From: Micractinium sp. NFX-FRZ
Lineage: Eukaryota; Chlorophyta; Trebouxiophyceae; Chlorellales; Chlorellaceae
DNA: 64,000 bases
Reading direction: 5' to 3'
Assembly (NCBI GenBank): GCA_029339195.1
Contig: JAPTJF010000231.1
Location: 31,653 to 95,652, forward strand
Shown here in pieces: positions 1 through 64,000 of this stretch; position 1 is the stretch's first letter, and each line of letters begins with the position of its first letter. The notes below the pieces were generated by a model, which was not told the origin of the DNA, made no database searches, and worked only from the letters and a program-made list of their open reading frames with translations. A program made the translations under genes and the position numbers.

Positions 1-110
1 AAAGCCGTGCTGGCATCATCGATCCGCAGGAGCGCTGTGCACGGCGAGCGCGGCTTGGTAGCTGGGCCATCGCTGCCTCCACCACGTTAGAACGGGCACG
101 TGGGGCAGCT

Positions 111-2294
111 TCAGACGTTATCTGCAAACTGACCGGCGACGTTGCCAGGAGGACTGCAGGGTGTGGGCGGGGGGAGAGGACGGGACACTGAAAACGGCGG
201 GTGGGCCTTATCTCGCCACAGCAGGATCAGGCCGTCTCTGCCCGCCCTGCCAGGCAGTAAAACAACCGTTGATTTGCGAAGCAAGCAACCACACAGTTGG
301 CTTGCCAAGCCGCAACCACACCGTCTGGTGAGACGCAAACGGTGCAACAAGAAGGAAGGACTGCTTGCCTGTACATGCACACCACCAGGCCGCCCTGGGG
401 GCACTGTGCAATGCCGCACCCAATTTGGGTCGTGCTCTGCACATGCAAACAAAGTGGTGAGACAAACAGGCGGCCGGTGGGCTGGAACGCAGCGTGCTAG
501 CAGCACGGTGGCACAGTCCGGGCTGTGCTGGCTGTGCGTGCTGCTGACACAGGCCGCACATGCAGGCTGCCTATGCAGGCAGTCAAGCCCAGCAGTGCCC
601 ATCCCCCTGCACCCACCTTCCAGACCACCTGCACGCAGTCAGGGGGTCAACATCAATTTAGTCAGACATTGAAAGAACTGTGCAATATACTCTCGGAAGC
701 ACCGGCAGCCGTGGGGTGCCTGTGGAAGCTGAGCAGGCACGGCAAACTGCCCGTCAGCTGGGTCTCCCCTTCGCTGCCGCCCGGCCCCTTGCCAGCCCAG
801 CCCATTGCATGGCCCCCAGCCTGCCCTCTCCAACCCCAGCAGTTCTTCTGTTAGTGCAGACCCTTCTTTCCTCCCCGAGAAACGAAGCAACTGCCGGCCC
901 ACCTGAGTCCAGGACAGTGCCCCTGCAACAGGAACGGGAAGGGAGCCATGGGCACACTCATGAGCGGCATGCAGCTCAGGCAGCTCCGCTGGTGGCCGCA
1001 GATGAGGCTGCCATTGCCGGGTGAAAACCACACCCTGTGGGGGGCTGGAGCACTCGTTTGATCCCACTGTGCCTTCAAGCCATGCCCAGCAGCATGCCGT
1101 GCGATGGGATGTTGCCGCTAAACAACCCCACTTGTTTGGAAGGCTGGCTTGAAGGCGGGGAGGCCAGAGGGCACGGCTTACCCTGCGGGGGCTGGGAGCC
1201 AGGCGGTGCGGAGGTGTACTGGCTCTTGCCGCCCAGCCATAGAGGGGTGGCTGCCGCGCAGGTGCTCCAACCGGTGCCAGCTGCCAGGTTCTCGCCATTC
1301 CCACTCCCCGACGGCTGCACAGGGGGACATGTTCAATGAAAGTGAAGTGAGCACACGTCAGAGAGAGGGAAGAGGCTCAACCACGTCTGCACAGGCTTGT
1401 CGTGCTTGCTTCCGAACAACCCCAGTTCAAGTGGGCGATGGTGAAGCGTGGGGGTCACGAGGGAGAGGGTGAGGTGGGGCGGGGCAGGGCAGGGCAGGGC
1501 AGCGGCACGCGGTCGGCAGGAACTCGGCAGGCCAGCCATGGCCAGGTGGCTGGAGGGCCCGCAGCATGCACCCATGGGCCACGTGCTTCAGGTCCAGCAC
1601 CCAGCACCCGGTGTGCTTTACCACCCGCTCTGCAAGGATGCAAGCAGCCCCGCCCAGCCCACACAGGCCTGGCACCCTCACCACACCTTGAGCTGGCACT
1701 TGTCTGCCCACGCCTGCGCTGTCCCCGCCAGGTCCGCGCTCCAGCTGAGCGGCGGCGCGCCGCGCTGCTGCCTCTCAGCGTTGTGAGCATCCAGCACCGC
1801 CTGCGGGTCGGGGCAGCTGCCGCCGCCCAGAGCGGAGCCAGAGGCGGGGGCGGGTGGCCCGGCAGGGGCCGTGGTGTTGGCGGTTGGAGGCTCGGGTGAG
1901 GGCGGCGGTGCAGCAACGGCTTCGGGCTTTGGGGGCGGAGCTGGGGTGGGCGGCGAGGGAGCAGCCTCTGGCTGAGGGGGGCTTGTCTGGTTGCTTGCCG
2001 GCGCGGCGGCGGGCTGTGGCTGTGGCGGCGGAGCGCCGGCGGGCGGGCCGCCAGGCGCCGCTTGGCCGATGCTGGTGGGTCGCTGGGCGGCGGCTCCTGC
2101 GCCATGGACAGAAGGATAGTTTTTGCTGTGGTGGCGGCCCTTGCTGGGCTCCTGCTGGGCTCGTCCCGCACCGCGCAAACCGCTCACGCGCTGCAAAGCC
2201 CGCCCTCACCTCGTCCAAGAGCCAGAGCCAGGAGCGCCAGCGGCACCAGCACAGCCTCCAGGCGCAGTGCCGGACTGCTTGGACGCGCCATCAT
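111..2294 (-). CDS. Secreted CAP/SCP (PR-1-like) protein
   Basis: Seven exons, complement(111..153, 369..436, 617..628, 903..922, 1182..1314, 1687..2096, 2210..2294), give 256 residues with consistent phase throughout. Residues 1-28 are a signal peptide (MMARPSS, then a Leu/Val/Ala core). A Pro/Ala-rich linker follows. The CAP domain then shows DAHNAERQQRGAPPLSW, GNGENLAAG, WTQVVWKSTTQIGCG, GGLVVCMY and SPPGN, the usual CAP1-CAP4 signature order. The family is extracellular; molecular roles vary (sterol/lipid binding, defence). The VVWK motif sits on a 12-nt microexon and the WTQ motif on a 20-nt exon. The intron after VVCMY starts with GC rather than GT. The start was chosen because ATG 2294 gives a signal peptide and a phase-1 donor that matches the acceptor at 2097. 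The function within the CAP family cannot be told from sequence. Confidence 0.87.
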
Positions 2295-4907
2295 GCCAAA
2301 CAAGGTTGCTCAGTGCGTTGCAACCGGATTTGACCCTCTTCACAGCAAGCGCCACGTCAGCGCCATCCTGTTTCAGAATCGACGTCCTTTGGAGAGCACA
2401 GGAGGGTGGTGGCTGTGTCGTCTGGTCCATTCCAGAGATGGTGCCCAACGACAAATCTCCATTTGGCTTGGATGGGAAGGATAGCTGTCGCCCAGCCCAG
2501 GCGGACAGACGCAAGCAATGCATCCGTCTCTTTGTTGGTGCATCAGCGTGTGTAGGCGACAGCAGTGTGTAGGCGACTGCGCATGCGGCGACCGGATCGC
2601 TGCAAGGGTGTTTGCATTCCAGTGTCGAGAAGCTGAGCGGGCACGTGCACCAACTGGTGACCTTCTTGGGCTGGGCTGGGGGGCGCTGCTCACTTTCAAT
2701 TGTGCAGTACCGCATATTGTGCAGTACCGCATATCGCTCCCCTCGAGTTTGGGCCGCCCTGCTGAGCACAACGAGCGCAAACCGGCCAAGCCCCGCCGCC
2801 AGTCCCCCTTGCACTCGCTGATTCAACCATGTATTTGCGAGTTACACATGAAACAAGAGAGACAGTGACACACAGCAGACCGAGACATGAGACGGAAGGG
2901 GAGACGCGTGTGGAAGGAGGCAGACAAGCAAGTGGTGTGTGTGTGTTGGCTGGGGGAGGGTGCTGAACCGTTCATTCATGGGAGGCAGGGCGGCAGCGTG
3001 CCAAGCTGGGTGCAGCAGGCGGGGGCGTGCGCGCGCGCCTGGAAAACAAAGGAAAACGAGGGACGGGGGGAAGCACGCAGCGGGTAGCAGGCAAGGGAGG
3101 TGAGTTTTTTTTTTTGGTGGCCTGGCGGCCGCTTTTCTTGGGGGGGGGGCGAAGGGGTGTGTGGTGGCGCTGAGGGGGCGGCGGCTGGGCGGGTAGCCAG
3201 CACGCCCCCCACAAAACTGGGGTGGCACCTGGTCAGAGATAGGGGAGATACGCCAGAGGGGGGGAGGGAATAGGGGGCAAGTGCTTCGAAGCAAATGATG
3301 AAAGACGGCGCCGGGGGGGAGGGGGGTTCAGTCACACATGGCGAGATGTCTGGAGGGCCAACAGCAGGCGAGCGAGCAAGCACAAACAGGGTGGGGGAGC
3401 AGGGGACAAAACGGGACGAGGTGCGGAGCGGCGGGGACAGCGGGGGGCAAAGTGCGTTGGGAGGAGCGGGGGGGAGAGAAGCGGGTGGGGGGCGGGCGGG
3501 TGGCGTGTACATGCGGGCGGCAGGAGCGCCGGGCGGCAGGAGCGCCGGGCGGCGGGCTTGCGCGCTCCGGCAAGGGGGTGGGGGGCGTGCGGGGGGGAGA
3601 GGTGGGCGTGCCGCGGGGCGGCGGCGGCTCGCAGCGGTGGCGGCTGGACAGAGGGCGGGGGGCGTGCACTTATCGCTGGCTGGGGGGGCGGAGCGCGGCC
3701 GCATGGGGCCGGCGGTCTGGGGTGCCCGGGGGCACAGCACGAGGAGCAGCAGGCAGCAGCAGGAAACATATGATGGCGATGATGATCCGGGAAAACGGTG
3801 TGAGAAGGGTAGTGTAAATCAAAGAATTGGGGGGTTGAAGAGAAAGCCAGCGGGAGGGAGGGGTGTTGAGAGGGAGGAGAGAGAGGGAGAGGAGGGGGGA
3901 AGGGTGAGGGAGGTACAGGGGGCGCCGAGGCGCGGCTGGGGGCGGAGGGCCAGCGGGGCGGCTCTTGTGGGAGGCGAGACGCACGCCGGGGCACCTCTCC
4001 CAGCATTGGTGCAGGGGCACCGGCATGGCTGCCGGCTGTCGGTTTCAGGCCTGGGGAGCTATCAAGGGGGTACAGAACAAATGGGGGCGCGGGGGTGGGT
4101 GGGAGAAGCTGGGGTGCAAAACAGGCGCAGTGGTGTGAGGTAGGTAGGAAGGGCGGGGCGGTGACGCTGCGTACAGGCTGCCGCGGGCGGGGCGCAGGCT
4201 GGCCGCCTCCTCGCGGGAGCCAAGCAGGGAGCAGGGAGGAGAAAAAATGGGCCGCACGGCGTGGACGGAGGGCGGCCAAAAACTGGGGCGCTGATGACGT
4301 GGCACGCGACGCGACGTCGACAGGGGGCCGCAGCTACGTGGGCGGTGCCGCTGGCGGGCGCGTGCGGAGGCCGACCTAAGGGCAGGGGGCGTGCTGCTGC
4401 ATTGCCGACAGCCCCTAGCTAGCTACTAACTCGGGTGGGTGAGGGGTGGGAGGGGTGTTGAGTAGAGGCATGCGTCCCTCTGGGCTCTCGATCGGGTGGT
4501 GCTGGGGGAACAAGAAGGGAGGAGAGGAGGGGAGGGGAGGAGACGGCCGCTTGATGGGTCGACAGTCATCAATCGCTGGGCGCTTTGCAGTGCTATGGGT
4601 GGGTGGGTGGGTAGGATCAAAGGGCCTGCGACCCGGCAGCGGGCGGAGTGGAGCGGCCGCTGCGGGCGGCATGCTCGGGCCCGGTGCCGGGCACATGTCT
4701 GCGCTACTCTTCTTGGGGCGGGTGTTGATGGGCAGAATGATGATGGCCAGTTCTGGGCGGCCTCCCTGGGTGCAACCGCTGCCTCTTCAGTGGAAGCCTG
4801 TGCCCAGGCGCAGGCCCGCCAGGTAGTTGCCAAAAGGATCGTTCCTGTCGCCCTGCAGGCAGGCGGGCAGGCAGGGAGGGAGGGGGCAGGGCAGGGGGCG
4901 GCGACCA
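2295..4907. other. Intergenic/UTR stretch, purine-rich on the + strand
   Basis: This 2.6-kb stretch lies between the CAP gene start and the stop of the Q-rich gene (both on -). From about 2880 to 4660 the + strand is strongly G/A rich, so the minus strand gives long Pro/Ser/Ala-rich open frames. None has a recognisable domain or a convincing start, and I read them as compositional artefacts. It may hold the 3' UTR of the Q-rich gene: a minus-strand TGTAA lies at 2842-2846. It also holds a short G-rich duplication near 3512-3555 and an A/T run near 3103. Confidence 0.6.
2700..2733. repeat. 17-bp direct tandem repeat, two exact copies
   Basis: The unit TTGTGCAGTACCGCATA occurs twice back to back (2700-2716 and 2717-2733). 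It lies about 400 bp upstream of the CAP gene start, so it could be part of that promoter. No function is known from sequence alone. Confidence 0.8.
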
Positions 4908-7900
4908 TCAGAACGGGTGGTACTTGGGAGGCGCGGCGGGCGCGGCATGCGGAGCGCGCCACTGCCGGCAGCAGCAACTTGAGGAGCAGGCGCGCGGCTT
5001 GCCCCGGCTGGCCGCCCACCCACCTGGGCGTTGCCCCACAGGGAGGCCAGGTCGCCAGGCTGCTGCGCCTGCTGCGCCTGCTGCGGGCCGCCGGGCCCAG
5101 TTGCACCGAGGACGCCGGCGGGGCCGGGGGCGCTGCCCACGATGCTGGGGGGCGCGCTGCCGCGGCCGTCGCCGCTGCCCGCCTCGCCTCCCAGGCTCAG
5201 CTTGGCATCCAGCTCGTCCGGCAGCATGGCGCCGCCCCACAGGTGGTAAGACTCCCCCTCGCCGCCGCCTTCAACGCCGGGGTCAGACCTGCGGGAAGCA
5301 TGGGGCGGACGGGTAAGGGTGAGCAGGGGAGGCTACATCTTGAGCGGCGAAACGTCGCCCAGCTTACAAGCAGTGTGGCAGCAAACTCGGACGGGCGTGC
5401 GCGCAGTGCAGCCAGGTGGGCGAGGCAGCAGGCAGCGTCGCTCTCCTGCCAGCCATGCAGGCGAGCAGTGCGGCTGCGGGAATCTGTACAAGGAGCTCAC
5501 TTGGGGCGCTGAGGGGCATTGCCGCCGGCAGCAGCCGCGGCAGCTGCCGCCTCGGCCTCCAGCTCAGCCAGCAGCAGGCCCTCGTCCTCCCCGGTGGGGG
5601 GCGCGCCGCCAAAGAAGCCGTACTGCGAGGCGTCAAACTGGGCAGACATCTGCTCAACCTTGGCACGCAGGGCGGCCTCGTCTGCGGGGAGGGCAGCAGG
5701 TGGGGGAGGAGGGCAGGGTGGGGGGGACCGGTGAGCGGAGTGGAGTGGACAGAGGCAAGGAGGAGCGGATGCCCCAGGCATCGTGAGCGGTGGCATGGCG
5801 TGGCAGGGCAGGGCATCCCGGGGCACACAGAGTCAGGGTTCCTTCTGGCCACCAGAGCGCAACATCAGGCACCCCATGCAGGAGGCCATGCACATGTCCA
5901 TGCACCCTGGTCGCCCCCACTCACCAATGGGCTGCTTGGGGGCGGCAGAGCTGGCCTCCTCAATGTCCAGAGGGAAGTCGTCCTCCTCCCCGCCAGTGGT
6001 GCTGTTCTGCTCAGAGGCGGCACGAGCCGAGGCGGCGCGCCCCTGCACGCTGCCCGGGCCGCCACCGCCGCCGCCGCTCAGAGCGGCAGCCGGCGCTGAG
6101 GCGTGGGAGTGCGCGGGGGAGGCGGGGGCGGGCGGGGTGGGGGCGCCGATGGAGCCGGGGCGGGAGGAAACAGAGCCGGGGTGGGCGATGGGGATGGAGG
6201 GCGAGGGGGCGCCGGGCTGAGCGCCTGCGGTGGGGCAGCGCGGAGGGCATCAGATGGGTCATCGGGTGCAGCCCAGCGGCATAAGATGCCAGCGCGGGCA
6301 GTGCCAGGGCACACCAGGGCCCTGCCCAAATGCATCATACACGCACAAAGCCAAAACGCTCAACCGCCCGCGCACCTGGGGTGCCAGCACGCCCTCCCTC
6401 CATCTCCGAGCGGTGCGCCTCCGCCACGATCTTCACATCTGCAGGCGAAGCAGGCAGGGCAGACAGGCAGGTGAGCAATTGTATGATAGCCACAGGCAAG
6501 CAAGTCAGCAGGGCAGGCAGGCAGGCGGGCGGTTGAGGGGCGGACAACAGCAGGCAGTGCACACATCAGCAGCAGCGGGCTTGCAGGCATCTGAAGCCGG
6601 CAGGTGAGCAAGCAGAACGGCGCTGCCCGGCCACACGCACCCGAGGCGCTCAGCCCGCCCAGCAGCCCAGCGTTGACGGCCGCCTCCACCGTGATGTTCA
6701 GCTGTGCCAAGGTCTTCCCAATGTCTTGCAGGGTCTGGATGGGGTCGGACTGGCCGTCGCCGGCGCGGCCCGCCAGGCCTGCCAGTGCGGCGCCGGGGCC
6801 CGAGGGCAAACGCTGCACCTGCTGCTGGGGCGGCAGCGGGGGGCGCTGGCCGCCCAGCGCCGCCAGCAAGTTGGCCTGCTGCAGCTGTTGCTGCTGCTGC
6901 TGCTGCAGCTGTTGCTGCTGCTGCTGTTGCAGCTGCTGCTGTTGCTGCTGCTGCTGCAGCTGGTGCTGCTGCAGCTGGTGCTGCTGCAGCTGGTGCTGTT
7001 GCAGCTGCTGTTGCTGGGGAGGCGGGCGCTGCTGCATCTGGGCCGCAGCCTGCTGGGCCTGCCCCAGGATGGCGGCACCGTTGGCCAGGCCTGGGGGGCC
7101 GCCGCCACGCTGCTGCTGCTGCTGCTGCTGCAGCTGCAGGCCCAGGTTGGGGGGAAGGCCCTTGTGATGGCCGCCGCCCTGCAGCGCATTCAGCAGGGCT
7201 GCCTGCTGCTGGGCGTTCATGGAGCCGGCGTGGGCAGTGGGCGGGGCCACAGGGGCAGCGGGCTTGTTGAGCAGGCCCAGCTGCTGCAGCTGCAGCAGCT
7301 GCTCTGTGCTGAGCCCGGTGCCAGCCAAGCTGCCGCCGTGCTGGGGCATCCTCAGGCCTGCAAGGGAGGGACGGTGAGAGCGTGACAGGGGAGGCTGAGG
7401 AGAGGGCGGGAAGAAGCTGGCTGCCGGGGGAGCGACTGGAGGATGGGCGGAGGTGTGGGGTAGGAACCAGAGCCTGCAGCCAGGCAAGCAGCGCAACAAG
7501 CATGCAGCAGCACGCAGAGCATCATGAGTGCAGGACAGATAATTATAGCAGCAGCGTGCCGCGCCGCTCACCCTGAGCTTGCAGCGCAGCCTGCTGGCGC
7601 TGCATCGCAATCAGCGCCTCGCTCTGCAGCTGGGCCGGCGGGCGCTGACCCAGCCCAGCGCCCTGCAGGCCATTGGCACGCAGCGCCTGGCTCAGCAGCA
7701 GCTGCTGCTGCGCCTGCCGGTTCGCAGCCACCCGGATCTCAGACTCATGCAGCGCCTGCAGCGTCTGCGCAGTTGCAGGGTTGTTGCCGCCAGCAGCCAG
7801 CAGGGCAGCGGCGAACACAGGGCTGAGGCCGCCAGCGCCCCCCAGGCCGCCGCCACCGCCCTGGCGCATGCCCGCCGCAGCCGCCTGGTTCAGATTGAGC

Positions 7901-8392
7901 TGCTGCTGCAGCGCTAGGCTGTTCAGCTGCCCCTGCAGCAGCTGGTTCTGCTGAGAAACAGACAGGCCCTGTGCAGCACGGCTGAGAGCGTTGGCTTGGT
8001 TGATCAGCTGCTGCTGCTGCTGGAGCAGCGCCGCATTCTGCTGCTGCTGCAGCTGCAGCCCCGCCTGCTGCTGCTGCTGCTGCTGAAGCGCGTGCTGCAG
8101 CAGCGCCGCGTTCTGGCTCAGGCTGCCCAGGTTGGGCTGCTGCTGCTGCCCCTGGAGCGTCTGCACACCAGAGGGGAGGACACTAAGCACCTCAGCTCTT
8201 TGATAGGAGGCAGGTTGCCTGCGGCGAGGCAGGGTGCATGCAGGCGCAGGAGCACAGCATACATGCAGCATGGGACAGCGCACACAGCAGGGCCCTCGCT
8301 CACGTTACGCAGCACAGCTTGCTGACGGATGGCAGCCGCCTGCGCAGCTTGGGCAGCCTGGGCTGCAGCCTGCAGGTTGGCCAGGGAGGCCG

Positions 8393-8427
<35 letters not shown>

Positions 8428-9161
8428 GCTTGGCCGTATCCAGAGGGCGGCAGGCCCTGCTGCGTGCGCTGCTGCGCCGCCAGGTGCTGCTGCAGCAGCT
8501 GCTGCTGCGCGGTGCTAGCACCCGCGGGCAAGCCGTTGGGCAGGCCTTGCGGCGTGCCGCCGCGCATCTGCTGCTGCTGCAGCTGCTGCTGCTGCAGGTG
8601 AGGCGGCAGGCCGCCCTGCAGGCCTTGCAGCGGGTTGGGCGAGGGCCCGCCGCGCGACATCCCGCCGTCGTAGCTCTGGTTGAGGGAGCCCAGGGATCCC
8701 AGAGTGTTGGACGGGCCGGTGGAGGGAGGGCGCTGGAGGGCAGCACCCAGGAGGTCCGAGGGGTGGCCGCCGCCTCCGCCGCCGCCCAGCTGCTGTTGCC
8801 AGTTGGGGCGCGGGATGCCGTCCAGGCTGGACCACCCCTTGCCGCCACCGCCACCAGCAGCACCCATGTTGCCGCCACCGCCGCCGGCCATCATGGCAGG
8901 GTCGCCGGGCTGAGGGACGCCGGCAGCCAGGCCGCTGAGGGTGCGGGGCGTGTTGGACAGCGAGCCAGCAGGGCTGGGGCCGGTGGAGGGTCCGCCGCCC
9001 AGCAGCTCCTGCTGCAGCTGCAGCTGAGTTTGTGGAGGCTGGCCCAGCCCGCTACTGCTGCCAGAGCGGCCAAAGCCTAGCAGCGACGCGTCGCCGCCGC
9101 CAGCGAGCATACCCGGCGGCGGGGCGGCACCCGGCGGCCTTGCCGCGGCTTGTGACAGCAT
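4908..9161 (-). CDS. Large Q/G-rich protein with a Pat1-like DASQYGFFG motif near its C-terminus
   Basis: Eight or so exons joined with consistent phases. The N-terminus is Gly/Ser/Gln rich. The middle has long polyQ tracts (6.88-7.02 and 8.39-8.43 kb). A conserved-looking segment reads DPIQTLQDIGKTLAQLN...VEAAVNAGLLGGL...DVKIVAEAHRSE. Then follow an acidic stretch (EEDDFPLDIEEAS) and FDASQYGFFGG followed by acidic residues. The last exon (4908..4961) ends PPKYHPF. Plant Pat1 decapping proteins carry FDASQYAFFG near their N-terminus, where it binds the DDX6-type helicase. Here the motif is near the C-terminus and the Pat1 helical domain is absent. A role in mRNA decay bodies is inference only. 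ATG 9161 follows an acceptor at 9174, so a non-coding first exon is likely. Confidence 0.72.
6883..7016. repeat. CTG/CAG trinucleotide array encoding polyglutamine
   Basis: Runs of CTG (with TTG interruptions) on the + strand read as CAG/CAA glutamine codons in the minus-strand Q-rich gene. Blocks of Q5-Q8 alternate with single Leu or His residues. A second shorter array is at about 8395-8427. Mixed CAG/CAA codons suggest an old, interrupted repeat rather than a fresh expansion. Confidence 0.85.
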
Positions 9162-9850
9162 ATGGCCAGCCACCTGCGAGACAAAGGGCGGCGGGAGGGC
9201 AGCAGACGGTCAGCAGCCAAACAGCACGGGCTGCTGGGCAACCCCAGCCCCCACCCAGCAGCAGGATGGCCGCCCCTCAGTGCTGCCCGGCCGTGCTGCC
9301 GGCCGCGCAGCCTATCACGGCGCACATGCGCAATAGCAGCGCCGGGAAGGGAGCCGAGGGCGGTGCGGGCCAGGCCCTCGCCTTGCAGAGCCAACCCGGT
9401 TGCTGTGAGCCCGCGCCAGCTTGTGCAGGCCCTGCTGTGAGCCGATACAGCCACTCCAGGCAGTCTGACAAGCAGAGCGTGTTCTTGGTGCGGCTGATTA
9501 GCGAGACCAAAGCGCAGCGGAACCCTGTTCACCTGTGCGCCTGTGTCCTGCTCTCAAGCGTTGTGGTTGCTGGTGTTGGGCTTTCTGGTTCACTGGGAGA
9601 CCATAAAACGCTGGCTGGGCGGCACGTTGCTGGCGAGCGAATCGAAGACTTCTGTGGTGGAGACGAGGGGTAGACAGACAAGAAGAGCAGGTCCAAGAGA
9701 GAGGCGGGTGTTGAAGGGGAGTTCCAAGCTCCGCAGGCGCTCTTACGGGCAGCGGCAGCGAGGTAGGGTGGCCAGCATGGGCCGCATGAGGGCGCCCGCC
9801 GAGCTCCTTCAGCCCTACGTGCAATCGAAACCTGCTCAATCATTTATACT
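9162..9850. promoter_or_regulatory. Divergent upstream region between the Q-rich gene and the rsmE-like gene
   Basis: This 0.69-kb gap separates two head-to-head starts. It should hold both promoters and probably a non-coding first exon of the Q-rich gene, because an acceptor CAG lies at 9174-9176 and a donor-like CACAG|GTGAAC on the minus strand near 9531. No TATA box or known element is obvious. Confidence 0.5.
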
Positions 9851-11498
9851 ATGTCCTACAGAGCATCTGCCTGCCTGCGCTGGGCTGCCACTCAGGGCCA
9901 TTGCCGACAGCCTGTTTCGGGAAGCTTTGTGCCCTCCCGGGCCTTGGCTGCCTGCATTACGCACTGCTCTGGGCATCCGTCAGTTCCGGTGAGCTTCCGA
10001 GTGCTGCAGGTGGCAGGGAGCAGGTGCAGGTGGCGGCAGCAGGCGGCGCCACGGGCCCTGCCCCACCACGCCTTGGCACCCTTGTCGTCCTTGCTTCTGC
10101 AAAAACTTGATCGCTGCCTCCATCTTCTTAATTACCCGCCTGTCGTAGGCGCCCTCCGCCTCCCGCCCGCCCCGCTTCTACGTGCCCTCCCCCCTGGCGG
10201 CCACCGCCGCCGGCTCGCTGCACCGCCTGCCCGCCGAGGAGGCGCGGCATGCCACCAAGACGCTGCGCCTGAGGGAAGGCGACCGCCTGGAGCTGTGCGA
10301 CGGCCACGGTTACACAGTGGTGGCGGAGCTGACGGCAGCTGACCGAAACGGGGCGGTGGCGACCAGCCTCGAGTCACCGGTGCAGGTGGGTGGGAGCGGG
10401 AGGGCTGAGCGGGCGGGCAGTGGTGCTCTAGACAGGAGGTGGTGAGCAGGCGCCCCTCGAGCACCCGTCCTTCCTGCCTGCCTGCTGCGCCGGTTGGTAC
10501 CAGTCTCAGCAGTACATCAAGCAACCTCCACTTTGGTCTTTCAATCCAATGCATTGGCAGCCTGTTGGCACCCATTCGCCCGCTTGCTTGCCCTCTTTAC
10601 GCATGCACTACCCACCCGCCCGCCTGCATTACACAAAGTGGCTACATGCCCATCTGCCTGCCTCTTCCCGCCCACCCACCTGCGTGCCTGCCCTCACCCA
10701 CGCACCTTGCCCCCGCAGGTCTCACGAACCGGCTGGCAGTGGGAGGTGGCATGTGCGTGCGGCTCCCTCAAGGGAGGACGCTCAGACTGGCTGGTTGAAA
10801 AGTGTGCAGAACTTGGGGCAGCCACGCTCACGCCGCTGCTCACTGAGCGCTCGCCTACCATTGGCAGCGGCAGCGGGGAGGAGGGCCGGGCGCACAGCAG
10901 CACGCGCGCGGGCCGGAGAAAAGGTGCGCCAAAGCTGGCCGAGGCCAGGCCGAGCGTGCTACGTGCGTGCTGCCATGGCGCATTGCGTCCGCTTGCGGCT
11001 GTTGCTGCTGCTGTTAGCGTTATCTGGAGGCCAAGCATCTGCCAATTACACCCTGCTGCCACGCTTGCAGGGGGCGAGGAAGCGGCAGACGGCGACGACG
11101 CTGCCTTTGCCGGTGGCAGCGGCAGCGGGCGGGAGGGGCGGTGGGCACGTGTGGCAACAGCCGCCATGAAGCAGTGCCTGCGGCCGCACGCCATGGCCAT
11201 CGCCCCACCCTGCAGCGTGCAGCAGCTGTGCATGCGCATCGCGGCGGCAGACACAGCGCTGGTCGGGGTCGCGGGCGCGCCACCGCTAGCCGCAGTGGCC
11301 GCCGCGCTGCCAGCGGGGGAGCGAAAAAAAGGCATCCTGTGCATAGGGCCAGAGGGGGACTGGACGCCACAAGAGCTACAGGCGCTGCTGGCGGCGGGGG
11401 CGCAACCGGTGGGGCTTGGGGAGCTGCGGCTGCGGGCAGAGACGGCGGCGGTGGCGCTGCTGTCGTATGTGCGGCTGGCGGCACCCGAGCCAGAATGA
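9851..11498 (+). CDS. RsmE-family 16S rRNA m3U1498 methyltransferase, probably organellar
   Basis: Exons 9851..9988, 10149..10385, 10719..10923 and 11071..11498, all phase-consistent. The first 46 residues (MSYRASACLRWAATQ...) are basic and Ser/Ala rich without acidic residues, like a plastid or mitochondrial transit peptide. The mature part starts RPPRFYVPSPL, the typical RsmE N-terminus with its PUA-like region, followed by DWLVEKCAELG, MKQCLRP and the SAM-binding knot motif CIGPEGDW...LGELRLRAETA. The family methylates N3 of U1498 in the small-subunit rRNA of bacterial-type ribosomes. The 147-nt intron 10924..11070 is a multiple of three and stop-free, so the unspliced form stays in frame with 49 extra residues. 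A TGTAA poly(A) signal lies 88 bp after the stop. Confidence 0.92.
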
Positions 11499-11585
11499 TG
11501 CAGCAGGGTGCTGGCAGCGTGTGACGCGATTTTGACGCGAAAGATGCCTTGTTGCTGTCCCACCGTTCTTCAGGGCGCACTTTCT

Positions 11586-11590
11586 TGTAA
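11586..11590 (+). terminator. TGTAA poly(A) signal of the rsmE-like gene
   Basis: TGTAA, the usual green-algal poly(A) signal, lies 88 bp after the stop at 11498. Confidence 0.6.
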
Positions 11591-11606
11591 ATGGCTCCTT
11601 TGTTGT

Positions 11607-11611
11607 TTACA
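11607..11611 (-). terminator. TGTAA poly(A) signal of NUP93 (minus strand)
   Basis: TTACA on the + strand is TGTAA on the minus strand, about 230 bp after the NUP93 stop. It lies only 16 bp from the + strand signal of the converging gene, so the two 3' ends probably overlap. Confidence 0.5.
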
Positions 11612-11839
11612 AGGATCACACGGTTGTTGGTTGCCAGCGTTTCTTGACGCTGTGCGCAGGCGTGTCGACAGACATTTGAAGGACGGGACAACGCATGCCG
11701 GGCTGCGAACAAGCAGTACAGCAGGGCATAAGGCACGGCAGCGGGTGGTACGCCTGGGTCGCGCCCACATACCCCTGCCAGCGTGCCACCCTGCCAGCCA
11801 TCCTTCCTTGCCGCAGCCCTGCACTGCGCCCGGGTCCCG

Positions 11840-14800
11840 TCACGCCACCGACGCCTGCAGCTGGTTCAGCTGCCGGTACACCGCCTGGGAGATGCGGTTG
11901 GGCACGGCGCTGGCAAACGCCACCAGCGTCTGCAGCTGCTCGCGCTTGCCGCTCGCCGCCAGCGCACCGGCCGCCGCCAGCAGCACCGCAGGCAGGCGGT
12001 CGGCAACGGCGGGGTGCAGGGAGGCCACGCCTGCATGTGCGGGGCGAGGTGGCGGGAGGGGAGGGGAGGGGCGCAAGGGAGGTGATTACAGGACGGATTA
12101 TGTTGTCCACTAGAGACAGGCGAGGCAACACGGTGCTTCAGGAAGTTGGCAGTGCAAGCTGCTTCTCTGCCATCGGTACGCAAAAACCAGCTGTCCCTCG
12201 GCCCCGTGAACACCCAGCCACCCACCCACCCGAGGCGCAGAGCTGCAGGCGGAAGCGCTCGGTGGGCACAAACGGCAGCTCCCCCAGCTTCTGCAGCGTG
12301 CGCGTGAAGTCGCCCCTGCAGCAGGCAGACGGGAAGCAAAGCAAAGCACGCACAGTGGGGGAAGGAGCACCAGATTGCCAACAGGCGGCGGCGAGCAAAT
12401 GCGAGGGAAGCAAGCAAGCTTGCAGCATGGCCCATCCGAATTGGGTAACATACAGGCAGCCACCGGGCGCTGTTGTGAAGCGTTGCCAGAGCGCCTCAAC
12501 CGACGCATGCGCCGCCCCCTGCTGACCTGGCGCTGGCTGCCAGCATGTCTCGGATGGACTTGAGCTGGTCAAAGGCCTCCACCTCACGCAGGTCCTCTGC
12601 ACAGCACGCACAGCAGGCACAGCAGCAGCACGGGCAACCCAGCTCAGCTAAAAAGGGATGCCAGGCCAGCAGGCTGCCCAGCAGGCAGGACCGAGAAGTC
12701 TGAGCAAGTGCGCAGCCTGGCAGCCTCAAGGCACGGCACATGTAGAAGGAGCCTGAGCTTGGCGCTGGTGCCCGGTTTTTTTTAAGGGGGGGGTCTACGA
12801 GGGGCCAGCGAGGGGAAGCGTGCGGCGGGGGCAGCAGGCAGGCAGGCAGGCAGGCTGGGAGCAGGTCCCACCTGGGTCCTGCGTGCTGCCCATGGCGGCC
12901 ACGGCAGCGTTGCCCCGGCTGATCACCCCCTCAACCTCGTCGCCTGCACAGGCGGGTGGGGCACCAGGTGGCAGGGGTTGAGGAGGACACACGAGTGTGG
13001 GGGGACACCCAGTGACTTGCCGTCGGCGCACTGATGGGCACCCACTCTCTTGTTCTGGGGTGCCTGTACGACCGCTCAGGTCCATCCAGGCCGGTCAGGG
13101 TGGGTGTGGCACACCAACTCTCAGCAGCTCCCTGGCAACCTGGTGCAGGCTCACAGCAAACAGAGCGGCCCTGCAATGTCCCCAACACCGCCTCCAGCAT
13201 CCAGCACCAGTGCACAGCATAACTGCTGCCATGCTTGCAGGAGGCCGGGAGGCCTGTCCAGGGGCGGCACCTGGCTAACCGCCTCCCCTGATTGCCTGCC
13301 GCCCACGCACCGCGTGCCGCATCGCTGGCTGCCGGCTCCGCCGCGTCCGACAGCCGCTGGTTCAGTATGCGCAGCGCCTGGCGCGGCCGCCCCGCAAACA
13401 TGAAGAGCTCAACAGCCTCCTCCAGCTGGGGGGAGGGAGGGAGCAGGCAGGGAGGGGCATGGCAGCACACATTCATTCATGAAGCCAAAGGAGGGGGAGC
13501 GGGGGCAAGGGCCTTAGTGGGAGGCATGCAGCACTGCACACGTGAACAGCCCAGCAGCCGCCTCCAGCTGTGGGACAGGTGAGGCAGAAGAGAGTGCAAG
13601 ATAGGGTGAGAGGGTGATGCCGTGGGGTGCGCGGCACACAGGAGGCACGCCAGTGGCTGCGGGGCGAGCTGACATGCGGGGCGAGCTGACATGCGGCTGG
13701 CGGACGGGACACAAAGAGCCCCAGGCCTGCGCCGACATTACAGGCTACCTAGTAGGCCACGGCACACTTAGCCCAGACCCCACCTGTGCGCAGGCGGCGC
13801 ACTCGTGCGCAACCGCCTCCAGCACGCGCCCGCGCTCGGCAGCGTCGGGAATGAACCGTGCCAGCGCGCCGCCCTCTCCCGCTGCAGCACAACAACGGGC
13901 GGAAGGGAGCGCGGCCGTGGTGACGCCCCGGCGCAACCCACACAGGTGGGCAACCCCTGCGGCATGCTTTGCTGGGCTGTGCCGAGCCCTCAGCCAGCCA
14001 GCCTGCCAGCCAGCCAGCCAGGCAACAGCCCATTGTAAGCATCACCCACCTGCGCCTCCGCTGCCCAGCAGGTACCCGTAAGCCTTGGACTCGACCAGCA
14101 GCTCACGCAGCAGCTGCCCCTTGACCTGCAGCGCATGAATGGTCAACTCAGAGTGGTGGTGAGACGGGTGGGGCAGAGGCGGCAGGAGGGAGATGCGTGG
14201 CCAGGGTGGAGACAGGTGGGCTGGGTTGAAATGTGCTGGCAGCAGGTCGAGCTTCAGCTGATGCGTCGCCTGCAGTGCCGCGATGCAGACGTCCGTGTGT
14301 CCAAACTTTGAGCACAGGCTCGAGCAGCACACCAGGGTGGTGTGGAGGGCACAGGAGAGGACAGGCAAGCCAGCCCCTCCAAGCCCGCTCTCCTGCACCA
14401 CCGACCCTCGCATGGCCCCCGCAGCCAGCATTGTGGTAGCCCAGTGCCCCTTGCCTCCCTTCCTCGTCCTTTTGCACAACAGCATGCTGCACAACAAGTG
14501 CAGGCCTGTGGAGGCTCACCTGCACCGAGCCCCCCATGGCCGCCGCCGCCAGCATGTAGTACTCCAGTGCCAGCGGGGCGTCGGTGTACAAAAACTCCTT
14601 GGCGTAGCGGTGGATCAGCTGCCCCACCTCCACGCCCCGCCCGCCCGCGCCTGCAGACGGGGACAAAAGGGAGCGGTACTGGAGGTTTGGAAGGGCAGGG
14701 ACAGCACTGAGAGGTGGCAAGAGCAAGCAGCAAATTCATGCGTGCAGTTTTAAAGCAGAAACCCACCACCCGCCTGCCTGCCCACCATTCTCCGCCGTCA

Positions 14801-17800
14801 CGCCCAGTCCTGGCTCATCCCCCCCTGGCTGCCTCCCAAAAATGCCCCCACCACCCACCTGAATCTGCTGCCGAGGTGTCGAGCACCTGGTAGTGCTGCA
14901 GGCAGATGGCCAGGTGTACCGCATCCAGGCGGTACTCCTTGGTGGCAGCCTCACGTGCCAGGAAGGCCACCGCGCCCCTGCAGGCGCATGAGACACAGAC
15001 ACACACCCTTGCTGCACGTGCTGCATGTGCATGGGCCTGGGGAAGAAAGCACGGCCTACAATGGCGCACACAACGAGGTCTAGGGCTATGTGGCTTCGAC
15101 TTCCCATCCATGAACCCCTGTACACGTGTCCCGTGTCCCCCTGCCCGCCCCTCCCACCCCACCGCCCCCCACACCACCCACCCACACACCTGAACTGCAG
15201 GGAGAGCAGCAGCACCACGACGTACAGCAGCGGCTCCTTGCCGTTGTGCGAGTAGTGCGCCGCGGGGTACTGCTGCAGGTAGGTCTGCAGGTCGGACAGG
15301 AAGTAGGCGTCCGACACGCCGCCTGCAGGGATGAAGTAGAAGGAGTTGAAAGGGTGAGGGGTACGCTCCGTCGTTGATATCAGACAAGGGCAGGGCAGGC
15401 CTGCAAGTCGGGCACAATGTAGGCGTCGGAAGCACCGCGTTGAGGGTTTGCTACAGGCCATGCCGCAGTACCCCCCACACCCGCCCACAAGCCCGCAGCG
15501 CACCCGCGCTGCTGCTGCCGGCGGCGCCGGCAAAGCTGACGCCGCGTGCGCCGCCCTCTGTGCGCACGAGGCAGAGCTTGAACCAGAGGAAGTCCTCGAT
15601 GGTGGGGAAGAAGGAGGGGGACTCCTGCGGGGGTGGGCAGGCAAGGGTTGGGTGGAGGGAGGCAAGCAAGGCGTTAGAAAGATGCGCAGGGAGATGGGTG
15701 GGCATGGGAGCAGGTCAGCGGATGCGCAGGCTGCTGGGCACGCTGGCCAGGCAGACGGGGCGCGCAGGTGTAGGATGGCCAGTTCACCCCTGCCTTCCCC
15801 AATCCCCCGCCCTTACAGGGGAGCCCTGCCCTTTACACAATACCCTGCACATCCTCTTTCGCACATCCCCTCCTCGACTTGCAGTGCAGGCCCGGCATGC
15901 CGGCATGCCCACCTTGGCCACCGCCTCCGCCCCTCGGTTGTACCCCGCCACGAGCGCGTGCACCATGGCACGCTGCGCCGAGAAGGCGTGCCGCTGCCGC
16001 GCGCTCTTGTCGCGCAGCAGGCGGTCGCACTCGGCCGACAGGTGCGCGCAGGCGTCGCCGCCCAGGGGGCGGCAGCCGCCCTCAGCCCAGGCCGACAGGT
16101 GGGCAGCCAGGTCAGAGGCGCCAGCGCGGGGGGTCATCACCTCTCGCATGCCCTTGGCTACCTGCGGGCGGGCGAGGAGACAAAGACGGATGTAGGGCAT
16201 GTGGACAGAGAAGAGTGGGGAGCTGCTGGGGATGGATGCATGGATGGTCGGTTGCGTGGCAGGCAGGAGGAAGGGCATGCATGTGAAGGCAGCTGAGGGC
16301 AAGCAGCTGGCAGGCAGGGCAAGCAGGCGGTGCTGAAGGCCCTCGCTTGCCACTGCTCTGCTGCTGCCATCTCACGCTACCAGGGCCGCACCACGACCCG
16401 ACACACCTTCAGTCCACCAACCACTCAAACGCCGCCTCACCTGCACAGCCTCGGCATGGAAGCCTGCCCGCAGGCAGCAGTAGACACGCATCCAGGAGGT
16501 GTCCACGCCGCCAGGCTGCAGGCAGTGGGTCGGTTCCAGAGGTGAAGGACAGCACAGAGGGCGGAGTTGACGTGAAGGAGCACGGGAGCAGGGCCAAAGG
16601 CACGCTGGCAAACTTGCCCCACACCACCACACCGCCTCCAAGCTAAAATGCACACAACATGCACGGCATGCACGTAAGCACAGTGATGAACACCCTACAC
16701 CCACTTCATATCAACACCCACACAACTCACCTGCCGTTACTCCAGCCACGCCACGACTCGTTGGCCCCATCTCTCCCAGCCTCCCTTCCTACCACACCTG
16801 CTAAAAGCTCAAGCCCCGTCCACAAGTTGCTGGCCCCACCACCCATCCCCCACCAGCCGTTCCTCCCACCTGGTCAAAGTCGAGCGCCCCGCGGTCCTTC
16901 TCCTTGACACGCAGAAAGGCGTTGACCAGGCCCAGCCGGCTGGGGCTGCCACCCAGCGCAGCCTGTGGGAACGCGGGGGGAGCGGCGGCAGGGAGGGTGT
17001 GCAAGAAGCAGGCGGCAGGGGGGGTGAGCAGACAGGATTACTGCCAACACAGCCAACAGGCCTGCTTGCACATTCCACAAGCTGCCCTTGCTGCCTTGCC
17101 CACATCTTGAGCCCCAGCAAGCCACAACCCTTGTCCCAGATTAGGCTCTCACCTGCGGAGCGGTACCTGGCCACCGCTTTCTACATTCATGGCGTGAAGC
17201 TCCCCCGTGCTGGTTACACCTCGAGGGACACTGAAACACTCCCAAGCCCTCACCCCTCAAAACTACCCCGTTTTGCCCCCCCCACCTGCGTGCGGTGCGT
17301 GGCCACCACCTTCTGGATGTAGGCCGTGAAGTTGTCCTCCAAGTAGCGGCGCGCCCCCGCCAGCAGCGCCTCGGTGCGCTGCGTGCGCGCCGCCGCCGGC
17401 AGCGCGCCCACGCCGCCCAGCAGGCGCGCCAGCACCTGCCACACGCGCGCCATGGTGGTGCGCCGCTCGCCTGCGGGTTGAAACAGATGCATCGGGGACA
17501 TGGGTTGGGGTGGGAGGTGAGGGAGCGCAGGCAGGCAGGGAGCGGACCAAACAAACCTTGCAAGACTGCAGCCAGAACGACTGTTTGCCAGAGGAGACAA
17601 GGCCACGGAGCAGGCAGCCGCCAACATCCGCTGCCTCCCACACCCACCAACCCCTCACCGTTGCTCTCGTCTGAGCAGGCCGCAGCAAATTCGCCCACCG
17701 CGTCGTAGCCCTGCCCACCCGCCACATCAGCCGCATTCATCTTCCTCACAACCTCCGCATACTTGGCCGCCCGCCCCCGCAGCTGCAGGTTGCCAGCCGC

Positions 17801-19061
17801 CAGCGGGGTGCCGCCCATCAGCGGCGAGCGGCCGCCCAGCAGGGGGGTGCCGCGGTAGGCGGGGCTGGGGGTCACACCGCCGGCCATGGGCCGCGCGGCG
17901 TAGGGCGACATCGCCCCGCCAGGGGAGGGGCCCGGGGTCAGGCCTGTGCTGGTTGAGTAGGGGGCCACTGAGTCGAAGAGCGTGCGCTTCTCCTGTGGTG
18001 GCGCCGGGGAGAGGGGAAGGCAGGGGAGGGGAGCACTGCGTCAGCATGGTGTTGCACAGGTTGCCGGGCAATGCCGGTGCCACAGTCTCTCTGCGATATA
18101 TGGTCTGCACAGCATCCGGCCCTGCCAACAAAGTACAGCATGGCATGGCACAGCACGGCACAGCACGACATAGCACAGCCAGGACTGACCACAGCATGCA
18201 AACACACCATCGTGCGCGACCGCCCCTGTTCCACGCGACAAGGCCCCGCGTAACTGCCATCCCCCCGCACCTGCTGCCACCCCTGCTCCATGCAGCTGTC
18301 CATGAAGTCCTCAAACGCGGACACAGCGCTCTGCTGGGCCTCCTGGATGGCGGTCACGCTGATCATCTCGTGCACCTGGGGGGGAGGCGGGCAGGGAGGG
18401 CAGGGGGCACACAAGTGTCGGGGGCAGGGTGGGGGAAGGGCGGGGGCAACAAAAATGGGCGCCGTACCAGCATAGACCACGGTCCATCCTGCCCAGGTCA
18501 CATGCCCCACCCTGCACATACATGACATGGGCGTCCGGCCCGGACCATGCCTGTGCGAGCAGCCAGCTCAGCATGCCGCCAGCTCAGCACGCGGCCCAAC
18601 ACCCTGCGAACCGTCAGCTCAGCGCAGCACCCACCTGCTGCAGGTACTCCTCCACCGTGGCCGTCTCCACCGTGAACACATCCTCATAAGTGGGGCGCAG
18701 CTCAAAGGTCTGCAACGCCTGGGTCAGCTTGCGGGGGTTGAGCCCCTCGTGTGCCAGCAGGCGGGACGCCTCCAGGCTCTCAGCTGTCGCGTCGGCGCGC
18801 GCAGCGCGGGCACGCAACTTCTGGCTGTACTGCTCCACCTGCAGGATGTCGCGCTGCACCCGGGGGAAGGCTTGCTCCTGCAGCACCCAGCAAGGGGAGG
18901 AGGCAGGTGATGAGGGGAGGCAACGATTGCCCTGGCGCCAGACAGTCGGTAGGCAATGAGCAATGTGCCCTGCGGTGCAGCCCACGCACCGTGCGGACAA
19001 GGTCCTGGGACTGCAGGAGCAGGGCATCCCAGTCCGCCGCGCGCTGGCCTCCTGCCGCCAT
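11840..19061 (-). CDS. NUP93: Nucleoporin NUP93 (Nic96 family), nuclear pore scaffold
   Basis: About 19 exons on the minus strand. They include complement(18990..19061) with the start MAAGGQ, complement(18635..18877), and the last exon from about 12029 to the stop at 11840. Order and motifs follow plant NUP93: an N-terminal coiled coil (RDILQVEQYSQKL, LLAHEGLN, FELRPTYEDVF, VEEYLQQ), VHEMISVTAIQEAQ, KYAEVVRKMN, ARVWQVLARLLGG, AALGGSPSRLGLVNAFLRVK, TIEDFLWFKLCLVR, LSDLQTYLQQYP, HNGKEPLLYVVVLLLSLQF, DAVHLAICLQHYQVL, ALEYYMLAAAAMGG and LRELLVESKAYGYLLG. NUP93 anchors the inner ring of the nuclear pore. The length appears complete. Introns of this gene hold at least four decayed copies of neighbouring exon edges (see findings). 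Exon ends not listed are approximate. Confidence 0.95.
18133..18180. repeat. Imperfect pentanucleotide array (GCTGT-type in sense) in a NUP93 intron
   Basis: Repeats of CAGCA/CGGCA/TGGCA on the + strand read as GCTGT-like repeats in the NUP93 transcript. The same motif recurs in introns of several genes in this window, always in this transcript orientation. Confidence 0.7.
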
Positions 19062-19815
19062 CCTGGCCGGCTCCTCTCGTCGGCCCGCCACCTGCAGTGG
19101 CAGCGGAGGGCGGTGGCGGCGGCGGTGAGGCAACAGCAGGGCGGCGCGTTTCATCGCAGGCTGCAGAGTGAGTCGGCTGCATTGCCCATAAATCGCGACT
19201 GCTGCCAGGCAAAGGCAGGGACAGCCGCTGCGCTCATCACCCGCTCCGCTGTCGGCCGTAGCTCCCCAACCTGCAACTGCGATAAATGCTACCTGCTAGA
19301 GATTTGCTGGCGTCTCAGACCCTCAGTCCAGCCTCCGGTGCCCAGCTGCAGCCTCGCGAATTCGTTTGATCGAGGCGCACGGCGCCTTTGAAGCGGTGAA
19401 GGGTGCCAGTGTGGCAATGGATGCCCTGTTGACAAATGCGCGCAAGATGGCGCGAGACAGCGACATGTGGGCATGTGCATGCTGCCATGGCGACGGTAGG
19501 CGGCAGCAGGCTGGCAGCGGGAGGCGGGTCTGCCTCAGAAAGGCAGATGTCAACAGCTGAATGGCACCTGACATCTCAGCCGCTCACTGATATTGAATAC
19601 ATGCCTAACGTTCAGGCCACAAGTTCCCATACTGCTCCCCGTAGCCACATGCCTGCCCCATCCTCCCTTCCCATCTGCCTGGCGCTTTTGATCCGTTTCT
19701 GTTCAACACGCACCCGACAGCCCGACAGTGCCATTCACACTCGGCTCCTATGCAGGCAAAGCAAGCTGCACATGAGAGACATTGCACAAGTGAGCAACCT
19801 GCATGCATGGTGCCC
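19062..19815. promoter_or_regulatory. Gap between UFL1 stop and NUP93 start
   Basis: Both neighbours are on the minus strand, so this 0.75 kb should hold the UFL1 3' UTR end and the NUP93 promoter and 5' UTR. In the part nearest NUP93 an upstream exon is possible. I see no open frame with a recognisable domain, no tRNA and no clear poly(A) signal. Confidence 0.45.
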
Positions 19816-20574
19816 TCAGGCATCGCCGGCCGCAGCCGCCGCCTCCAGCTCGCCGGCCGCCAGCGAGCGCACGCGTGGCATCAGCGCCTCCAGCTGCAGT
19901 GCCAGCTCATCGGCTGCCTCCGCCTCCGCCGCCCCACCACCGCCCGGCTGCAGCTTCAGCTGCTCCACCACGGCAGAGTGGAAGTCGTCCAGAAGCTGGC
20001 AGGCCTCCTCGGGAAGAGCACTGGGCCCGGTGCGAAGGTACTTGACGGCAGCTGCCAGCGCGCGCCCGGGCAGGCTCACCATCCGGCTGTGCTGCCGCAC
20101 CAGCAGCAGCGGCACCACCAGCGCCAGCAGGGCGGAGGCATCGGCAGCAGAGGCGGCAGCAGCCTCCCATGCCTTGCGCTGGGCGAACACCAGGGCACGC
20201 TCTGCTTTCTTGTCCAGCCGCCGCAGCCGTAGGCCCGCCGCCTCGGCCGCCGCCTCCAGGTCGGATTGGAAGGCCTGCCAAGGAGGAGGCAGAGGTGGAC
20301 GGGGGGCGGGGGTGCAGGACAGTACTGTGAGAGTCAAGACGATGGTGTGTGCCGCGCTCCAGTAAGAGGGTGCTCCAGCAAGCCACACGAGCATGTCACG
20401 CCCTTTCGTGCCCAGCAGGCACAGCGTGGCACACGCACCTCCAGGCTGCCGCCTCCCAGCTTGTCCACTGCCGTGCTGACCACAGACTTGACGTCTGGGG
20501 CCAGGTGCTTGATCACCGCAGAGCGCTGCGCTGCGCTCAGCGGCCCCGCCGCCGCGTCAGTCAGCGCTGTATTG

Positions 20575-20605
<31 letters not shown>

Positions 20606-23600
20606 TGCCATCCTGCTCCTCATCGGCCGCCAGGTAGCGCAGCAGGGCGTCGGCGCAGTCGCCGGCCACGGCGCGCAGCAGGTGGCGCTGCAGCATGGCG
20701 CTGGTGTCGTCATCAGAAGAGAACAGCTCGACGCCGTGTCCATACAGCTGCAGCCTGCAGGCGGCAGTTGGGGCGGTTGCAAGGGCGCCAAGGGTTTCCT
20801 GAGTGACAGAACGCGGTTGTGTTGAGACAGCGGCGCCCCAGCATGAATTAGTCAGAAAGGTGAGTATGCAAGGCACGGTTGGATGCAGCACGGCGCGGCG
20901 TAGGACCAGCACAGCATGGCTCAATGCAGCACAGCACAGCATGGCTCAATGCAGCACAGCACAGCACAGCACAGCACAGCACAGCACAGCAGGGGACCAG
21001 CACCGCGTAGCATCCACAGCTCGTGCTCACCAGCGTAGCGGAACAGCGACGCACAACACGGTACAACAGGGAGCAGCAACCAAGACACCCACCTCTCGTA
21101 TGCCGTGTCCAAAGCCGCAGCCGCTGCCTCACGCAGGCGCCGCCGCCGCTCCGCCCCTGCCGTGAAGATGGCATGCAGCGCACGCTCATACTCGCTGACC
21201 ACAGCTGGGCGCAGCTCTGCAGGCGGGGCAGGGCAGGGTGGGGCGGGTCAGCAGACGGGGGCATGGGTGAGCATGACGGGGGCATGGCGCTGCAGGCAGG
21301 CCATGGTATATGCAGCAGGCTGGCTTTGGATTGAGAGCCAGCAATAGAGCAGAGGATCCTGCACTCTGAGCCGCCGGCGGCGCACCTGTGGCAATGGCGG
21401 AGGGCAGCTCGCCGTCGGCGCCCGCCCCCTCCGTGTCTGGGTGCAGGTCGACCACACGCTGCGCCAGGCTGGCCAGGCTCAGCACCCCGCTGGTGGCAGC
21501 ATTGCCACCGGCACTGCCCGCCTGCCCGCCCGCCGCTGCCTTGCCACCGCCGCCGCCCTTGGCTGCCTTGCCGCCACCGCCGCCGCCGCCGCCGCCCTTG
21601 CCCTTCTTGCCGCCGCGACCTCCTTTCTTCCCCTTCTTCCCTCCCATGTCCCAATCGTCGTCCGACTCAGAGTCTGCCGCTGCCGCCGCTGCTGCCGCTT
21701 TCTTGCTGCTGGCCTCAGCCGCCGCGGCCGCCTTGCCGCCGCCCGCACCGCCCGCCACCCGTGCTTTCTTCGCCTTGTGTGCCTCGTCGGCCGCCTGCCG
21801 GGCCGCCTCCAGAAGTTGCTGCCGGATGCCCTCCAGCATGGCACTTGTCACCACACAGGTGCCCGCCAGGACGTGTGCCGCGCCGCCTGTGGCGGCCACC
21901 GCTCCCGCCACCGCTTTGCAGCTGGCCAGCAGGGCGGCGGTGTCGGAGAGGGAGAGGATTGAGGGGACGTGGGGCAGGATGTCGCACCAGCCGCCGCCCG
22001 ACAGGGCCTCCTCAATGATTGCCTCCACCTGGGGCGGAGGAGAATCATGTGTGTGTGTGTTCATTGTATTGTGCCAAGTTTGATGTGGGAGAACGGTGAG
22101 GAGGGGTGGGGAATGCGGTTGAGGCGGGTATGGGAGTAAGGTAGGCAGACCGAGGTGACATTACTGGACAGTGAGCAAGGTGGAGCGCCTGAGGAGGGCA
22201 GGGCAGGCAGGCGGAGGCTGGCAGGAGCAGGGGCCCAGGCAGCAGGCTGGGGGTGCAGGGTTGTTCAAGGAGAGCGAGCATGCATTGCAACGGTTGGAGG
22301 GTGGCTGTACGCCATGTACAGATCAGGCATGTCCCGCATCTGCCCCAACCCATGTGCCCCAGGCCCGCACCACGCTGTGCCCCACCTGATCCACCACAGC
22401 AGGAGACACGAATGCCGACTCCAGAGCAATGCCGTCTGGGAAGTGCTGCGCCAGGAACTGCTTGGGCTGGGGGATGCCGTACTGCTTGACCTGCAGTACG
22501 GGGGGCAGGGTTGGGCAGGAGATGAGTGGCGGGAAGAAGCTGTGAGGCCAGGAGGATGAGAGCCGGGGAGAGAGCCGGGTGTGAGAAGGGAGGCCGAGGT
22601 TGGAGGGCAAGGTGCGCAGCGCTGAGCTTGTGGTGCAATGTGCCGTGCCATGCTGGACAGCACTGGTCTGGCGACAGAAGCGCTGGACACCATTGAAACA
22701 CACACACCAACACATGCCCCCCAACCCCTTGCCTCGCCCACCGCAACGCATCCATTGTGCACCACTTCTGCTGGGAGCAGCGAAGATGCAATCCTGCCTA
22801 AACAAAAGTAGTGGCAAAACACAACAGGGACAGGCGGCTCACCGTGTCGTATCCGATGTACCCGTTCTGCTGGAAGAAGCGCTTGACGGCGTCCTGCTGG
22901 GAGGCCACGTAGCTGGCGGGCACCCAGCTGCTGGCGCCCGCGGCAAGCTTGCCCGCCACGCTGCCTGCGGGGGTTGGGGGCAGGGGCAGCAGGGGGAGGG
23001 GTGCGCAGGTTGGCAGGCGAGCAGGCAGGGCGCAGGGAAGGGAAGGGAGCGGCCTGGTGGGCAGGACACCAGCTTCGGTAGTGGGCTCGTATAATAATAT
23101 CCTCGCAGGGGACGGGCCCCACCAGCACATCGCAGCAGGCATCACCGGCACACGACAGGTAGCGGCAGCGGCGCAGCGCCTGCAGCACCAAAGCAGCTCT
23201 GCAGACAGCGTTGCTTTGACGCACACGTGTGCTGCTTCCTGCCCCGCTTCCCCTCCCCTCGCCGCACCTTCTGTCACCAGTTCGTCAATCAGGCTGGGCA
23301 CCAGGGCGTTCAGGGAGGCCACACCCTCGATCCCCAGCTCCTTGACCAGGACGGGGATGGACAGGGGGCAGACGGCGGCACGCAGGGCACCCCTGCAGCG
23401 GCACGCGCAAAAAGGTAGGGTCGGCCGGGCCGCGGGACACTTGGGTCGGCGCATGCGGCCGTGGGTGCAGCAGCGCAGCGGAGCGAGTGCAAAGGACAAA
23501 GCCACCCACCAGCCTGCCTGCTCATGGACCAGGCCTCCAGCCCGCCTGCCCGCCACCCACACGCATGTGCTGCCCCAATCGATGTGTTGCTTGCCCGCCA

Positions 23601-25462
23601 GCCTGCCCTCAGACAACCTTCCTGCTGCCTGCTGGCGATAGCCTCTTGCGTCACATCAACCTTCCTTCCCACCTCAGCTGCGCCTTGATGCGCTGCAGGT
23701 AGGCCTCAGTGTAGACCACCCCCGCCTCCATGCGCCCGCGAATGGCACCGCTGCCCACGCGCCCCGACAGCACGCCGCTGATCATCTCGGTGCCCAGCCC
23801 AAACCGGCGGGCGAGGTCACCCACTGCGGGGCCAAGGGTCAGAGGCAGTGGGACGCAGGCAGGTGGCTGGGAAGCAGTCGTTGTGGGGGCTGATTCCTAC
23901 CCCAGGGCTGGGGAGGAGGGGCAAGCGGGCGGGCAGCACCATAGTTGAGGCAGAGGTGGGCACATGCGCATGCACTCGTGCGCTGCACTAGCCGAACAGG
24001 CCAAACTCTGTGCCGGAAACAGCCGTCATCTTCTCCCATCACTGGCTGCAGTGCACGCCTCTGCCTACTTGGCTGCTGCCACCATCACGCCCCCGCCCAG
24101 GTCAATGCACCCGACGCCCCCTGTTTGAGTGCACAGCGCACCCACCTGAGACCACCCCCGCCTCCTGCAGCTGCTCATCTACCTCGGCAGCCAGCCCGTC
24201 AAAGTATGCCGTGCTGAACAGCTCCCCCTGCAACCGAGGGGGGGGCATCCAGCTATGTGAGAGCCCACTCACCCCATTGGGGCTCCCTAATACAGGCAGC
24301 AGCACCGGGGCCAGCATGGGGGGAGGCATTCTGTGGTTCCAGGCTGTTTGGGCAGGACCAGAGTTTTGCTGCACAGTGCGGGGCAGGCGCCTGGCCGGCA
24401 GGCTCGTGCGCCCAGCCGGGCACACCAGACAGCGGGCTGCACAGCGCCAGCATGCATGCCTGCCCCACCAACTGCTCAACCGCGCAACCTGATTGATGCA
24501 GTAAACCGCTGGCAGTGCGCACCTGCGCCAGGCTGATGGCCCCGCCGCTGCCCGACACCACCGTGTCTGCGGCCCGCTCGCAGTGCACCAAATCCAGGCC
24601 CAGCTGGGAGGGCAGGTCCACCTGCATCAGTTTTGATAGGGGTGGACTCAGAGTGCAGGTGGGTGGCTGACAAGGTTTCTGGGACAGCAAGCAGGCAGAC
24701 AGGCATGCAGGCAGGTGGGACCATTCCCTGCTGTGCGGGCAGGCCCCGATCTGCGCAGGTGAGCGACTCAGGGGGCAAGTCGTGGGGTGGTAAGCAGCGA
24801 ACAGGCTGACGTACCCGTGCGTTGGCCGTGAGCACGGCTTGATGTGAACACCACCTGCCCAGCCGTGTGCCCTCACGTCACAGCCCAGCCACCCTCTCCC
24901 AAGCCGCCCCCCACCCACTCGCATAAGACCCAGGGCCTGCCCCTGCCCAGCCAGCACACCCCCTCACCACTGGGATGCGCCCGCCGGCGGCACGCAACGC
25001 GCCGCGCACTTCGGCGGCCGCCCGCTCCCGGGTCACATACTCCTTGCCGTTTGTGGTGTACAGCAGGTCGTCGCCCAGCAGGCCCAGCGACTTGAGCTTG
25101 TTCACCAGCTCCACGACGTTGCGCTCAGACAGGCGCGTCTATAGGGGAGGGGCAAAGGGTGAAGGGAGAGGAGGAACATGGCAACCCAGGTCAGTGCAGC
25201 GCGCAGGGGCGGTGGGGTAGGGTGGCAGAGGCCCAAGTCCGGCCAGGGTGATCAGGATAGTTTGTACGAAGGCCCACATCTGGTAGCAATACTCGAAGCA
25301 AGGGGACGAACAATGCGAGAAACAGGGGGTAAGCGACGCGCTGCCACCGGCGCCAGCACCAGCGCCGCCACCTCCACGCCACCGCCGCTGCCGGCCCACC
25401 TTGCTCTTCTTCTGCTGCGCGGCCTCTAGCCCGCTCAGCAGGTCATCTAGCGACAGCTCCAT
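19816..25462 (-). CDS. UFL1: UFL1, E3 UFM1-protein ligase 1
   Basis: About 15 exons on the minus strand. The protein starts MELSLDDLLSGLEAAQQKKS, followed by RLSERNVVELVNKLKSLGLL, LLYTTNGKEYVTRE and a GGRIPVV segment, matching the family N-terminal winged-helix region. Later segments fit the family in order: VDEQLQEAGVVS, GELFSTAYFDGLAAEV, FFQQNGYIGYDTV, EEALSGGGWCDILPHVPSIL, a low-complexity Lys/Gly insert near 21.5-21.7 kb, LQRHLLRAVAGDCADALLRYL, and the C-terminal LDKKAERALVFAQRKAWE...LPEEACQLLDDFHSAVVEQL. UFL1 transfers the ubiquitin-like modifier UFM1 to targets at the ER surface, including ribosomes. The start ATG at 25462 gives a good N-terminal match. Some internal exon ends are not resolved. 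Confidence 0.94.
20907..20990. repeat. CAGCA pentanucleotide array with an embedded 24-bp duplication, in a UFL1 intron
   Basis: The array CAGCACAGCA... follows two copies of CAGCACAGCATGGCTCAATG (about 24 bp apart). In the UFL1 transcript it reads GCTGT repeats, the same motif and orientation as in other introns of the window. Confidence 0.85.
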
Positions 25463-26648
25463 CGTTGCGTCCTGCGTCCCGCCCCGATCGCGGCGCTATT
25501 CCCAGGACGTGGCGGAGTGTGGCGCCTCGCTCAGCCCTCCGTGTGCCGATCCCTGCCTAGGAAATTGCGATCAGCATGGACACGACGCGCCCCGAGCCTG
25601 TGCCACAGTCAGCTCACGCAGTACAGACTGTACAGGCGGTGAATGCAGCTGGTGACGGCAGCTTGGTGAATGCCCAGCCAGCATGCCGCTCTTGGTAGCA
25701 GCCCTCTGCTGACTGTGGCTCATACAATCAATGTGTGAGGACTAACTGTGTATCCCCTGCTGCTTGCACTGTGCGTACTCGCCCTCCCCCCTGGTGCGCC
25801 CTCCCCTTGGATCCGGACCCTCCAAAACGTCGCCCAACGCTGTGCAGCCGTGTTCCTGGTGAATGCTCATATAAACAGGCCTCGGCTGGCATTGGCTCTC
25901 TGCGGCCGTAAAGAATAGCCGGGCTGCAACGATGTCCAAATGGCAGCAGCAGCAGCAGCAGCTGCAATCCCCTCCCGCTGGCACTTCAGCTGAGCAGCGG
26001 CAGGCCGTGGGGCAGAGGGTCCTGCACCAAGGCAGGTGGGGTATGCTAGGCGAGGTGTGCTGCCAGGAGCAGCCCAGCCTGCTGCCGAGGAATAAGGGAA
26101 CTGATGTTGGCGAGCTGCTGCATGCGGCACTTACTGTGGACACAACCGCCCCTCTTGTGTTAGATATCTTGCCTTGCGCTATGGGGCTGGTCTCAGCAGG
26201 ACTGTGAGCTGGGGATATGCTCTTTCTCTGCCCGTCACGGCTGGTACTGCACCACCGAAGTGCCGGCGCTAGCTGGCCTGCCTCCTGCTCATGCATGCCA
26301 CAGCAGAGCTTCGGCACCAGCCGGATGCACACACATGTGGGTAGGTGTGGCTGTGTCTGCCAAGCACGGGCGCACCTTCATGATGCACCCACACATGCAT
26401 CACCGTTCCCCAGCACTGGGTATGAACTATTTGTGCAGCCGGGAGGTCCCTGTGGGTCTGGGAGCCGGCAGAGGGGCCCGGGATATAGGCTGCCTTGCTG
26501 CCTGGCGGCACCCGCCCTGCATGCTGCGCTGTCCATGCTGTGCTGTCCATGCTGCAGGGTCGCCTGGCCCTCTTTTAAGCCCAAACCACCTACACTGCTT
26601 TACTCTTCTCCCCATCTCTCAGCTCTTGCATACTCCACACCTGCAACC
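25463..26648. promoter_or_regulatory. Divergent 1.2-kb upstream region between UFL1 and the small secreted protein gene
   Basis: No gene is confidently seen. An ATG frame at 25932-26207 (+) starts MSKWQQQQQQLQ and is 91 residues long, but it has no domain and no splice support. Before the + strand gene, TTTTAAG at about 26573 is a possible TATA-like element, followed by a C/T-rich leader. Confidence 0.5.
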
Positions 26649-27672
26649 ATGAAGGCCGTGGCTCTCCTGCTCGTGGCAATGCTGTGCCTGGCCACCGGAG
26701 CCTCCGCCCGCGCGTGCAATGGCAAGGACTATACCTGCTCGAACACCTCGTGAGTTTAATCTTCTTGCCGCAAGGGAGTGGGAGTGTTGCAACCACCGAG
26801 TGTGGAACCTTGATCATGTTCAGAAGTTGAACGGACGGCGTGTCGGCTCACATTTGCGGCCATTTGCGGATCCAGCACGCTTTGCCAGGGCCTGGATGAA
26901 TGAAAAAACGCGGGGACAGTTTGGAAGGCGATACGGCGGACCGTCCGTTTCCGTCCCCCCCACGCGTGCGAGCAACAAAGTTCGTTGCGAGCCTGCCCGT
27001 GATTGGGGCCTAAACTGCCGCTACTGGTGCTCCTGAGATGGCGCCGGATGTCTGCAAGCCTGCGAGCAGCTCCCTGCAGTGGCCGGCGGTGGCCCGAGCG
27101 GCCGGTTTCTGGGGACTGCCGGGGGTGTCGGTCCCCTCCGTCCTGCGGCACTCCCTCACCGCACCTCAACGCCTCCCCCTGCCCTTGCCCCCCTTCCCTC
27201 ACCGCAGTTCTTTCTGCCTGAGCGGCCGCACGATCCAGTGCGCTCCCGGCACCCGCTGCCTGCGCACCGGCAGCCGCACCCGCTCCCCCTGCGTGACCTC
27301 CAAGCCCCCCACCTGCGTGGGCGTGCCCGACTACCAGTGCTTCACCAGCACGTAAGCTTTCGCTGCGTCCCTTGTTCGTTGATGTTTGTGGGACTGCCTA
27401 CCGTCTGGGAAGAACAAGGGGGGCCGTCGGCTGTGCCCCGCAGCAGCGCTGCCCGCCAGTCCCCCTTGCTGTCTCCTCGCCTTCCAGGCCAACCAACCGC
27501 CCGCCTGCGCACCGGCCCTGCCGTGTGCGCTACCCCACGCCGTGTCTCTTACATCCTCCTCCACTGCCCAACCTTGCGCTGCAGCTCTTTCTGCCAGGCT
27601 GGCAAGGAGCTGCGCTGCGGCGCCGGCACCGTCTGCAAGGCTGGCGGCAAGGCCCCCTGCGTGACCGCCTAA
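26649..27672 (+). CDS. Small secreted Cys-rich protein with CBM19-like (chitin-binding) repeats
   Basis: Exons 26649..26749, 27208..27351 and 27585..27672 give 110 residues. Residues 1-21 are a clear signal peptide (MKAVALLLVAMLCLATGAS). The rest is two copies of a Cys pattern. Copy 1 reads CNGKDYTC, SSFCLSG, IQCAPGTRC, PCVT. Copy 2 reads CVGVPDYQC, TSFCQAG, LRCGAGTVC, APCVTA. The spacing C-x5-C, FC-x5/6-x2-CxxGTxC resembles carbohydrate-binding module 19 of fungal chitinases. This is my recognition from pattern, not from a search. A wall-binding or wall-protein role would fit an alga with an amino-sugar wall. No catalytic domain is attached. Both introns interrupt the protein at equivalent points of the repeat, as expected if the repeat arose by exon duplication. 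Confidence 0.85.
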
Positions 27673-28367
27673 GCGCCCTGCCTGCGGACGCTTGAGCTTT
27701 AGCCCTCATCAAGGTGGCGACTGACTTGTGAGAGGATTTTACCTCTGCTCGGTCTTGTGCTGCGCTGCCACAACACAGTCCCCCGCGAGCGTCCTGCCCT
27801 AGCTGGCAAGACCTCTGCTCCCCGCCCCGTCCCGTCTTTTCTGCGGTATCTGCCTGAAGTCGACGTGCCGTTCCTGACCTGGTATGCATCTTTTGACTTT
27901 GATTGAGTTCCCTGAAACACGGAGTCACATGTAATGCTCTCTTTGCCCCCGTGCTCGTCAATGCCAGCATTAGTCCCGCTCGGTGCAGCCACTGGTGGGA
28001 GGCTTGATTACAGAAGGCGCCCGCGTTGGTGGGGTTGAGTGAGCTGCCAATCTAGTGAAGGGGCGTATTGTACTCCTGTGTGGACGACGGGACCTTGGAA
28101 GCACCTGGTGGGCGTGAATCACCTGCCCTCCAACTCAGCATGACGCTTCCCGCACCGCCACCGCCCGCTAGTCGTGCGGCACGCCGCCTCATGCACTGCT
28201 CTTATCTCGGCAGCTGCATTGGCCCTGGCAGCTGATGCAATTTCTTCCTCGGATTGCTGCCCGTCTTGAGCCCTGCAGTCTGTCGAGCACCTGAGCGGTC
28301 CTAGCGACCTTTTTGGTGTCGCCCCAACGCTTACAGACAGCAGCCGCTCCGCGCAGCGCCTGCCTCT
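27673..28367. other. 3' UTR and intergenic region
   Basis: The first part is the 3' UTR of the Cys-repeat gene: a TGTAA poly(A) signal is at 27930-27934, 258 bp after the stop. The rest should be the promoter and leader of the RRM gene. Nothing else was recognised. Confidence 0.5.
27930..27934 (+). terminator. TGTAA poly(A) signal of the Cys-repeat gene
   Basis: TGTAA within a T-rich stretch, 258 bp after the stop at 27672. Confidence 0.55.
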
Positions 28368-31004
28368 ATGTCCTCGGCAGCTGAGTTGGCCCTGAAGAAG
28401 AAGTATGCGCTGCTACAGAAGCGCAAGGTATGCCGGGGCCCGGCTCGTGTGGCTCCTGCCCCTTGCTGCACCGCCTCTCGCGCCTGGGAGGAGCACTGCG
28501 GAGCTCTCTGAACCGCTCTGAGCATATACCAATGCGCCCCCCCGCCTGCAGGAGGCAGCCGCCGGCGGGAAGGCTGCCGCTGCCGGCGCCGCCGCCACCG
28601 CAGGTGCGCACTGGCTTCCACTCATCCCTGGGGCTGGATTGGTTGTCAGGGCCATGTATGGAGAATGGCTGTGCCGTTTAGTACAGGGAAGTGAACATGC
28701 ACCCATGCACACGTTCTGCAGGCGGTGGCTCGGGTTCAGCGCGGCCAGCAGCGGTTGCACAGCAGCAGGCAGGTGCCAGGCCTGCAACGCAGGATGCGGC
28801 TAGGGCAGCAGCCATCCGTGCGCTGCAAGCCAAGCGAGGAGAAGCTGCTGCCGGTGGCGGCGGAGCTGGAGGCAGCACGGCGGCAGCAGCAGCAGCAGCA
28901 AATGCAGGGCCCAACAAAGCACAGGGCACAAAGTTGAAGCTTGTGATTCCCAAGCGTGAGATGGCGGCGGGAGCGGCATCGCAGCAGCAGCAGCAGCCAG
29001 CAGCGCACAGCGACCCTGGACGAGCGGCGGCACTAGCAGCACTGAGGGCCAAGCAGCAGGTGGGTGCTGCGGGCAGCGGGGGCGGTGCCGCCGCCGCTGC
29101 TGCAACCGCAGCGGCACCAGCGGCGCAGCAGGCGGAGGCGCCAGCGCAGCCGAAGCGGCCCGCCATGAAGCGCCCCAGCGTGCGGCCGCGCCCCACGCCG
29201 CAGCAGCAGCTGCAGGCGGCGGCAGGCAGCGCTGGCGCGTCTGCTGCCGCAGCGCTGGATGGCACCTTTGGGGTGGAGGCTGCCCAGCTGCAGCAGCAGC
29301 AGATGGAGATGTTCACGGGCGGCCTTGGCGCTGGCGGGGAGGAGGAGAGCCGCGAGGCCAAGCGGCAGCGCGTGGAGCGAGAGTGAGTGGGCAGGGGAGG
29401 GCTGTGGTTGGCAGTGGGCAGCTGGTTTGCGCCCCCCCCCCGCCCTCATTGGTGGGGGTACTGCGATAATCGCACACCAGGTGGGTGCGTATGAACCGCA
29501 CTGCCTGCTGTGCCATGCTGTGGTGTGCAGGGCTGAGGCGGGCAGCGCCCTGTCTGTGCTTGACGTCTCGCACACCCTGCCTGCTGCCTCATCCCGTGCC
29601 GTGTCACGCTGCGCCTGCTGTGCCACGCTGTGCAGGGCCGAGGTGGGCGCCACCCTGTTTGTGGGCGACCTCCCCCAGTACTGGGGCACCGCCGACCTCT
29701 TTGAGTTCTTCAATAAGGAGTTTGACAACGCGCTGGAGGCGCGGGTCATTGGGTCGCAGGTGGGCAGCATGTAGCATGACGGTCACTCCTTTCCTGAACC
29801 AGTGCTGGTGTGGGTTTGAGCACCAGCTACAGGGCTGGTCATGGGGCCGCAGGTGGGCAGATTGCTCGGCGGGGAGTGTGGTGGGGCAGGTGGGTGGTGC
29901 GCTATGGAGGGAGTTGTATCGAGGAGTGCCGTTGGGAGTGTTTGGGTGCGAGCAATGCGCTGGAGGCGCGCCAGTCGCCACATGGCAAAAGTTGTCTGCT
30001 GGTTATTGGTTCTTTGATGTCATTGGTTCTTTGATGAGTTGGGAGCACTTCCCCGGGGCGTTCGGAGGACACATCCCTGCGTTCCGCCCCCCTTCCGTGC
30101 ACAAATGCCCCCGCCTGCCCACTTGCCCACATATCCCTCGCCCGCTCTTTCCGCCCTGCCCCGCAGTGCTACGGCTTTGTCACCTTTGCCTCCCCAGAGG
30201 ACGCCGAGGGTGTGCTGGAGTTTGCTCAGCAGCAGGGCGTGTGGGCGGACGACCGCATGCTGCGCATCAACTGGGCGCAGGGCAGCATGCCAGACTGGAA
30301 GGTGTGGGGGCGGCACCGCTAAACGCTGGGGCTGTCAGGAAGGATGGGGCTCCCCATGCAGGGAATGCAGTCAGCAGAAAGCTGGGTTGGGTGCATGCGC
30401 TGATGGTACGTGCTCCCTCACGCCACCCGGCAGGCCAGCAGCGGTGCACTGCCATGTGCCCGTCCTGCCTGCCTGCCAGCCAGCCTCCAACCCAGTCCTC
30501 TCCTGCTCTGCCCCACGACACGTGCCTGCCTCATCCCCGTGCCTGCTGGACCCCGTGCTGTAGAAAGGGCCGGCGGTGTACCGCAGCGCGGACCCTGGCA
30601 GCGGCGAGGCCGAGGCCGGGCCGCCCCCTGTGCTGGAGGCTTATGAGCACCCGCGTGTCAAGGAGGCGCGCCTGCAGGCAAGTCGGGTAATCAGTTGGGC
30701 TGGGGAGAGCTGTACCCAGCTGTTCATGAGCAGACAGCTGGCCAGATGGCCAGGCGGAAGCTGCGCTGGAGCATGCATGATGCTTTGGGCATTCTTCTGT
30801 TGCCTGCTCCCTGGCATGCCTGCTCTCTGCTGCGCCTACAATGCTCAACTGTCACCTTCATGCGCTCAAGTCCCGCCCCGCGCATCCATGTCTCCCGCCG
30901 TGCAGGCGCAGCAGCTGGCGGCTACGGTGGATGTGCAGCAGATACAGGCGCTGGCGATGCAGCCACCGCCTGAGCGGCAGCTTGTGAGCTACGAGGACCT
31001 CTGA
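28368..31004 (+). CDS. RRM-domain RNA-binding protein
   Basis: Exons 28368..28427, 28552..28603, 28722..29382, 29636..29759, 30167..30301, 30564..30677 and 30906..31004 give 414 residues. The N-terminus is a short charged helix (ELALKKKYALLQKRKEA). An Ala/Gln-rich disordered region follows, with a possible nuclear-type basic stretch (AKRQRVERE). The single RRM has RNP2 as TLFVGDL and RNP1 as CYGFVTFA, split by an intron. The C-terminus is LVSYEDL. The N-terminal helix plus one RRM recalls NELF-E, but that is too weak to name it. The intron after exon 6 has a GC donor (CAG|GCAAGT). The introns on both sides of the first RRM exon hold decayed copies of its edges (see findings). Confidence 0.88.
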
Positions 31005-31392
31005 TGAGAGCACATGAGCAGACCAGCAGCCCAGGATTGGCTGGATGGTTGACCGCTCAGGGCTGCAAGCTAGCACTGGAGCAGCTTGGGCATAGCACTG
31101 CAAGGTAGCAAGCGGTGCACATCCCCTCTCCTTTGCCTCCTGTTCTTTGCCTCCTCTCCCATTGCCTTGTTCAAGTGTTGCATTCACACGACCTGGACCT
31201 CACCAGTTTTTGTCACACCAGCAAAGCAAGCAAATTCAAGCAATAAACCAGCGTGCTGGCTGCGGCGCCGCAGCTGCAGCCTCGGTACTGCTCCCCATGC
31301 AGCCCTGCTGCATGCTGCCGCCGCGCTGCTGCCGCACTAGAGATTGTGGCCGCTGCCCCGCGGCCCCCCCATGGCATCCTGTCGCCCAGCCC
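31005..31392. other. Tail-to-tail gap between the RRM and RIB43A genes
   Basis: Two converging 3' UTRs share these 388 bp. A possible AATAAA-like stretch (GCAATAAACC) lies near 31241 on the + strand. No open frame or RNA gene was recognised. Confidence 0.45.
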
Positions 31393-32371
31393 TCAGCGGT
31401 GGCTGGTGCCCCACTGCGCAAAGTAGTCCTCACGAGGCTGCTGGGTGTTGAGGAAGGCTGCGCGCTGCGCCTGGCGCTGCGCCGCCTCTGCCGCCTGGCG
31501 CTGCAGCTCCGCCGCCACCTGGGCAGCCTGCTGGCGGCGTGCTGCCTCAGCGGCTGCCGCCGCGCGATCCGCCGTCGCCACGTGCGCCGCCTGCTGCGCA
31601 TCATATGCAGCAGCAGCGGCAGCAGCACGTGCATCTGCTGCGCGCTTGGCCTCCACCTGCGCCGCCTGGGTGTCCAGGATCTGCTGGCGCTGGGCGGGGG
31701 AGAGACCCTTGAAGTGGTCGGGGCGCCAGCGGTGGGGGTGCACTGCCGACACGGTGGTTGCAGGCGCCTCGTTGAGCCAGGGGCTGGCCATCGCCGACGC
31801 CTGCTCCGCTGCGCTTGCTGCCGCGTCCTGCGCGCGGCGCTGTGCCTCGGTCTGGCGCCGGGCCTCCTGCGATGGGGCGGGGCAGGGCAGGGCAGGCAAA
31901 TGGCAGAGCTGTGGTGTAAGAGAGTGCTGAAAGTGCACGGCTGCAGGAGCACCCAGGCACTTCACAGGGTGGGCGGGCAGTAAACCAGCGGCAGGCCCAT
32001 TGCCTCACCTCCTGCTGGCGGCGGAAGGCATCTACGCCCTGCTCGTGTGCTCGGCGTGCATCTGTGGATGCCGCAGCCCGCTGCAGTGCCAGGCTCTCGT
32101 GCTGGGCGGCAGCGGTTGCCGCCGAGCGCGTCGCTGCCGCCTCCGCCGCCTCGCGCTCCCGCCGCTCCCGCACCTGCGCGTCAAGCGCCTCCTTGTCGAC
32201 CTGCGGGGCAGCAGGGGAGCAACCAAGGTGTCGGGCACCGTGCTGGCCGACGTTCAACGGCCGCCATCTTTTCCGCATGTGCCTCTGGCTCACCCCGAAC
32301 ATGCGCTGCTTCTCGTTCTGCATCCGCGCCAGCCGGTTGGGGTCGTGGTTGGGGATGATGGGCTTCGTCAT
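31393..32371 (-). CDS. RIB43A-family ciliary microtubule ribbon protein
   Basis: Exons complement(31393..31866, 32009..32200, 32294..32371) give 247 residues, nearly all charged/Ala-rich coiled coil. Family landmarks are RMQNEKQRMFG near the start, VDKEALDAQVRERREREAA, HRWRPDHFKGLSPAQRQQIL (the conserved P-x-x-[FW]-K-G-[LM]-S-P-x-Q segment) and the C-terminal NTQQPREDYFAQWGTSHR. RIB43A proteins sit inside doublet microtubules of cilia and flagella. The protein is shorter than animal members (about 380 residues), mainly because the middle coiled coil is reduced. ATG 32371 was chosen; the upstream acceptor-like CTCTCAG allows a longer N-terminus. It is notable in a Chlorella-like alga (see findings). 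Confidence 0.88.
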
Positions 32372-32638
32372 ACTTTCAAGTGCCGGGCGAAAAGGGGCGT
32401 ATGCCTGAGAGAAGGGGAGCGAGGTGTGTTGTGTCGGAACCCAATTATGGATGATGAAAGACCTGCAGGAGCCGGAGAAGGGGAGCAACAACCAGTCAGA
32501 TGAGGTGGCACCGGTGAGGTGGCACTGCCAGTGACAGGTCTCTTTTGCTGCTGATGCGTTGGGCGGGAGCCTGGGATCGCGGCATACTCATAAATCGGCA
32601 TTGGCCTGCCGCTGCCCTCCGTCAAGAACCCCACCCAC
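32372..32638. promoter_or_regulatory. Divergent promoter between RIB43A and a small plastid-type protein gene
   Basis: A 267-bp head-to-head gap. A CATAAATCGG stretch near 32588 is the only A/T-rich element close to the + strand start. Confidence 0.45.
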
Positions 32639-33376
32639 ATGGCGCGGCTCACTCTCGCCGTTCAGCAGGCCCAACGCTGTCGGACCCCACTGGAATCAGC
32701 ACCAGAGCGTCCGATCCGCAACCAGCAGCCGCCACCCTCCTTGCCGCTTGCCGCCTTTGGGCGGCGCCGCCTGCTGAGCGTCGCAGCGCCGCTGCTCTTC
32801 CTACCCTGGCGGGGCTGCGATGTGGGCGGAAACTACTCTACAGGTGTGATGTGCGTGTTGCAAGTTAAGGGCAGCTCTGCATACTGCAGCCTCAGCAGCA
32901 GGGCTGCGTCGCAGACCCACAATGCCGCTCCAGCCACGCATTGCTTCCCTACCATGCAGGCGTGGCAGGCAACCACGGCGACAATTGCCAGGAAATCTAC
33001 CAACCTGCAGCCGCTGCAGAGAAGCGGTACGTGCGTGCTGAGCAGGGCTCTGGGCGCCGCCGGATGGCCCTTGCTTTTGTGGCGCTCTGCTAGCGCCGCC
33101 GCATTGCATCTTTGTACGGAACTTTCTGCAGGAAACTCACAACAGGTTGCCCTGCCCTGCTGCAGGTTTGCCGCGAAACAGCGGGCAGCAGCAGATGCAG
33201 CAGCAGCTTCAGCGCCGCTTGCTCTGCAGCCGGCACAGTTGGCAGCGGAGACTGCACGAGAGGAGCGCGCGACTGTGCTGAAGGAGCAGGCGGCGTTTGA
33301 GCGGGCCGCCATGGACACGGAGCGGGCGGGGCGCACGCAGCAGCTGGTGGACAGTATGTGGCAGAGCCTGGAGTGA
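32639..33376 (+). CDS. Small protein of unknown function with a plastid/thylakoid-type leader
   Basis: Exons 32639..32843, 32960..33026 and 33166..33376 give 160 residues in consistent phase. The leader is basic and Ser/Pro/Gln rich and then carries GRRRLLSVAAPLLFLPW. This twin-arginine followed by a hydrophobic stretch resembles a thylakoid-lumen transit sequence; this is inference. The mature part has GNHGDNCQEIYQP and then an Ala/Glu/Gln-rich helix ending MWQSLE. I do not recognise the family. Confidence 0.72.
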   Translation: MARLTLAVQQAQRCRTPLESAPERPIRNQQPPPSLPLAAFGRRRLLSVAAPLLFLPWRGCDVGGNYSTGVMCVLQVKGSSAYCSLSSRAASQTHNAAPATHCFPTMQAWQATTATIARKSTNLQPLQRSGTCVLSRALGAAGWPLLLWRSASAAALHLCTELSAGNSQQVALPCCRFAAKQRAAADAAAASAPLALQPAQLAAETAREERATVLKEQAAFERAAMDTERAGRTQQLVDSMWQSLE

Positions 33377-33795
33377 GTGTGGCCTGCCTGTACCTGGCGT
33401 GAGCTGCCGGCCAGCCGTTTGCCACCGGCCAAGAGGGCTGTGTCCCATCTGTATCAAACCTGTTGTAAGTTCAGCCTACTACTCGGCCCCTGCTGGCTGG
33501 ACTGCCAGCTGCTTGGCGGTGCAGCCCTCAGCTTGCAGCTTGAGCTTACAGCTTGAGTGTTGGTGGGCGCGCGGCGGCGGTAACAAGCGGCGCGTGCCCG
33601 CAGTGCTGGCATTTCGTCGGTGAGGGAGGAAGAGGGAACAGGAGGGAATGAGCGGGAAGGAGGGGAGCGCAGTCCCTCAAACAGGGGCAAGGAAGGACAG
33701 GCTGGCGGCGGAGTCAGCATGCTGCCGGCTGGGGGCTACAGAGTGGCAGCGCTGGGCTGCTCTGCACGTTGCTGCTGCTGCTGCATGTGCCCGCT
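33377..33795. other. Tail-to-tail gap
   Basis: Converging 3' ends of the small plastid-type protein gene (+) and the QCR10-like gene (-). It contains a short CAGCTTGAG-type direct repeat near 33535-33560. No gene was recognised. Confidence 0.4.
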
Positions 33796-34460
33796 TCACT
33801 CCTTCTTGTCGTCCGAGGCAAACTGCTTCTTGATCCTACAGGCAGCCGGGAGGGCGGGCAGACAGGTTGACATGCGGACGGCGGGCGTCAAGGCACAGCT
33901 GCGCTAGCTGTATCTACGAAGGACCGCACAGGGTCACAAGCTGCTGAGCGTCAGCAAGCACCAAACACACGTTTGAAGCAAGCCGCTCACCACTCAGTGG
34001 GTTGGACGAGCCAGAAGGCAGTGACGCCAGCGCACGCCCCCCACAGCATCAGCGACTGCACGCCGGTGGGCCCAGGGGCCACCCGCTTGGCAAGGAGCTG
34101 CAGCACAGGGGGAAGGCACAGTGCAATGGCAACGTCAATTGGGCGAAGACGCCGGGCGATAAGACGGACTTCACCGCCGCTGCCGTCTCCACCGCTAGTG
34201 CTGCCCGCACCGCGGCTGGCAAGGTCCTACGTCGCGTTGGGGTCAATCAAGGCGCTGCTAGCCATCGAGATGCGGCTGTGGAGGGACTGGCACCCCGGCA
34301 GGCGAGGGCCAGCGCTGGTGGGAGAGCGGGCCACCTCTGCCGGCAGTGTCGGCGTGCCCTGGTCCCTCGCCGCTGTCAACCTTGCAAACGCTTCAGACGA
34401 GTCGAATAAACCGACTCAGAGGACTCAGCGGGCTGGCCCACTCACCGCCAGACTCGCCAT
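33796..34460 (-). CDS. QCR10-like subunit of the mitochondrial cytochrome bc1 complex
   Basis: Exons complement(33796..33835, 33991..34097, 34446..34460) give 53 residues. Exon 1 codes only MASLA. The middle is LLAKRVAPGPTG, then a single membrane helix (SLMLWGACAGVTAFWLVQP), then EWIKKQF and a charged tail. Plant QCR10 is of similar size, with a membrane helix followed by WVVQP..WIKK. The WLVQPTEWIKK stretch matches that closely. QCR10 is a small single-span subunit of respiratory complex III. All phases fit: 0 after exon 1, 2 after exon 2. The match is from memory of the plant protein; an alignment would settle it. Confidence 0.82.
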
Positions 34461-34737
34461 TTGCAGAACCCTGTATTGATTGGCTTGCAGGGGGTGCATG
34501 GAGATTAGCGAGCAAGGTTCAAGGGAGATGTAGGCCGGCTCAGGCCTCGGGAGAGCTTTGCGGGGGTTCTGAGGTACAGAGGGCGGTACAGCTGTGTTCG
34601 TGGGTCCTCGAAATGATAGTTTGCGTGTATGATCGGGTGTCCATTCGTCCGTGATCAACTTCACGATCACCCCGAGACGCCCAATCGTGTGCCGGTGAAG
34701 CTGGTCAACCTGTTTGGGCGCAACTAGCTGCCCAGCC
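34461..34737. promoter_or_regulatory. Divergent promoter between the QCR10-like and AAA ATPase genes
   Basis: A 277-bp head-to-head gap between two probable mitochondrion-linked genes. It is less GC-rich than its surroundings. No named element was found. Confidence 0.45.
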
Positions 34738-37700
34738 ATGCAATTTGTAGCAAATACATGGACAGGCATCAGATGGGCTCTAAGTGGGGGCAGCACCACT
34801 GGCGACAAGACACTGGACGACGCTTTGGAGTTGGCAGCGCGGAACGTGGTGGCTTGGCTGCTCAGACACCTCGCCTTCCTGCAAGTGAGTGCAAACGCGG
34901 AGGAAGAACCTCAGGGCTCCGTGCGCGCGGTTGGTGGACGCGCCGCGTTGCCTCTGCTGCCGCCGCCACTGCCACGCCTCGGGGCGTCCTCGACAGCCCT
35001 GCCGTGCACTGCACTGCGGCCTGCAAGAAGACAAAGAGAAGCTGTCTGCCAGCCTCTGCCTTCCCACCATCCCGAAGCTTCAGCCACAGTGTCGGCTGCT
35101 GCCCACACGCCGTTTGCCTCCCTGCCCTCCGCACCTTCAGGACCTGCTGCTTGTGCACGCAACGTCCCAACGGCTGGTGCTGCTCGCCTTCCGGCATCAG
35201 CACGCTGCCACGCTGGCGGGTGCCATCAAGGCACCGCCGCCAGCTGGCGCCAGCTGGGAGCAGCTCGACTATTACGTTGACCCGCAGGCTCGCCAGGTGC
35301 CGCAACTGCACGGCAGTCGAGCACAACATGAGTTTGGGGCACCGTTGAACTCAATGTTTTGCTACCGCAACTCAACCCCAGGGTTGTTCTGAATCCACCG
35401 GGCAGCCAAATTGCAGCTGCATGCATGGCCGGCATGCTGCGCACCTGGCTCCATTCAACCGCCTTCTTTCCTCGCTGCTGCCATGCAGGTGTTGCAATTC
35501 GCCGCGCTTCACGCCCTGTCAGCGCACCTGCAGGCGGGGGAGGTGCTGTCGCCGGCGCAGCTGCTGCCGCAAGTCAGTCGGGTGCTGCTGCAGACGGAGG
35601 AGGCGCAGGGGGGGAGGATGCTGGAGGCGGTGGCGGGCGCTCTGGCCAGCCAGATGAATGCAGGTGAGTGCCGTGTGAGGGGAGGGCAGGGGTGGGGCTG
35701 GGTGGGCTGGCAGCTGGTGCAGGTGGGACATTGCCAGGCCGCCCATGCCGTGTGCCAGGGCACAGAAAGTGCAGTGACAGGGCGTCCACGTGCACTGGCC
35801 CTCTCTCTCCGCTTCTAGCCCGCTGTCGAGGCTTGTATTGAGGGCTCCGCCTGTGCACAGCAGCAGGACCAGAAGCCAGGCAGCCCACCACAGCCTGCCT
35901 TCTCGCCCCCTCTTGGGAGCTCACATCACCCACATGCAGCAGCATGGGGACGAATGTCTCACATCTCCAGCATCTCATGCGCGCCCCTCCTCCATTGGCA
36001 GCTTGTCGTACTTGTTTGAAGCTGTGTGCCTGCTGGCTGTCCCCCCACAGGGCTGCTCATGGTTGACGCCCTGCTGCTGGCCACCCTGGCAGCCGACGTG
36101 CTGGGCAGGCCCCCAGAGGCATTCCTGGCTGCCTTCAGGGGGGGCGGCGCCCCGGGCGCCGCCACGCGGGCAGCGCCCAAGCTCGAGTTTGCCTGGGCGG
36201 CGCTGCGGGACGCGCTGTTTGCCCTGGAGCGCCCCACAGGTGGGCACACGGGAGCTGTGGGCAGCTTGGTGGGAGCCACAATTGCAGCCTGCAGTCACAT
36301 CCTCCACCAAGAGAAGCGGGGCAGCATGGGGGATGCATTGGCCATTGGCCATTGCCGTTGGCCTGGGCAGGAGGCGGGGCGGGCTGGTGTGCACAGCGCA
36401 GCGCAGGGCCACACCACCATCTTCTTGACCATGCCCTCGCTTCTTAGCGCCCCTCCTTCCTGGCACCCCCCCCCCCACACACACTCACGCGCTGTTTTGT
36501 CTCTGCTGTTGTGCTGTGCAGTGGTGTACATCCGGGGCGTGGAGCAGCTGCTGTGCTCCAGCCACGAGGCTTTCGACGCCTTCCAGAAGGCCTTTGGGTC
36601 CCAGGGCGAGCTGGCGCTGGAAGGCACCGCCAGCCGGGCGCCGCTGGTGCTGCTGGGCGGCGTGTGCGTGGACGAGTCGGCGGCAGCGCTGGCGGGGAAG
36701 CGTGCGCAGCGGCACATGCAGCCGGGCTTCGACGGCCCCTCACTGGGTGGCCTGGGAGGCGGCGGCGGCAATGGAGACGAGGGGGAGGACGAGGGGGAGG
36801 GGGGCGGGCACCCCAGGCCAGGTCCGCATTCCGCAAGGGGGGCGGGTCGCTGCTGGCGGTGCCACTGTTCTGCTCGGCTTGCACCGCAGACCCAGCATGC
36901 TTGTGTGGCAACAGGGGTGATGGTTTTCCATTGGTGTGAGCTGAGCAAACTTACGACGCTGTGCGCGCCCCTATGCTCGCCCACCTGCCACCGGTCTCCG
37001 CTCATCCCCCTCCACGTGCAGGCCGCGGCGGCAGCTCCCGGGGCCTGTTTGGCTCCCGGGCCGGCGGCTCCGACAGCGCTGACCTGGAGGATGCGCTGGA
37101 GGATGAGCTGGGGCTGGGGGAGCTGCTGCTGTCCCTGAGCAAGCTGGCGGGGGAGAGCCAGCGCCCAAACCCGCGCAAGTGAGCCTCTCTGGGTGCAGTG
37201 GGGAAGGGCATTTGGTTGGTTGTGTAGTTGCGGGCTACCAGAAGAGAAAGCAGCAGAAGAGGTGCGCCACCGGATGTGGCCTGCTGTCAATGGAAAGCGA
37301 TGTGCCCTCCTGCCATGCCCCTCCTGCCGCCATGGTGGTCACATAACGCCACCCATGAGGCGGTGGCCTAATCTTGTCAGCCTGCACCTTCACCCCTTGC
37401 CACCCGCCCTTCACAAACACCTTAACCCCTGCACCTCCCCGTCCCCTTACCTGTCCTGGCAGGCTTCTCTCCAAAGTGTTCCCCACACGCGTCAAGCTGC
37501 TGCCGCCGCCCGCTGGGCCCGCCGCGCTCCGTCACCAGCACCGGCTGCAGCAGGACGCGGCAGAGGCTGCAGAGGAGGAGAACTACAGGATGGCGGCAGC
37601 TGTGGCGGCGTCCACTGGAGTGGCGCTGCCTCCCAAGAGCTGCGGGCTGTATGCGGGCGTGGGAGGCGGGCGGGCACTGAGCAGGGGCGAGTGGAAAAAG

Positions 37701-40700
37701 GTAGGGGGGACAGATTAGGGGCAGGGGTGTAGTGGCCACCTGCACTCATGCTGGTCGTCTGCACGCTGTGTGAAGGGCAGGGCGTGAAGTGGAGGCATGT
37801 TGCATGCAGAGGCCGGGGCTGCTGTTTCGCAAAGTCGGTGCCACTTTGTTCAGTGCTGCACCCTGCTCCTGCCCGCCCATCCTGTCGCCCCGCCCTCGTC
37901 TCCTTACCCCTTCCTGGCAGGTGCTGTCCTGGGCGGTTGCCATTGAGACGCTGCAGAACAAGCAGCGCCAGCTGGCGGAAGAGCAGCGGGCAGAGGACAC
38001 AGAGGAGGCTGCAGCACTAGATGCCCTGCGGCTGCAAGTGCAGGCTGATGAGGGAGGGTCCGGTGCGGCGGCAGAGGCTGCAGATGCCCTTACCACCGGC
38101 AGCGATGCCCGGGCGGCAGGCCCGGAGACACCGGTTGGCACTGGCCTGCTGCGGCGGCGGGGCGCGGGCGGCGACAGCACTGCTGGCACACCGTCTGCAG
38201 GCGGCGGCGACGGGCGCAGCTCACGGCAGCGGCACCGGCGGCAAGCGTCGCTGCTGCCCAGCCCCGCAGCTGTGATGGCCGGCCTGTGGCACTTGGCTGT
38301 TGCCGCCGCCACGCTGCCGTGGCGAGCGGTGCGCTTTGCATCCAGCGCCGCTGCCGGCGCTGTGGTCTGGGGCCTCACCTGGCTGCCCTTTGTGGGAAGC
38401 CTTTTTGAAAAGGAGTTCACTGCTGCCCAGCTGGAGCTGGAGCTCAGAGAGCTGGAAGCTGAACTAGAGGCATTGGAGCGCCAGTCCACAGCAGCGGCAG
38501 AGCAGGAGGAGGGCGGCGACGGCAGCAGCGCGGCCAGCACGCTCAGCGCTGCGGCTGGGCGCAGCGGCGCCGGCAGCAGCGGGCGCAGCGGCGCGCTGCC
38601 CCTGAGCGAAGCGTCGCTGCGTTATGGGCTGGGCATGCTGCAGCGCAGCGGCGGCACGCCCAAGCAGAATGTGGTGCCCGGCAACAAGTACGAGAAGCGG
38701 CTGCTGGCAGAGGTGGGTGAGAGTCTCCTCCTGCCTTGTCTGGTCTGGTGGGGTAGGGTGTGGCCCTACAGGACTGCCTATCCGGCCGCCTGCCGGCCCG
38801 CTCCCCCTTCTCCCCACGCCTCGTCACCCTCTTGGCCCGCCTGTGCAAGCACCCCTCGTGCGGGTGCTGTCCCCCGAGGCCTGCCTACCTGCCTTCCATC
38901 CCGCTCTCCCCACTGCTCCCCACCGCTCCCCACCCTTTTGCCCTCCTGTTGCGCAACCACCCCTCCAGCACGTGTTGGTCCACGAGGACTGACTGCCCAC
39001 CTGCCTACCGGCCCAATATCCTTCTCCACGCCTCACCACCCTCGTGCAGGTTCTTGGTCCCCGAGGACTGACCGACTGCCCGCCTGCCGGCCCACTCTCC
39101 CTCCTCTACGTAGGTATACCTCTCAGCACCCTCTTGCCCTATTGCCGCACAAACCACGCCTCCTTGTTGCAGGTTCTGTCTCCCGAGGACTGCGGGCGCG
39201 GCTTCAGCGAGGTGGGGGCGCTGGAGGATGCCAAGACGGCGCTGAGGGAGGCGGTGCAGCTGCCACTCAAGCACCCAGAGCTGTTTGCAGGTGGGTGGGT
39301 GGATGGTGCATGTGTGTGTCGGCGGGTGGGGGTGGGGGGTGGGTGTCAGACGCAGTGGTAGAGTGCGCTGGGTGTGCGATCGTCTCAAGGTGTGGTGGGA
39401 GCGTTGAGGGGTGGGAGGAGGGGATCTGTGTGAGCAGGAGCAGTGGTTAGGGCGAGCGCGGGGTGCAGCAGGCAGCAGGCAGGAGGAGCACAAGACCGTG
39501 GCAAGCCTGCCTGCCTGTTCCCCGCGCATGCATCAATGCTCTGTGTGCTCCCTTCTTGACTGCTGGTGCAGGCAGCACGCTGGCGCGGCCCTCCAAGGGA
39601 GTCCTGCTCTTCGGCCCCCCAGGTTGGCTGGCTGGTTGTGCAACTATCTGCCTGTTCATGTGTCAGCACTGGGTCTTGCTCAGGACAGCGCCCCGGCCTT
39701 CCAGCTTCCCGATCTGTGCCCCTTTCTGCGCCTCCCTTGGCCTTCCTGCGCCTTCCTGCGCCTTTCCGTCTCCATCCCGCCCCCCTTCCTGTGCGTTCCT
39801 GCTTGCGTCTTCCCTCACTGTTTGTACTCCCCTCCCCAACCTGCCCTCCGCCAGGCACCGGCAAGACTCTGGTTGCGCGAGCGGCGGCAGCCGAGTGCGG
39901 CGCCGCCTTCCTCTCCATCAGCACGTCGGATGTGACCAGCAAGTGGTTTGGGGACTCCACAAAGCTGCTCAGGTGGGGCACGCGGAGGAAGGGGCGCGAG
40001 GGTTTTGTGAGGCAGCCAACATGAGACGGAGAGAGCACAGAGAGGGAGGTGGAGATGTCGGCGGGGTTGGCTGCGCTGGCAAGTTAGCCAGCAAGCAGGG
40101 AAGCTAGCCAGCAAGCAGGGAAGCTAGCCAGCAAGCAGGGGAGTCGGTGCATGGCCAAAGGTGCGACTGACCAGAGGTGCTGTGTCGTGTTTCAATAATA
40201 GGCTGGGCACACGCCGTGCACTTCCGCTGCTGCAGGGCTGCCTTCACCCTGGCTGCCAAGCTGTCGCCCTGCGTCATTGTGAGCGCAGCCTGCATGCCCT
40301 GGTTTGCTGTGTGCAGCACTGCAGCCAGTGTCGTGCCCCTCGTATCAGTCAGCCTGGAATGCATCGCCTGCACCTGCCAAATCAGCGCGGGGTGTGGTCG
40401 CCTGCCTTGCATGCTTAGCCCAGCTGTGCGCATGTATTCCCCCACCAACCACATGCCCTGTGCCCTCAGAGCTGACCGTGCTGTACTGCCCCCTGGCCCT
40501 CTGCCACCCCCTGCTCCTCTTGGGCCCGCCCCCGCCCTACCCCACAGTTTGTGAGTCACGCCGCCCAGCAGCTGCCCACATGCATCGCAGTGCTTACCGC
40601 TGTTGCGCCACCCTGCCTTGCCGGCTTGCCCTGCACGGGACGCTGCACCGCCTGCCCGGGCCCACTGCCAGCTCAAGCAGGCGGGGGCTCATTAGCCATT

Positions 40701-43076
40701 GCTAGCCCCTGCCTGGTGCATGCCTCCCGCCCTCTCCCCATCGCTGCGACCGGCCGACCTTGCCTCAATCATGCCCACCCCTCCCGGCAGATTGATGAGG
40801 TGGACGCTCTGCTGGGCAAGCGCAACTCCTCGAAGGAACACGAGGCGCTGCGGTGAGCCGTGGGCAGGCGCATGTCGGTTCAACCAAGTTGGTGCTGTGA
40901 AAGAGCGGGGCAGGGCAGGCAGGGCGGCCTGAGCGGCGGGGTGCCAGCTGAACGGCTGTCCGCCACGCATTGCCTCGTTGCTGGTCCGGGATCCCCTTAG
41001 CGTGCACTTACCGTCCCAGGAGTTGGGGCGGCAAGTGCTCCTACCTGCTAAGGTGTGCTGCGCAGCACGGCGCTGTGCTGCGCTGCTCCCTCCGCGCATT
41101 TCTTCTGATGCTATGCTGTGCTGTGCTGTGCTGCGCTGCGCTGCGCTGTGCCTGCAGTGAGATGAAGAACGAGATGATGGCCCAGGTGAGCGGCAGCGCA
41201 GCAGCCGGGGAAGGTGCCGGCGTCAGCCGGCTGTAGTTGCCTGCTCATGTCCTTGCAGCGGTTGTGGAGTAACTGGCAGGGTCAGTTGGGCGGGCAGGCA
41301 CATCTGCTGGCCCACCCACCCACAGCCTGTGCACCCGACGCCCTCCGCCACCCTGACGCCCCTCTGCAGTGGGACGGCATCCGGCCGGGGCGGGAGCGGG
41401 TGATGGTGCTGGGGGCCACCAACCGGCCGTTTGATCTGGACGAAGCAGTGCTGCGCCGCTTCACACACAGGTAGGCGGGTGCTGGCCGCATCGTCGCCCA
41501 CTGGCGGGCGTGCTGTGCAGGGCAGCGCGGGGCAGGGAGGGATGCACATGGACATGGAAACATGCACCGCCCAGCGGCCTCCCTTCCTCCCTGCCGCCCC
41601 GCCTGCATTCTGCCCCCACCCAGCTGCCCACCCAGCTGCCCCCGCCCACCTTTCTTCCCCCCTGCAGGATCTTTGTGGGCCTGCCGGACCGGGCTGCGCG
41701 TGCCGCCATCCTGCGCGTTGTTCTCGAGGGGGAGAAGCTGGGCGCTGACGTGGCGATTGACAGGCTGGCGGAGCTGACCGAGGGCTACTCCGGATCCGAC
41801 TTGAAGCAGCTGTGCGTGCAGGCAGCCATGCGGCCGGTGAGGAGCTACTTGGAGAGCAGCAGCGCCGCTGACAAGGCGCCGGCATTGCAGGAAGAGGAGG
41901 AGGCGGCAAATCCCTGCGCAGCCCCCTCAAGTTGTGCGAGCCTGTTTGTCGGCGGGCCTGAACGCCTCCAGCCGGCGGGAGAGGCGGCGGGCAGGGCCGG
42001 CAGCGGCACTGAGGGGGGCCCCGCACCGTGCAAGGCGCACGGCGGCGGCGACGCCACGGCGGCGAGCAGCATGGAGCTGCCGGAAGCAGGAGGAAGCCAA
42101 GATGAGGACGGCGCGGCGGGCGTAGCAGGCATGGCGGTTGCAGCGCCCCCGCCGCACGAGACGGAGCCCTCCCTGCCCCTGGTGCCCCGCCTCGACTCGC
42201 TGCTGCGTCAGGCGGAGCACATTGCGGCGGCGCCTCGCAACCCCAAGACCGACCTGCGCCCCGTCAGCATGCAGGCGCGCACCGGGGTTGATGTCTATTT
42301 GGTTGGCCAGGCCGGGTGTATCACTTGAAGGGTGGGTGGGGAGCAGAGCGGTAAGGGGGTCTTTGCCGCTTGCCTCAGGTTAGCCGTCGCCTGCGGCTCC
42401 CAGCCTGGAGGCATGAGGCATTTCAACGCACGTCCTCCTCCCTCGTGCCGTGCCCCTAATCCACCCAACAAAAGACATGCCAATCTCACGCCTCACCCGA
42501 CCGCCCTCCCTGCAAAATCTCCAGGGAACACGCCGACAGAGGCGGTGCCTCTCCCACTCCTTGCCGCTTACTCAAAGGAGCAAGCACGCAAGGAAGAAGC
42601 AACTTGCACCACTTTGTTTGTCCTACCTCCCCTCCCCTGCCTGCCCCTCCCCGCAGGACTTTGAGGAGGCGCTGAAGGAGGTGGGGGCCTCAGTCAACCC
42701 GGAGTCGTCGGTGATACACGAGGTGGGAGGTGGGGGTGCACTGGCGGTAGCAAGAGGTGTTGAGAGACGCGGAGAGTTTTGCGGGGCCGGGTTTTGGGCA
42801 ACCCGTACTTGCTGGGGGCTCCTGAGGCGAGGGTGCGAGTTATTTGGATGAGAGTTGCGTGGGGTAGATGGCGCGTGCAAGCGGAGCGGGGAGGTGCTCT
42901 TCTTGTCTGCTGATAGCCCGGCCAGCTGCCTGATGCCAGCTGTCTCATCCCTCTGGCTGCCCGGCCCACCCTCACCCCCTGCCACTGCTGTGCAGCTCAA
43001 TGAGTGGAACTCCCAGTTTGGCACGACCGGCAACAAGGGCGGCGTGCGCTCCAAGCGCCTCTCCTACTACACATGA
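34738..43076 (+). CDS. Large plant-type AAA+ ATPase (Msp1/spastin-related class)
   Basis: Eighteen exons give 1142 residues: 34738..34884, 35141..35296, 35489..35663, 36051..36239, 36522..36821, 37022..37178, 37463..37700, 37921..38712, 39173..39290, 39572..39622, 39855..39972, 40236..40278, 40791..40852, 41158..41185, 41370..41470, 41668..42274, 42657..42722, 42996..43076. The long N-terminal part carries a hydrophobic segment and a coiled coil ([18 protein letters not shown]). The single AAA domain near the C-terminus has [20 protein letters not shown], Walker [10 protein letters not shown], Walker B IDEVDALL, sensor 1 [10 protein letters not shown] and an Arg finger region LRRFTHR. The ending LSYY resembles plant AAA proteins of this class. 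These act on mitochondrial, peroxisomal or ER membranes. Walker B lacks one hydrophobic residue as spliced (CVI|IDEVD). The intron at 42275 has a GC donor. Confidence 0.9.
38863..39192 (+). repeat. Tandem decayed copies of a 3' splice site plus exon start
   Basis: In the intron 38713..39172 of the AAA gene, the exon start GTTCTGTCTCCCGAGGACTG (39173-39192) has three upstream imperfect copies at about 38863-38884, 38972-38991 and 39050-39070. Each follows a C/T-rich stretch. Two of the copies run straight into a TGA. The flanking C/T-rich stretches also resemble one another, so the repeated unit includes the intron 3' end. Confidence 0.85.
40084..40141. repeat. 20-bp tandem repeat, nearly three copies, in an AAA-gene intron
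   Basis: The unit GCTAGCCAGCAAGCAGGGAA is repeated almost perfectly about three times in the intron 39973..40235. Confidence 0.85.
41110..41152 (+). repeat. GCTGT/GCTGC pentanucleotide array just before a 3' splice site
   Basis: The array lies directly upstream of the acceptor CCTGCAG at 41157 in the AAA gene. It reads GCTGT in the transcript, as do the arrays in NUP93, UFL1 and the PhzF-like gene. Confidence 0.85.
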
Positions 43077-43320
43077 CCAGCCCGGTTGCCTGCCAGCACA
43101 GCATTGACCCTGCCGGGGTTGCATGCCTGCCAGGCTGGCTCCCCGCATGGGCGTCGCCTGCTGAGCTGCCTGCCCACCTGCCTGCCCACCTGCCTGTGTG
43201 GGTGCTTGCTCTGTGGATGTGAGGTGTGGATGACATGTGATCAATCAGCAGCGAACAAATACAGGCTGGGAAGCATTATAAGTCACCTCGACTGAGGACA
43301 GGAACGAGGTGTGGCAGGCG

Positions 43321-44038
43321 TCAGGAAGACGCGGCTGCAGGGGCGGGCGCCGTGGCCGCCGCTGCTGCCGCTGCGCCTGCTGCCGCCGCCTTAACTGCCG
43401 CTGCTGCCTCTGCCGCCGCACGCTGCACGCACTCGGGCGCGGGTGCGGTGCGGGGCAGGTGGTTCCTGTCGTACAGCAGGCTGTTGCTCAGGTACTCCTC
43501 CTCCTCGTCATTCTTCCGATCGGCATACTCTGTAGGGCGAGGAGGAGGGTGCAGAGGGTGTTGGGACGGGAGGGAGGGCCAGCACTTTGCAAGCACCGAG
43601 TCAGAGGCTGCTGCGCAGATAATGCTCGGCCTCGTGGCTACTGCGATCGGCATACCTTGGACAGGAGGGTGAAGCGCAGAAGGCTGCCGGCGGGAAATTT
43701 ATTGGGTAGGATTGAGCTACATACAAAAGCTGTCCCCAGCAGCAGCACGGGACCCACTGACCCAAGGTCAGGACCTGGTGCTTCCAAAAAGTGTCAGGCT
43801 CACCTGTCCACCAGCGCTGCAGCGAGTTCTCATAAGCCGCCTTCTTGTCCTTCTGCTTGCCATAAATGGCCTCCAGCACATGCGGCGGGCACCCGCTGCT
43901 GCGTCCCTTGCTGCTGCTGCTGCTGCTGCCGCCGTTGGCTGCCGCTGGCGGCGGCGGTGCAGTGGCGGCGGCGTCCCGCGCCTGCTCGCTGGCCAGCTGC
44001 TGCTGCTGTTGCTGCTGTTGCTGCGCTATGTCTGCCAT
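43321..44038 (-). CDS. Small protein of unknown function
   Basis: Exons complement(43321..43529, 43804..44038) give 147 residues. The N-terminus has polyQ (MADI then Q9) and a Ser/Ala/Pro linker. The core is CPPHVLEAIYGKQKDKK, ENSLQRWWTEYADRKNDEEE and YLSNSLLYDRNHLPR. The C-terminus is an Ala-rich tail. The core looks like a conserved folded segment, but I do not recognise the family. No signal peptide or membrane helix. The single intron holds a decayed copy of the second exon's start (see findings). Confidence 0.75.
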
Positions 44039-44388
44039 GCCGTTAGTGTGTGCAGGAAACCCAGTGGGGGCGCAGTCTGCGAGGCTGTGAGCAAGAACTT
44101 CGGCCGTAAAATAAGTGAAATTTTACAGCTTGGACCAGGGCGATGTGCCAGAAACGCGCCAGCCCCAGTGTCTGCACAACCTTGCACCCGCGCCTTCGCA
44201 GCACAGCACAGCAGGGTGGTGCCGGTGAGCATGTTTCCCCCTGAAGAGTTGAGAGCTAGGACTTCTGAAGTTGTATGCGCGCCCGGGGAGGGCGCCCTCA
44301 TTTCAAACTCCGAAAGCCCCTTGAGAACTCAATTGAGGCTCCGAGCAGCCCCCAGCAGCATTGCTTATTGCCTTCAACGCGGCCTACC
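44039..44388. promoter_or_regulatory. Divergent upstream region between the unknown gene and the phosphatase gene
   Basis: A 350-bp head-to-head gap that should hold both promoters. It has a relatively A/T-rich patch near 44100-44130 (TAAAATAAGTGAAATTTTAC). No gene was seen. Confidence 0.45.
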
Positions 44389-47300
44389 ATGCAAGGCAAT
44401 CTCTATGCGCTGCTACCGGCTCTGCTGCTCCTGGCGGCGGGGGCGCCGCGGCCCTGCTGCTGCCTGGCTGTTGCCGCCGCCACCGTCGACACATTCCTGG
44501 ACAGCAGCCTCCAACTGATGGGTGTGTATGTCGACCCTAACGACACCCAAACATCCAATGGCCTGGACCCAGCAGTGAACCCCATCGTTGCTGACCTGCC
44601 AATGGACGAACCGCCGCTGGTGAGGCCGTGACTGCGGGGACCCGGGCAGACGGTGCAGCAGGGTTTTTTTTTTTTTTTTTTGCATACGGCCACCATTGCG
44701 TGTATGTGGCTTAAGTTGTTGGGGCAGGCGACGCCTCGCACACGCAGCCTGGGTAGCATGCATGTGGTATACCGGGTTGCCATCGACCATCAGACAGTCC
44801 TGGACACCTCGCTCCCGCCCCTGCAGGCGCGCACTGCGGTGGGGTGGGAGCCCGAGGGCATCCACCTCACCATGTGGAGCTCCGACACAATCCTAGTCAG
44901 CTGGCAGACTGGCAGTGAGTGGTGGGACGGCAGGTGCCAGTACGTGGGCAGCACGATTTGGTGAAGGTGGTGCGGCACTTGGCAGCCCAGCCGCCAGCCC
45001 TTTGAACCACTCTCGCCTCATCCCATGCTGCAGAGCCACGCACGGGGCCCACCGCCGCCCCTCCGGCGCCCCACACCGCATCGGAGGTGGTCGGCCGGGT
45101 GCGGTTTGGCACCTCGCCGGGGCAGTACAGCGAGACGGCATCTGGTGGCGCCGATGTCGTGTACAGCTATGGCTATGATGAGGCAGCGGGGGGCATGACT
45201 TACCAGGTGGGGCCTGGCGCCCGGCTGGGATCTCTGCTGTAACCGTGGCACTACAGTCTTTGCACATTCATCTCACATTTCACATTCATACTACAGTGTG
45301 TATGTTGTGTCTCTGCATGCTGGTGTGTTGCTTGCTGGTGCTGGCAATGGCTAATGGGTGGGCATGCTGGTTTCTGCTGAGGGAGGCGGCACCTGCCACA
45401 CCCTCACATGGAGGGGGGGACCATGTGCTGCCACCCCTGCTGCTGCTGCTGCCGCTGCAGAGCCCCATCCTGCACCACGTGCTGCTCAAGGGGCTGGAAC
45501 CGGGGCAGACCTACTACTATCGCGTCGGTGAGAGGTGCAGCAAAGGAAGACGGCAGGCAGCAACCCAGCATGGCATGCCTGGCGGCCCAGGGGTCAAGCA
45601 CGGGTCATGGGAGTGAGCATGGGAGTGAGCACGGGACTGAGCATGGACACCTCCCATGCCGCCCTGGCTCACCCACCCGCAGGGGGAAGCCACCCAAACG
45701 GCACCGCCACACCCGACAGCGCCGAGTTCAGCTTCAGGATGCCGGGGGGGCCGCCCAGCCAGCTGCGGATCGGCGTGATTGGTGACCCAGGTGGGGCGGG
45801 GGTGGGGGTGGACGAGTGGGTGGGCGCCTGCTATGTGACGTCCCAGGAGGTATCGTGAAGTGGGTGGGCGTCTGCTATGTGACGTCCCAGGAGGTGGCGT
45901 GAGGTGGACAGCGGGTGGGTGGGTGAGTGCCAGCCATGCTGTGCACGCTGTCTTGACCATCACCACGTTGCAGCAGCGAGAGGGCGGCGCCCCTCACCCA
46001 GCCTGCACTGCGCCCCTGCTGTGTGCCCTGTGCAGGCCAGACGTACAACACATCCCGTGTGCTGCAGCAGCTGGCGGCCAGCAAGCCCGACGTGGTCGTC
46101 ATGCTGGGCGACCTGAGCTGTGGGTGCAGTTTCACCTCTTGTGTGCCGCTGTGGGTGTTCTGCGATCACACTGGTTGATGCCGCCGCCCTGTGGTGTTCT
46201 TGCCGGGACAGTTGAGCTGTGAGCTTGCCTGCTGTCAACTGCCTTGACTGCTGTGTGTTCGAAGGTAGCTGGGGACAAAGGATCAGACTGCAGCCGTATG
46301 TGCAAGAAGCACTTGCGACATCAACTGCGCATCATTGATCGTCTTGCAATGCCGCCTTGCCTTATAGATGCCGATCTCTACTTCTCGAACCAGACGGACG
46401 GCAACTGGAGCTTTGCCAGCCCACCGTCCACCCAGCAGCTGTGAGTGCCGCAGCCCGCCACAGCAGCCTGCACCGCCTGCGCTCCACTTACCTCATGCAG
46501 CACTGCTGCGCTTTGCATGCATGCAGGGGCCGTGCCCTGCCTTTCGACTGCCCCTTCAGCAGACAGGCACCTTCCTCACTGGCTGGCACAAAGCAGCCCT
46601 CCGTCCCCGCTCTGGCTCTGGCGTACCCCCTGCCTGACGGCCCCCCGCCCCACGCATGCGTGCAGGCGGTGGGACGCGTTTGCCCGCCTCACAGAGCCGC
46701 TGCTGGCCCGGGTGCCCGGCATCTACATTGGAGGCAACCACGAGACGGAGGTCCAGGCGCTGGCGGGCGGCGCCACCTTCACCGCCTTCAACGCCCGCTA
46801 CCCCGCCCCGCAGGTGATTAATTATAAAGTTCCTAATGGTGCCCCCCCCCTCCCCCGCTCCCAGCTTGATGTCCATACTGGAGGAGAGGACCAGCCACCC
46901 CCGCCCCTCTTCACCCTACACCCTACTGTACTACTGTGGCCCGCCCCCGGCCACCGCACCGGCGCCACCCCTCCCTCCCTCCATGCTTGCCTCCCCCCCC
47001 GCAGGACCCGGGGAGCATCGACACAGCCCCCAACAACGCCTCCCACTACCTCAACGCCACAAACAGGATGCAGTTTGCCAACGAGTCGGAGTGTGAGTGA
47101 GGGCAAGGGGTAGGCCAGCAGGGTTGGCAGAGGGAGCTGCGGGGCCTGTGGGGAGGCGTGCGTGGTGGCTTATGGCGGCGCGCCTGCACGACTCCGGGGC
47201 ACCAACTGCGCAGCGGCTTGCTGGGCTTGGTGCATTCTGGCGTATGCTTGCTCGGTGTGCCTGCCCATGCGCTCGCCCAGCGCTCCCGTGCCGCTGCACC

Positions 47301-49711
47301 ACTCCCTGCCCTGCGCCTCTGCATTTACATTCCGCCGTCCCCCCGCCCGCCGCCCCCTCCCCCTAGCAGTCCCAGGAGTTCTGCTATCTCTGTGCACTCT
47401 AAACATAACTGTTTGGGTTCCCCCCCTGCAGATGACGTGCACAGCGGCTTCTTCTCTATGGAGCTGCCCCACACCAAGGTCATCGTGCTCACCAGCTATG
47501 TGAGCGGCCCGCCTGCTTAGCCACGGCAGTGCAGCTGCAATGAAGCTGCACCCTGCTGATGAGCTCCCGTTGATCCATGCGCTGCTGGGTGTAATCAATG
47601 GCGCGGTGGGCGTGCCTGTGTGCACACTCCGGCATCCCACCTCCTGGCCATGCGGCCTGCTGCTTTGCCCGCTGCCCGCCCACTCATCCCCACGTCGCTC
47701 CCCTCCCGCCCGCCCGCAGCTGCCGTACAGCCCCGCCTCTCGGCAGTACCGCTGGGCAGCCGCAGAGCTGTCCGCCGTCAACCGCACCGCCACGCCTTGG
47801 CTCGTCGTGCTCATGCACAGCGCGCCCCGCATGTCTTACGGCACAGACTGGGGGATGTTCAAGGTGGGCAGGCAGCAGGCACGGGCAGCCAGGTCGAGGG
47901 AAGCCTGCGCCATGCTCACGTGGCAGGCAGCAGGCACGGGCAGCCAGCTCAAGGGAAGCGTGCGCCACGCTCATGTGCAGCAGCGGGACGCTTTATGTGG
48001 GAGAGCAAGAGCCACCCCTCTGGCTGCCCCGCTCCCCGGCCACCCACACTGCCGACCCCCTCCCATCCCCTTCACGCCCCTCCTTTCTTCACAGTCCCCG
48101 CCCCAAACCCGTCGGCCACATTCCCTGCCACACATGCCCTTCACACTCAGCGCTTTCCTCCTCCTGTCCCCGTCTCAGCAATGTTCTCTCCTGCCCCGCT
48201 CACCACCCACCCAGGAGCTGGAGGAGTGGATGGGCTTCTATGAACCACTCTTCTACCAGGCCCAAGTCGACCTGGTGCGCACTGTGTGCCAGTCCCAGCC
48301 ATTCCAAACTCCAGCTTGCGATTGCCAGCGCAACCGCGTGCCGTGCCCAGCCCGCTTGCTGCCTACCTGCGGTCCTGCTAGCCCTGCACGCGGACGCCGC
48401 TGTCGCCATCCCTGCTGCTGCCGACGGTTGGGTCCCATTGTGTCAATGCCAGCCACGCCTGCCTCCCACACTGCTTCCCCGTGCTAGCAGATGCTGAGCG
48501 GGCATGTGCATGCATACGAGCGCACCCTGCCCAATTACAACTACTCAGTGGACCCGTGCGCCACGGCTTACATCGTGATTGGTGCGTGGCAGAGGTGGCG
48601 GTGATGTGGGCGTGCTGTGTGGGGGCGCAATGTGGACATTGTGCATGCACGGCTGGCCCGCCCTCACCTATGCCTGCCGGGCCTAATCTGCTCCTGCGCC
48701 GTCTGCTTACGCAAGCACCCTATGTCAGAGGGGCCTTTAACTTCGAATGCAAGTAATCATGACACGATTCGCTCCAGCTGCGCCTGTCTATCTGTTACCT
48801 GGGCACCGCCGACCTGCCCACCGACCCACCTCAACGGCCCGGCCCACCTTGGTTGCAGGGGACGGCGGCAATGCGGAGGGGCCAGAGTCCCACTTCGTTG
48901 ACAGCGCAACGCCGCCCGTCTACTGCTCCAACCAGTCGCTCTACTCCCAGCCCAGCTACCAGCCCACCACGACAGGGCAGGTGAGCGGGGTGGGGCGCGT
49001 GAGAGTGCCGACCGTGCTGTGTGGCACAGGCGTGCGCAGGGCATCAGCGGCGGTGATGCGGGAGTGCTGGGTGGGGCCACAGGGACATGTGTGCATGCAG
49101 AGAGGTGCTGCTGCTGGTGGCCCCCACATGTTGATGATTCCATCATGCTCGTGCCCCCCTCCCCCGCCCCTGCCCCCCGCCTCCTCCCCTCCCCCCCTCA
49201 TGCAGCCCACGCTCACCTACCAAGACGGCATCTTCTGCCCCACCTCCCAGCCCGAGTGGTCTGCCTTCCGGGAGCCGTCGTTTGGTCATGGTGGGTCGGG
49301 TCACATGCCTGCCCACCCTGCAACTTGCCACTGCACCCGCCAGCCTCGGTTGTCCACTTCCTTGAGCAGGGCGGCGGCTCGCTGCCAATGCAGGTCGACA
49401 TGGCGCACACTGCCTGCCGCCCTACCTTCTCCTCACCGCCTCCGCCGCCTGGATCTGCCTCCCTGACTGCAGCCCTGCTGACCATTGTCAACGGCACGTC
49501 GGCCGAGTGGGCGTGGCACCGGAGCCAAAACGACACAGTTGTGATTGCAGATGGGGTGGCGATGCATCGATCTTTGGGTTGTGGGTCAACGGCGGGCCCG
49601 CCGCCGCCGGCCGGCAGCGGCACAAGCAGCGGCGGCACGAAGGCAGCAGCGGGCGCGCTGACGATGGCGGCAGCGGTGTTGACGGCGGCAGCCGCTGGCT
49701 GCTTTCAGTGA
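44389..49711 (+). CDS. Purple acid phosphatase (metallophosphoesterase), secreted, possibly GPI-anchored
   Basis: About 16 exons. Exon 1 is 44389..44619, with a signal peptide (MQGNLYALLPALLLLAAG). A fibronectin-like N-terminal domain (LILVSWQTG-type strand, LEPGQTYYYRVG) precedes the catalytic domain. All five metal-binding motifs appear in order: GVIGDPGQTYN, VVVMLGDLSYADLY (Y and A joined across an intron), GGNHETE, VVLMHSAPRMSYG and LSGHVHAYER. The last exon ends with a small-residue/hydrophobic tail (GALTMAAAVLTAAAAGCFQ) after a Gly/Ser/Pro linker, as in GPI-anchored proteins. The enzyme hydrolyses phosphate monoesters at acid pH, usually for phosphate scavenging outside the cell. Intron 1 has a T18 run at 44664-44681. 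Introns also hold a 44-bp and a 55-bp tandem duplication. Confidence 0.93.
45815..45902. repeat. 44-bp tandem duplication in a phosphatase-gene intron
   Basis: Two copies (45815-45858 and 45859-45902) differ at only a few positions. Each contains CTATGTGACGTCCCAGGAGG. Confidence 0.9.
47867..47976. repeat. 55-bp tandem duplication in a phosphatase-gene intron
   Basis: Two imperfect copies starting at 47867 and 47922, each beginning GGCAGGCAGCAGGCACGGGC. They lie just after the donor that ends the GTDWGMFK exon. Confidence 0.85.
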
Positions 49712-50228
49712 TGTCTCAACAACGTTTTACTAACTTATTTATGACATGCTTAACTTATTACATTGCAAATGAATTCTGGATGTGGACAAGTCTACTTCTA
49801 CTTCAGGCACCTGGTGGCTGCTGTCCCTGCTGCGCCGTCGGCCAGGTGCCAGGCACCCACACGTGCGATGCTCCAGAAGCAGTGGCTTGGCGGCCTTCCT
49901 CTTGCAAGGCGGGTGCCATTGGTGCCACTCAGCTGCATCTTCACTCTTTTGCTGGCCGCCCCGCGGAGCGACTTCCCGCACCGGCGGTAGGAGGACCGTC
50001 GACGGCCCTCGCTCGCGTGCTCCTCAAATCTGCTAGAAGCGCTGGAGCCAGCCGCAGGTGGCCCTCCAGCAGAGGTGGTGGGTGGGTGGCGGCGGCAGGC
50101 AGTGGCGGCAGGAGGGCTCGGCAGGCAGGCAGCAGGTGGCCAAGCAACCAAGCTCCTTGTCTCTCCCCCTCCTCCCACAGGTGCCTGTGATGGGTCTGGC
50201 GCCAGCCGGCAAGTGAAGTAGCCAGCCA
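49712..50228. other. 3' UTR and intergenic region
   Basis: The first 70 bp are unusually A/T-rich for this window (TTTACTAACTTATTTATG, then TTACTTACATT-like sequence) and are probably the phosphatase 3' UTR. The remainder should be the J-domain gene promoter. No gene or RNA was recognised. Confidence 0.5.
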
Positions 50229-52173
50229 TGGTCGACTTCTACAAGGTGCAGTGATGTGGGTGCTGAGCGCCTGTTGGGCGTCGTGCGTCCGCGTGAAGCA
50301 CTGTTGGCCCTGCTGGGAACAGTGTTGTAGGGCGGCCCACAGCCTGCGCTTCCCCGTGCCGTGCACTGCACACTGGCGCACATGTGGACCACAGCAGTTG
50401 GGTGGGCAGCGCTGGGCACACACCAGCCTGGTGGTCAGCGCCAGACACGCTCCTGCAGTTACAGCAGAGCCCTGCTTCGCTCTGCCGAGCACTGCTGCCC
50501 CCATTGCGTCTTGCCCTGCTGCACCCTCATTGCTTACTGCCGCCCCTGTTCCTCCTTGCTTCTCACTCGCCCCCAGGTACTGGGCGTATCAGAGGATGCA
50601 ACGCCTGCTGAGATCAAAGCAGCCTACCGGCGGCAGGCGTTTGCACTGCACCCCGACACGTGCGTGTCAGCAACAGCTGTTGTTGCAGCCGGACAGCGTG
50701 CTTGCAGGGATGCAGCCTGGCTAGCCGTGCTGAGGCCACAGCTACGGGCCTGGCTCCCTTGCCGCCTCGTTCTCAACCCTTGTTTTGAAGTCCACCCGCC
50801 TGCCGCCGCTCCTGCCCTCATGCCATGCACGCCTCGACCTCACCTCGCCCCTCTCCCCCCGCCACCCCTCGCCCGCCCTGCAGCAACCCAGAGGGTGCCG
50901 GGAGCGCAGCGCAGGCTCGCTTTGCCGAGCTGCAGGAGGCCTATACGGTGCTGCGAGACGAGGGGAAGCGGGCGCAGTATGACCGCATGCGAGCTGCTGG
51001 CTTTGGAGGCCCCGAGTTTGGAGATGCCCCGGACAGCACAGGCGGGTACAGCACTCCCTGGGGGCAGCCGTCGATGGATAGCCGGGACTTCGATGCGGCG
51101 TTTGACGCATGGTGGAAGAAGATGAGCGAAGAGTGAGTGGATCCTTGATTGAGCGGTGGGAGGGCGGCTGGGTGTGGGAGTGGGGTGATGGCAGGGTGGC
51201 AGTGAGGAAGATGAGGGAGGTGGGTGGGCAGGGATTTGGAGGGTGACTGGCCTTGGAGGGTTGTGGGGGTGGCCGTGCTGGGGTGAGGTGGGAAGGGAAG
51301 GCAATCGAGCGACCTGCATTCCTTCAGGCTGCCTCTCCTGCTCTCCTCGGAGCCAATTTAAACCTGTATCGCACCCCTCAGGTCTTACTTGGACAAGCAG
51401 CAGCGTGCCTGGGGGGGCATGTACAGGGATCATATGCCCGACCCCCGGCCTGCCTGCCTGCCAATCTTGCCCTCCCCACTCCTGCCCGCACAGCCTCTGC
51501 TCAGTGTTGAGGAGCTACCATGCCGAGCACCCCTGCAACCTCAGTTGTGTTGCGGAGCCCTGATGCCACAAGGTCGCCTCCTCCCCTGCTTGCCTGCGCA
51601 GGTTTGACAGCTATGAGGAGCGGCAGTACATGAAGGAGCGGTCGAATGCGGAGCGTATGGCGCGTGCCGCGGCCTGGGAGTGGGAGAAGCAGGAGGCGCA
51701 GGCCAACAAGGTGCGGCAGGGGCAGGAGTGAGGGGAGGGGGCGGAATGCACCCGGTGTGTTGGGAGGTATCAACACAGCAGCAGGAGGCGCGGGCCAACC
51801 GAGTTGGGAGTGAGCAAGCCTCGCCCTGCCTCGCCCGCAGGTGCGCGCCCAGAAGCTCAAGTGGCGCACTGAGGACGCGCGGCTGCAGCGGCACGCCACC
51901 ACGCTGCGCCGCTTCTGGCAGACCCACTCCGGGCTCACACTGGGGGATGCCCTCGTGGCGGGGCTCTGCCTGGTGGGCACAGCAGGCATAGCGCTGGCCT
52001 GGCGCACCCACATCCGAGAAGCGCAGGAAGCACAGCAGGCGAAGCAGCAACAGCAGCAGCAGCAGCAGGCGCAGGAGGGGCCTGCAGGCGTGCCGGCGGC
52101 AGCAGCGTCTGCGGCAGCAGCAGCAGCAGCAGCAGCAGTAGCAGCGGCAACGGCAGCAGCAGTGCCCCCCTGA
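50229..52173 (+). CDS. J-domain (DnaJ-like) membrane protein
   Basis: Exon 1 is only 18 nt (50229..50246, MVDFYK). It joins VLGVSEDATPAEIKAAYRRQ, ALHPDTNPEG and ARFAELQEAYTVLRDEGKRA, a complete J domain with its HPD motif. Later exons give MDSRDFDAAFDAWWKK, DSYEERQYMKERS and a charged coiled segment. Near the C-terminus is one membrane helix (LTLGDALVAGLCLVGTAGIA), followed by a Gln/Ala-rich tail ending AAAVPP. J proteins recruit and stimulate Hsp70. This one probably does so at a membrane, with the type unresolved. The intron joining GGM to FDSYEE uses donor AT|GTACAG, chosen by phase. The last intron holds a decayed copy of the preceding exon end. Confidence 0.88.
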
Positions 52174-52818
52174 CTTCCCATCCCACCAGGACTTGCGCTT
52201 CACGCTCTCACGTGTGTACAAACAAACCCACAACGCATGCTTGTGTGTGATCTACCCTTGCACCTGTGCCCTCTCTTCCCCCGTGGACATTCTTTCGCAT
52301 CGCTTTATCCTCAATGAAAGACCGAACTGCCATTTCATGACCCATGCCACATCCCTGCTCTGCTCCTGCCTGCCGCGCTCCCTGCTCTGTTACTCTTGTG
52401 CTGCTCCATTCTTGCTTTGCTGCCCACCCTACACCAGTCCCCAGTTACTTCTCACATCCTCTCTGTCCTGGTCGGCCGCGTTGCCACCAGCCGTGGCAGC
52501 TGAAGAATGATTGCAACCGAAAGGGCCTGATAGCTTGTGCAGAGTACAGCAGGCGGGTGGTGAGGGGGGGCAGAGAGAGTGGTGAAGGGGGAGGAGGCAG
52601 GGAAAGGGAGCGCGGAAAGGTCAGTACTAGACGTCGTCAGATGGGGAGCCATACACACAGCAAGTAAATCAAAAACAGTCATGAGAGAGAGAGGCAGACG
52701 ATGGCTGGGAAGCGCGGGCAGGGGGCGGTGCAGCACAGTTGGCGGGCAGCATCAGCTTCGCACCCCTCCGCCGGGGCCGCTCGTCCCGCCACCCTCAATT
52801 CGTACTAGAGTGTACTGC
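52174..52818. other. Tail-to-tail gap of 0.65 kb
   Basis: Converging 3' UTRs of the J-domain gene and the methionine aminopeptidase gene. The left part is C/T-rich on the + strand and the part near 52560-52720 is G/A-rich. No gene, RNA or clear TGTAA signal was found. Confidence 0.45.
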
Positions 52819-55069
52819 TCACTCATACTTTGTCAGTATATCCACCCCGTTGTCCGTCACCAGCAGCGTGTGCTCCCACTGTGCCGACAGGCTGCCGTCG
52901 GCGGTGACAGCTGTCCACCCGTCCTTCCAGTACCGCTCGTTGGGGCGCCCCCTGGTGAACATCGGCTCAATGGTGAACGTCATGCCCTTCTGCAGCATCC
53001 CCGGCTCGTTGTTCCTGCACACCGTAAGAAACACAGGGATGGACGCCAAAGGAGCGAGTGAGCGCTCAAACTTTCTGACTGAAACGGCAGCCCCTGGGGC
53101 ACGGACGATGGCGGTTCTTGCGGGTACAGTGAGGGGAAGGGAGGGAGGGAGGAGGTGACACATGCTCGGGCGGGCCGTTGGTGCTGGCCGGGGTGCCATA
53201 AAGGGCCAAGGGCAATGCCAGCGAGAGCGCTGCTCTTGAACCGTTGACGATCGACCCACTACAATACTACGTGTTGCCTGCCTGCCTGCCTGCCCCTGCC
53301 TGCCTCTGCCTGCCTGCCTGCCCCCCCCTGAGAGCCAACATACCCACCCCGCCCCTCCCATTGCCCCATCCCACCCGCACCCCCCACCCACCTGTGGTGC
53401 GCGACATGCGGCCAGGAGTGGAAGACGGTGCCCACTCCATGCCCCACAAAGACCTTGACCACTCCATACCCATGCTTGTCGCCAATGGCGTGGATTGTGC
53501 GCCCAATCTCCTTGACAGGCACCCCGGGACCGCAGATCTTGATGGCTGTTGGAGGCGGGCGGGAGGGCGCGGAGGGCAGGGGGGCAATGCGGGAGTCAGG
53601 CGAGTGTTACGGTTTGTGCAGCAGGCAGGGGCAGCGGAACTGGTGAATCGGGGCAGGCAAGCAGGCCAGGGCCGCTGCTATGGTGAAGGGCTGCCGCAAA
53701 CGCACGGCACGGGACACTGCGTTGCTCCGCCAGGGCAGGCGCCCCCTACTACTATATACTGGCCCCACGCCGCCCCACCCACCCGCGTTCAGGGCCTCCT
53801 TGGTTGCCTCGCACAGCTGGCGCGCCTCGGGGGACACGTTGCCGACGTAGAACATGCGGGAGGTGTCGCCGTGGTGGCCCTGCAGGTGCCATAGGAGGCA
53901 GGAGTTCATCACAAACAGGGGCAGCGTAGACATACCAACAAGCGGAAGGCAACGTTTGATGTTGACACTGCCTGCGCTCCAATCAGCCTCGCCCAGCCTC
54001 CATAGAGCTGCCCACCCGGTCCCTGCCGCCCCTCTCCCCCGCCCCCTTTCATCCACCCTCTCTCAGCCTCACATTGAGGAACACGGTGACGTCAATGTTG
54101 ACAATGTCGCCGTCCCTGAGGGCGCGCGAGTCCGGGATGCCGTGGCAGATGCACTCGTTGACCGAGGTGCACACGCTCTTGGGGAAGCGGCCGTAGTTGA
54201 GGGGGGAGGGGTAGGCGCCCGCCTCAACAATCATAGCGTGCACGGCGCAGTCAATCTCGTCGGTCGTCACCCCCGGCTGCGCCATCTTGCCAGCCATCTC
54301 CAGCACCTGTTGTGGCCGGCGATGGCGGGGTCGATGTTTGGGAGGACAGCATGGATAGGTGGCTTGGCGCAGGCAGGCAGGCGGGCATGCCCCATGCAAG
54401 TAGCGGATCACGGCATGCCGCGGCAGCATCAGGCCCGCAATGGAGGCTCCTGGCAGCGCTCGGCTCTCAGGCTGGCGCTTCAGCTCCACACTTGCCGTCA
54501 GGCCCAGCCAATAGAGTCAATACCAAGGAACCGCACTCAGCTGCCGACAATCCTACTTCGATAGCGCTGCCCCTCGCACCTCTGCCGCCAGCTTGCCCGC
54601 TGCCCGCATCTTCTCGATGCCAGCTGCATCGTGGATCTGCGGGTTTGGGTCCCAGTCTGGCATCATGCCGCTGTCTGCATACGGCGGCCGCGGGATGTGC
54701 GCCGGCACCTCCAGCATTGGAGACACCTTGCCAGGGCGCAGCGGCGGCGGCCGCTCCACCTCGTCCCTGCACGCGGGCAGGGGGCGGTGGCGGCAGCGGC
54801 GGCGGCAGCAAGGGGTGAGCGGGCCACGTGCGCTTGTGGGTGCTGCAGATCCGGCGCAGCTTCAGGCGCATTAGGTTGGCACGGAGAAGCGCAACTCACT
54901 TCTTGCCGCTGAGGCTGAGCAGTTCCGACAGGCCTTTGCGGGCCTGCGAGACCACCTCGATGGCTCTAACCCTGCTGGCACGGAAGCCGCGGCGCTGAGC
55001 AAGCAGCTGGCTGGAGCGCCCCCACAGCGCCACCGCTCCGCGGCACTGTGCCGTTGCAGCGAGGGCCAT
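52819..55069 (-). CDS. Type I methionine aminopeptidase, organelle-targeted
   Basis: Six exons on the minus strand. The leader ([20 protein letters not shown], then QRRGFRASR) looks like a plastid or mitochondrial transit peptide. The catalytic domain reads in order: [105 protein letters not shown] and [11 protein letters not shown]. The metal ligands (two Asp, one His and two Glu) and the catalytic His are all present. The enzyme removes the initiator methionine from new proteins. The length is about that of plant MAP1B/1C/1D. ATG 55069 is the only ATG before the transit-like leader. Confidence 0.95.
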
Positions 55070-55295
55070 GGCGTCAGATGTGATGTGGGTGAGTGCCAAA
55101 GCTGCTCAATTGTGCTGGCCCGCAGTATTGTCACCTACTTCCGGCGTTTCCCACTGTTTCAGCCAGCGTGGCATTGTCGTTTGTTTCTGCAGGCTTGACG
55201 CGAGCAAACTTGCTCATACTGGTTGTGCCCAGCGTGATCAGCCAGTCGGACGTATTTCAGGGGTCAACTTCAAGCAGGCGCGGTTCACGGGCGAC
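55070..55295. promoter_or_regulatory. Divergent promoter between METAP and the PhzF-like gene
   Basis: Only 226 bp separate the two ATGs, so both promoters and leaders overlap. The + strand frame stays open upstream of the chosen PhzF start, so a longer N-terminus is possible. Confidence 0.5.
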
Positions 55296-57170
55296 ATGGT
55301 GCCAGCACCGGCTCTCACCTGCTACCAGGCGAGTTTGCAGCCTCCATGCGCGTTGCATTGATGCAGCAATATGCGCCCACTGCATCAGCGAGGCTGCGCG
55401 CAGCAGCCGTCCCTGCTCCCCTGCCGCCGCCGCTGACCACAGCGGCGGCGCTGCCCGCTCGCCCGGCTTTGCCTGGCATGAGAGCCTTGCCCGCTGTTGT
55501 TACAGTGCAGCATAGGTTACACATTGTACTACCATTTCTGACATGCTCGCTCAGCCAGCTCCTGCCTTCCCCTCCTCGCCTGCAGATCGACGCCTTCACG
55601 GCTCAGCCGTTTGCCGGCAACCCGGCGGCGGTCGTGCTGCTGCCGCCTGCGGCGCTGCCGCTGCCCGATGCCATGCGCCAGGCCATTGCCGCTGAAAAGA
55701 ACCTCTCAGAAACCGCCTTTTTAGAGTGCTTGGAGGGAGAGGGAGACAGCTTCAGCTTTGCCAGCTGCTCACGCTTCCGCCTGCGCTGGTTCACACCCGC
55801 CATCGAGGTGCCTCTGTGCGGGCACGCCACGCTGGCAGCAGCGGCTGCCCTGTTCTTTGGGGAGGGGAACGGGGGCCCCCAGCTGGCATTTGAGACCATG
55901 AGCGGAGAGTTACGCGTCACGAGGCAGCGTGCAGCCCTCAGCGGCGCTGGTGGCGGCAGCAGCAGCGGAGGGGGCGGCAGCGGCGATGGCGGCAGTGCAG
56001 CAGGCGGCAGTGCCACAGATGTGCTCTCTATGGATCTGCCCTTGATTGAAGCCAGCGCTGCAGCTGTGCCACCCGGCATGGAGGCGGGGTCGCAGTTGGT
56101 GCAGGTGGGTGGGGGCCCAAGCGGAGTCCAACCGGAAGAGTCAGTTATTACATCTGTCTGTGCTGCTGCCTTGCCTGTGCCCTCATATGGTGGTGTGCAT
56201 CCAAGTGGAAGGCAAGGGCTGTGGCTGGGTGTTCACATGCAGCGCAGCGGTTGCGCCACTCCAGCCCAGTTTAGACTGTTGCTGACCGTGCTGTGCTGTG
56301 CTGTGCTGTGCCTTCTGGTGCATGCCTCGTCAACCTCTCAGGATATGGTTCGTCCTGAAGTTGAATCCTCTTGGGGATGTGAAAAGCTGTAACGACTAGA
56401 CTAGCTGTGCTGTGCCCTCCACTTCCTGGCCCCCTCCCAGGCGGCGACAGGCGGGCTGCCCGTGCAAGAGGTGCTGTATGCCCCCGCCCTGCGCTACCTG
56501 ATGGTGGCGCTGCGTGACGAGGGCGACGCCACGCGGCAGGCCTTCCTGAGCCTGAAACCAAACAACCAGGAGCTGGGGGATGCACACACAGGGGGCGCGC
56601 TGGTGGGCGTGATTGTGACCATGCGTGGTGAGCATGCGGGGAGGGGGTGGTGCCAGCTTTGCGTGTGGGGCTGGGTGGGTGAGAAGCGGGGTGCTTGCAC
56701 GGTCTTCGGGGGATCTTGTGGCCTGATTGCCTGTGTGCATGCCTAGCAGCCCTCCCCTCCAGCTCGCCTCGATGCGCCCACTGCACAGCACTGCTATTGG
56801 GGCCGATCCAAGCGGCCACGCCAGCGAAGCTGCTGATTGGCCCGGCCCCCAGCGCTCTGCGTTGACAGTTCCCCTGAACCCGCCCCGCCACCCGCCCTTG
56901 CATGCAGGCGACGGCGAGCGCCACGACTTCCTCTCCCGCTTCTTTGCGCCCTGGGCTGGCATTGCAGAAGACCCCGTCACCGGCAGCGCGCACTCCGTGC
57001 TGGGACCCTTCTGGGCCGCCAAGCTGGGCCGGCGGCAGCTGCGGGCGCGGCAGTGCAGCCCGCGTGGCGGGGAGCTGGGGGTGGAGGTGAAGGCGGAAGA
57101 GCAGCGGGTGGTGGTGGCGGGCAGCGCCGTCACTGTCTTCAAGGGCCACCTCTTTCTGTCGCAACCGTAA
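55296..57170 (+). CDS. PhzF-family (phenazine biosynthesis-like) isomerase/epimerase
   Basis: Exons 55296..55328, 55586..56104, 56441..56627 and 56908..57170. The first exon gives MVPAPALTCYQ, joined to IDAFTAQPFAGNPAAVVLL. This is the classic PhzF start, with an aromatic-Gln-x-Asp-Ala-Phe strand. Further motifs are AAEKNLSETAFLE, LRWFTPAIEVPLCGHATLAA, GDGERHDFLSRFFAPWAGI, EDPVTGSAHSVLGPFWA and GHLFL. The family's catalytic Glu in the SETAF motif is present. PhzF-like proteins have a diaminopimelate-epimerase fold; most eukaryotic members have no proven substrate. A Gly/Ser-rich insert lies near residue 125-145. Intron 1 has a GC donor (CAG|GCGAGT). TGTAA at 57243-57247 is the likely poly(A) signal. 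Confidence 0.92.
56288..56312 (+). repeat. GCTGT pentanucleotide array in a PhzF-gene intron
   Basis: About five units of GTGCT in the intron 56105..56440, in the same transcript orientation as the other arrays of this motif. Confidence 0.8.
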
Positions 57171-57668
57171 GGGTGCCCCCTGCTGGCCATGGGGGGCTGC
57201 TCTCCATGCTGTGACGACTTACTCTCTCCCTGTACTCCCCCTTGTAAAATGCCACTGAAGAAGGCAGCTCATGGAGGCGGGCCGCATGGGAAGGTGGCGG
57301 GAGCTCCCGCCGTTGGGATCCTCGAGGATCCCATGATCCCCATGCGAGCCGGGATGGCTCGCACCCCGGTGCCCGTCCATCTACACTACGTATGGCGGGT
57401 GCGCCAGACTGGCCCTGCAAGGCCGCACACGCTGGCTGGATGCCACACCGGGGTGGAGGTGGGGGAGTGGGGAGGGGATCCTTCCTGGTGCTCCTACGCG
57501 TGGCAAACGTCAGCCTTCATGAACAAAATATGTGTGGCTGCGCCTATTGATATTTCACTAATGATCAAACAACCAAACAAATTGATTGCTTATGTATACA
57601 ATACCCATGCCTGCACACGGCATACACATGCCTGTCGATGGGTTCCAGTGCGAGCTACATGCCATGTG
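57171..57668. other. Tail-to-tail gap with palindromes
   Basis: It holds the PhzF 3' UTR with TGTAA at 57243-57247. A perfect 20-bp palindrome lies at 57314-57333 and a hairpin with 7-bp arms at 57344-57362. An A/T-richer stretch near 57520-57600 may be the 3' UTR of the kinase gene. No gene was recognised. Confidence 0.55.
57314..57333. repeat. Perfect 20-bp palindrome
   Basis: TGGGATCCTCGAGGATCCCA is its own reverse complement. A second small hairpin, GCGAGCC-GGGAT-GGCTCGC (57344-57362), follows ten bases later. Confidence 0.9.
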
Positions 57669-60600
57669 TCAGCCTCCGCCGGCATCCGCATGCAGCCGCT
57701 GCAGGGCTTCCACCGCAGTGGGTCGCTGCTCTGGGTTGGCGGACAGGCACTGCTGGATGAGCTCGAGGACGGCCTGCACGCAGGCCAGGGGTGGGGTGGG
57801 GTGGGGGGGATGTACCAAACAGTGTGTCCCACACACGTACCAGCAAGCCCTGGGGAGGGTGCCAGGTGCCAGGCGCACACACAGCCTGCAGGTGCAGCGT
57901 CGGCAGCACACATGTACTGCCCGAGTTGCACGCACCAGTGCCAGCAAGCGCTGAGCAGGTGGACACCAGGGCTGCATGCACGCCAGCATGCATGCGCCAG
58001 CAGGCGGCAATGCCCACTTCATTCGACCAACCCAGCCCGTCCAGCACCCCACCCCACCTGTGGGCAGTCGGCAGGCACACGTGGCAGCGGCAGCGGGCCC
58101 CGCTTGGACAGGAGCGTCAGCGTGGTCAGCTCTGTCAGCAGCACACCAAAGCTGCAAGTGGAGAGGCAAGGCGACAAGGTTTCGAGCAGGCAAGTGCGGG
58201 CCGGCAGTGTGCAAAGTGTGCAGGCAGGTGCCTCTGGCAAACGGTACAAGCTGCAGACCGGGCAGCACATGCGAGAGCATGCTGAGGCCGCTGCACAGCA
58301 GCGCGGGGCCGCTTGCCCGCACCTGTACATATCGGCTGCCTGGGTGCACTTGCCCAGCAGCTGCTCGGGCGCTGCGTAGAGGTAGGAGCAGCCCACGACG
58401 GTGAGGGCGCGGCTGCACGCCACCTGTGCGATGCCCATGTCGCCGATACAGGCGCGCAGGTCTGAGGTCAGCAGCACGTTGCTGCAGGCTCACAGGTGGT
58501 GGGGGAGGGGGAGCACGCGGCATGGGAGTTAACACTGTTTGCGACAGTGTAATGGTGCACAGCATGCAGGACAGGGCGTGCTGACAAGCACATTGGACAT
58601 CAGAACGGCTGAGAGGCCGTGTAGCCGCTCAGCTGGCACTGATCCGCCTGGAATTGCCAGCTGCACGTGCGCCCAGCTTTCCACGGAGCCAGAAGCCGGT
58701 GCGTCATCAGCAGGCAGTACAGCCCCACCCTTCAGCCCACCTGGCCTTGATGTCGTTGTGCTGCACCCCCGCTTCGGTGTGCAGGAAGTGCAGGCCTTCA
58801 GCCACGTCCAACGCCACCTGGCGCCCCCTGCACGCGCACCGGCACAGCAAGGGGCAGGCACGCAAGAGGAGTGGTGGTGCAGTTTGCCGTGAATGCGTGA
58901 CACACGAGTAGGCGCCAGCCGGAGGCTCCTCTCCCTCGCCCCGCCTCCACACCTGGCAGGCAGCGCGGCCTGCCCACCAGCATCCAACCCACCACCACAG
59001 GTTGGCCTCCTATCACCCACCATGCCTCCCAGCGCAGCCGCCTGCATGTGGCCGGCTTCTGGAGTGCACTCCGCAGGGAGCCGCCCCGCATCAGCGGCGT
59101 GGCCAGAATGAGCAAGTCCTCCTGCAGGCCAGGTGGCGCCACCAGTGGTGGGACAGGGAAGAAGAAGAAGATGACAGCCCGAGGGCGTGGGGCTGAGGAA
59201 GCCAACAGGAAATGAAGCCAAAGGCACCAGTCAGCTACCATGGTGGGGGCAGGGGGGAGGTTGGACTGCGGGCATCGGTGCATGCCCATGCCTGCCTGCC
59301 AGCTGGCAGTTTGTGCTGGCAGCTCAGTATTGCAGCTCAAATTGGTGCATGCTGCGCAAACGAGTGCACCCGAAGACCATCCTGAGCCTGCTGCTGCAAG
59401 CCAGGCCCTCACTCACCCTGACCGCCACCCCAAAGAGGGGCAGGATGCGCTCGTGGGTGCTCCTTCGCTGCAGCGCCACCTCGCGCCACAGCCGGCGCAG
59501 GTCGATGCCGGGGTACAGGTCAATCACCTGCGGGGGCGGGCATTGCCGCAGCAGAGAATGGGCCACAGGTGCGTGTATGAAGGTTAGACTTTGGGCACGT
59601 GCAGCAGATGCAGGCTGGCATGCAACGGAGGCGAATGCTGGCAATGGCGCCAGAGGCACGCAGAGCAACCTTTGCGACTGCGCAGCTGGGAACATGTTTG
59701 TCCCGACATCATCCCCCAGCAGGCCTGCCTCACCAGCATCGCACCACCTGCCTGTTGAACAGCCACCACTCTCACCTTGGCAGCCACCTGCGTCCTCTGC
59801 AGGCGGCCCATATAGACGGTGGAGTCGCCCCCTTCACCCAGCACGATTGGCTGGCCTTGGTCGTTCAATATTAGCTGCACGGCAGGAGCCGCAGGGGCAG
59901 GAAGTGGGTGTGCAGGGAGCGGCCAGCCCCACCGTATCCACATGCACACTGCAACGCAGGCGTGAAGGTGAGGGCGAGCAGCTACACGGGCGGGCATGCA
60001 GGCGGGCGGGCAGGCGTACACGGAGCAATTGGGTGGCAGGCAGGCAGGCAGGTGATGCCAGCTGGCGGGCGCACATGCACAGCTTCCCCTCACCTCCAGC
60101 TCTGCTGGCTCCAGCTTTAGTGAGTGCGTGGGAAGGCCCCACTGCAGGCCCAGCCTGCTCCTGCTAGCCTCCCCGCCAGCGTCACTGCCACCTGCGTCTG
60201 CGTCCGCGCCCATTGACGGCGGCAGGAGGCTGGCACGCACGGCCGCTGCTTCCGGCTCCAAGTGGTGTGCCAGCCCCTCTGGCAGGGAAGTGGGGAGGCA
60301 CCCCGGCACGGACACCATGGGGATGCACCAGCAGCTGTCGCCACCTGCTGCACGTTCCAGCAGGGCCGCCAACCGCCGCCGCCGCCTGCTGGCCGCACTG
60401 TCCGGCCTAGCCAGGTCGGCAGGCAAGCCGGGCTCCACATCATCACCCACAAACGCCACGTCAGCGGGATCCAGGTCAGCACCCTCCACGTCATCATGGC
60501 CCAATGAGCTGGCGCTGTAGAGGCGCGGCCGAGCATCTGCGCTGGCAGGACGCAGGCGACCGCCCTGCTGCAGTCGCCGCTTTCTGAGCAGGATGCGCCC

Positions 60601-63600
60601 TCCAGCGCTGAGCGCCAGCATCGCTGCCAGCAGGAGTAGGGCTGCCAAGCTTGGCCCTGCCCTGCCCTGCCCGCTGCCCAGGTGCCTGCTGCCCGTGCTG
60701 TGTGACGCGCTGGCGTTGGGTGCGCCCCACAAGTTGGGGAATGTGCCAGGAGGGCAGCGAGGCAGCACCAGGTCAACGCCGCTGCCCTCCAAGCGCCTGC
60801 ATGCGCGTGGTGGCAGGGCTCAAGCCCTTGTCAAACAACCGCTTCATTCCATGCACTCGGTGCTAGCCCCATACAGAGAACAAGAGCCTTCTTGCAAACA
60901 TACACACAGAAACAAGGGCCTCCTTACACACACAGCCGCAACTCACAGCTCTCGCAGCTGAGCAGCAAAGGGCGCGTGGCACCAGGCTGGGGCCACGCTG
61001 CCGCTCACGCGTGTGCCTGCCAGCTTCCTGCGGGGGGTGGGGGGGCAGTGTGTGAAGCCAGGGCGCGGCTGGGCTGAGGAGGAAGGCTACGAGCAGACCC
61101 AGCCAATCCCCCGCTTCTAGTGGACTTGCCATGCACGAGTTGGGCCCCCCAGGCTGGGTGACCCTGCACCGCTGCCTGCAAGAGGGGGTGGGTGCGCACC
61201 CCCTCTTGCACCTCACCGCCCATGCCAGCTCAGCTCACAGTGTGTGCAGCCGTGGCCACGCCAGGTTGGCGGGGAGCAGGCCTGTGAGTTGCGAGTTCCC
61301 TGAGACGGCCAGCGTCATCAGCCGGGACATGGCCCCGGGTGCCAGCCAGGCAGGCGGGAAGGCAGGTCCGGAGAGCGAGTTGTTGGGCAGGGACAGCGCG
61401 GCAGCCTGCAGGCGGCACAGCACGGGGCAGTGGGATCAGTGGGGTGGCAGGTGGAGGTGTACGTGTGCAGGGCAGGGGTCGCCTGGGACGCTGTGTCGGC
61501 ACACTGTGCGCACGTGCTGCCTACAACGTGCTGCTTTCTTCACTGCAGCGCCATCCACACCTTGCAAACCCATAAGCCATGCGCGTGCCGGACCCCAGGA
61601 AGTTTGGGGAGCTGCCTCGCAGAAGAGGCGCATGCGTGCGTGCATTGCATATGTGTTCAGGGGGCAATCAGGGCATATTGCTGCACAGTGCTGCCTGGGC
61701 GCACCTTTGAGTCTGCCCACGCGCCGGGCAGCGTCCCAGTGAAGTGGTTGCCAGTCAGCTGCAGCAGGGTGGCACCGGCAGGCGTGCCTCAGATCCCTGC
61801 TTGCCCCTCGCTCCCTGCTCGCGCCTCCCCAGCAAGCAGGTGCCTGGGCCCGGGCTCAGCACACGGACATGGCAGGACTGACCCAGAGTGCGTTCAGCTT
61901 CGGGTGGTTGTCAAACAGGCGCGCCGGCAGCGTGCCCGTGAGGCCGCAGAAGAGCAGGTTGCTGCAGGCAGGGGGCGCCAAGGCGGACGGGATCCTTGAA
62001 CGACTAAGTCACGGCAGCAGTGCCTGCTCCCAAGGCGGGGGGCAGGGCAGGGCATGGCTTGCAAGGCGGGACGAGACGGGGCAGCGTCTCCTGGTGGCGG
62101 GCAGGCAGGGAGGGAGGAAGAAGAGAAGGCACGCAAGGGGCAGCTCCCAGGAAGCCACGAGGGCGCGCATTGCACTCACAAGTCTGTGGTGGAGGGGAAG
62201 CCGCCCTGCTGCCAGGGCAGGGGCAGGGCCCCCGAGAGGTCCAAGTTGACCAGCCCTAGGTACTGGAGGGAGGGGAAGCCGAGGGACCAGGGTGGCGGCA
62301 GGCCGCCGTTGGCGCCGGACCGGGGCGCGCCTGCCGCAGCCGCCCGCTCCAAGGCGTTGTGGAAGCTCACGTAGGGTGGGAATGAGGCCACCTGTACCGC
62401 CTCCATACCGGCTGGGATGTTCAGTAAGCTCAGGCCGGCGAGGCGGCGGAACCCAGAGGCCCACTCGGGGGGCAGCGGCCCCCGAATCTGCGCCTGCACC
62501 GTCAGCTTCGTCAGGGACGGCAGGACGGCAGGGTCGGCGCCCCACCCGGGCGGCAGCGTGGTTTGGAGGTCTCGGAACTCAAGGCTGAGCTCTTCCAGGC
62601 GGGGAAGGGCGCGTGGGGGGATGTCCGGCAGCGACTCTCCTAACCTGCGCCCCGCCAGCGACAGCCTGCAGCCAGCCGGCATGGGGGGGGGGCGGATGTG
62701 AGGGGTGCAGTGGAGGTAGAGTGTCCACCTGGCTGGGCAGGCGGAGCGGCAAAGGCCTGCCCCCCTGCCTCCCTCCCTCGGCACCGCCGCCCGCCAGGCA
62801 CACAGCGCATGACTCAGCGCATAGCAGGAGGTCTGCCAGGGCACCAGGGTATCTGCCAGTTTGCCTGGACTGGCACGCAATGCCTGCGGACCCCTCACCT
62901 CTGCAGGCTCGGCATCGCCCCCTGCGCCAGCCAAGCTTGCGGGAGGCCGCTCCAGGGGCGGTCCGCTGCGTATCTGATCAGCACCAGCTCCTTCAACCGG
63001 CCCAGCTGCGCCAGTTCAGGCAGGAGCGGGCCGCTGCCGGGCGGGGCTAGGCCGCCGCCCGAGGTGCTGGGGCTTGTGGCCGTGGCAGGCGCTGGCCCGC
63101 AGATGTTGCTCAGCTTCCTGCACAGAGATACAGAAGCAGCAGGCAGAGGGGTTACAGCCGGCTGTGGGCAGTCGGTGAGTGGGGCCATGCAGCAGGTGTG
63201 CGGGCAGTTGGCAGCAACAGGGCACGGATGTCCCGCTTGGGGCACGGGTGTGCGGGCGGCTGGCGCCATGCAGCAGCAGGAGGGTGCCCGCAGGCGCGCT
63301 TTACCTGTGCTGCTCTACTCACACTTCGGTGACGCGCTGCTCCTCGCATGCCACACCGTCCCAGGTGCAGGGATGGGTGTCGGTAAGAGAGTTCCAGCCG
63401 GGCATGGCGGCGACCCACTCGGGGTCAGTGGCACGCAGGACTGTGCGCAGGCGCCGCAGGATGGCCGCATCGCCCTCTGCCTCTGCATGAGCAGTAACGT
63501 GCTAGTCTTCCAAGTGGGACACATAACCAGCATGGGCTGTGCAGTTCGTGATGCGGATTGCATAGGCAGACACGTGCTGCGGCCAGCACAGCCGCGGGCC

Positions 63601-63715
63601 GCTCACCTCCGCCAGTGGCGGCACCTGTGGGAGGCGGTGCCTTGAGGGCTTCTGCTGCTGCCGCCGCCGCCGCGATGGCCATACCAAGCGCCGCTAACAC
63701 TGCCAGGGCCCGCAT
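57669..63715 (-). CDS. Signal peptide - LRR - transmembrane - protein kinase (receptor-like kinase layout)
   Basis: A many-exon minus-strand gene. It starts at ATG 63715 with a signal peptide (MRALAVLAALGMAIAAAAA). An LRR N-terminal cap follows (NSLTDTHPCTWDGVACEE, RVTEV), then plant-type LRRs such as PSLTKLTVQAQIRGPLPPEW, LGLVNLDLSGALPLPW, LTGTLPGAW and LSLPNNSLSG. A Cys segment (PRCPPGTFPNLWG) leads to one membrane helix (SLAALLLLAAMLAL) and an RKRR stop-transfer. The kinase domain has the glycine loop GEGGDSTVY, VAAKV, DVAEGLHFLHTEAGVQHNDIKA, NVLL, GDMGIAQV and YAAPEQL. HRD is HND and DFG is DMG; the catalytic Asp and both metal-loop residues remain. The last exon ends near LSANPEQRPTAVEALQRL. 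Joining the LRR part and the kinase in one gene rests on shared strand and order; internal exon ends are approximate. Confidence 0.85.
61177..61210. repeat. Inverted repeat with 14-bp perfect arms over a splice acceptor
   Basis: TGCAAGAGGGGGTG, a 6-base loop, then CACCCCCTCTTGCA. On the minus strand the second arm ends in a C/T tract plus TTGCAG, an acceptor-like sequence inside the LRR-kinase gene. Confidence 0.85.
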
Positions 63716-64000
63716 ACCGGGCGACAGGGCTGTCACGGCCGCCACGACCTAACCGGGTACGCCGGCCCGCTTGATCCATGATAGGAACATTGCAAGGTCG
63801 TGCGTAAAAAGCTGTAAAACACGCAGAATTCAGCGCAGCCGAAATAAAGTGCCAAGTGCGGCGGAGTGCAGTCGGGAGCCGGACGTACTGAGCGGCGGCA
63901 AGAGCTTGTATGATGCAAGCTTGAGAAGAAGAAGAAGGTGACACGCTTGGGTGACTGGGGGGTGATACGCGACAGCCTGGCTGGCGGCGGCTAATGCCGC
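63716..64000. other. Upstream region of the LRR-kinase gene, window end
   Basis: This is the 5' flank of the minus-strand kinase gene. It is less GC-rich near 63775-63850 and contains a GAAGAAGAAGAAG run near 63927. No further gene start was recognised before the window ends. Confidence 0.45.

Follow-up and report, generated by a model that had tools for sequence, protein, structure and literature searches.

Results

Introns of Micractinium sp. NFX-FRZ carry worn copies of their own neighboring exon edge. We confirmed this observation in a 244-kb sample (0.37% of the genome) that includes the window, i.e., the whole 64,000-nucleotide stretch under analysis. The genome is compact and intron dense, with about 440 introns in these 244 kb. 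Gene models were self-made with a gene finder trained on the same 244 kb and were checked against homologs in three genes. Each 60-bp exon edge was aligned with its own intron, with introns of other genes serving as the null, and matches were accepted at p ≤ 0.005. The counts exclude genes whose coding sequence is shorter than 450 bp and introns truncated at the end of a sequence, leaving 443 of the 449 training introns, and the edge test required exon edges of at least 25 bp and trimmed introns of at least 30 bp, which left 840 of 886 edges.

Matches beyond chance were obtained for 58 of the 840 exon edges, compared to 4.2 expected and 6 in the reverse-complement control, and 54 of 443 introns, or about 1 in 8, contained a match. 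Upstream-exon and downstream-exon edges contributed 29/419 and 29/421, with 2.1 expected on each side, while the reverse complements of the same edges gave 4 and 2 matches, respectively. A comparison with shuffled introns, the check proposed in the first-pass annotation, also revealed an excess across the 244-kb sample: with dinucleotide shuffles of the own intron as the null, 25/404 and 28/408 edges matched (53/812 in total; 2.0 expected per side). The claim that such copies recur in many unrelated genes held as well, since they were found in 29 of the 52 genes tested and 48 of the 58 matches lie outside the window (48/625 edges in the other 180 kb, with 2 for the reverse complement). Inside the window, 10/215 edges matched against 4/215 for the reverse complement, and a few of the window matches may therefore be due to chance. 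Exon interiors gave 0/170 and 3/170 matches (0.8 expected each); the effect is thus confined to exon edges, a control result compatible with either a junction preference or a short reach.

Six of the seven genes originally named as carriers of such copies, i.e., NUP93, UFL1, the RRM gene, the AAA ATPase gene, the 43-kb gene, and the J-domain gene, were upheld, but the copy in the PAP intron was not significant when its own exon edge was aligned with the intron (p = 0.12). At p ≤ 0.005, four introns were retained in NUP93, two in the RRM gene, and one each in the UFL1, AAA ATPase, and J-domain genes. The 43-kb gene is absent from the counts because it falls below the 450-bp limit; tested separately, its intron 43530-43803 contains a copy at 43605..43655 (minus strand) that is identical to its source, 43478-43528, at 38/51 positions (p = 0.001). 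All four NUP93 copies are on the minus strand (p ≤ 0.005). In intron 13426-13783, the exon edge 13386..13425 is copied at 13528..13567 (31/40 identical); in intron 14126-14519, the edge 14523..14571 is copied at 14399..14448 (41/49); in intron 15323-15503, the edge 15278..15322 is copied at 15394..15438 (34/45), where the acceptor AG has become AC; and intron 16963-17285 holds a copy at 17153..17199 of a source at about 17286-17331 (35/46). UFL1, also on the minus strand, has a copy at 22747..22782 within intron 22491-22842 (source at about 22848-22881; 27/34, p ≤ 0.005).

The RRM gene, on the plus strand, contains copies at 29531..29572 in intron 29383-29635 (source 29636-29677; 30/42), with homology extending about 20 bp into the intron, and at 29814..29852 in intron 29760-30166 (source 29720-29759; 30/39), both at p ≤ 0.005. 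The AAA gene (plus strand) has a copy at 36357..36406 in intron 36240-36521 (source 36187-36239; 38/49 with gaps, p ≤ 0.005) and, at 38713..39172, an intron in which its own 3′ junction recurs as a decayed ladder with a period of about 106 bp (whole-edge p = 0.016). The clearest copies of the exon start (39173-39193) in this ladder lie at 38864-38884 and 39050-39070 (p = 0.003 and 0.017 against shuffles); the next two are not significant alone against the same null (p = 0.199 and 0.468). In the J-domain gene (plus strand), intron 51711-51840 carries a copy at 51777..51799 of 51685-51707 (21/23, p ≤ 0.005). A methionine-aminopeptidase-like gene on the minus strand has a copy at 54793..54809 in intron 54767-54899 (16/17, p ≤ 0.005), derived from exon sequence 12 to 29 bp from the junction; at 17 bp, it is too short to be more than a weak case.

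Copies are in direct orientation, about 45 to 50 bp long, and typically about 110 bp from their source, and those reaching the junction consist mostly of exon with a little intron. The exon-edge pairs comprise 45 junction-spanning pairs (median offset 113, spacer 69) and 17 exon-only pairs (median offset 124, spacer 78). Offset correlates with neither exon length (rho = 0.23, p = 0.17) nor intron length (rho = −0.01). Similarity is highest at the splice junction and, when ungapped, has reached the background level at about −50 and +35 relative to it. The similarity profile, the pooled-signal analysis, and the spacer-homology analysis (28 junctions) used the single best pair per junction, and the extension test used 49 matches, as 9 of the 58 lay more than 6 bp off the junction.

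The way in which the copies have diverged supports the view that they evolve like neutral DNA and are fossils. Mismatches are spread nearly evenly over codon positions (129/748, 153/747, and 161/746), and offsets ignore the reading frame (25, 27, and 24 by remainder modulo 3). The splice dinucleotide (GT or AG) is retained in 23 of 41 copies, and selection against decoy sites was rejected as an explanation since the difference from the 27.8 expected under neutrality is not significant. Weight-matrix scores were below the neutral expectation for donors (−0.3 versus 2.0) and acceptors (1.1 versus 2.3), differences whose significance was not assessed. Copies had been described as carrying mutated splice sites or an immediate stop; the former applies to 18/41 copies, and an in-frame stop within the aligned exon part was present in 4 of 76. 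At two of three informative sites, the copy shares a residue special to the exon of this species, indicating that several copies are young.

As suggested initially, copies go with longer introns, being present in 2/62 introns under 150 bp and 13/33 over 400 bp. Introns with copies are longer than others, and a few hold ladders. Part of this link is length-biased sampling: the length-biased mean of the other introns is 276 bp, and fossil introns average 312 bp.

Discussion

We explain the observed excess, direct orientation, size, spacing, neutrality, and intron-length link by a recurrent short-range duplication of splice junctions into the adjoining intron, followed by neutral decay, a reading to which we give about an even chance. 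About 45 to 50 bp around a splice junction, typically 20 to 45 bp of exon edge and 0 to 30 bp of intron edge, would be copied into the adjoining intron as a direct repeat, mostly 80 to 150 bp away. We propose that, as the real junction is still spliced, the copy is hidden in the intron, leaves the protein unchanged, and decays neutrally, presumably ignored by splicing. Repeated events would build ladders and lengthen introns from both ends, and the conserved exon would act as the reference that keeps fossils recognizable. As to the event itself, a template switch during repair or replication, or a duplication accompanied by filler DNA, may be involved instead of plain head-to-tail duplication. 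Junctions would be preferred as the source, beyond mere preservation, for which the evidence is moderate. That they are preferred donors through a process linked to splicing or splice motifs, a mutational habit not described before, is unlikely; for example, about 45 to 50 bp of exon edge could then be pasted repeatedly some 110 bp inside the intron, either by pre-mRNA-templated repair or by template switches for which GTGAG or CTGCAG motifs act as primers, and introns of this lineage would grow from their ends.

An improbable alternative is plain head-to-tail duplication of a junction-spanning unit of about 110 bp, with fast turnover or gene conversion hiding the spacer. A unit crossing the junction must contain it, which would explain why copies abut junctions, and the direct orientation and short range agree with such duplications: at a score of at least 18, with offsets of 20 to 500 searched and a complexity filter applied, we found 141 direct and 8 inverted local repeats (386 of 1,707 direct and 100 of 346 inverted pairs being kept once low-complexity and redundant pairs were removed). 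True ladders with homologous spacers also exist (the AAA intron 38713-39172 and L008 8893-9299). However, this alternative predicts homology over the whole unit, and similarity is gone well short of that. The spacer of about 70 bp between copy and junction was homologous at 6/31 junctions in one test and at 7/28 testable junctions in another, for which 10.5 to 14.2 are expected if the intron diverges at twice the copy rate; at junctions with exon divergence of at most 0.18, 5/16 spacers were homologous versus 10.2 to 13.3 expected. Beyond the first 20 bp of the intron, the pooled spacer signal is close to background, with a faint residue within the predicted unit (z up to 2.5). Contiguous intron-internal duplications of 72 to 92% identity can still be aligned and make up 11/42 intron-internal pairs, but contiguity occurs in just 1/62 exon-edge pairs, and 40 of 41 units would hold more intron than exon. 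Tandem Repeats Finder reported 35 arrays with a period of at least 30 in the 244 kb (18 exonic, 14 intronic, and 3 intergenic), none classed as exon edge. Whole-unit homology is absent in general and present at a minority of junctions, and the clearly homologous spacers indicate that a share of cases are whole-unit duplications. Hence, from the recurrent tandem duplication of splice junctions proposed in the first-pass annotation, the recurrence is supported, and simple tandem duplication as the general mechanism is not. A generic short-hop copying of any block of about 45 bp to a site about 110 bp away, without junction preference, is quite unlikely. Exon-derived copies would then be recognizable for longer because the exon is conserved. 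Interrupted intron-internal pairs do have similar offsets (median 91), and, by raw count, 15 of the 60 exon-touching pairs stop over 6 bp before the junction is reached (of 66 pairs in all, 6 could not be assigned to any one intron), compared to a modeled fraction of 0.25 to 0.34, so that the deep-exon prediction is not clearly violated. Several of these 15 pairs score low or share an intron with abutting copies. However, the model overpredicts intron-internal pairs, with 1.0 to 1.5 per exon-edge pair against an observed 31 to 61 (interrupted); 12 of these 31 lie in introns with exon-edge copies, and 6 inverted intron-internal pairs represent the chance level. Local direct repeats were also rarer in intergenic (7/1,020) than in intron (50/1,788) and junction (21/725) segments among 4,669 segments passing the complexity filter. 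At a score of at least 17, 17 intergenic pairs were found, 10 of them from two neighboring arrays in L015.

A role of the copies as functional decoys or as enhancers of splicing, maintained by selection, would fit the peak of similarity at the junction, but it is very unlikely given the even mismatches, the disregard of frame, the dinucleotide retention no higher than expected without selection, and the youth of several copies. Least probable of all is an origin in chance, low-complexity sequence, or gene-prediction error, with copies being skipped true exons. In its favor, CAG/GCC repeats abound in the genome, matches inside the window are also obtained with reverse-complement edges, even exon interiors exceed a same-gene null (8/114 and 6/111), and some rows, C1 2768-2923 among them, are repeat arrays. 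Against this stand the excess of matches relative to introns of other genes, shuffles of the own intron, and reverse complements; the predominance of direct repeats after complexity filtering; and the NUP93 proteins of relatives, which have no insertion at the junctions covered. This explanation is refuted for the bulk of the copies and possible for single weak rows. Introners or mobile intron elements, which would give many unrelated genes introns of similar sequence, were not supported: at a score of at least 14, no two spacers shared sequence on the acceptor side (0 pairs; 0 in the null), and sharing on the donor side was slight (6 pairs versus 1 in the null). Among the best-scored candidates of own-genome DNA searches, matches beyond the query were only short, and those inspected were simple repeats; the scored candidates included no second long copy of a fossil intron and no paralogs or haplotypes giving the ancestral state. 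Dispersed matches to L011 4331-4560 were dismissed as CAG-rich sequence with no Rfam hit. Intron gain of the Rogers type was rejected as a general source, there being no general excess in 374 introns of its geometry, in which each end of the intron copies the exon edge at the opposite side: intron start against exon start reached at least 18/33 in 0 (0.84 expected), and exon end against intron end reached at least 22/37 in 1 (0.06 expected) and at least 20 in 2 (0.26 expected). One Rogers-type candidate was noted, C1 2768-2923.

Our results suggest that repeated local copying of splice junctions contributes to intron growth in this alga. As a rule, the origin of the sequence added to a growing intron cannot be read. 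In this alga it can, since the exon beside each copy preserves a template close to the original. The copies thus document a local duplication process, together with sizes, positions, and relative ages, and they provide a natural experiment on the tolerance of splicing for newly duplicated splice sites. Internal gene duplications that include exon and intron sequence and create introns were reportedly described by Gao and Lynch in 2009; those duplications are said to add exons or introns rather than decayed edge copies.

Several known systems resemble the algal case in part. In a potato RdRp gene, a tandem duplication across an intron-exon boundary, covering the 3′ end of the intron and the start of the next exon, yields a new intron (PMC4974935). 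This local duplication is similar to ours, but it concerns one gene and a new intron, whereas in the alga existing introns of many genes are lengthened by copies that decay and mostly lack a homologous spacer. The Rogers model, in which introns are gained by duplication of AGGT-containing exon pieces, likewise has exon sequence close to splice sites duplicated locally and in direct orientation (PMC3443670, PMC4974935). In that model, the intron consists of the copy, and its length is the same as the offset, whereas the algal offset is about 110 bp within introns of about 300 bp. In Daphnia, introns gained at staggered double-strand breaks have short flanking direct repeats (PMC3443670); direct repeats separated by unrelated inserted sequence are common to both cases, but the Daphnia repeats flank a new intron, and the algal blocks of about 45 bp lie at existing junctions. 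Finally, in the stwintrons of Lipomyces, a splice donor is duplicated beside an intron already present, and the duplication is ascribed to the repair of asymmetric breaks; unlike in the alga, these duplications measure 4 to 7 nt and give nested introns (PMC7138796).

Sample and gene models

The analysis covered the window (C231:31653-95652 of a 66.07-Mb genome in 838 contigs), a further 30 kb of its contig, and 150 kb drawn from 14 additional contigs, together a 244-kb sample that represents 0.37% of the genome. Genes were predicted with a purpose-written HMM gene finder trained on this sample without outside annotation. At convergence its models comprised 66 genes and 449 introns, with a mean intron length of about 240 bp and sharp splice consensus sequences (donor AG/GTGAG, acceptor CTGCAG/G). 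Gene names within the window come from the first-pass annotation and from inspection of protein sequences, and the homolog check was limited to NUP93, a calcium-dependent-kinase gene (sampled sequence L011), and a LysM/chitin-deacetylase-like gene (sampled sequence C1, 14021-19556). The predicted NUP93 protein shares 85% identity with its counterpart in Micractinium sp. CCAP 211/92, 82% with that of M. conductrix, and 78% with that of Chlorella vulgaris, which places the alga within the Chlorellaceae, close to Micractinium. The NUP93 proteins of three relatives carry no insertion at any of the four junctions bearing an exon-edge copy, i.e., an imperfect copy of the neighboring exon edge inside the adjoining intron; a partial NUP93 from a fourth relative fully covers two of these junctions.

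Exon edges match their own introns more often than expected by chance

Exon-edge copies are real and replicated beyond the window, and matches of exon edges to their own introns exceed chance. At p<=0.005, 29/419 edges of upstream exons and 29/421 edges of downstream exons in the 244-kb sample matched their own intron, with 2.1 expected for each, while the reverse complements of the identical edges gave 4 and 2 matches, respectively. The first-pass annotation had proposed comparison with shuffled introns as a check, and with dinucleotide shuffles of the own intron as the null 25/404 and 28/408 edges matched. A null built from other introns of the same gene yielded 44/326 and 44/328 matching edges but was given no weight, since exon interiors exceeded it too (8/114 and 6/111). 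Segments deeper in the exon, 70 to 130 bp from the junction, matched in 0/170 and 3/170 cases (0.8 expected each). The matches were spread over 54 of 443 introns and 29 of 52 genes. Inside the window, 10/215 edges matched (reverse complement, 4), and outside it 48/625 did (reverse complement, 2); the pattern therefore replicates in sequence that the first-pass annotation had not covered. Six of the seven genes that it had named (NUP93, UFL1, the RRM gene, the AAA ATPase, the 43-kb gene, and the J-domain gene) hold up in these tests; PAP is not significant (p 0.12).

Geometry and decay of the copies

Local repeats (offset 20-500, complexity-filtered, non-redundant) were mostly in direct orientation, with 141 direct versus 8 inverted at score>=18. 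Among pairs with an intronic copy at score>=17, 45 spanned a junction and 17 were exon-only, with median offsets of 113 and 124, block lengths of 43 and 35 bp, and spacers of 69 and 78 bp, respectively. At score>=16, 45 of 60 placeable exon-touching pairs crossed a junction or ended <=6 bp from it; their exon depth (9-49 bp) and intron reach (-6 to 33 bp) were similar on the donor and acceptor sides. Two catalogue copies at score>=18 were present at 4/37 junctions. In sampled sequence L013 (2715-3192), three consecutive 3'-junction copies were found; the last lies 66 bp away and matches the exon without a mismatch over 32 bp. Given this identity and the absence of stops in the frames inspected by eye, this last copy may be an in-frame alternative acceptor.

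The copies decay like neutral fossils. Exon-side mismatches at codon positions 1, 2, and 3 numbered 129/748, 153/747, and 161/746, and copy offsets divided by 3 left remainders of 0, 1, and 2 in 25, 27, and 24 cases. Mutated splice sites, described earlier for the copies as an alternative to an immediate stop, were found in 10/21 donor and 8/20 acceptor copies; the splice dinucleotide was retained in the other 11 (14.1 expected) and 12 (13.7 expected). Where proteins of relatives could be compared (three genes), 2/3 informative sites had the own-species residue in the copy and 1/3 had the ancestral residue (NUP93, M versus I), and 9/84 amino acid differences agreed with a relative. Though few, these sites suggest that the copies differ in age and are often recent.

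Introns with copies had a median length of 305 bp versus 215 bp for those without, and a copy was carried by 2/62 introns of <150 bp and 13/33 introns of >400 bp. Because longer introns give copies more room (the length-biased mean of other introns was 276 bp, versus 312 bp in copy-bearing introns), only part of this difference need be growth.

Other repeats and junction duplications

A 156-bp intron in sampled sequence L005 (2768-2923; G000 C1:22768-22923) is filled by a 47-bp repeat, and its two flanking junctions are 30/32 identical at an offset equal to the intron length, so that classic intron gain through tandem duplication is a candidate origin. The PAP-like gene contains contiguous intronic tandem duplications (window 45815-45907 and 47867-47984; periods 44 and 55 bp, about 90% identity). 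In sampled sequence L018 (5377-5653), an exon edge, part of the intron, and the next exon are repeated at offset 246 (61/71 identical), which looks like an internal gene duplication multiplying an exon edge with its donor. Two adjacent intergenic arrays in sampled sequence L015 (4448-5138; repeats of about 52 and 43 bp) are the source of 10 of the sample's 17 intergenic pairs of local repeats. An AAA-gene intron holds a simple GTGCTGCGCT-type repeat (window 41109-41158) with short matches at many places in the genome.

Origin of the copies

Plain head-to-tail tandem duplication, taken as the general mechanism, accounts for copies that abut the junction but leaves the spacer unexplained. Head-to-tail duplication of a ~110-bp unit predicts a spacer similar to the expected flank, and such similarity was seen at p<=0.01 in 6/31 junction-spanning pairs. 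In a second test, the spacer was homologous at 7/28 junctions, with 10.5 to 14.2 expected for intron divergence at twice the copy's rate and 23.1 at 1.3 times the copy's rate. Pooled best-shift matches per 20 bp over 37 junctions were 15.6 at the edge of the exon, 12.4 immediately within the intron, and 9.6 from 20 bp inwards (null, 9.3), with a faint excess 40 to 60 bp into the intron (z 2.5). Contiguous repeats made up 11/42 intron-internal pairs versus 1/62 exon-edge pairs. Apparent tandem ladders occur in an AAA-gene intron (38713-39172; ~106-bp period, with only two exon-start copies significant singly) and in an intron of sampled sequence L008 (8893-9299; three successive 3' junctions). 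We read the majority of exon-edge copies as interrupted duplications and a minority as whole-unit duplications, although old, undetected spacer homology possibly lies behind interrupted cases. Local tandem duplication of junctions, as first put forward, fits the minority, i.e., the homologous spacers and the ladders, rather than the majority, whose spacers usually lack the predicted homology. Filler-containing duplication at a staggered break would partly explain both the abutting and the spacer, yet in acceptor copies a branch point and pyrimidine tract would have to come from the filler.

A preference-free model, in which any block is copied about 110 bp away, predicts 1.0 to 1.5 intron-internal pairs per exon-edge pair and 0.25 to 0.34 deep-exon sources. 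There were 31 interrupted intron-internal pairs versus 61 exon-edge pairs, and 12 of those 31 sit in introns with exon-edge copies; this shortage argues for junction preference. Deep-exon sources amounted to 15/60 by raw count, several being low-scoring or beside abutting copies, and provide no such argument. Junctions are likely, rather than demonstrated, to be the preferred source. Our best explanation, to which we give roughly even chances, is recurrent short-range duplication of splice junctions into introns followed by neutral decay, with splicing probably continuing at the real junction, judging from the gene models and relatives' proteins. That junctions themselves are the preferred donor through a splicing- or splice-motif-linked process seems rather unlikely. 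Both gradings reflect that the pair shortage favors junction preference and the deep-exon count does not.

Comparison with published cases

Among the matches listed, a scope outside which most subscription literature falls, none describes exon-edge copies occurring densely and habitually across a genome. The nearest published cases there include a single duplication crossing an intron-exon boundary in potato (PMC4974935), the AGGT model of intron gain and Daphnia break-repair introns (PMC3443670), donor duplication in Lipomyces stwintrons (PMC7138796), and novel Drosophila introns from duplicated coding pieces (PMC2891723). PMC8469720 and PMC9860276 were also consulted; neither "Chlorella" nor "Micractinium" appears in the main text of the latter. 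Each event behind the exon-edge copies is ordinary by comparison; their density and shape are unusual.
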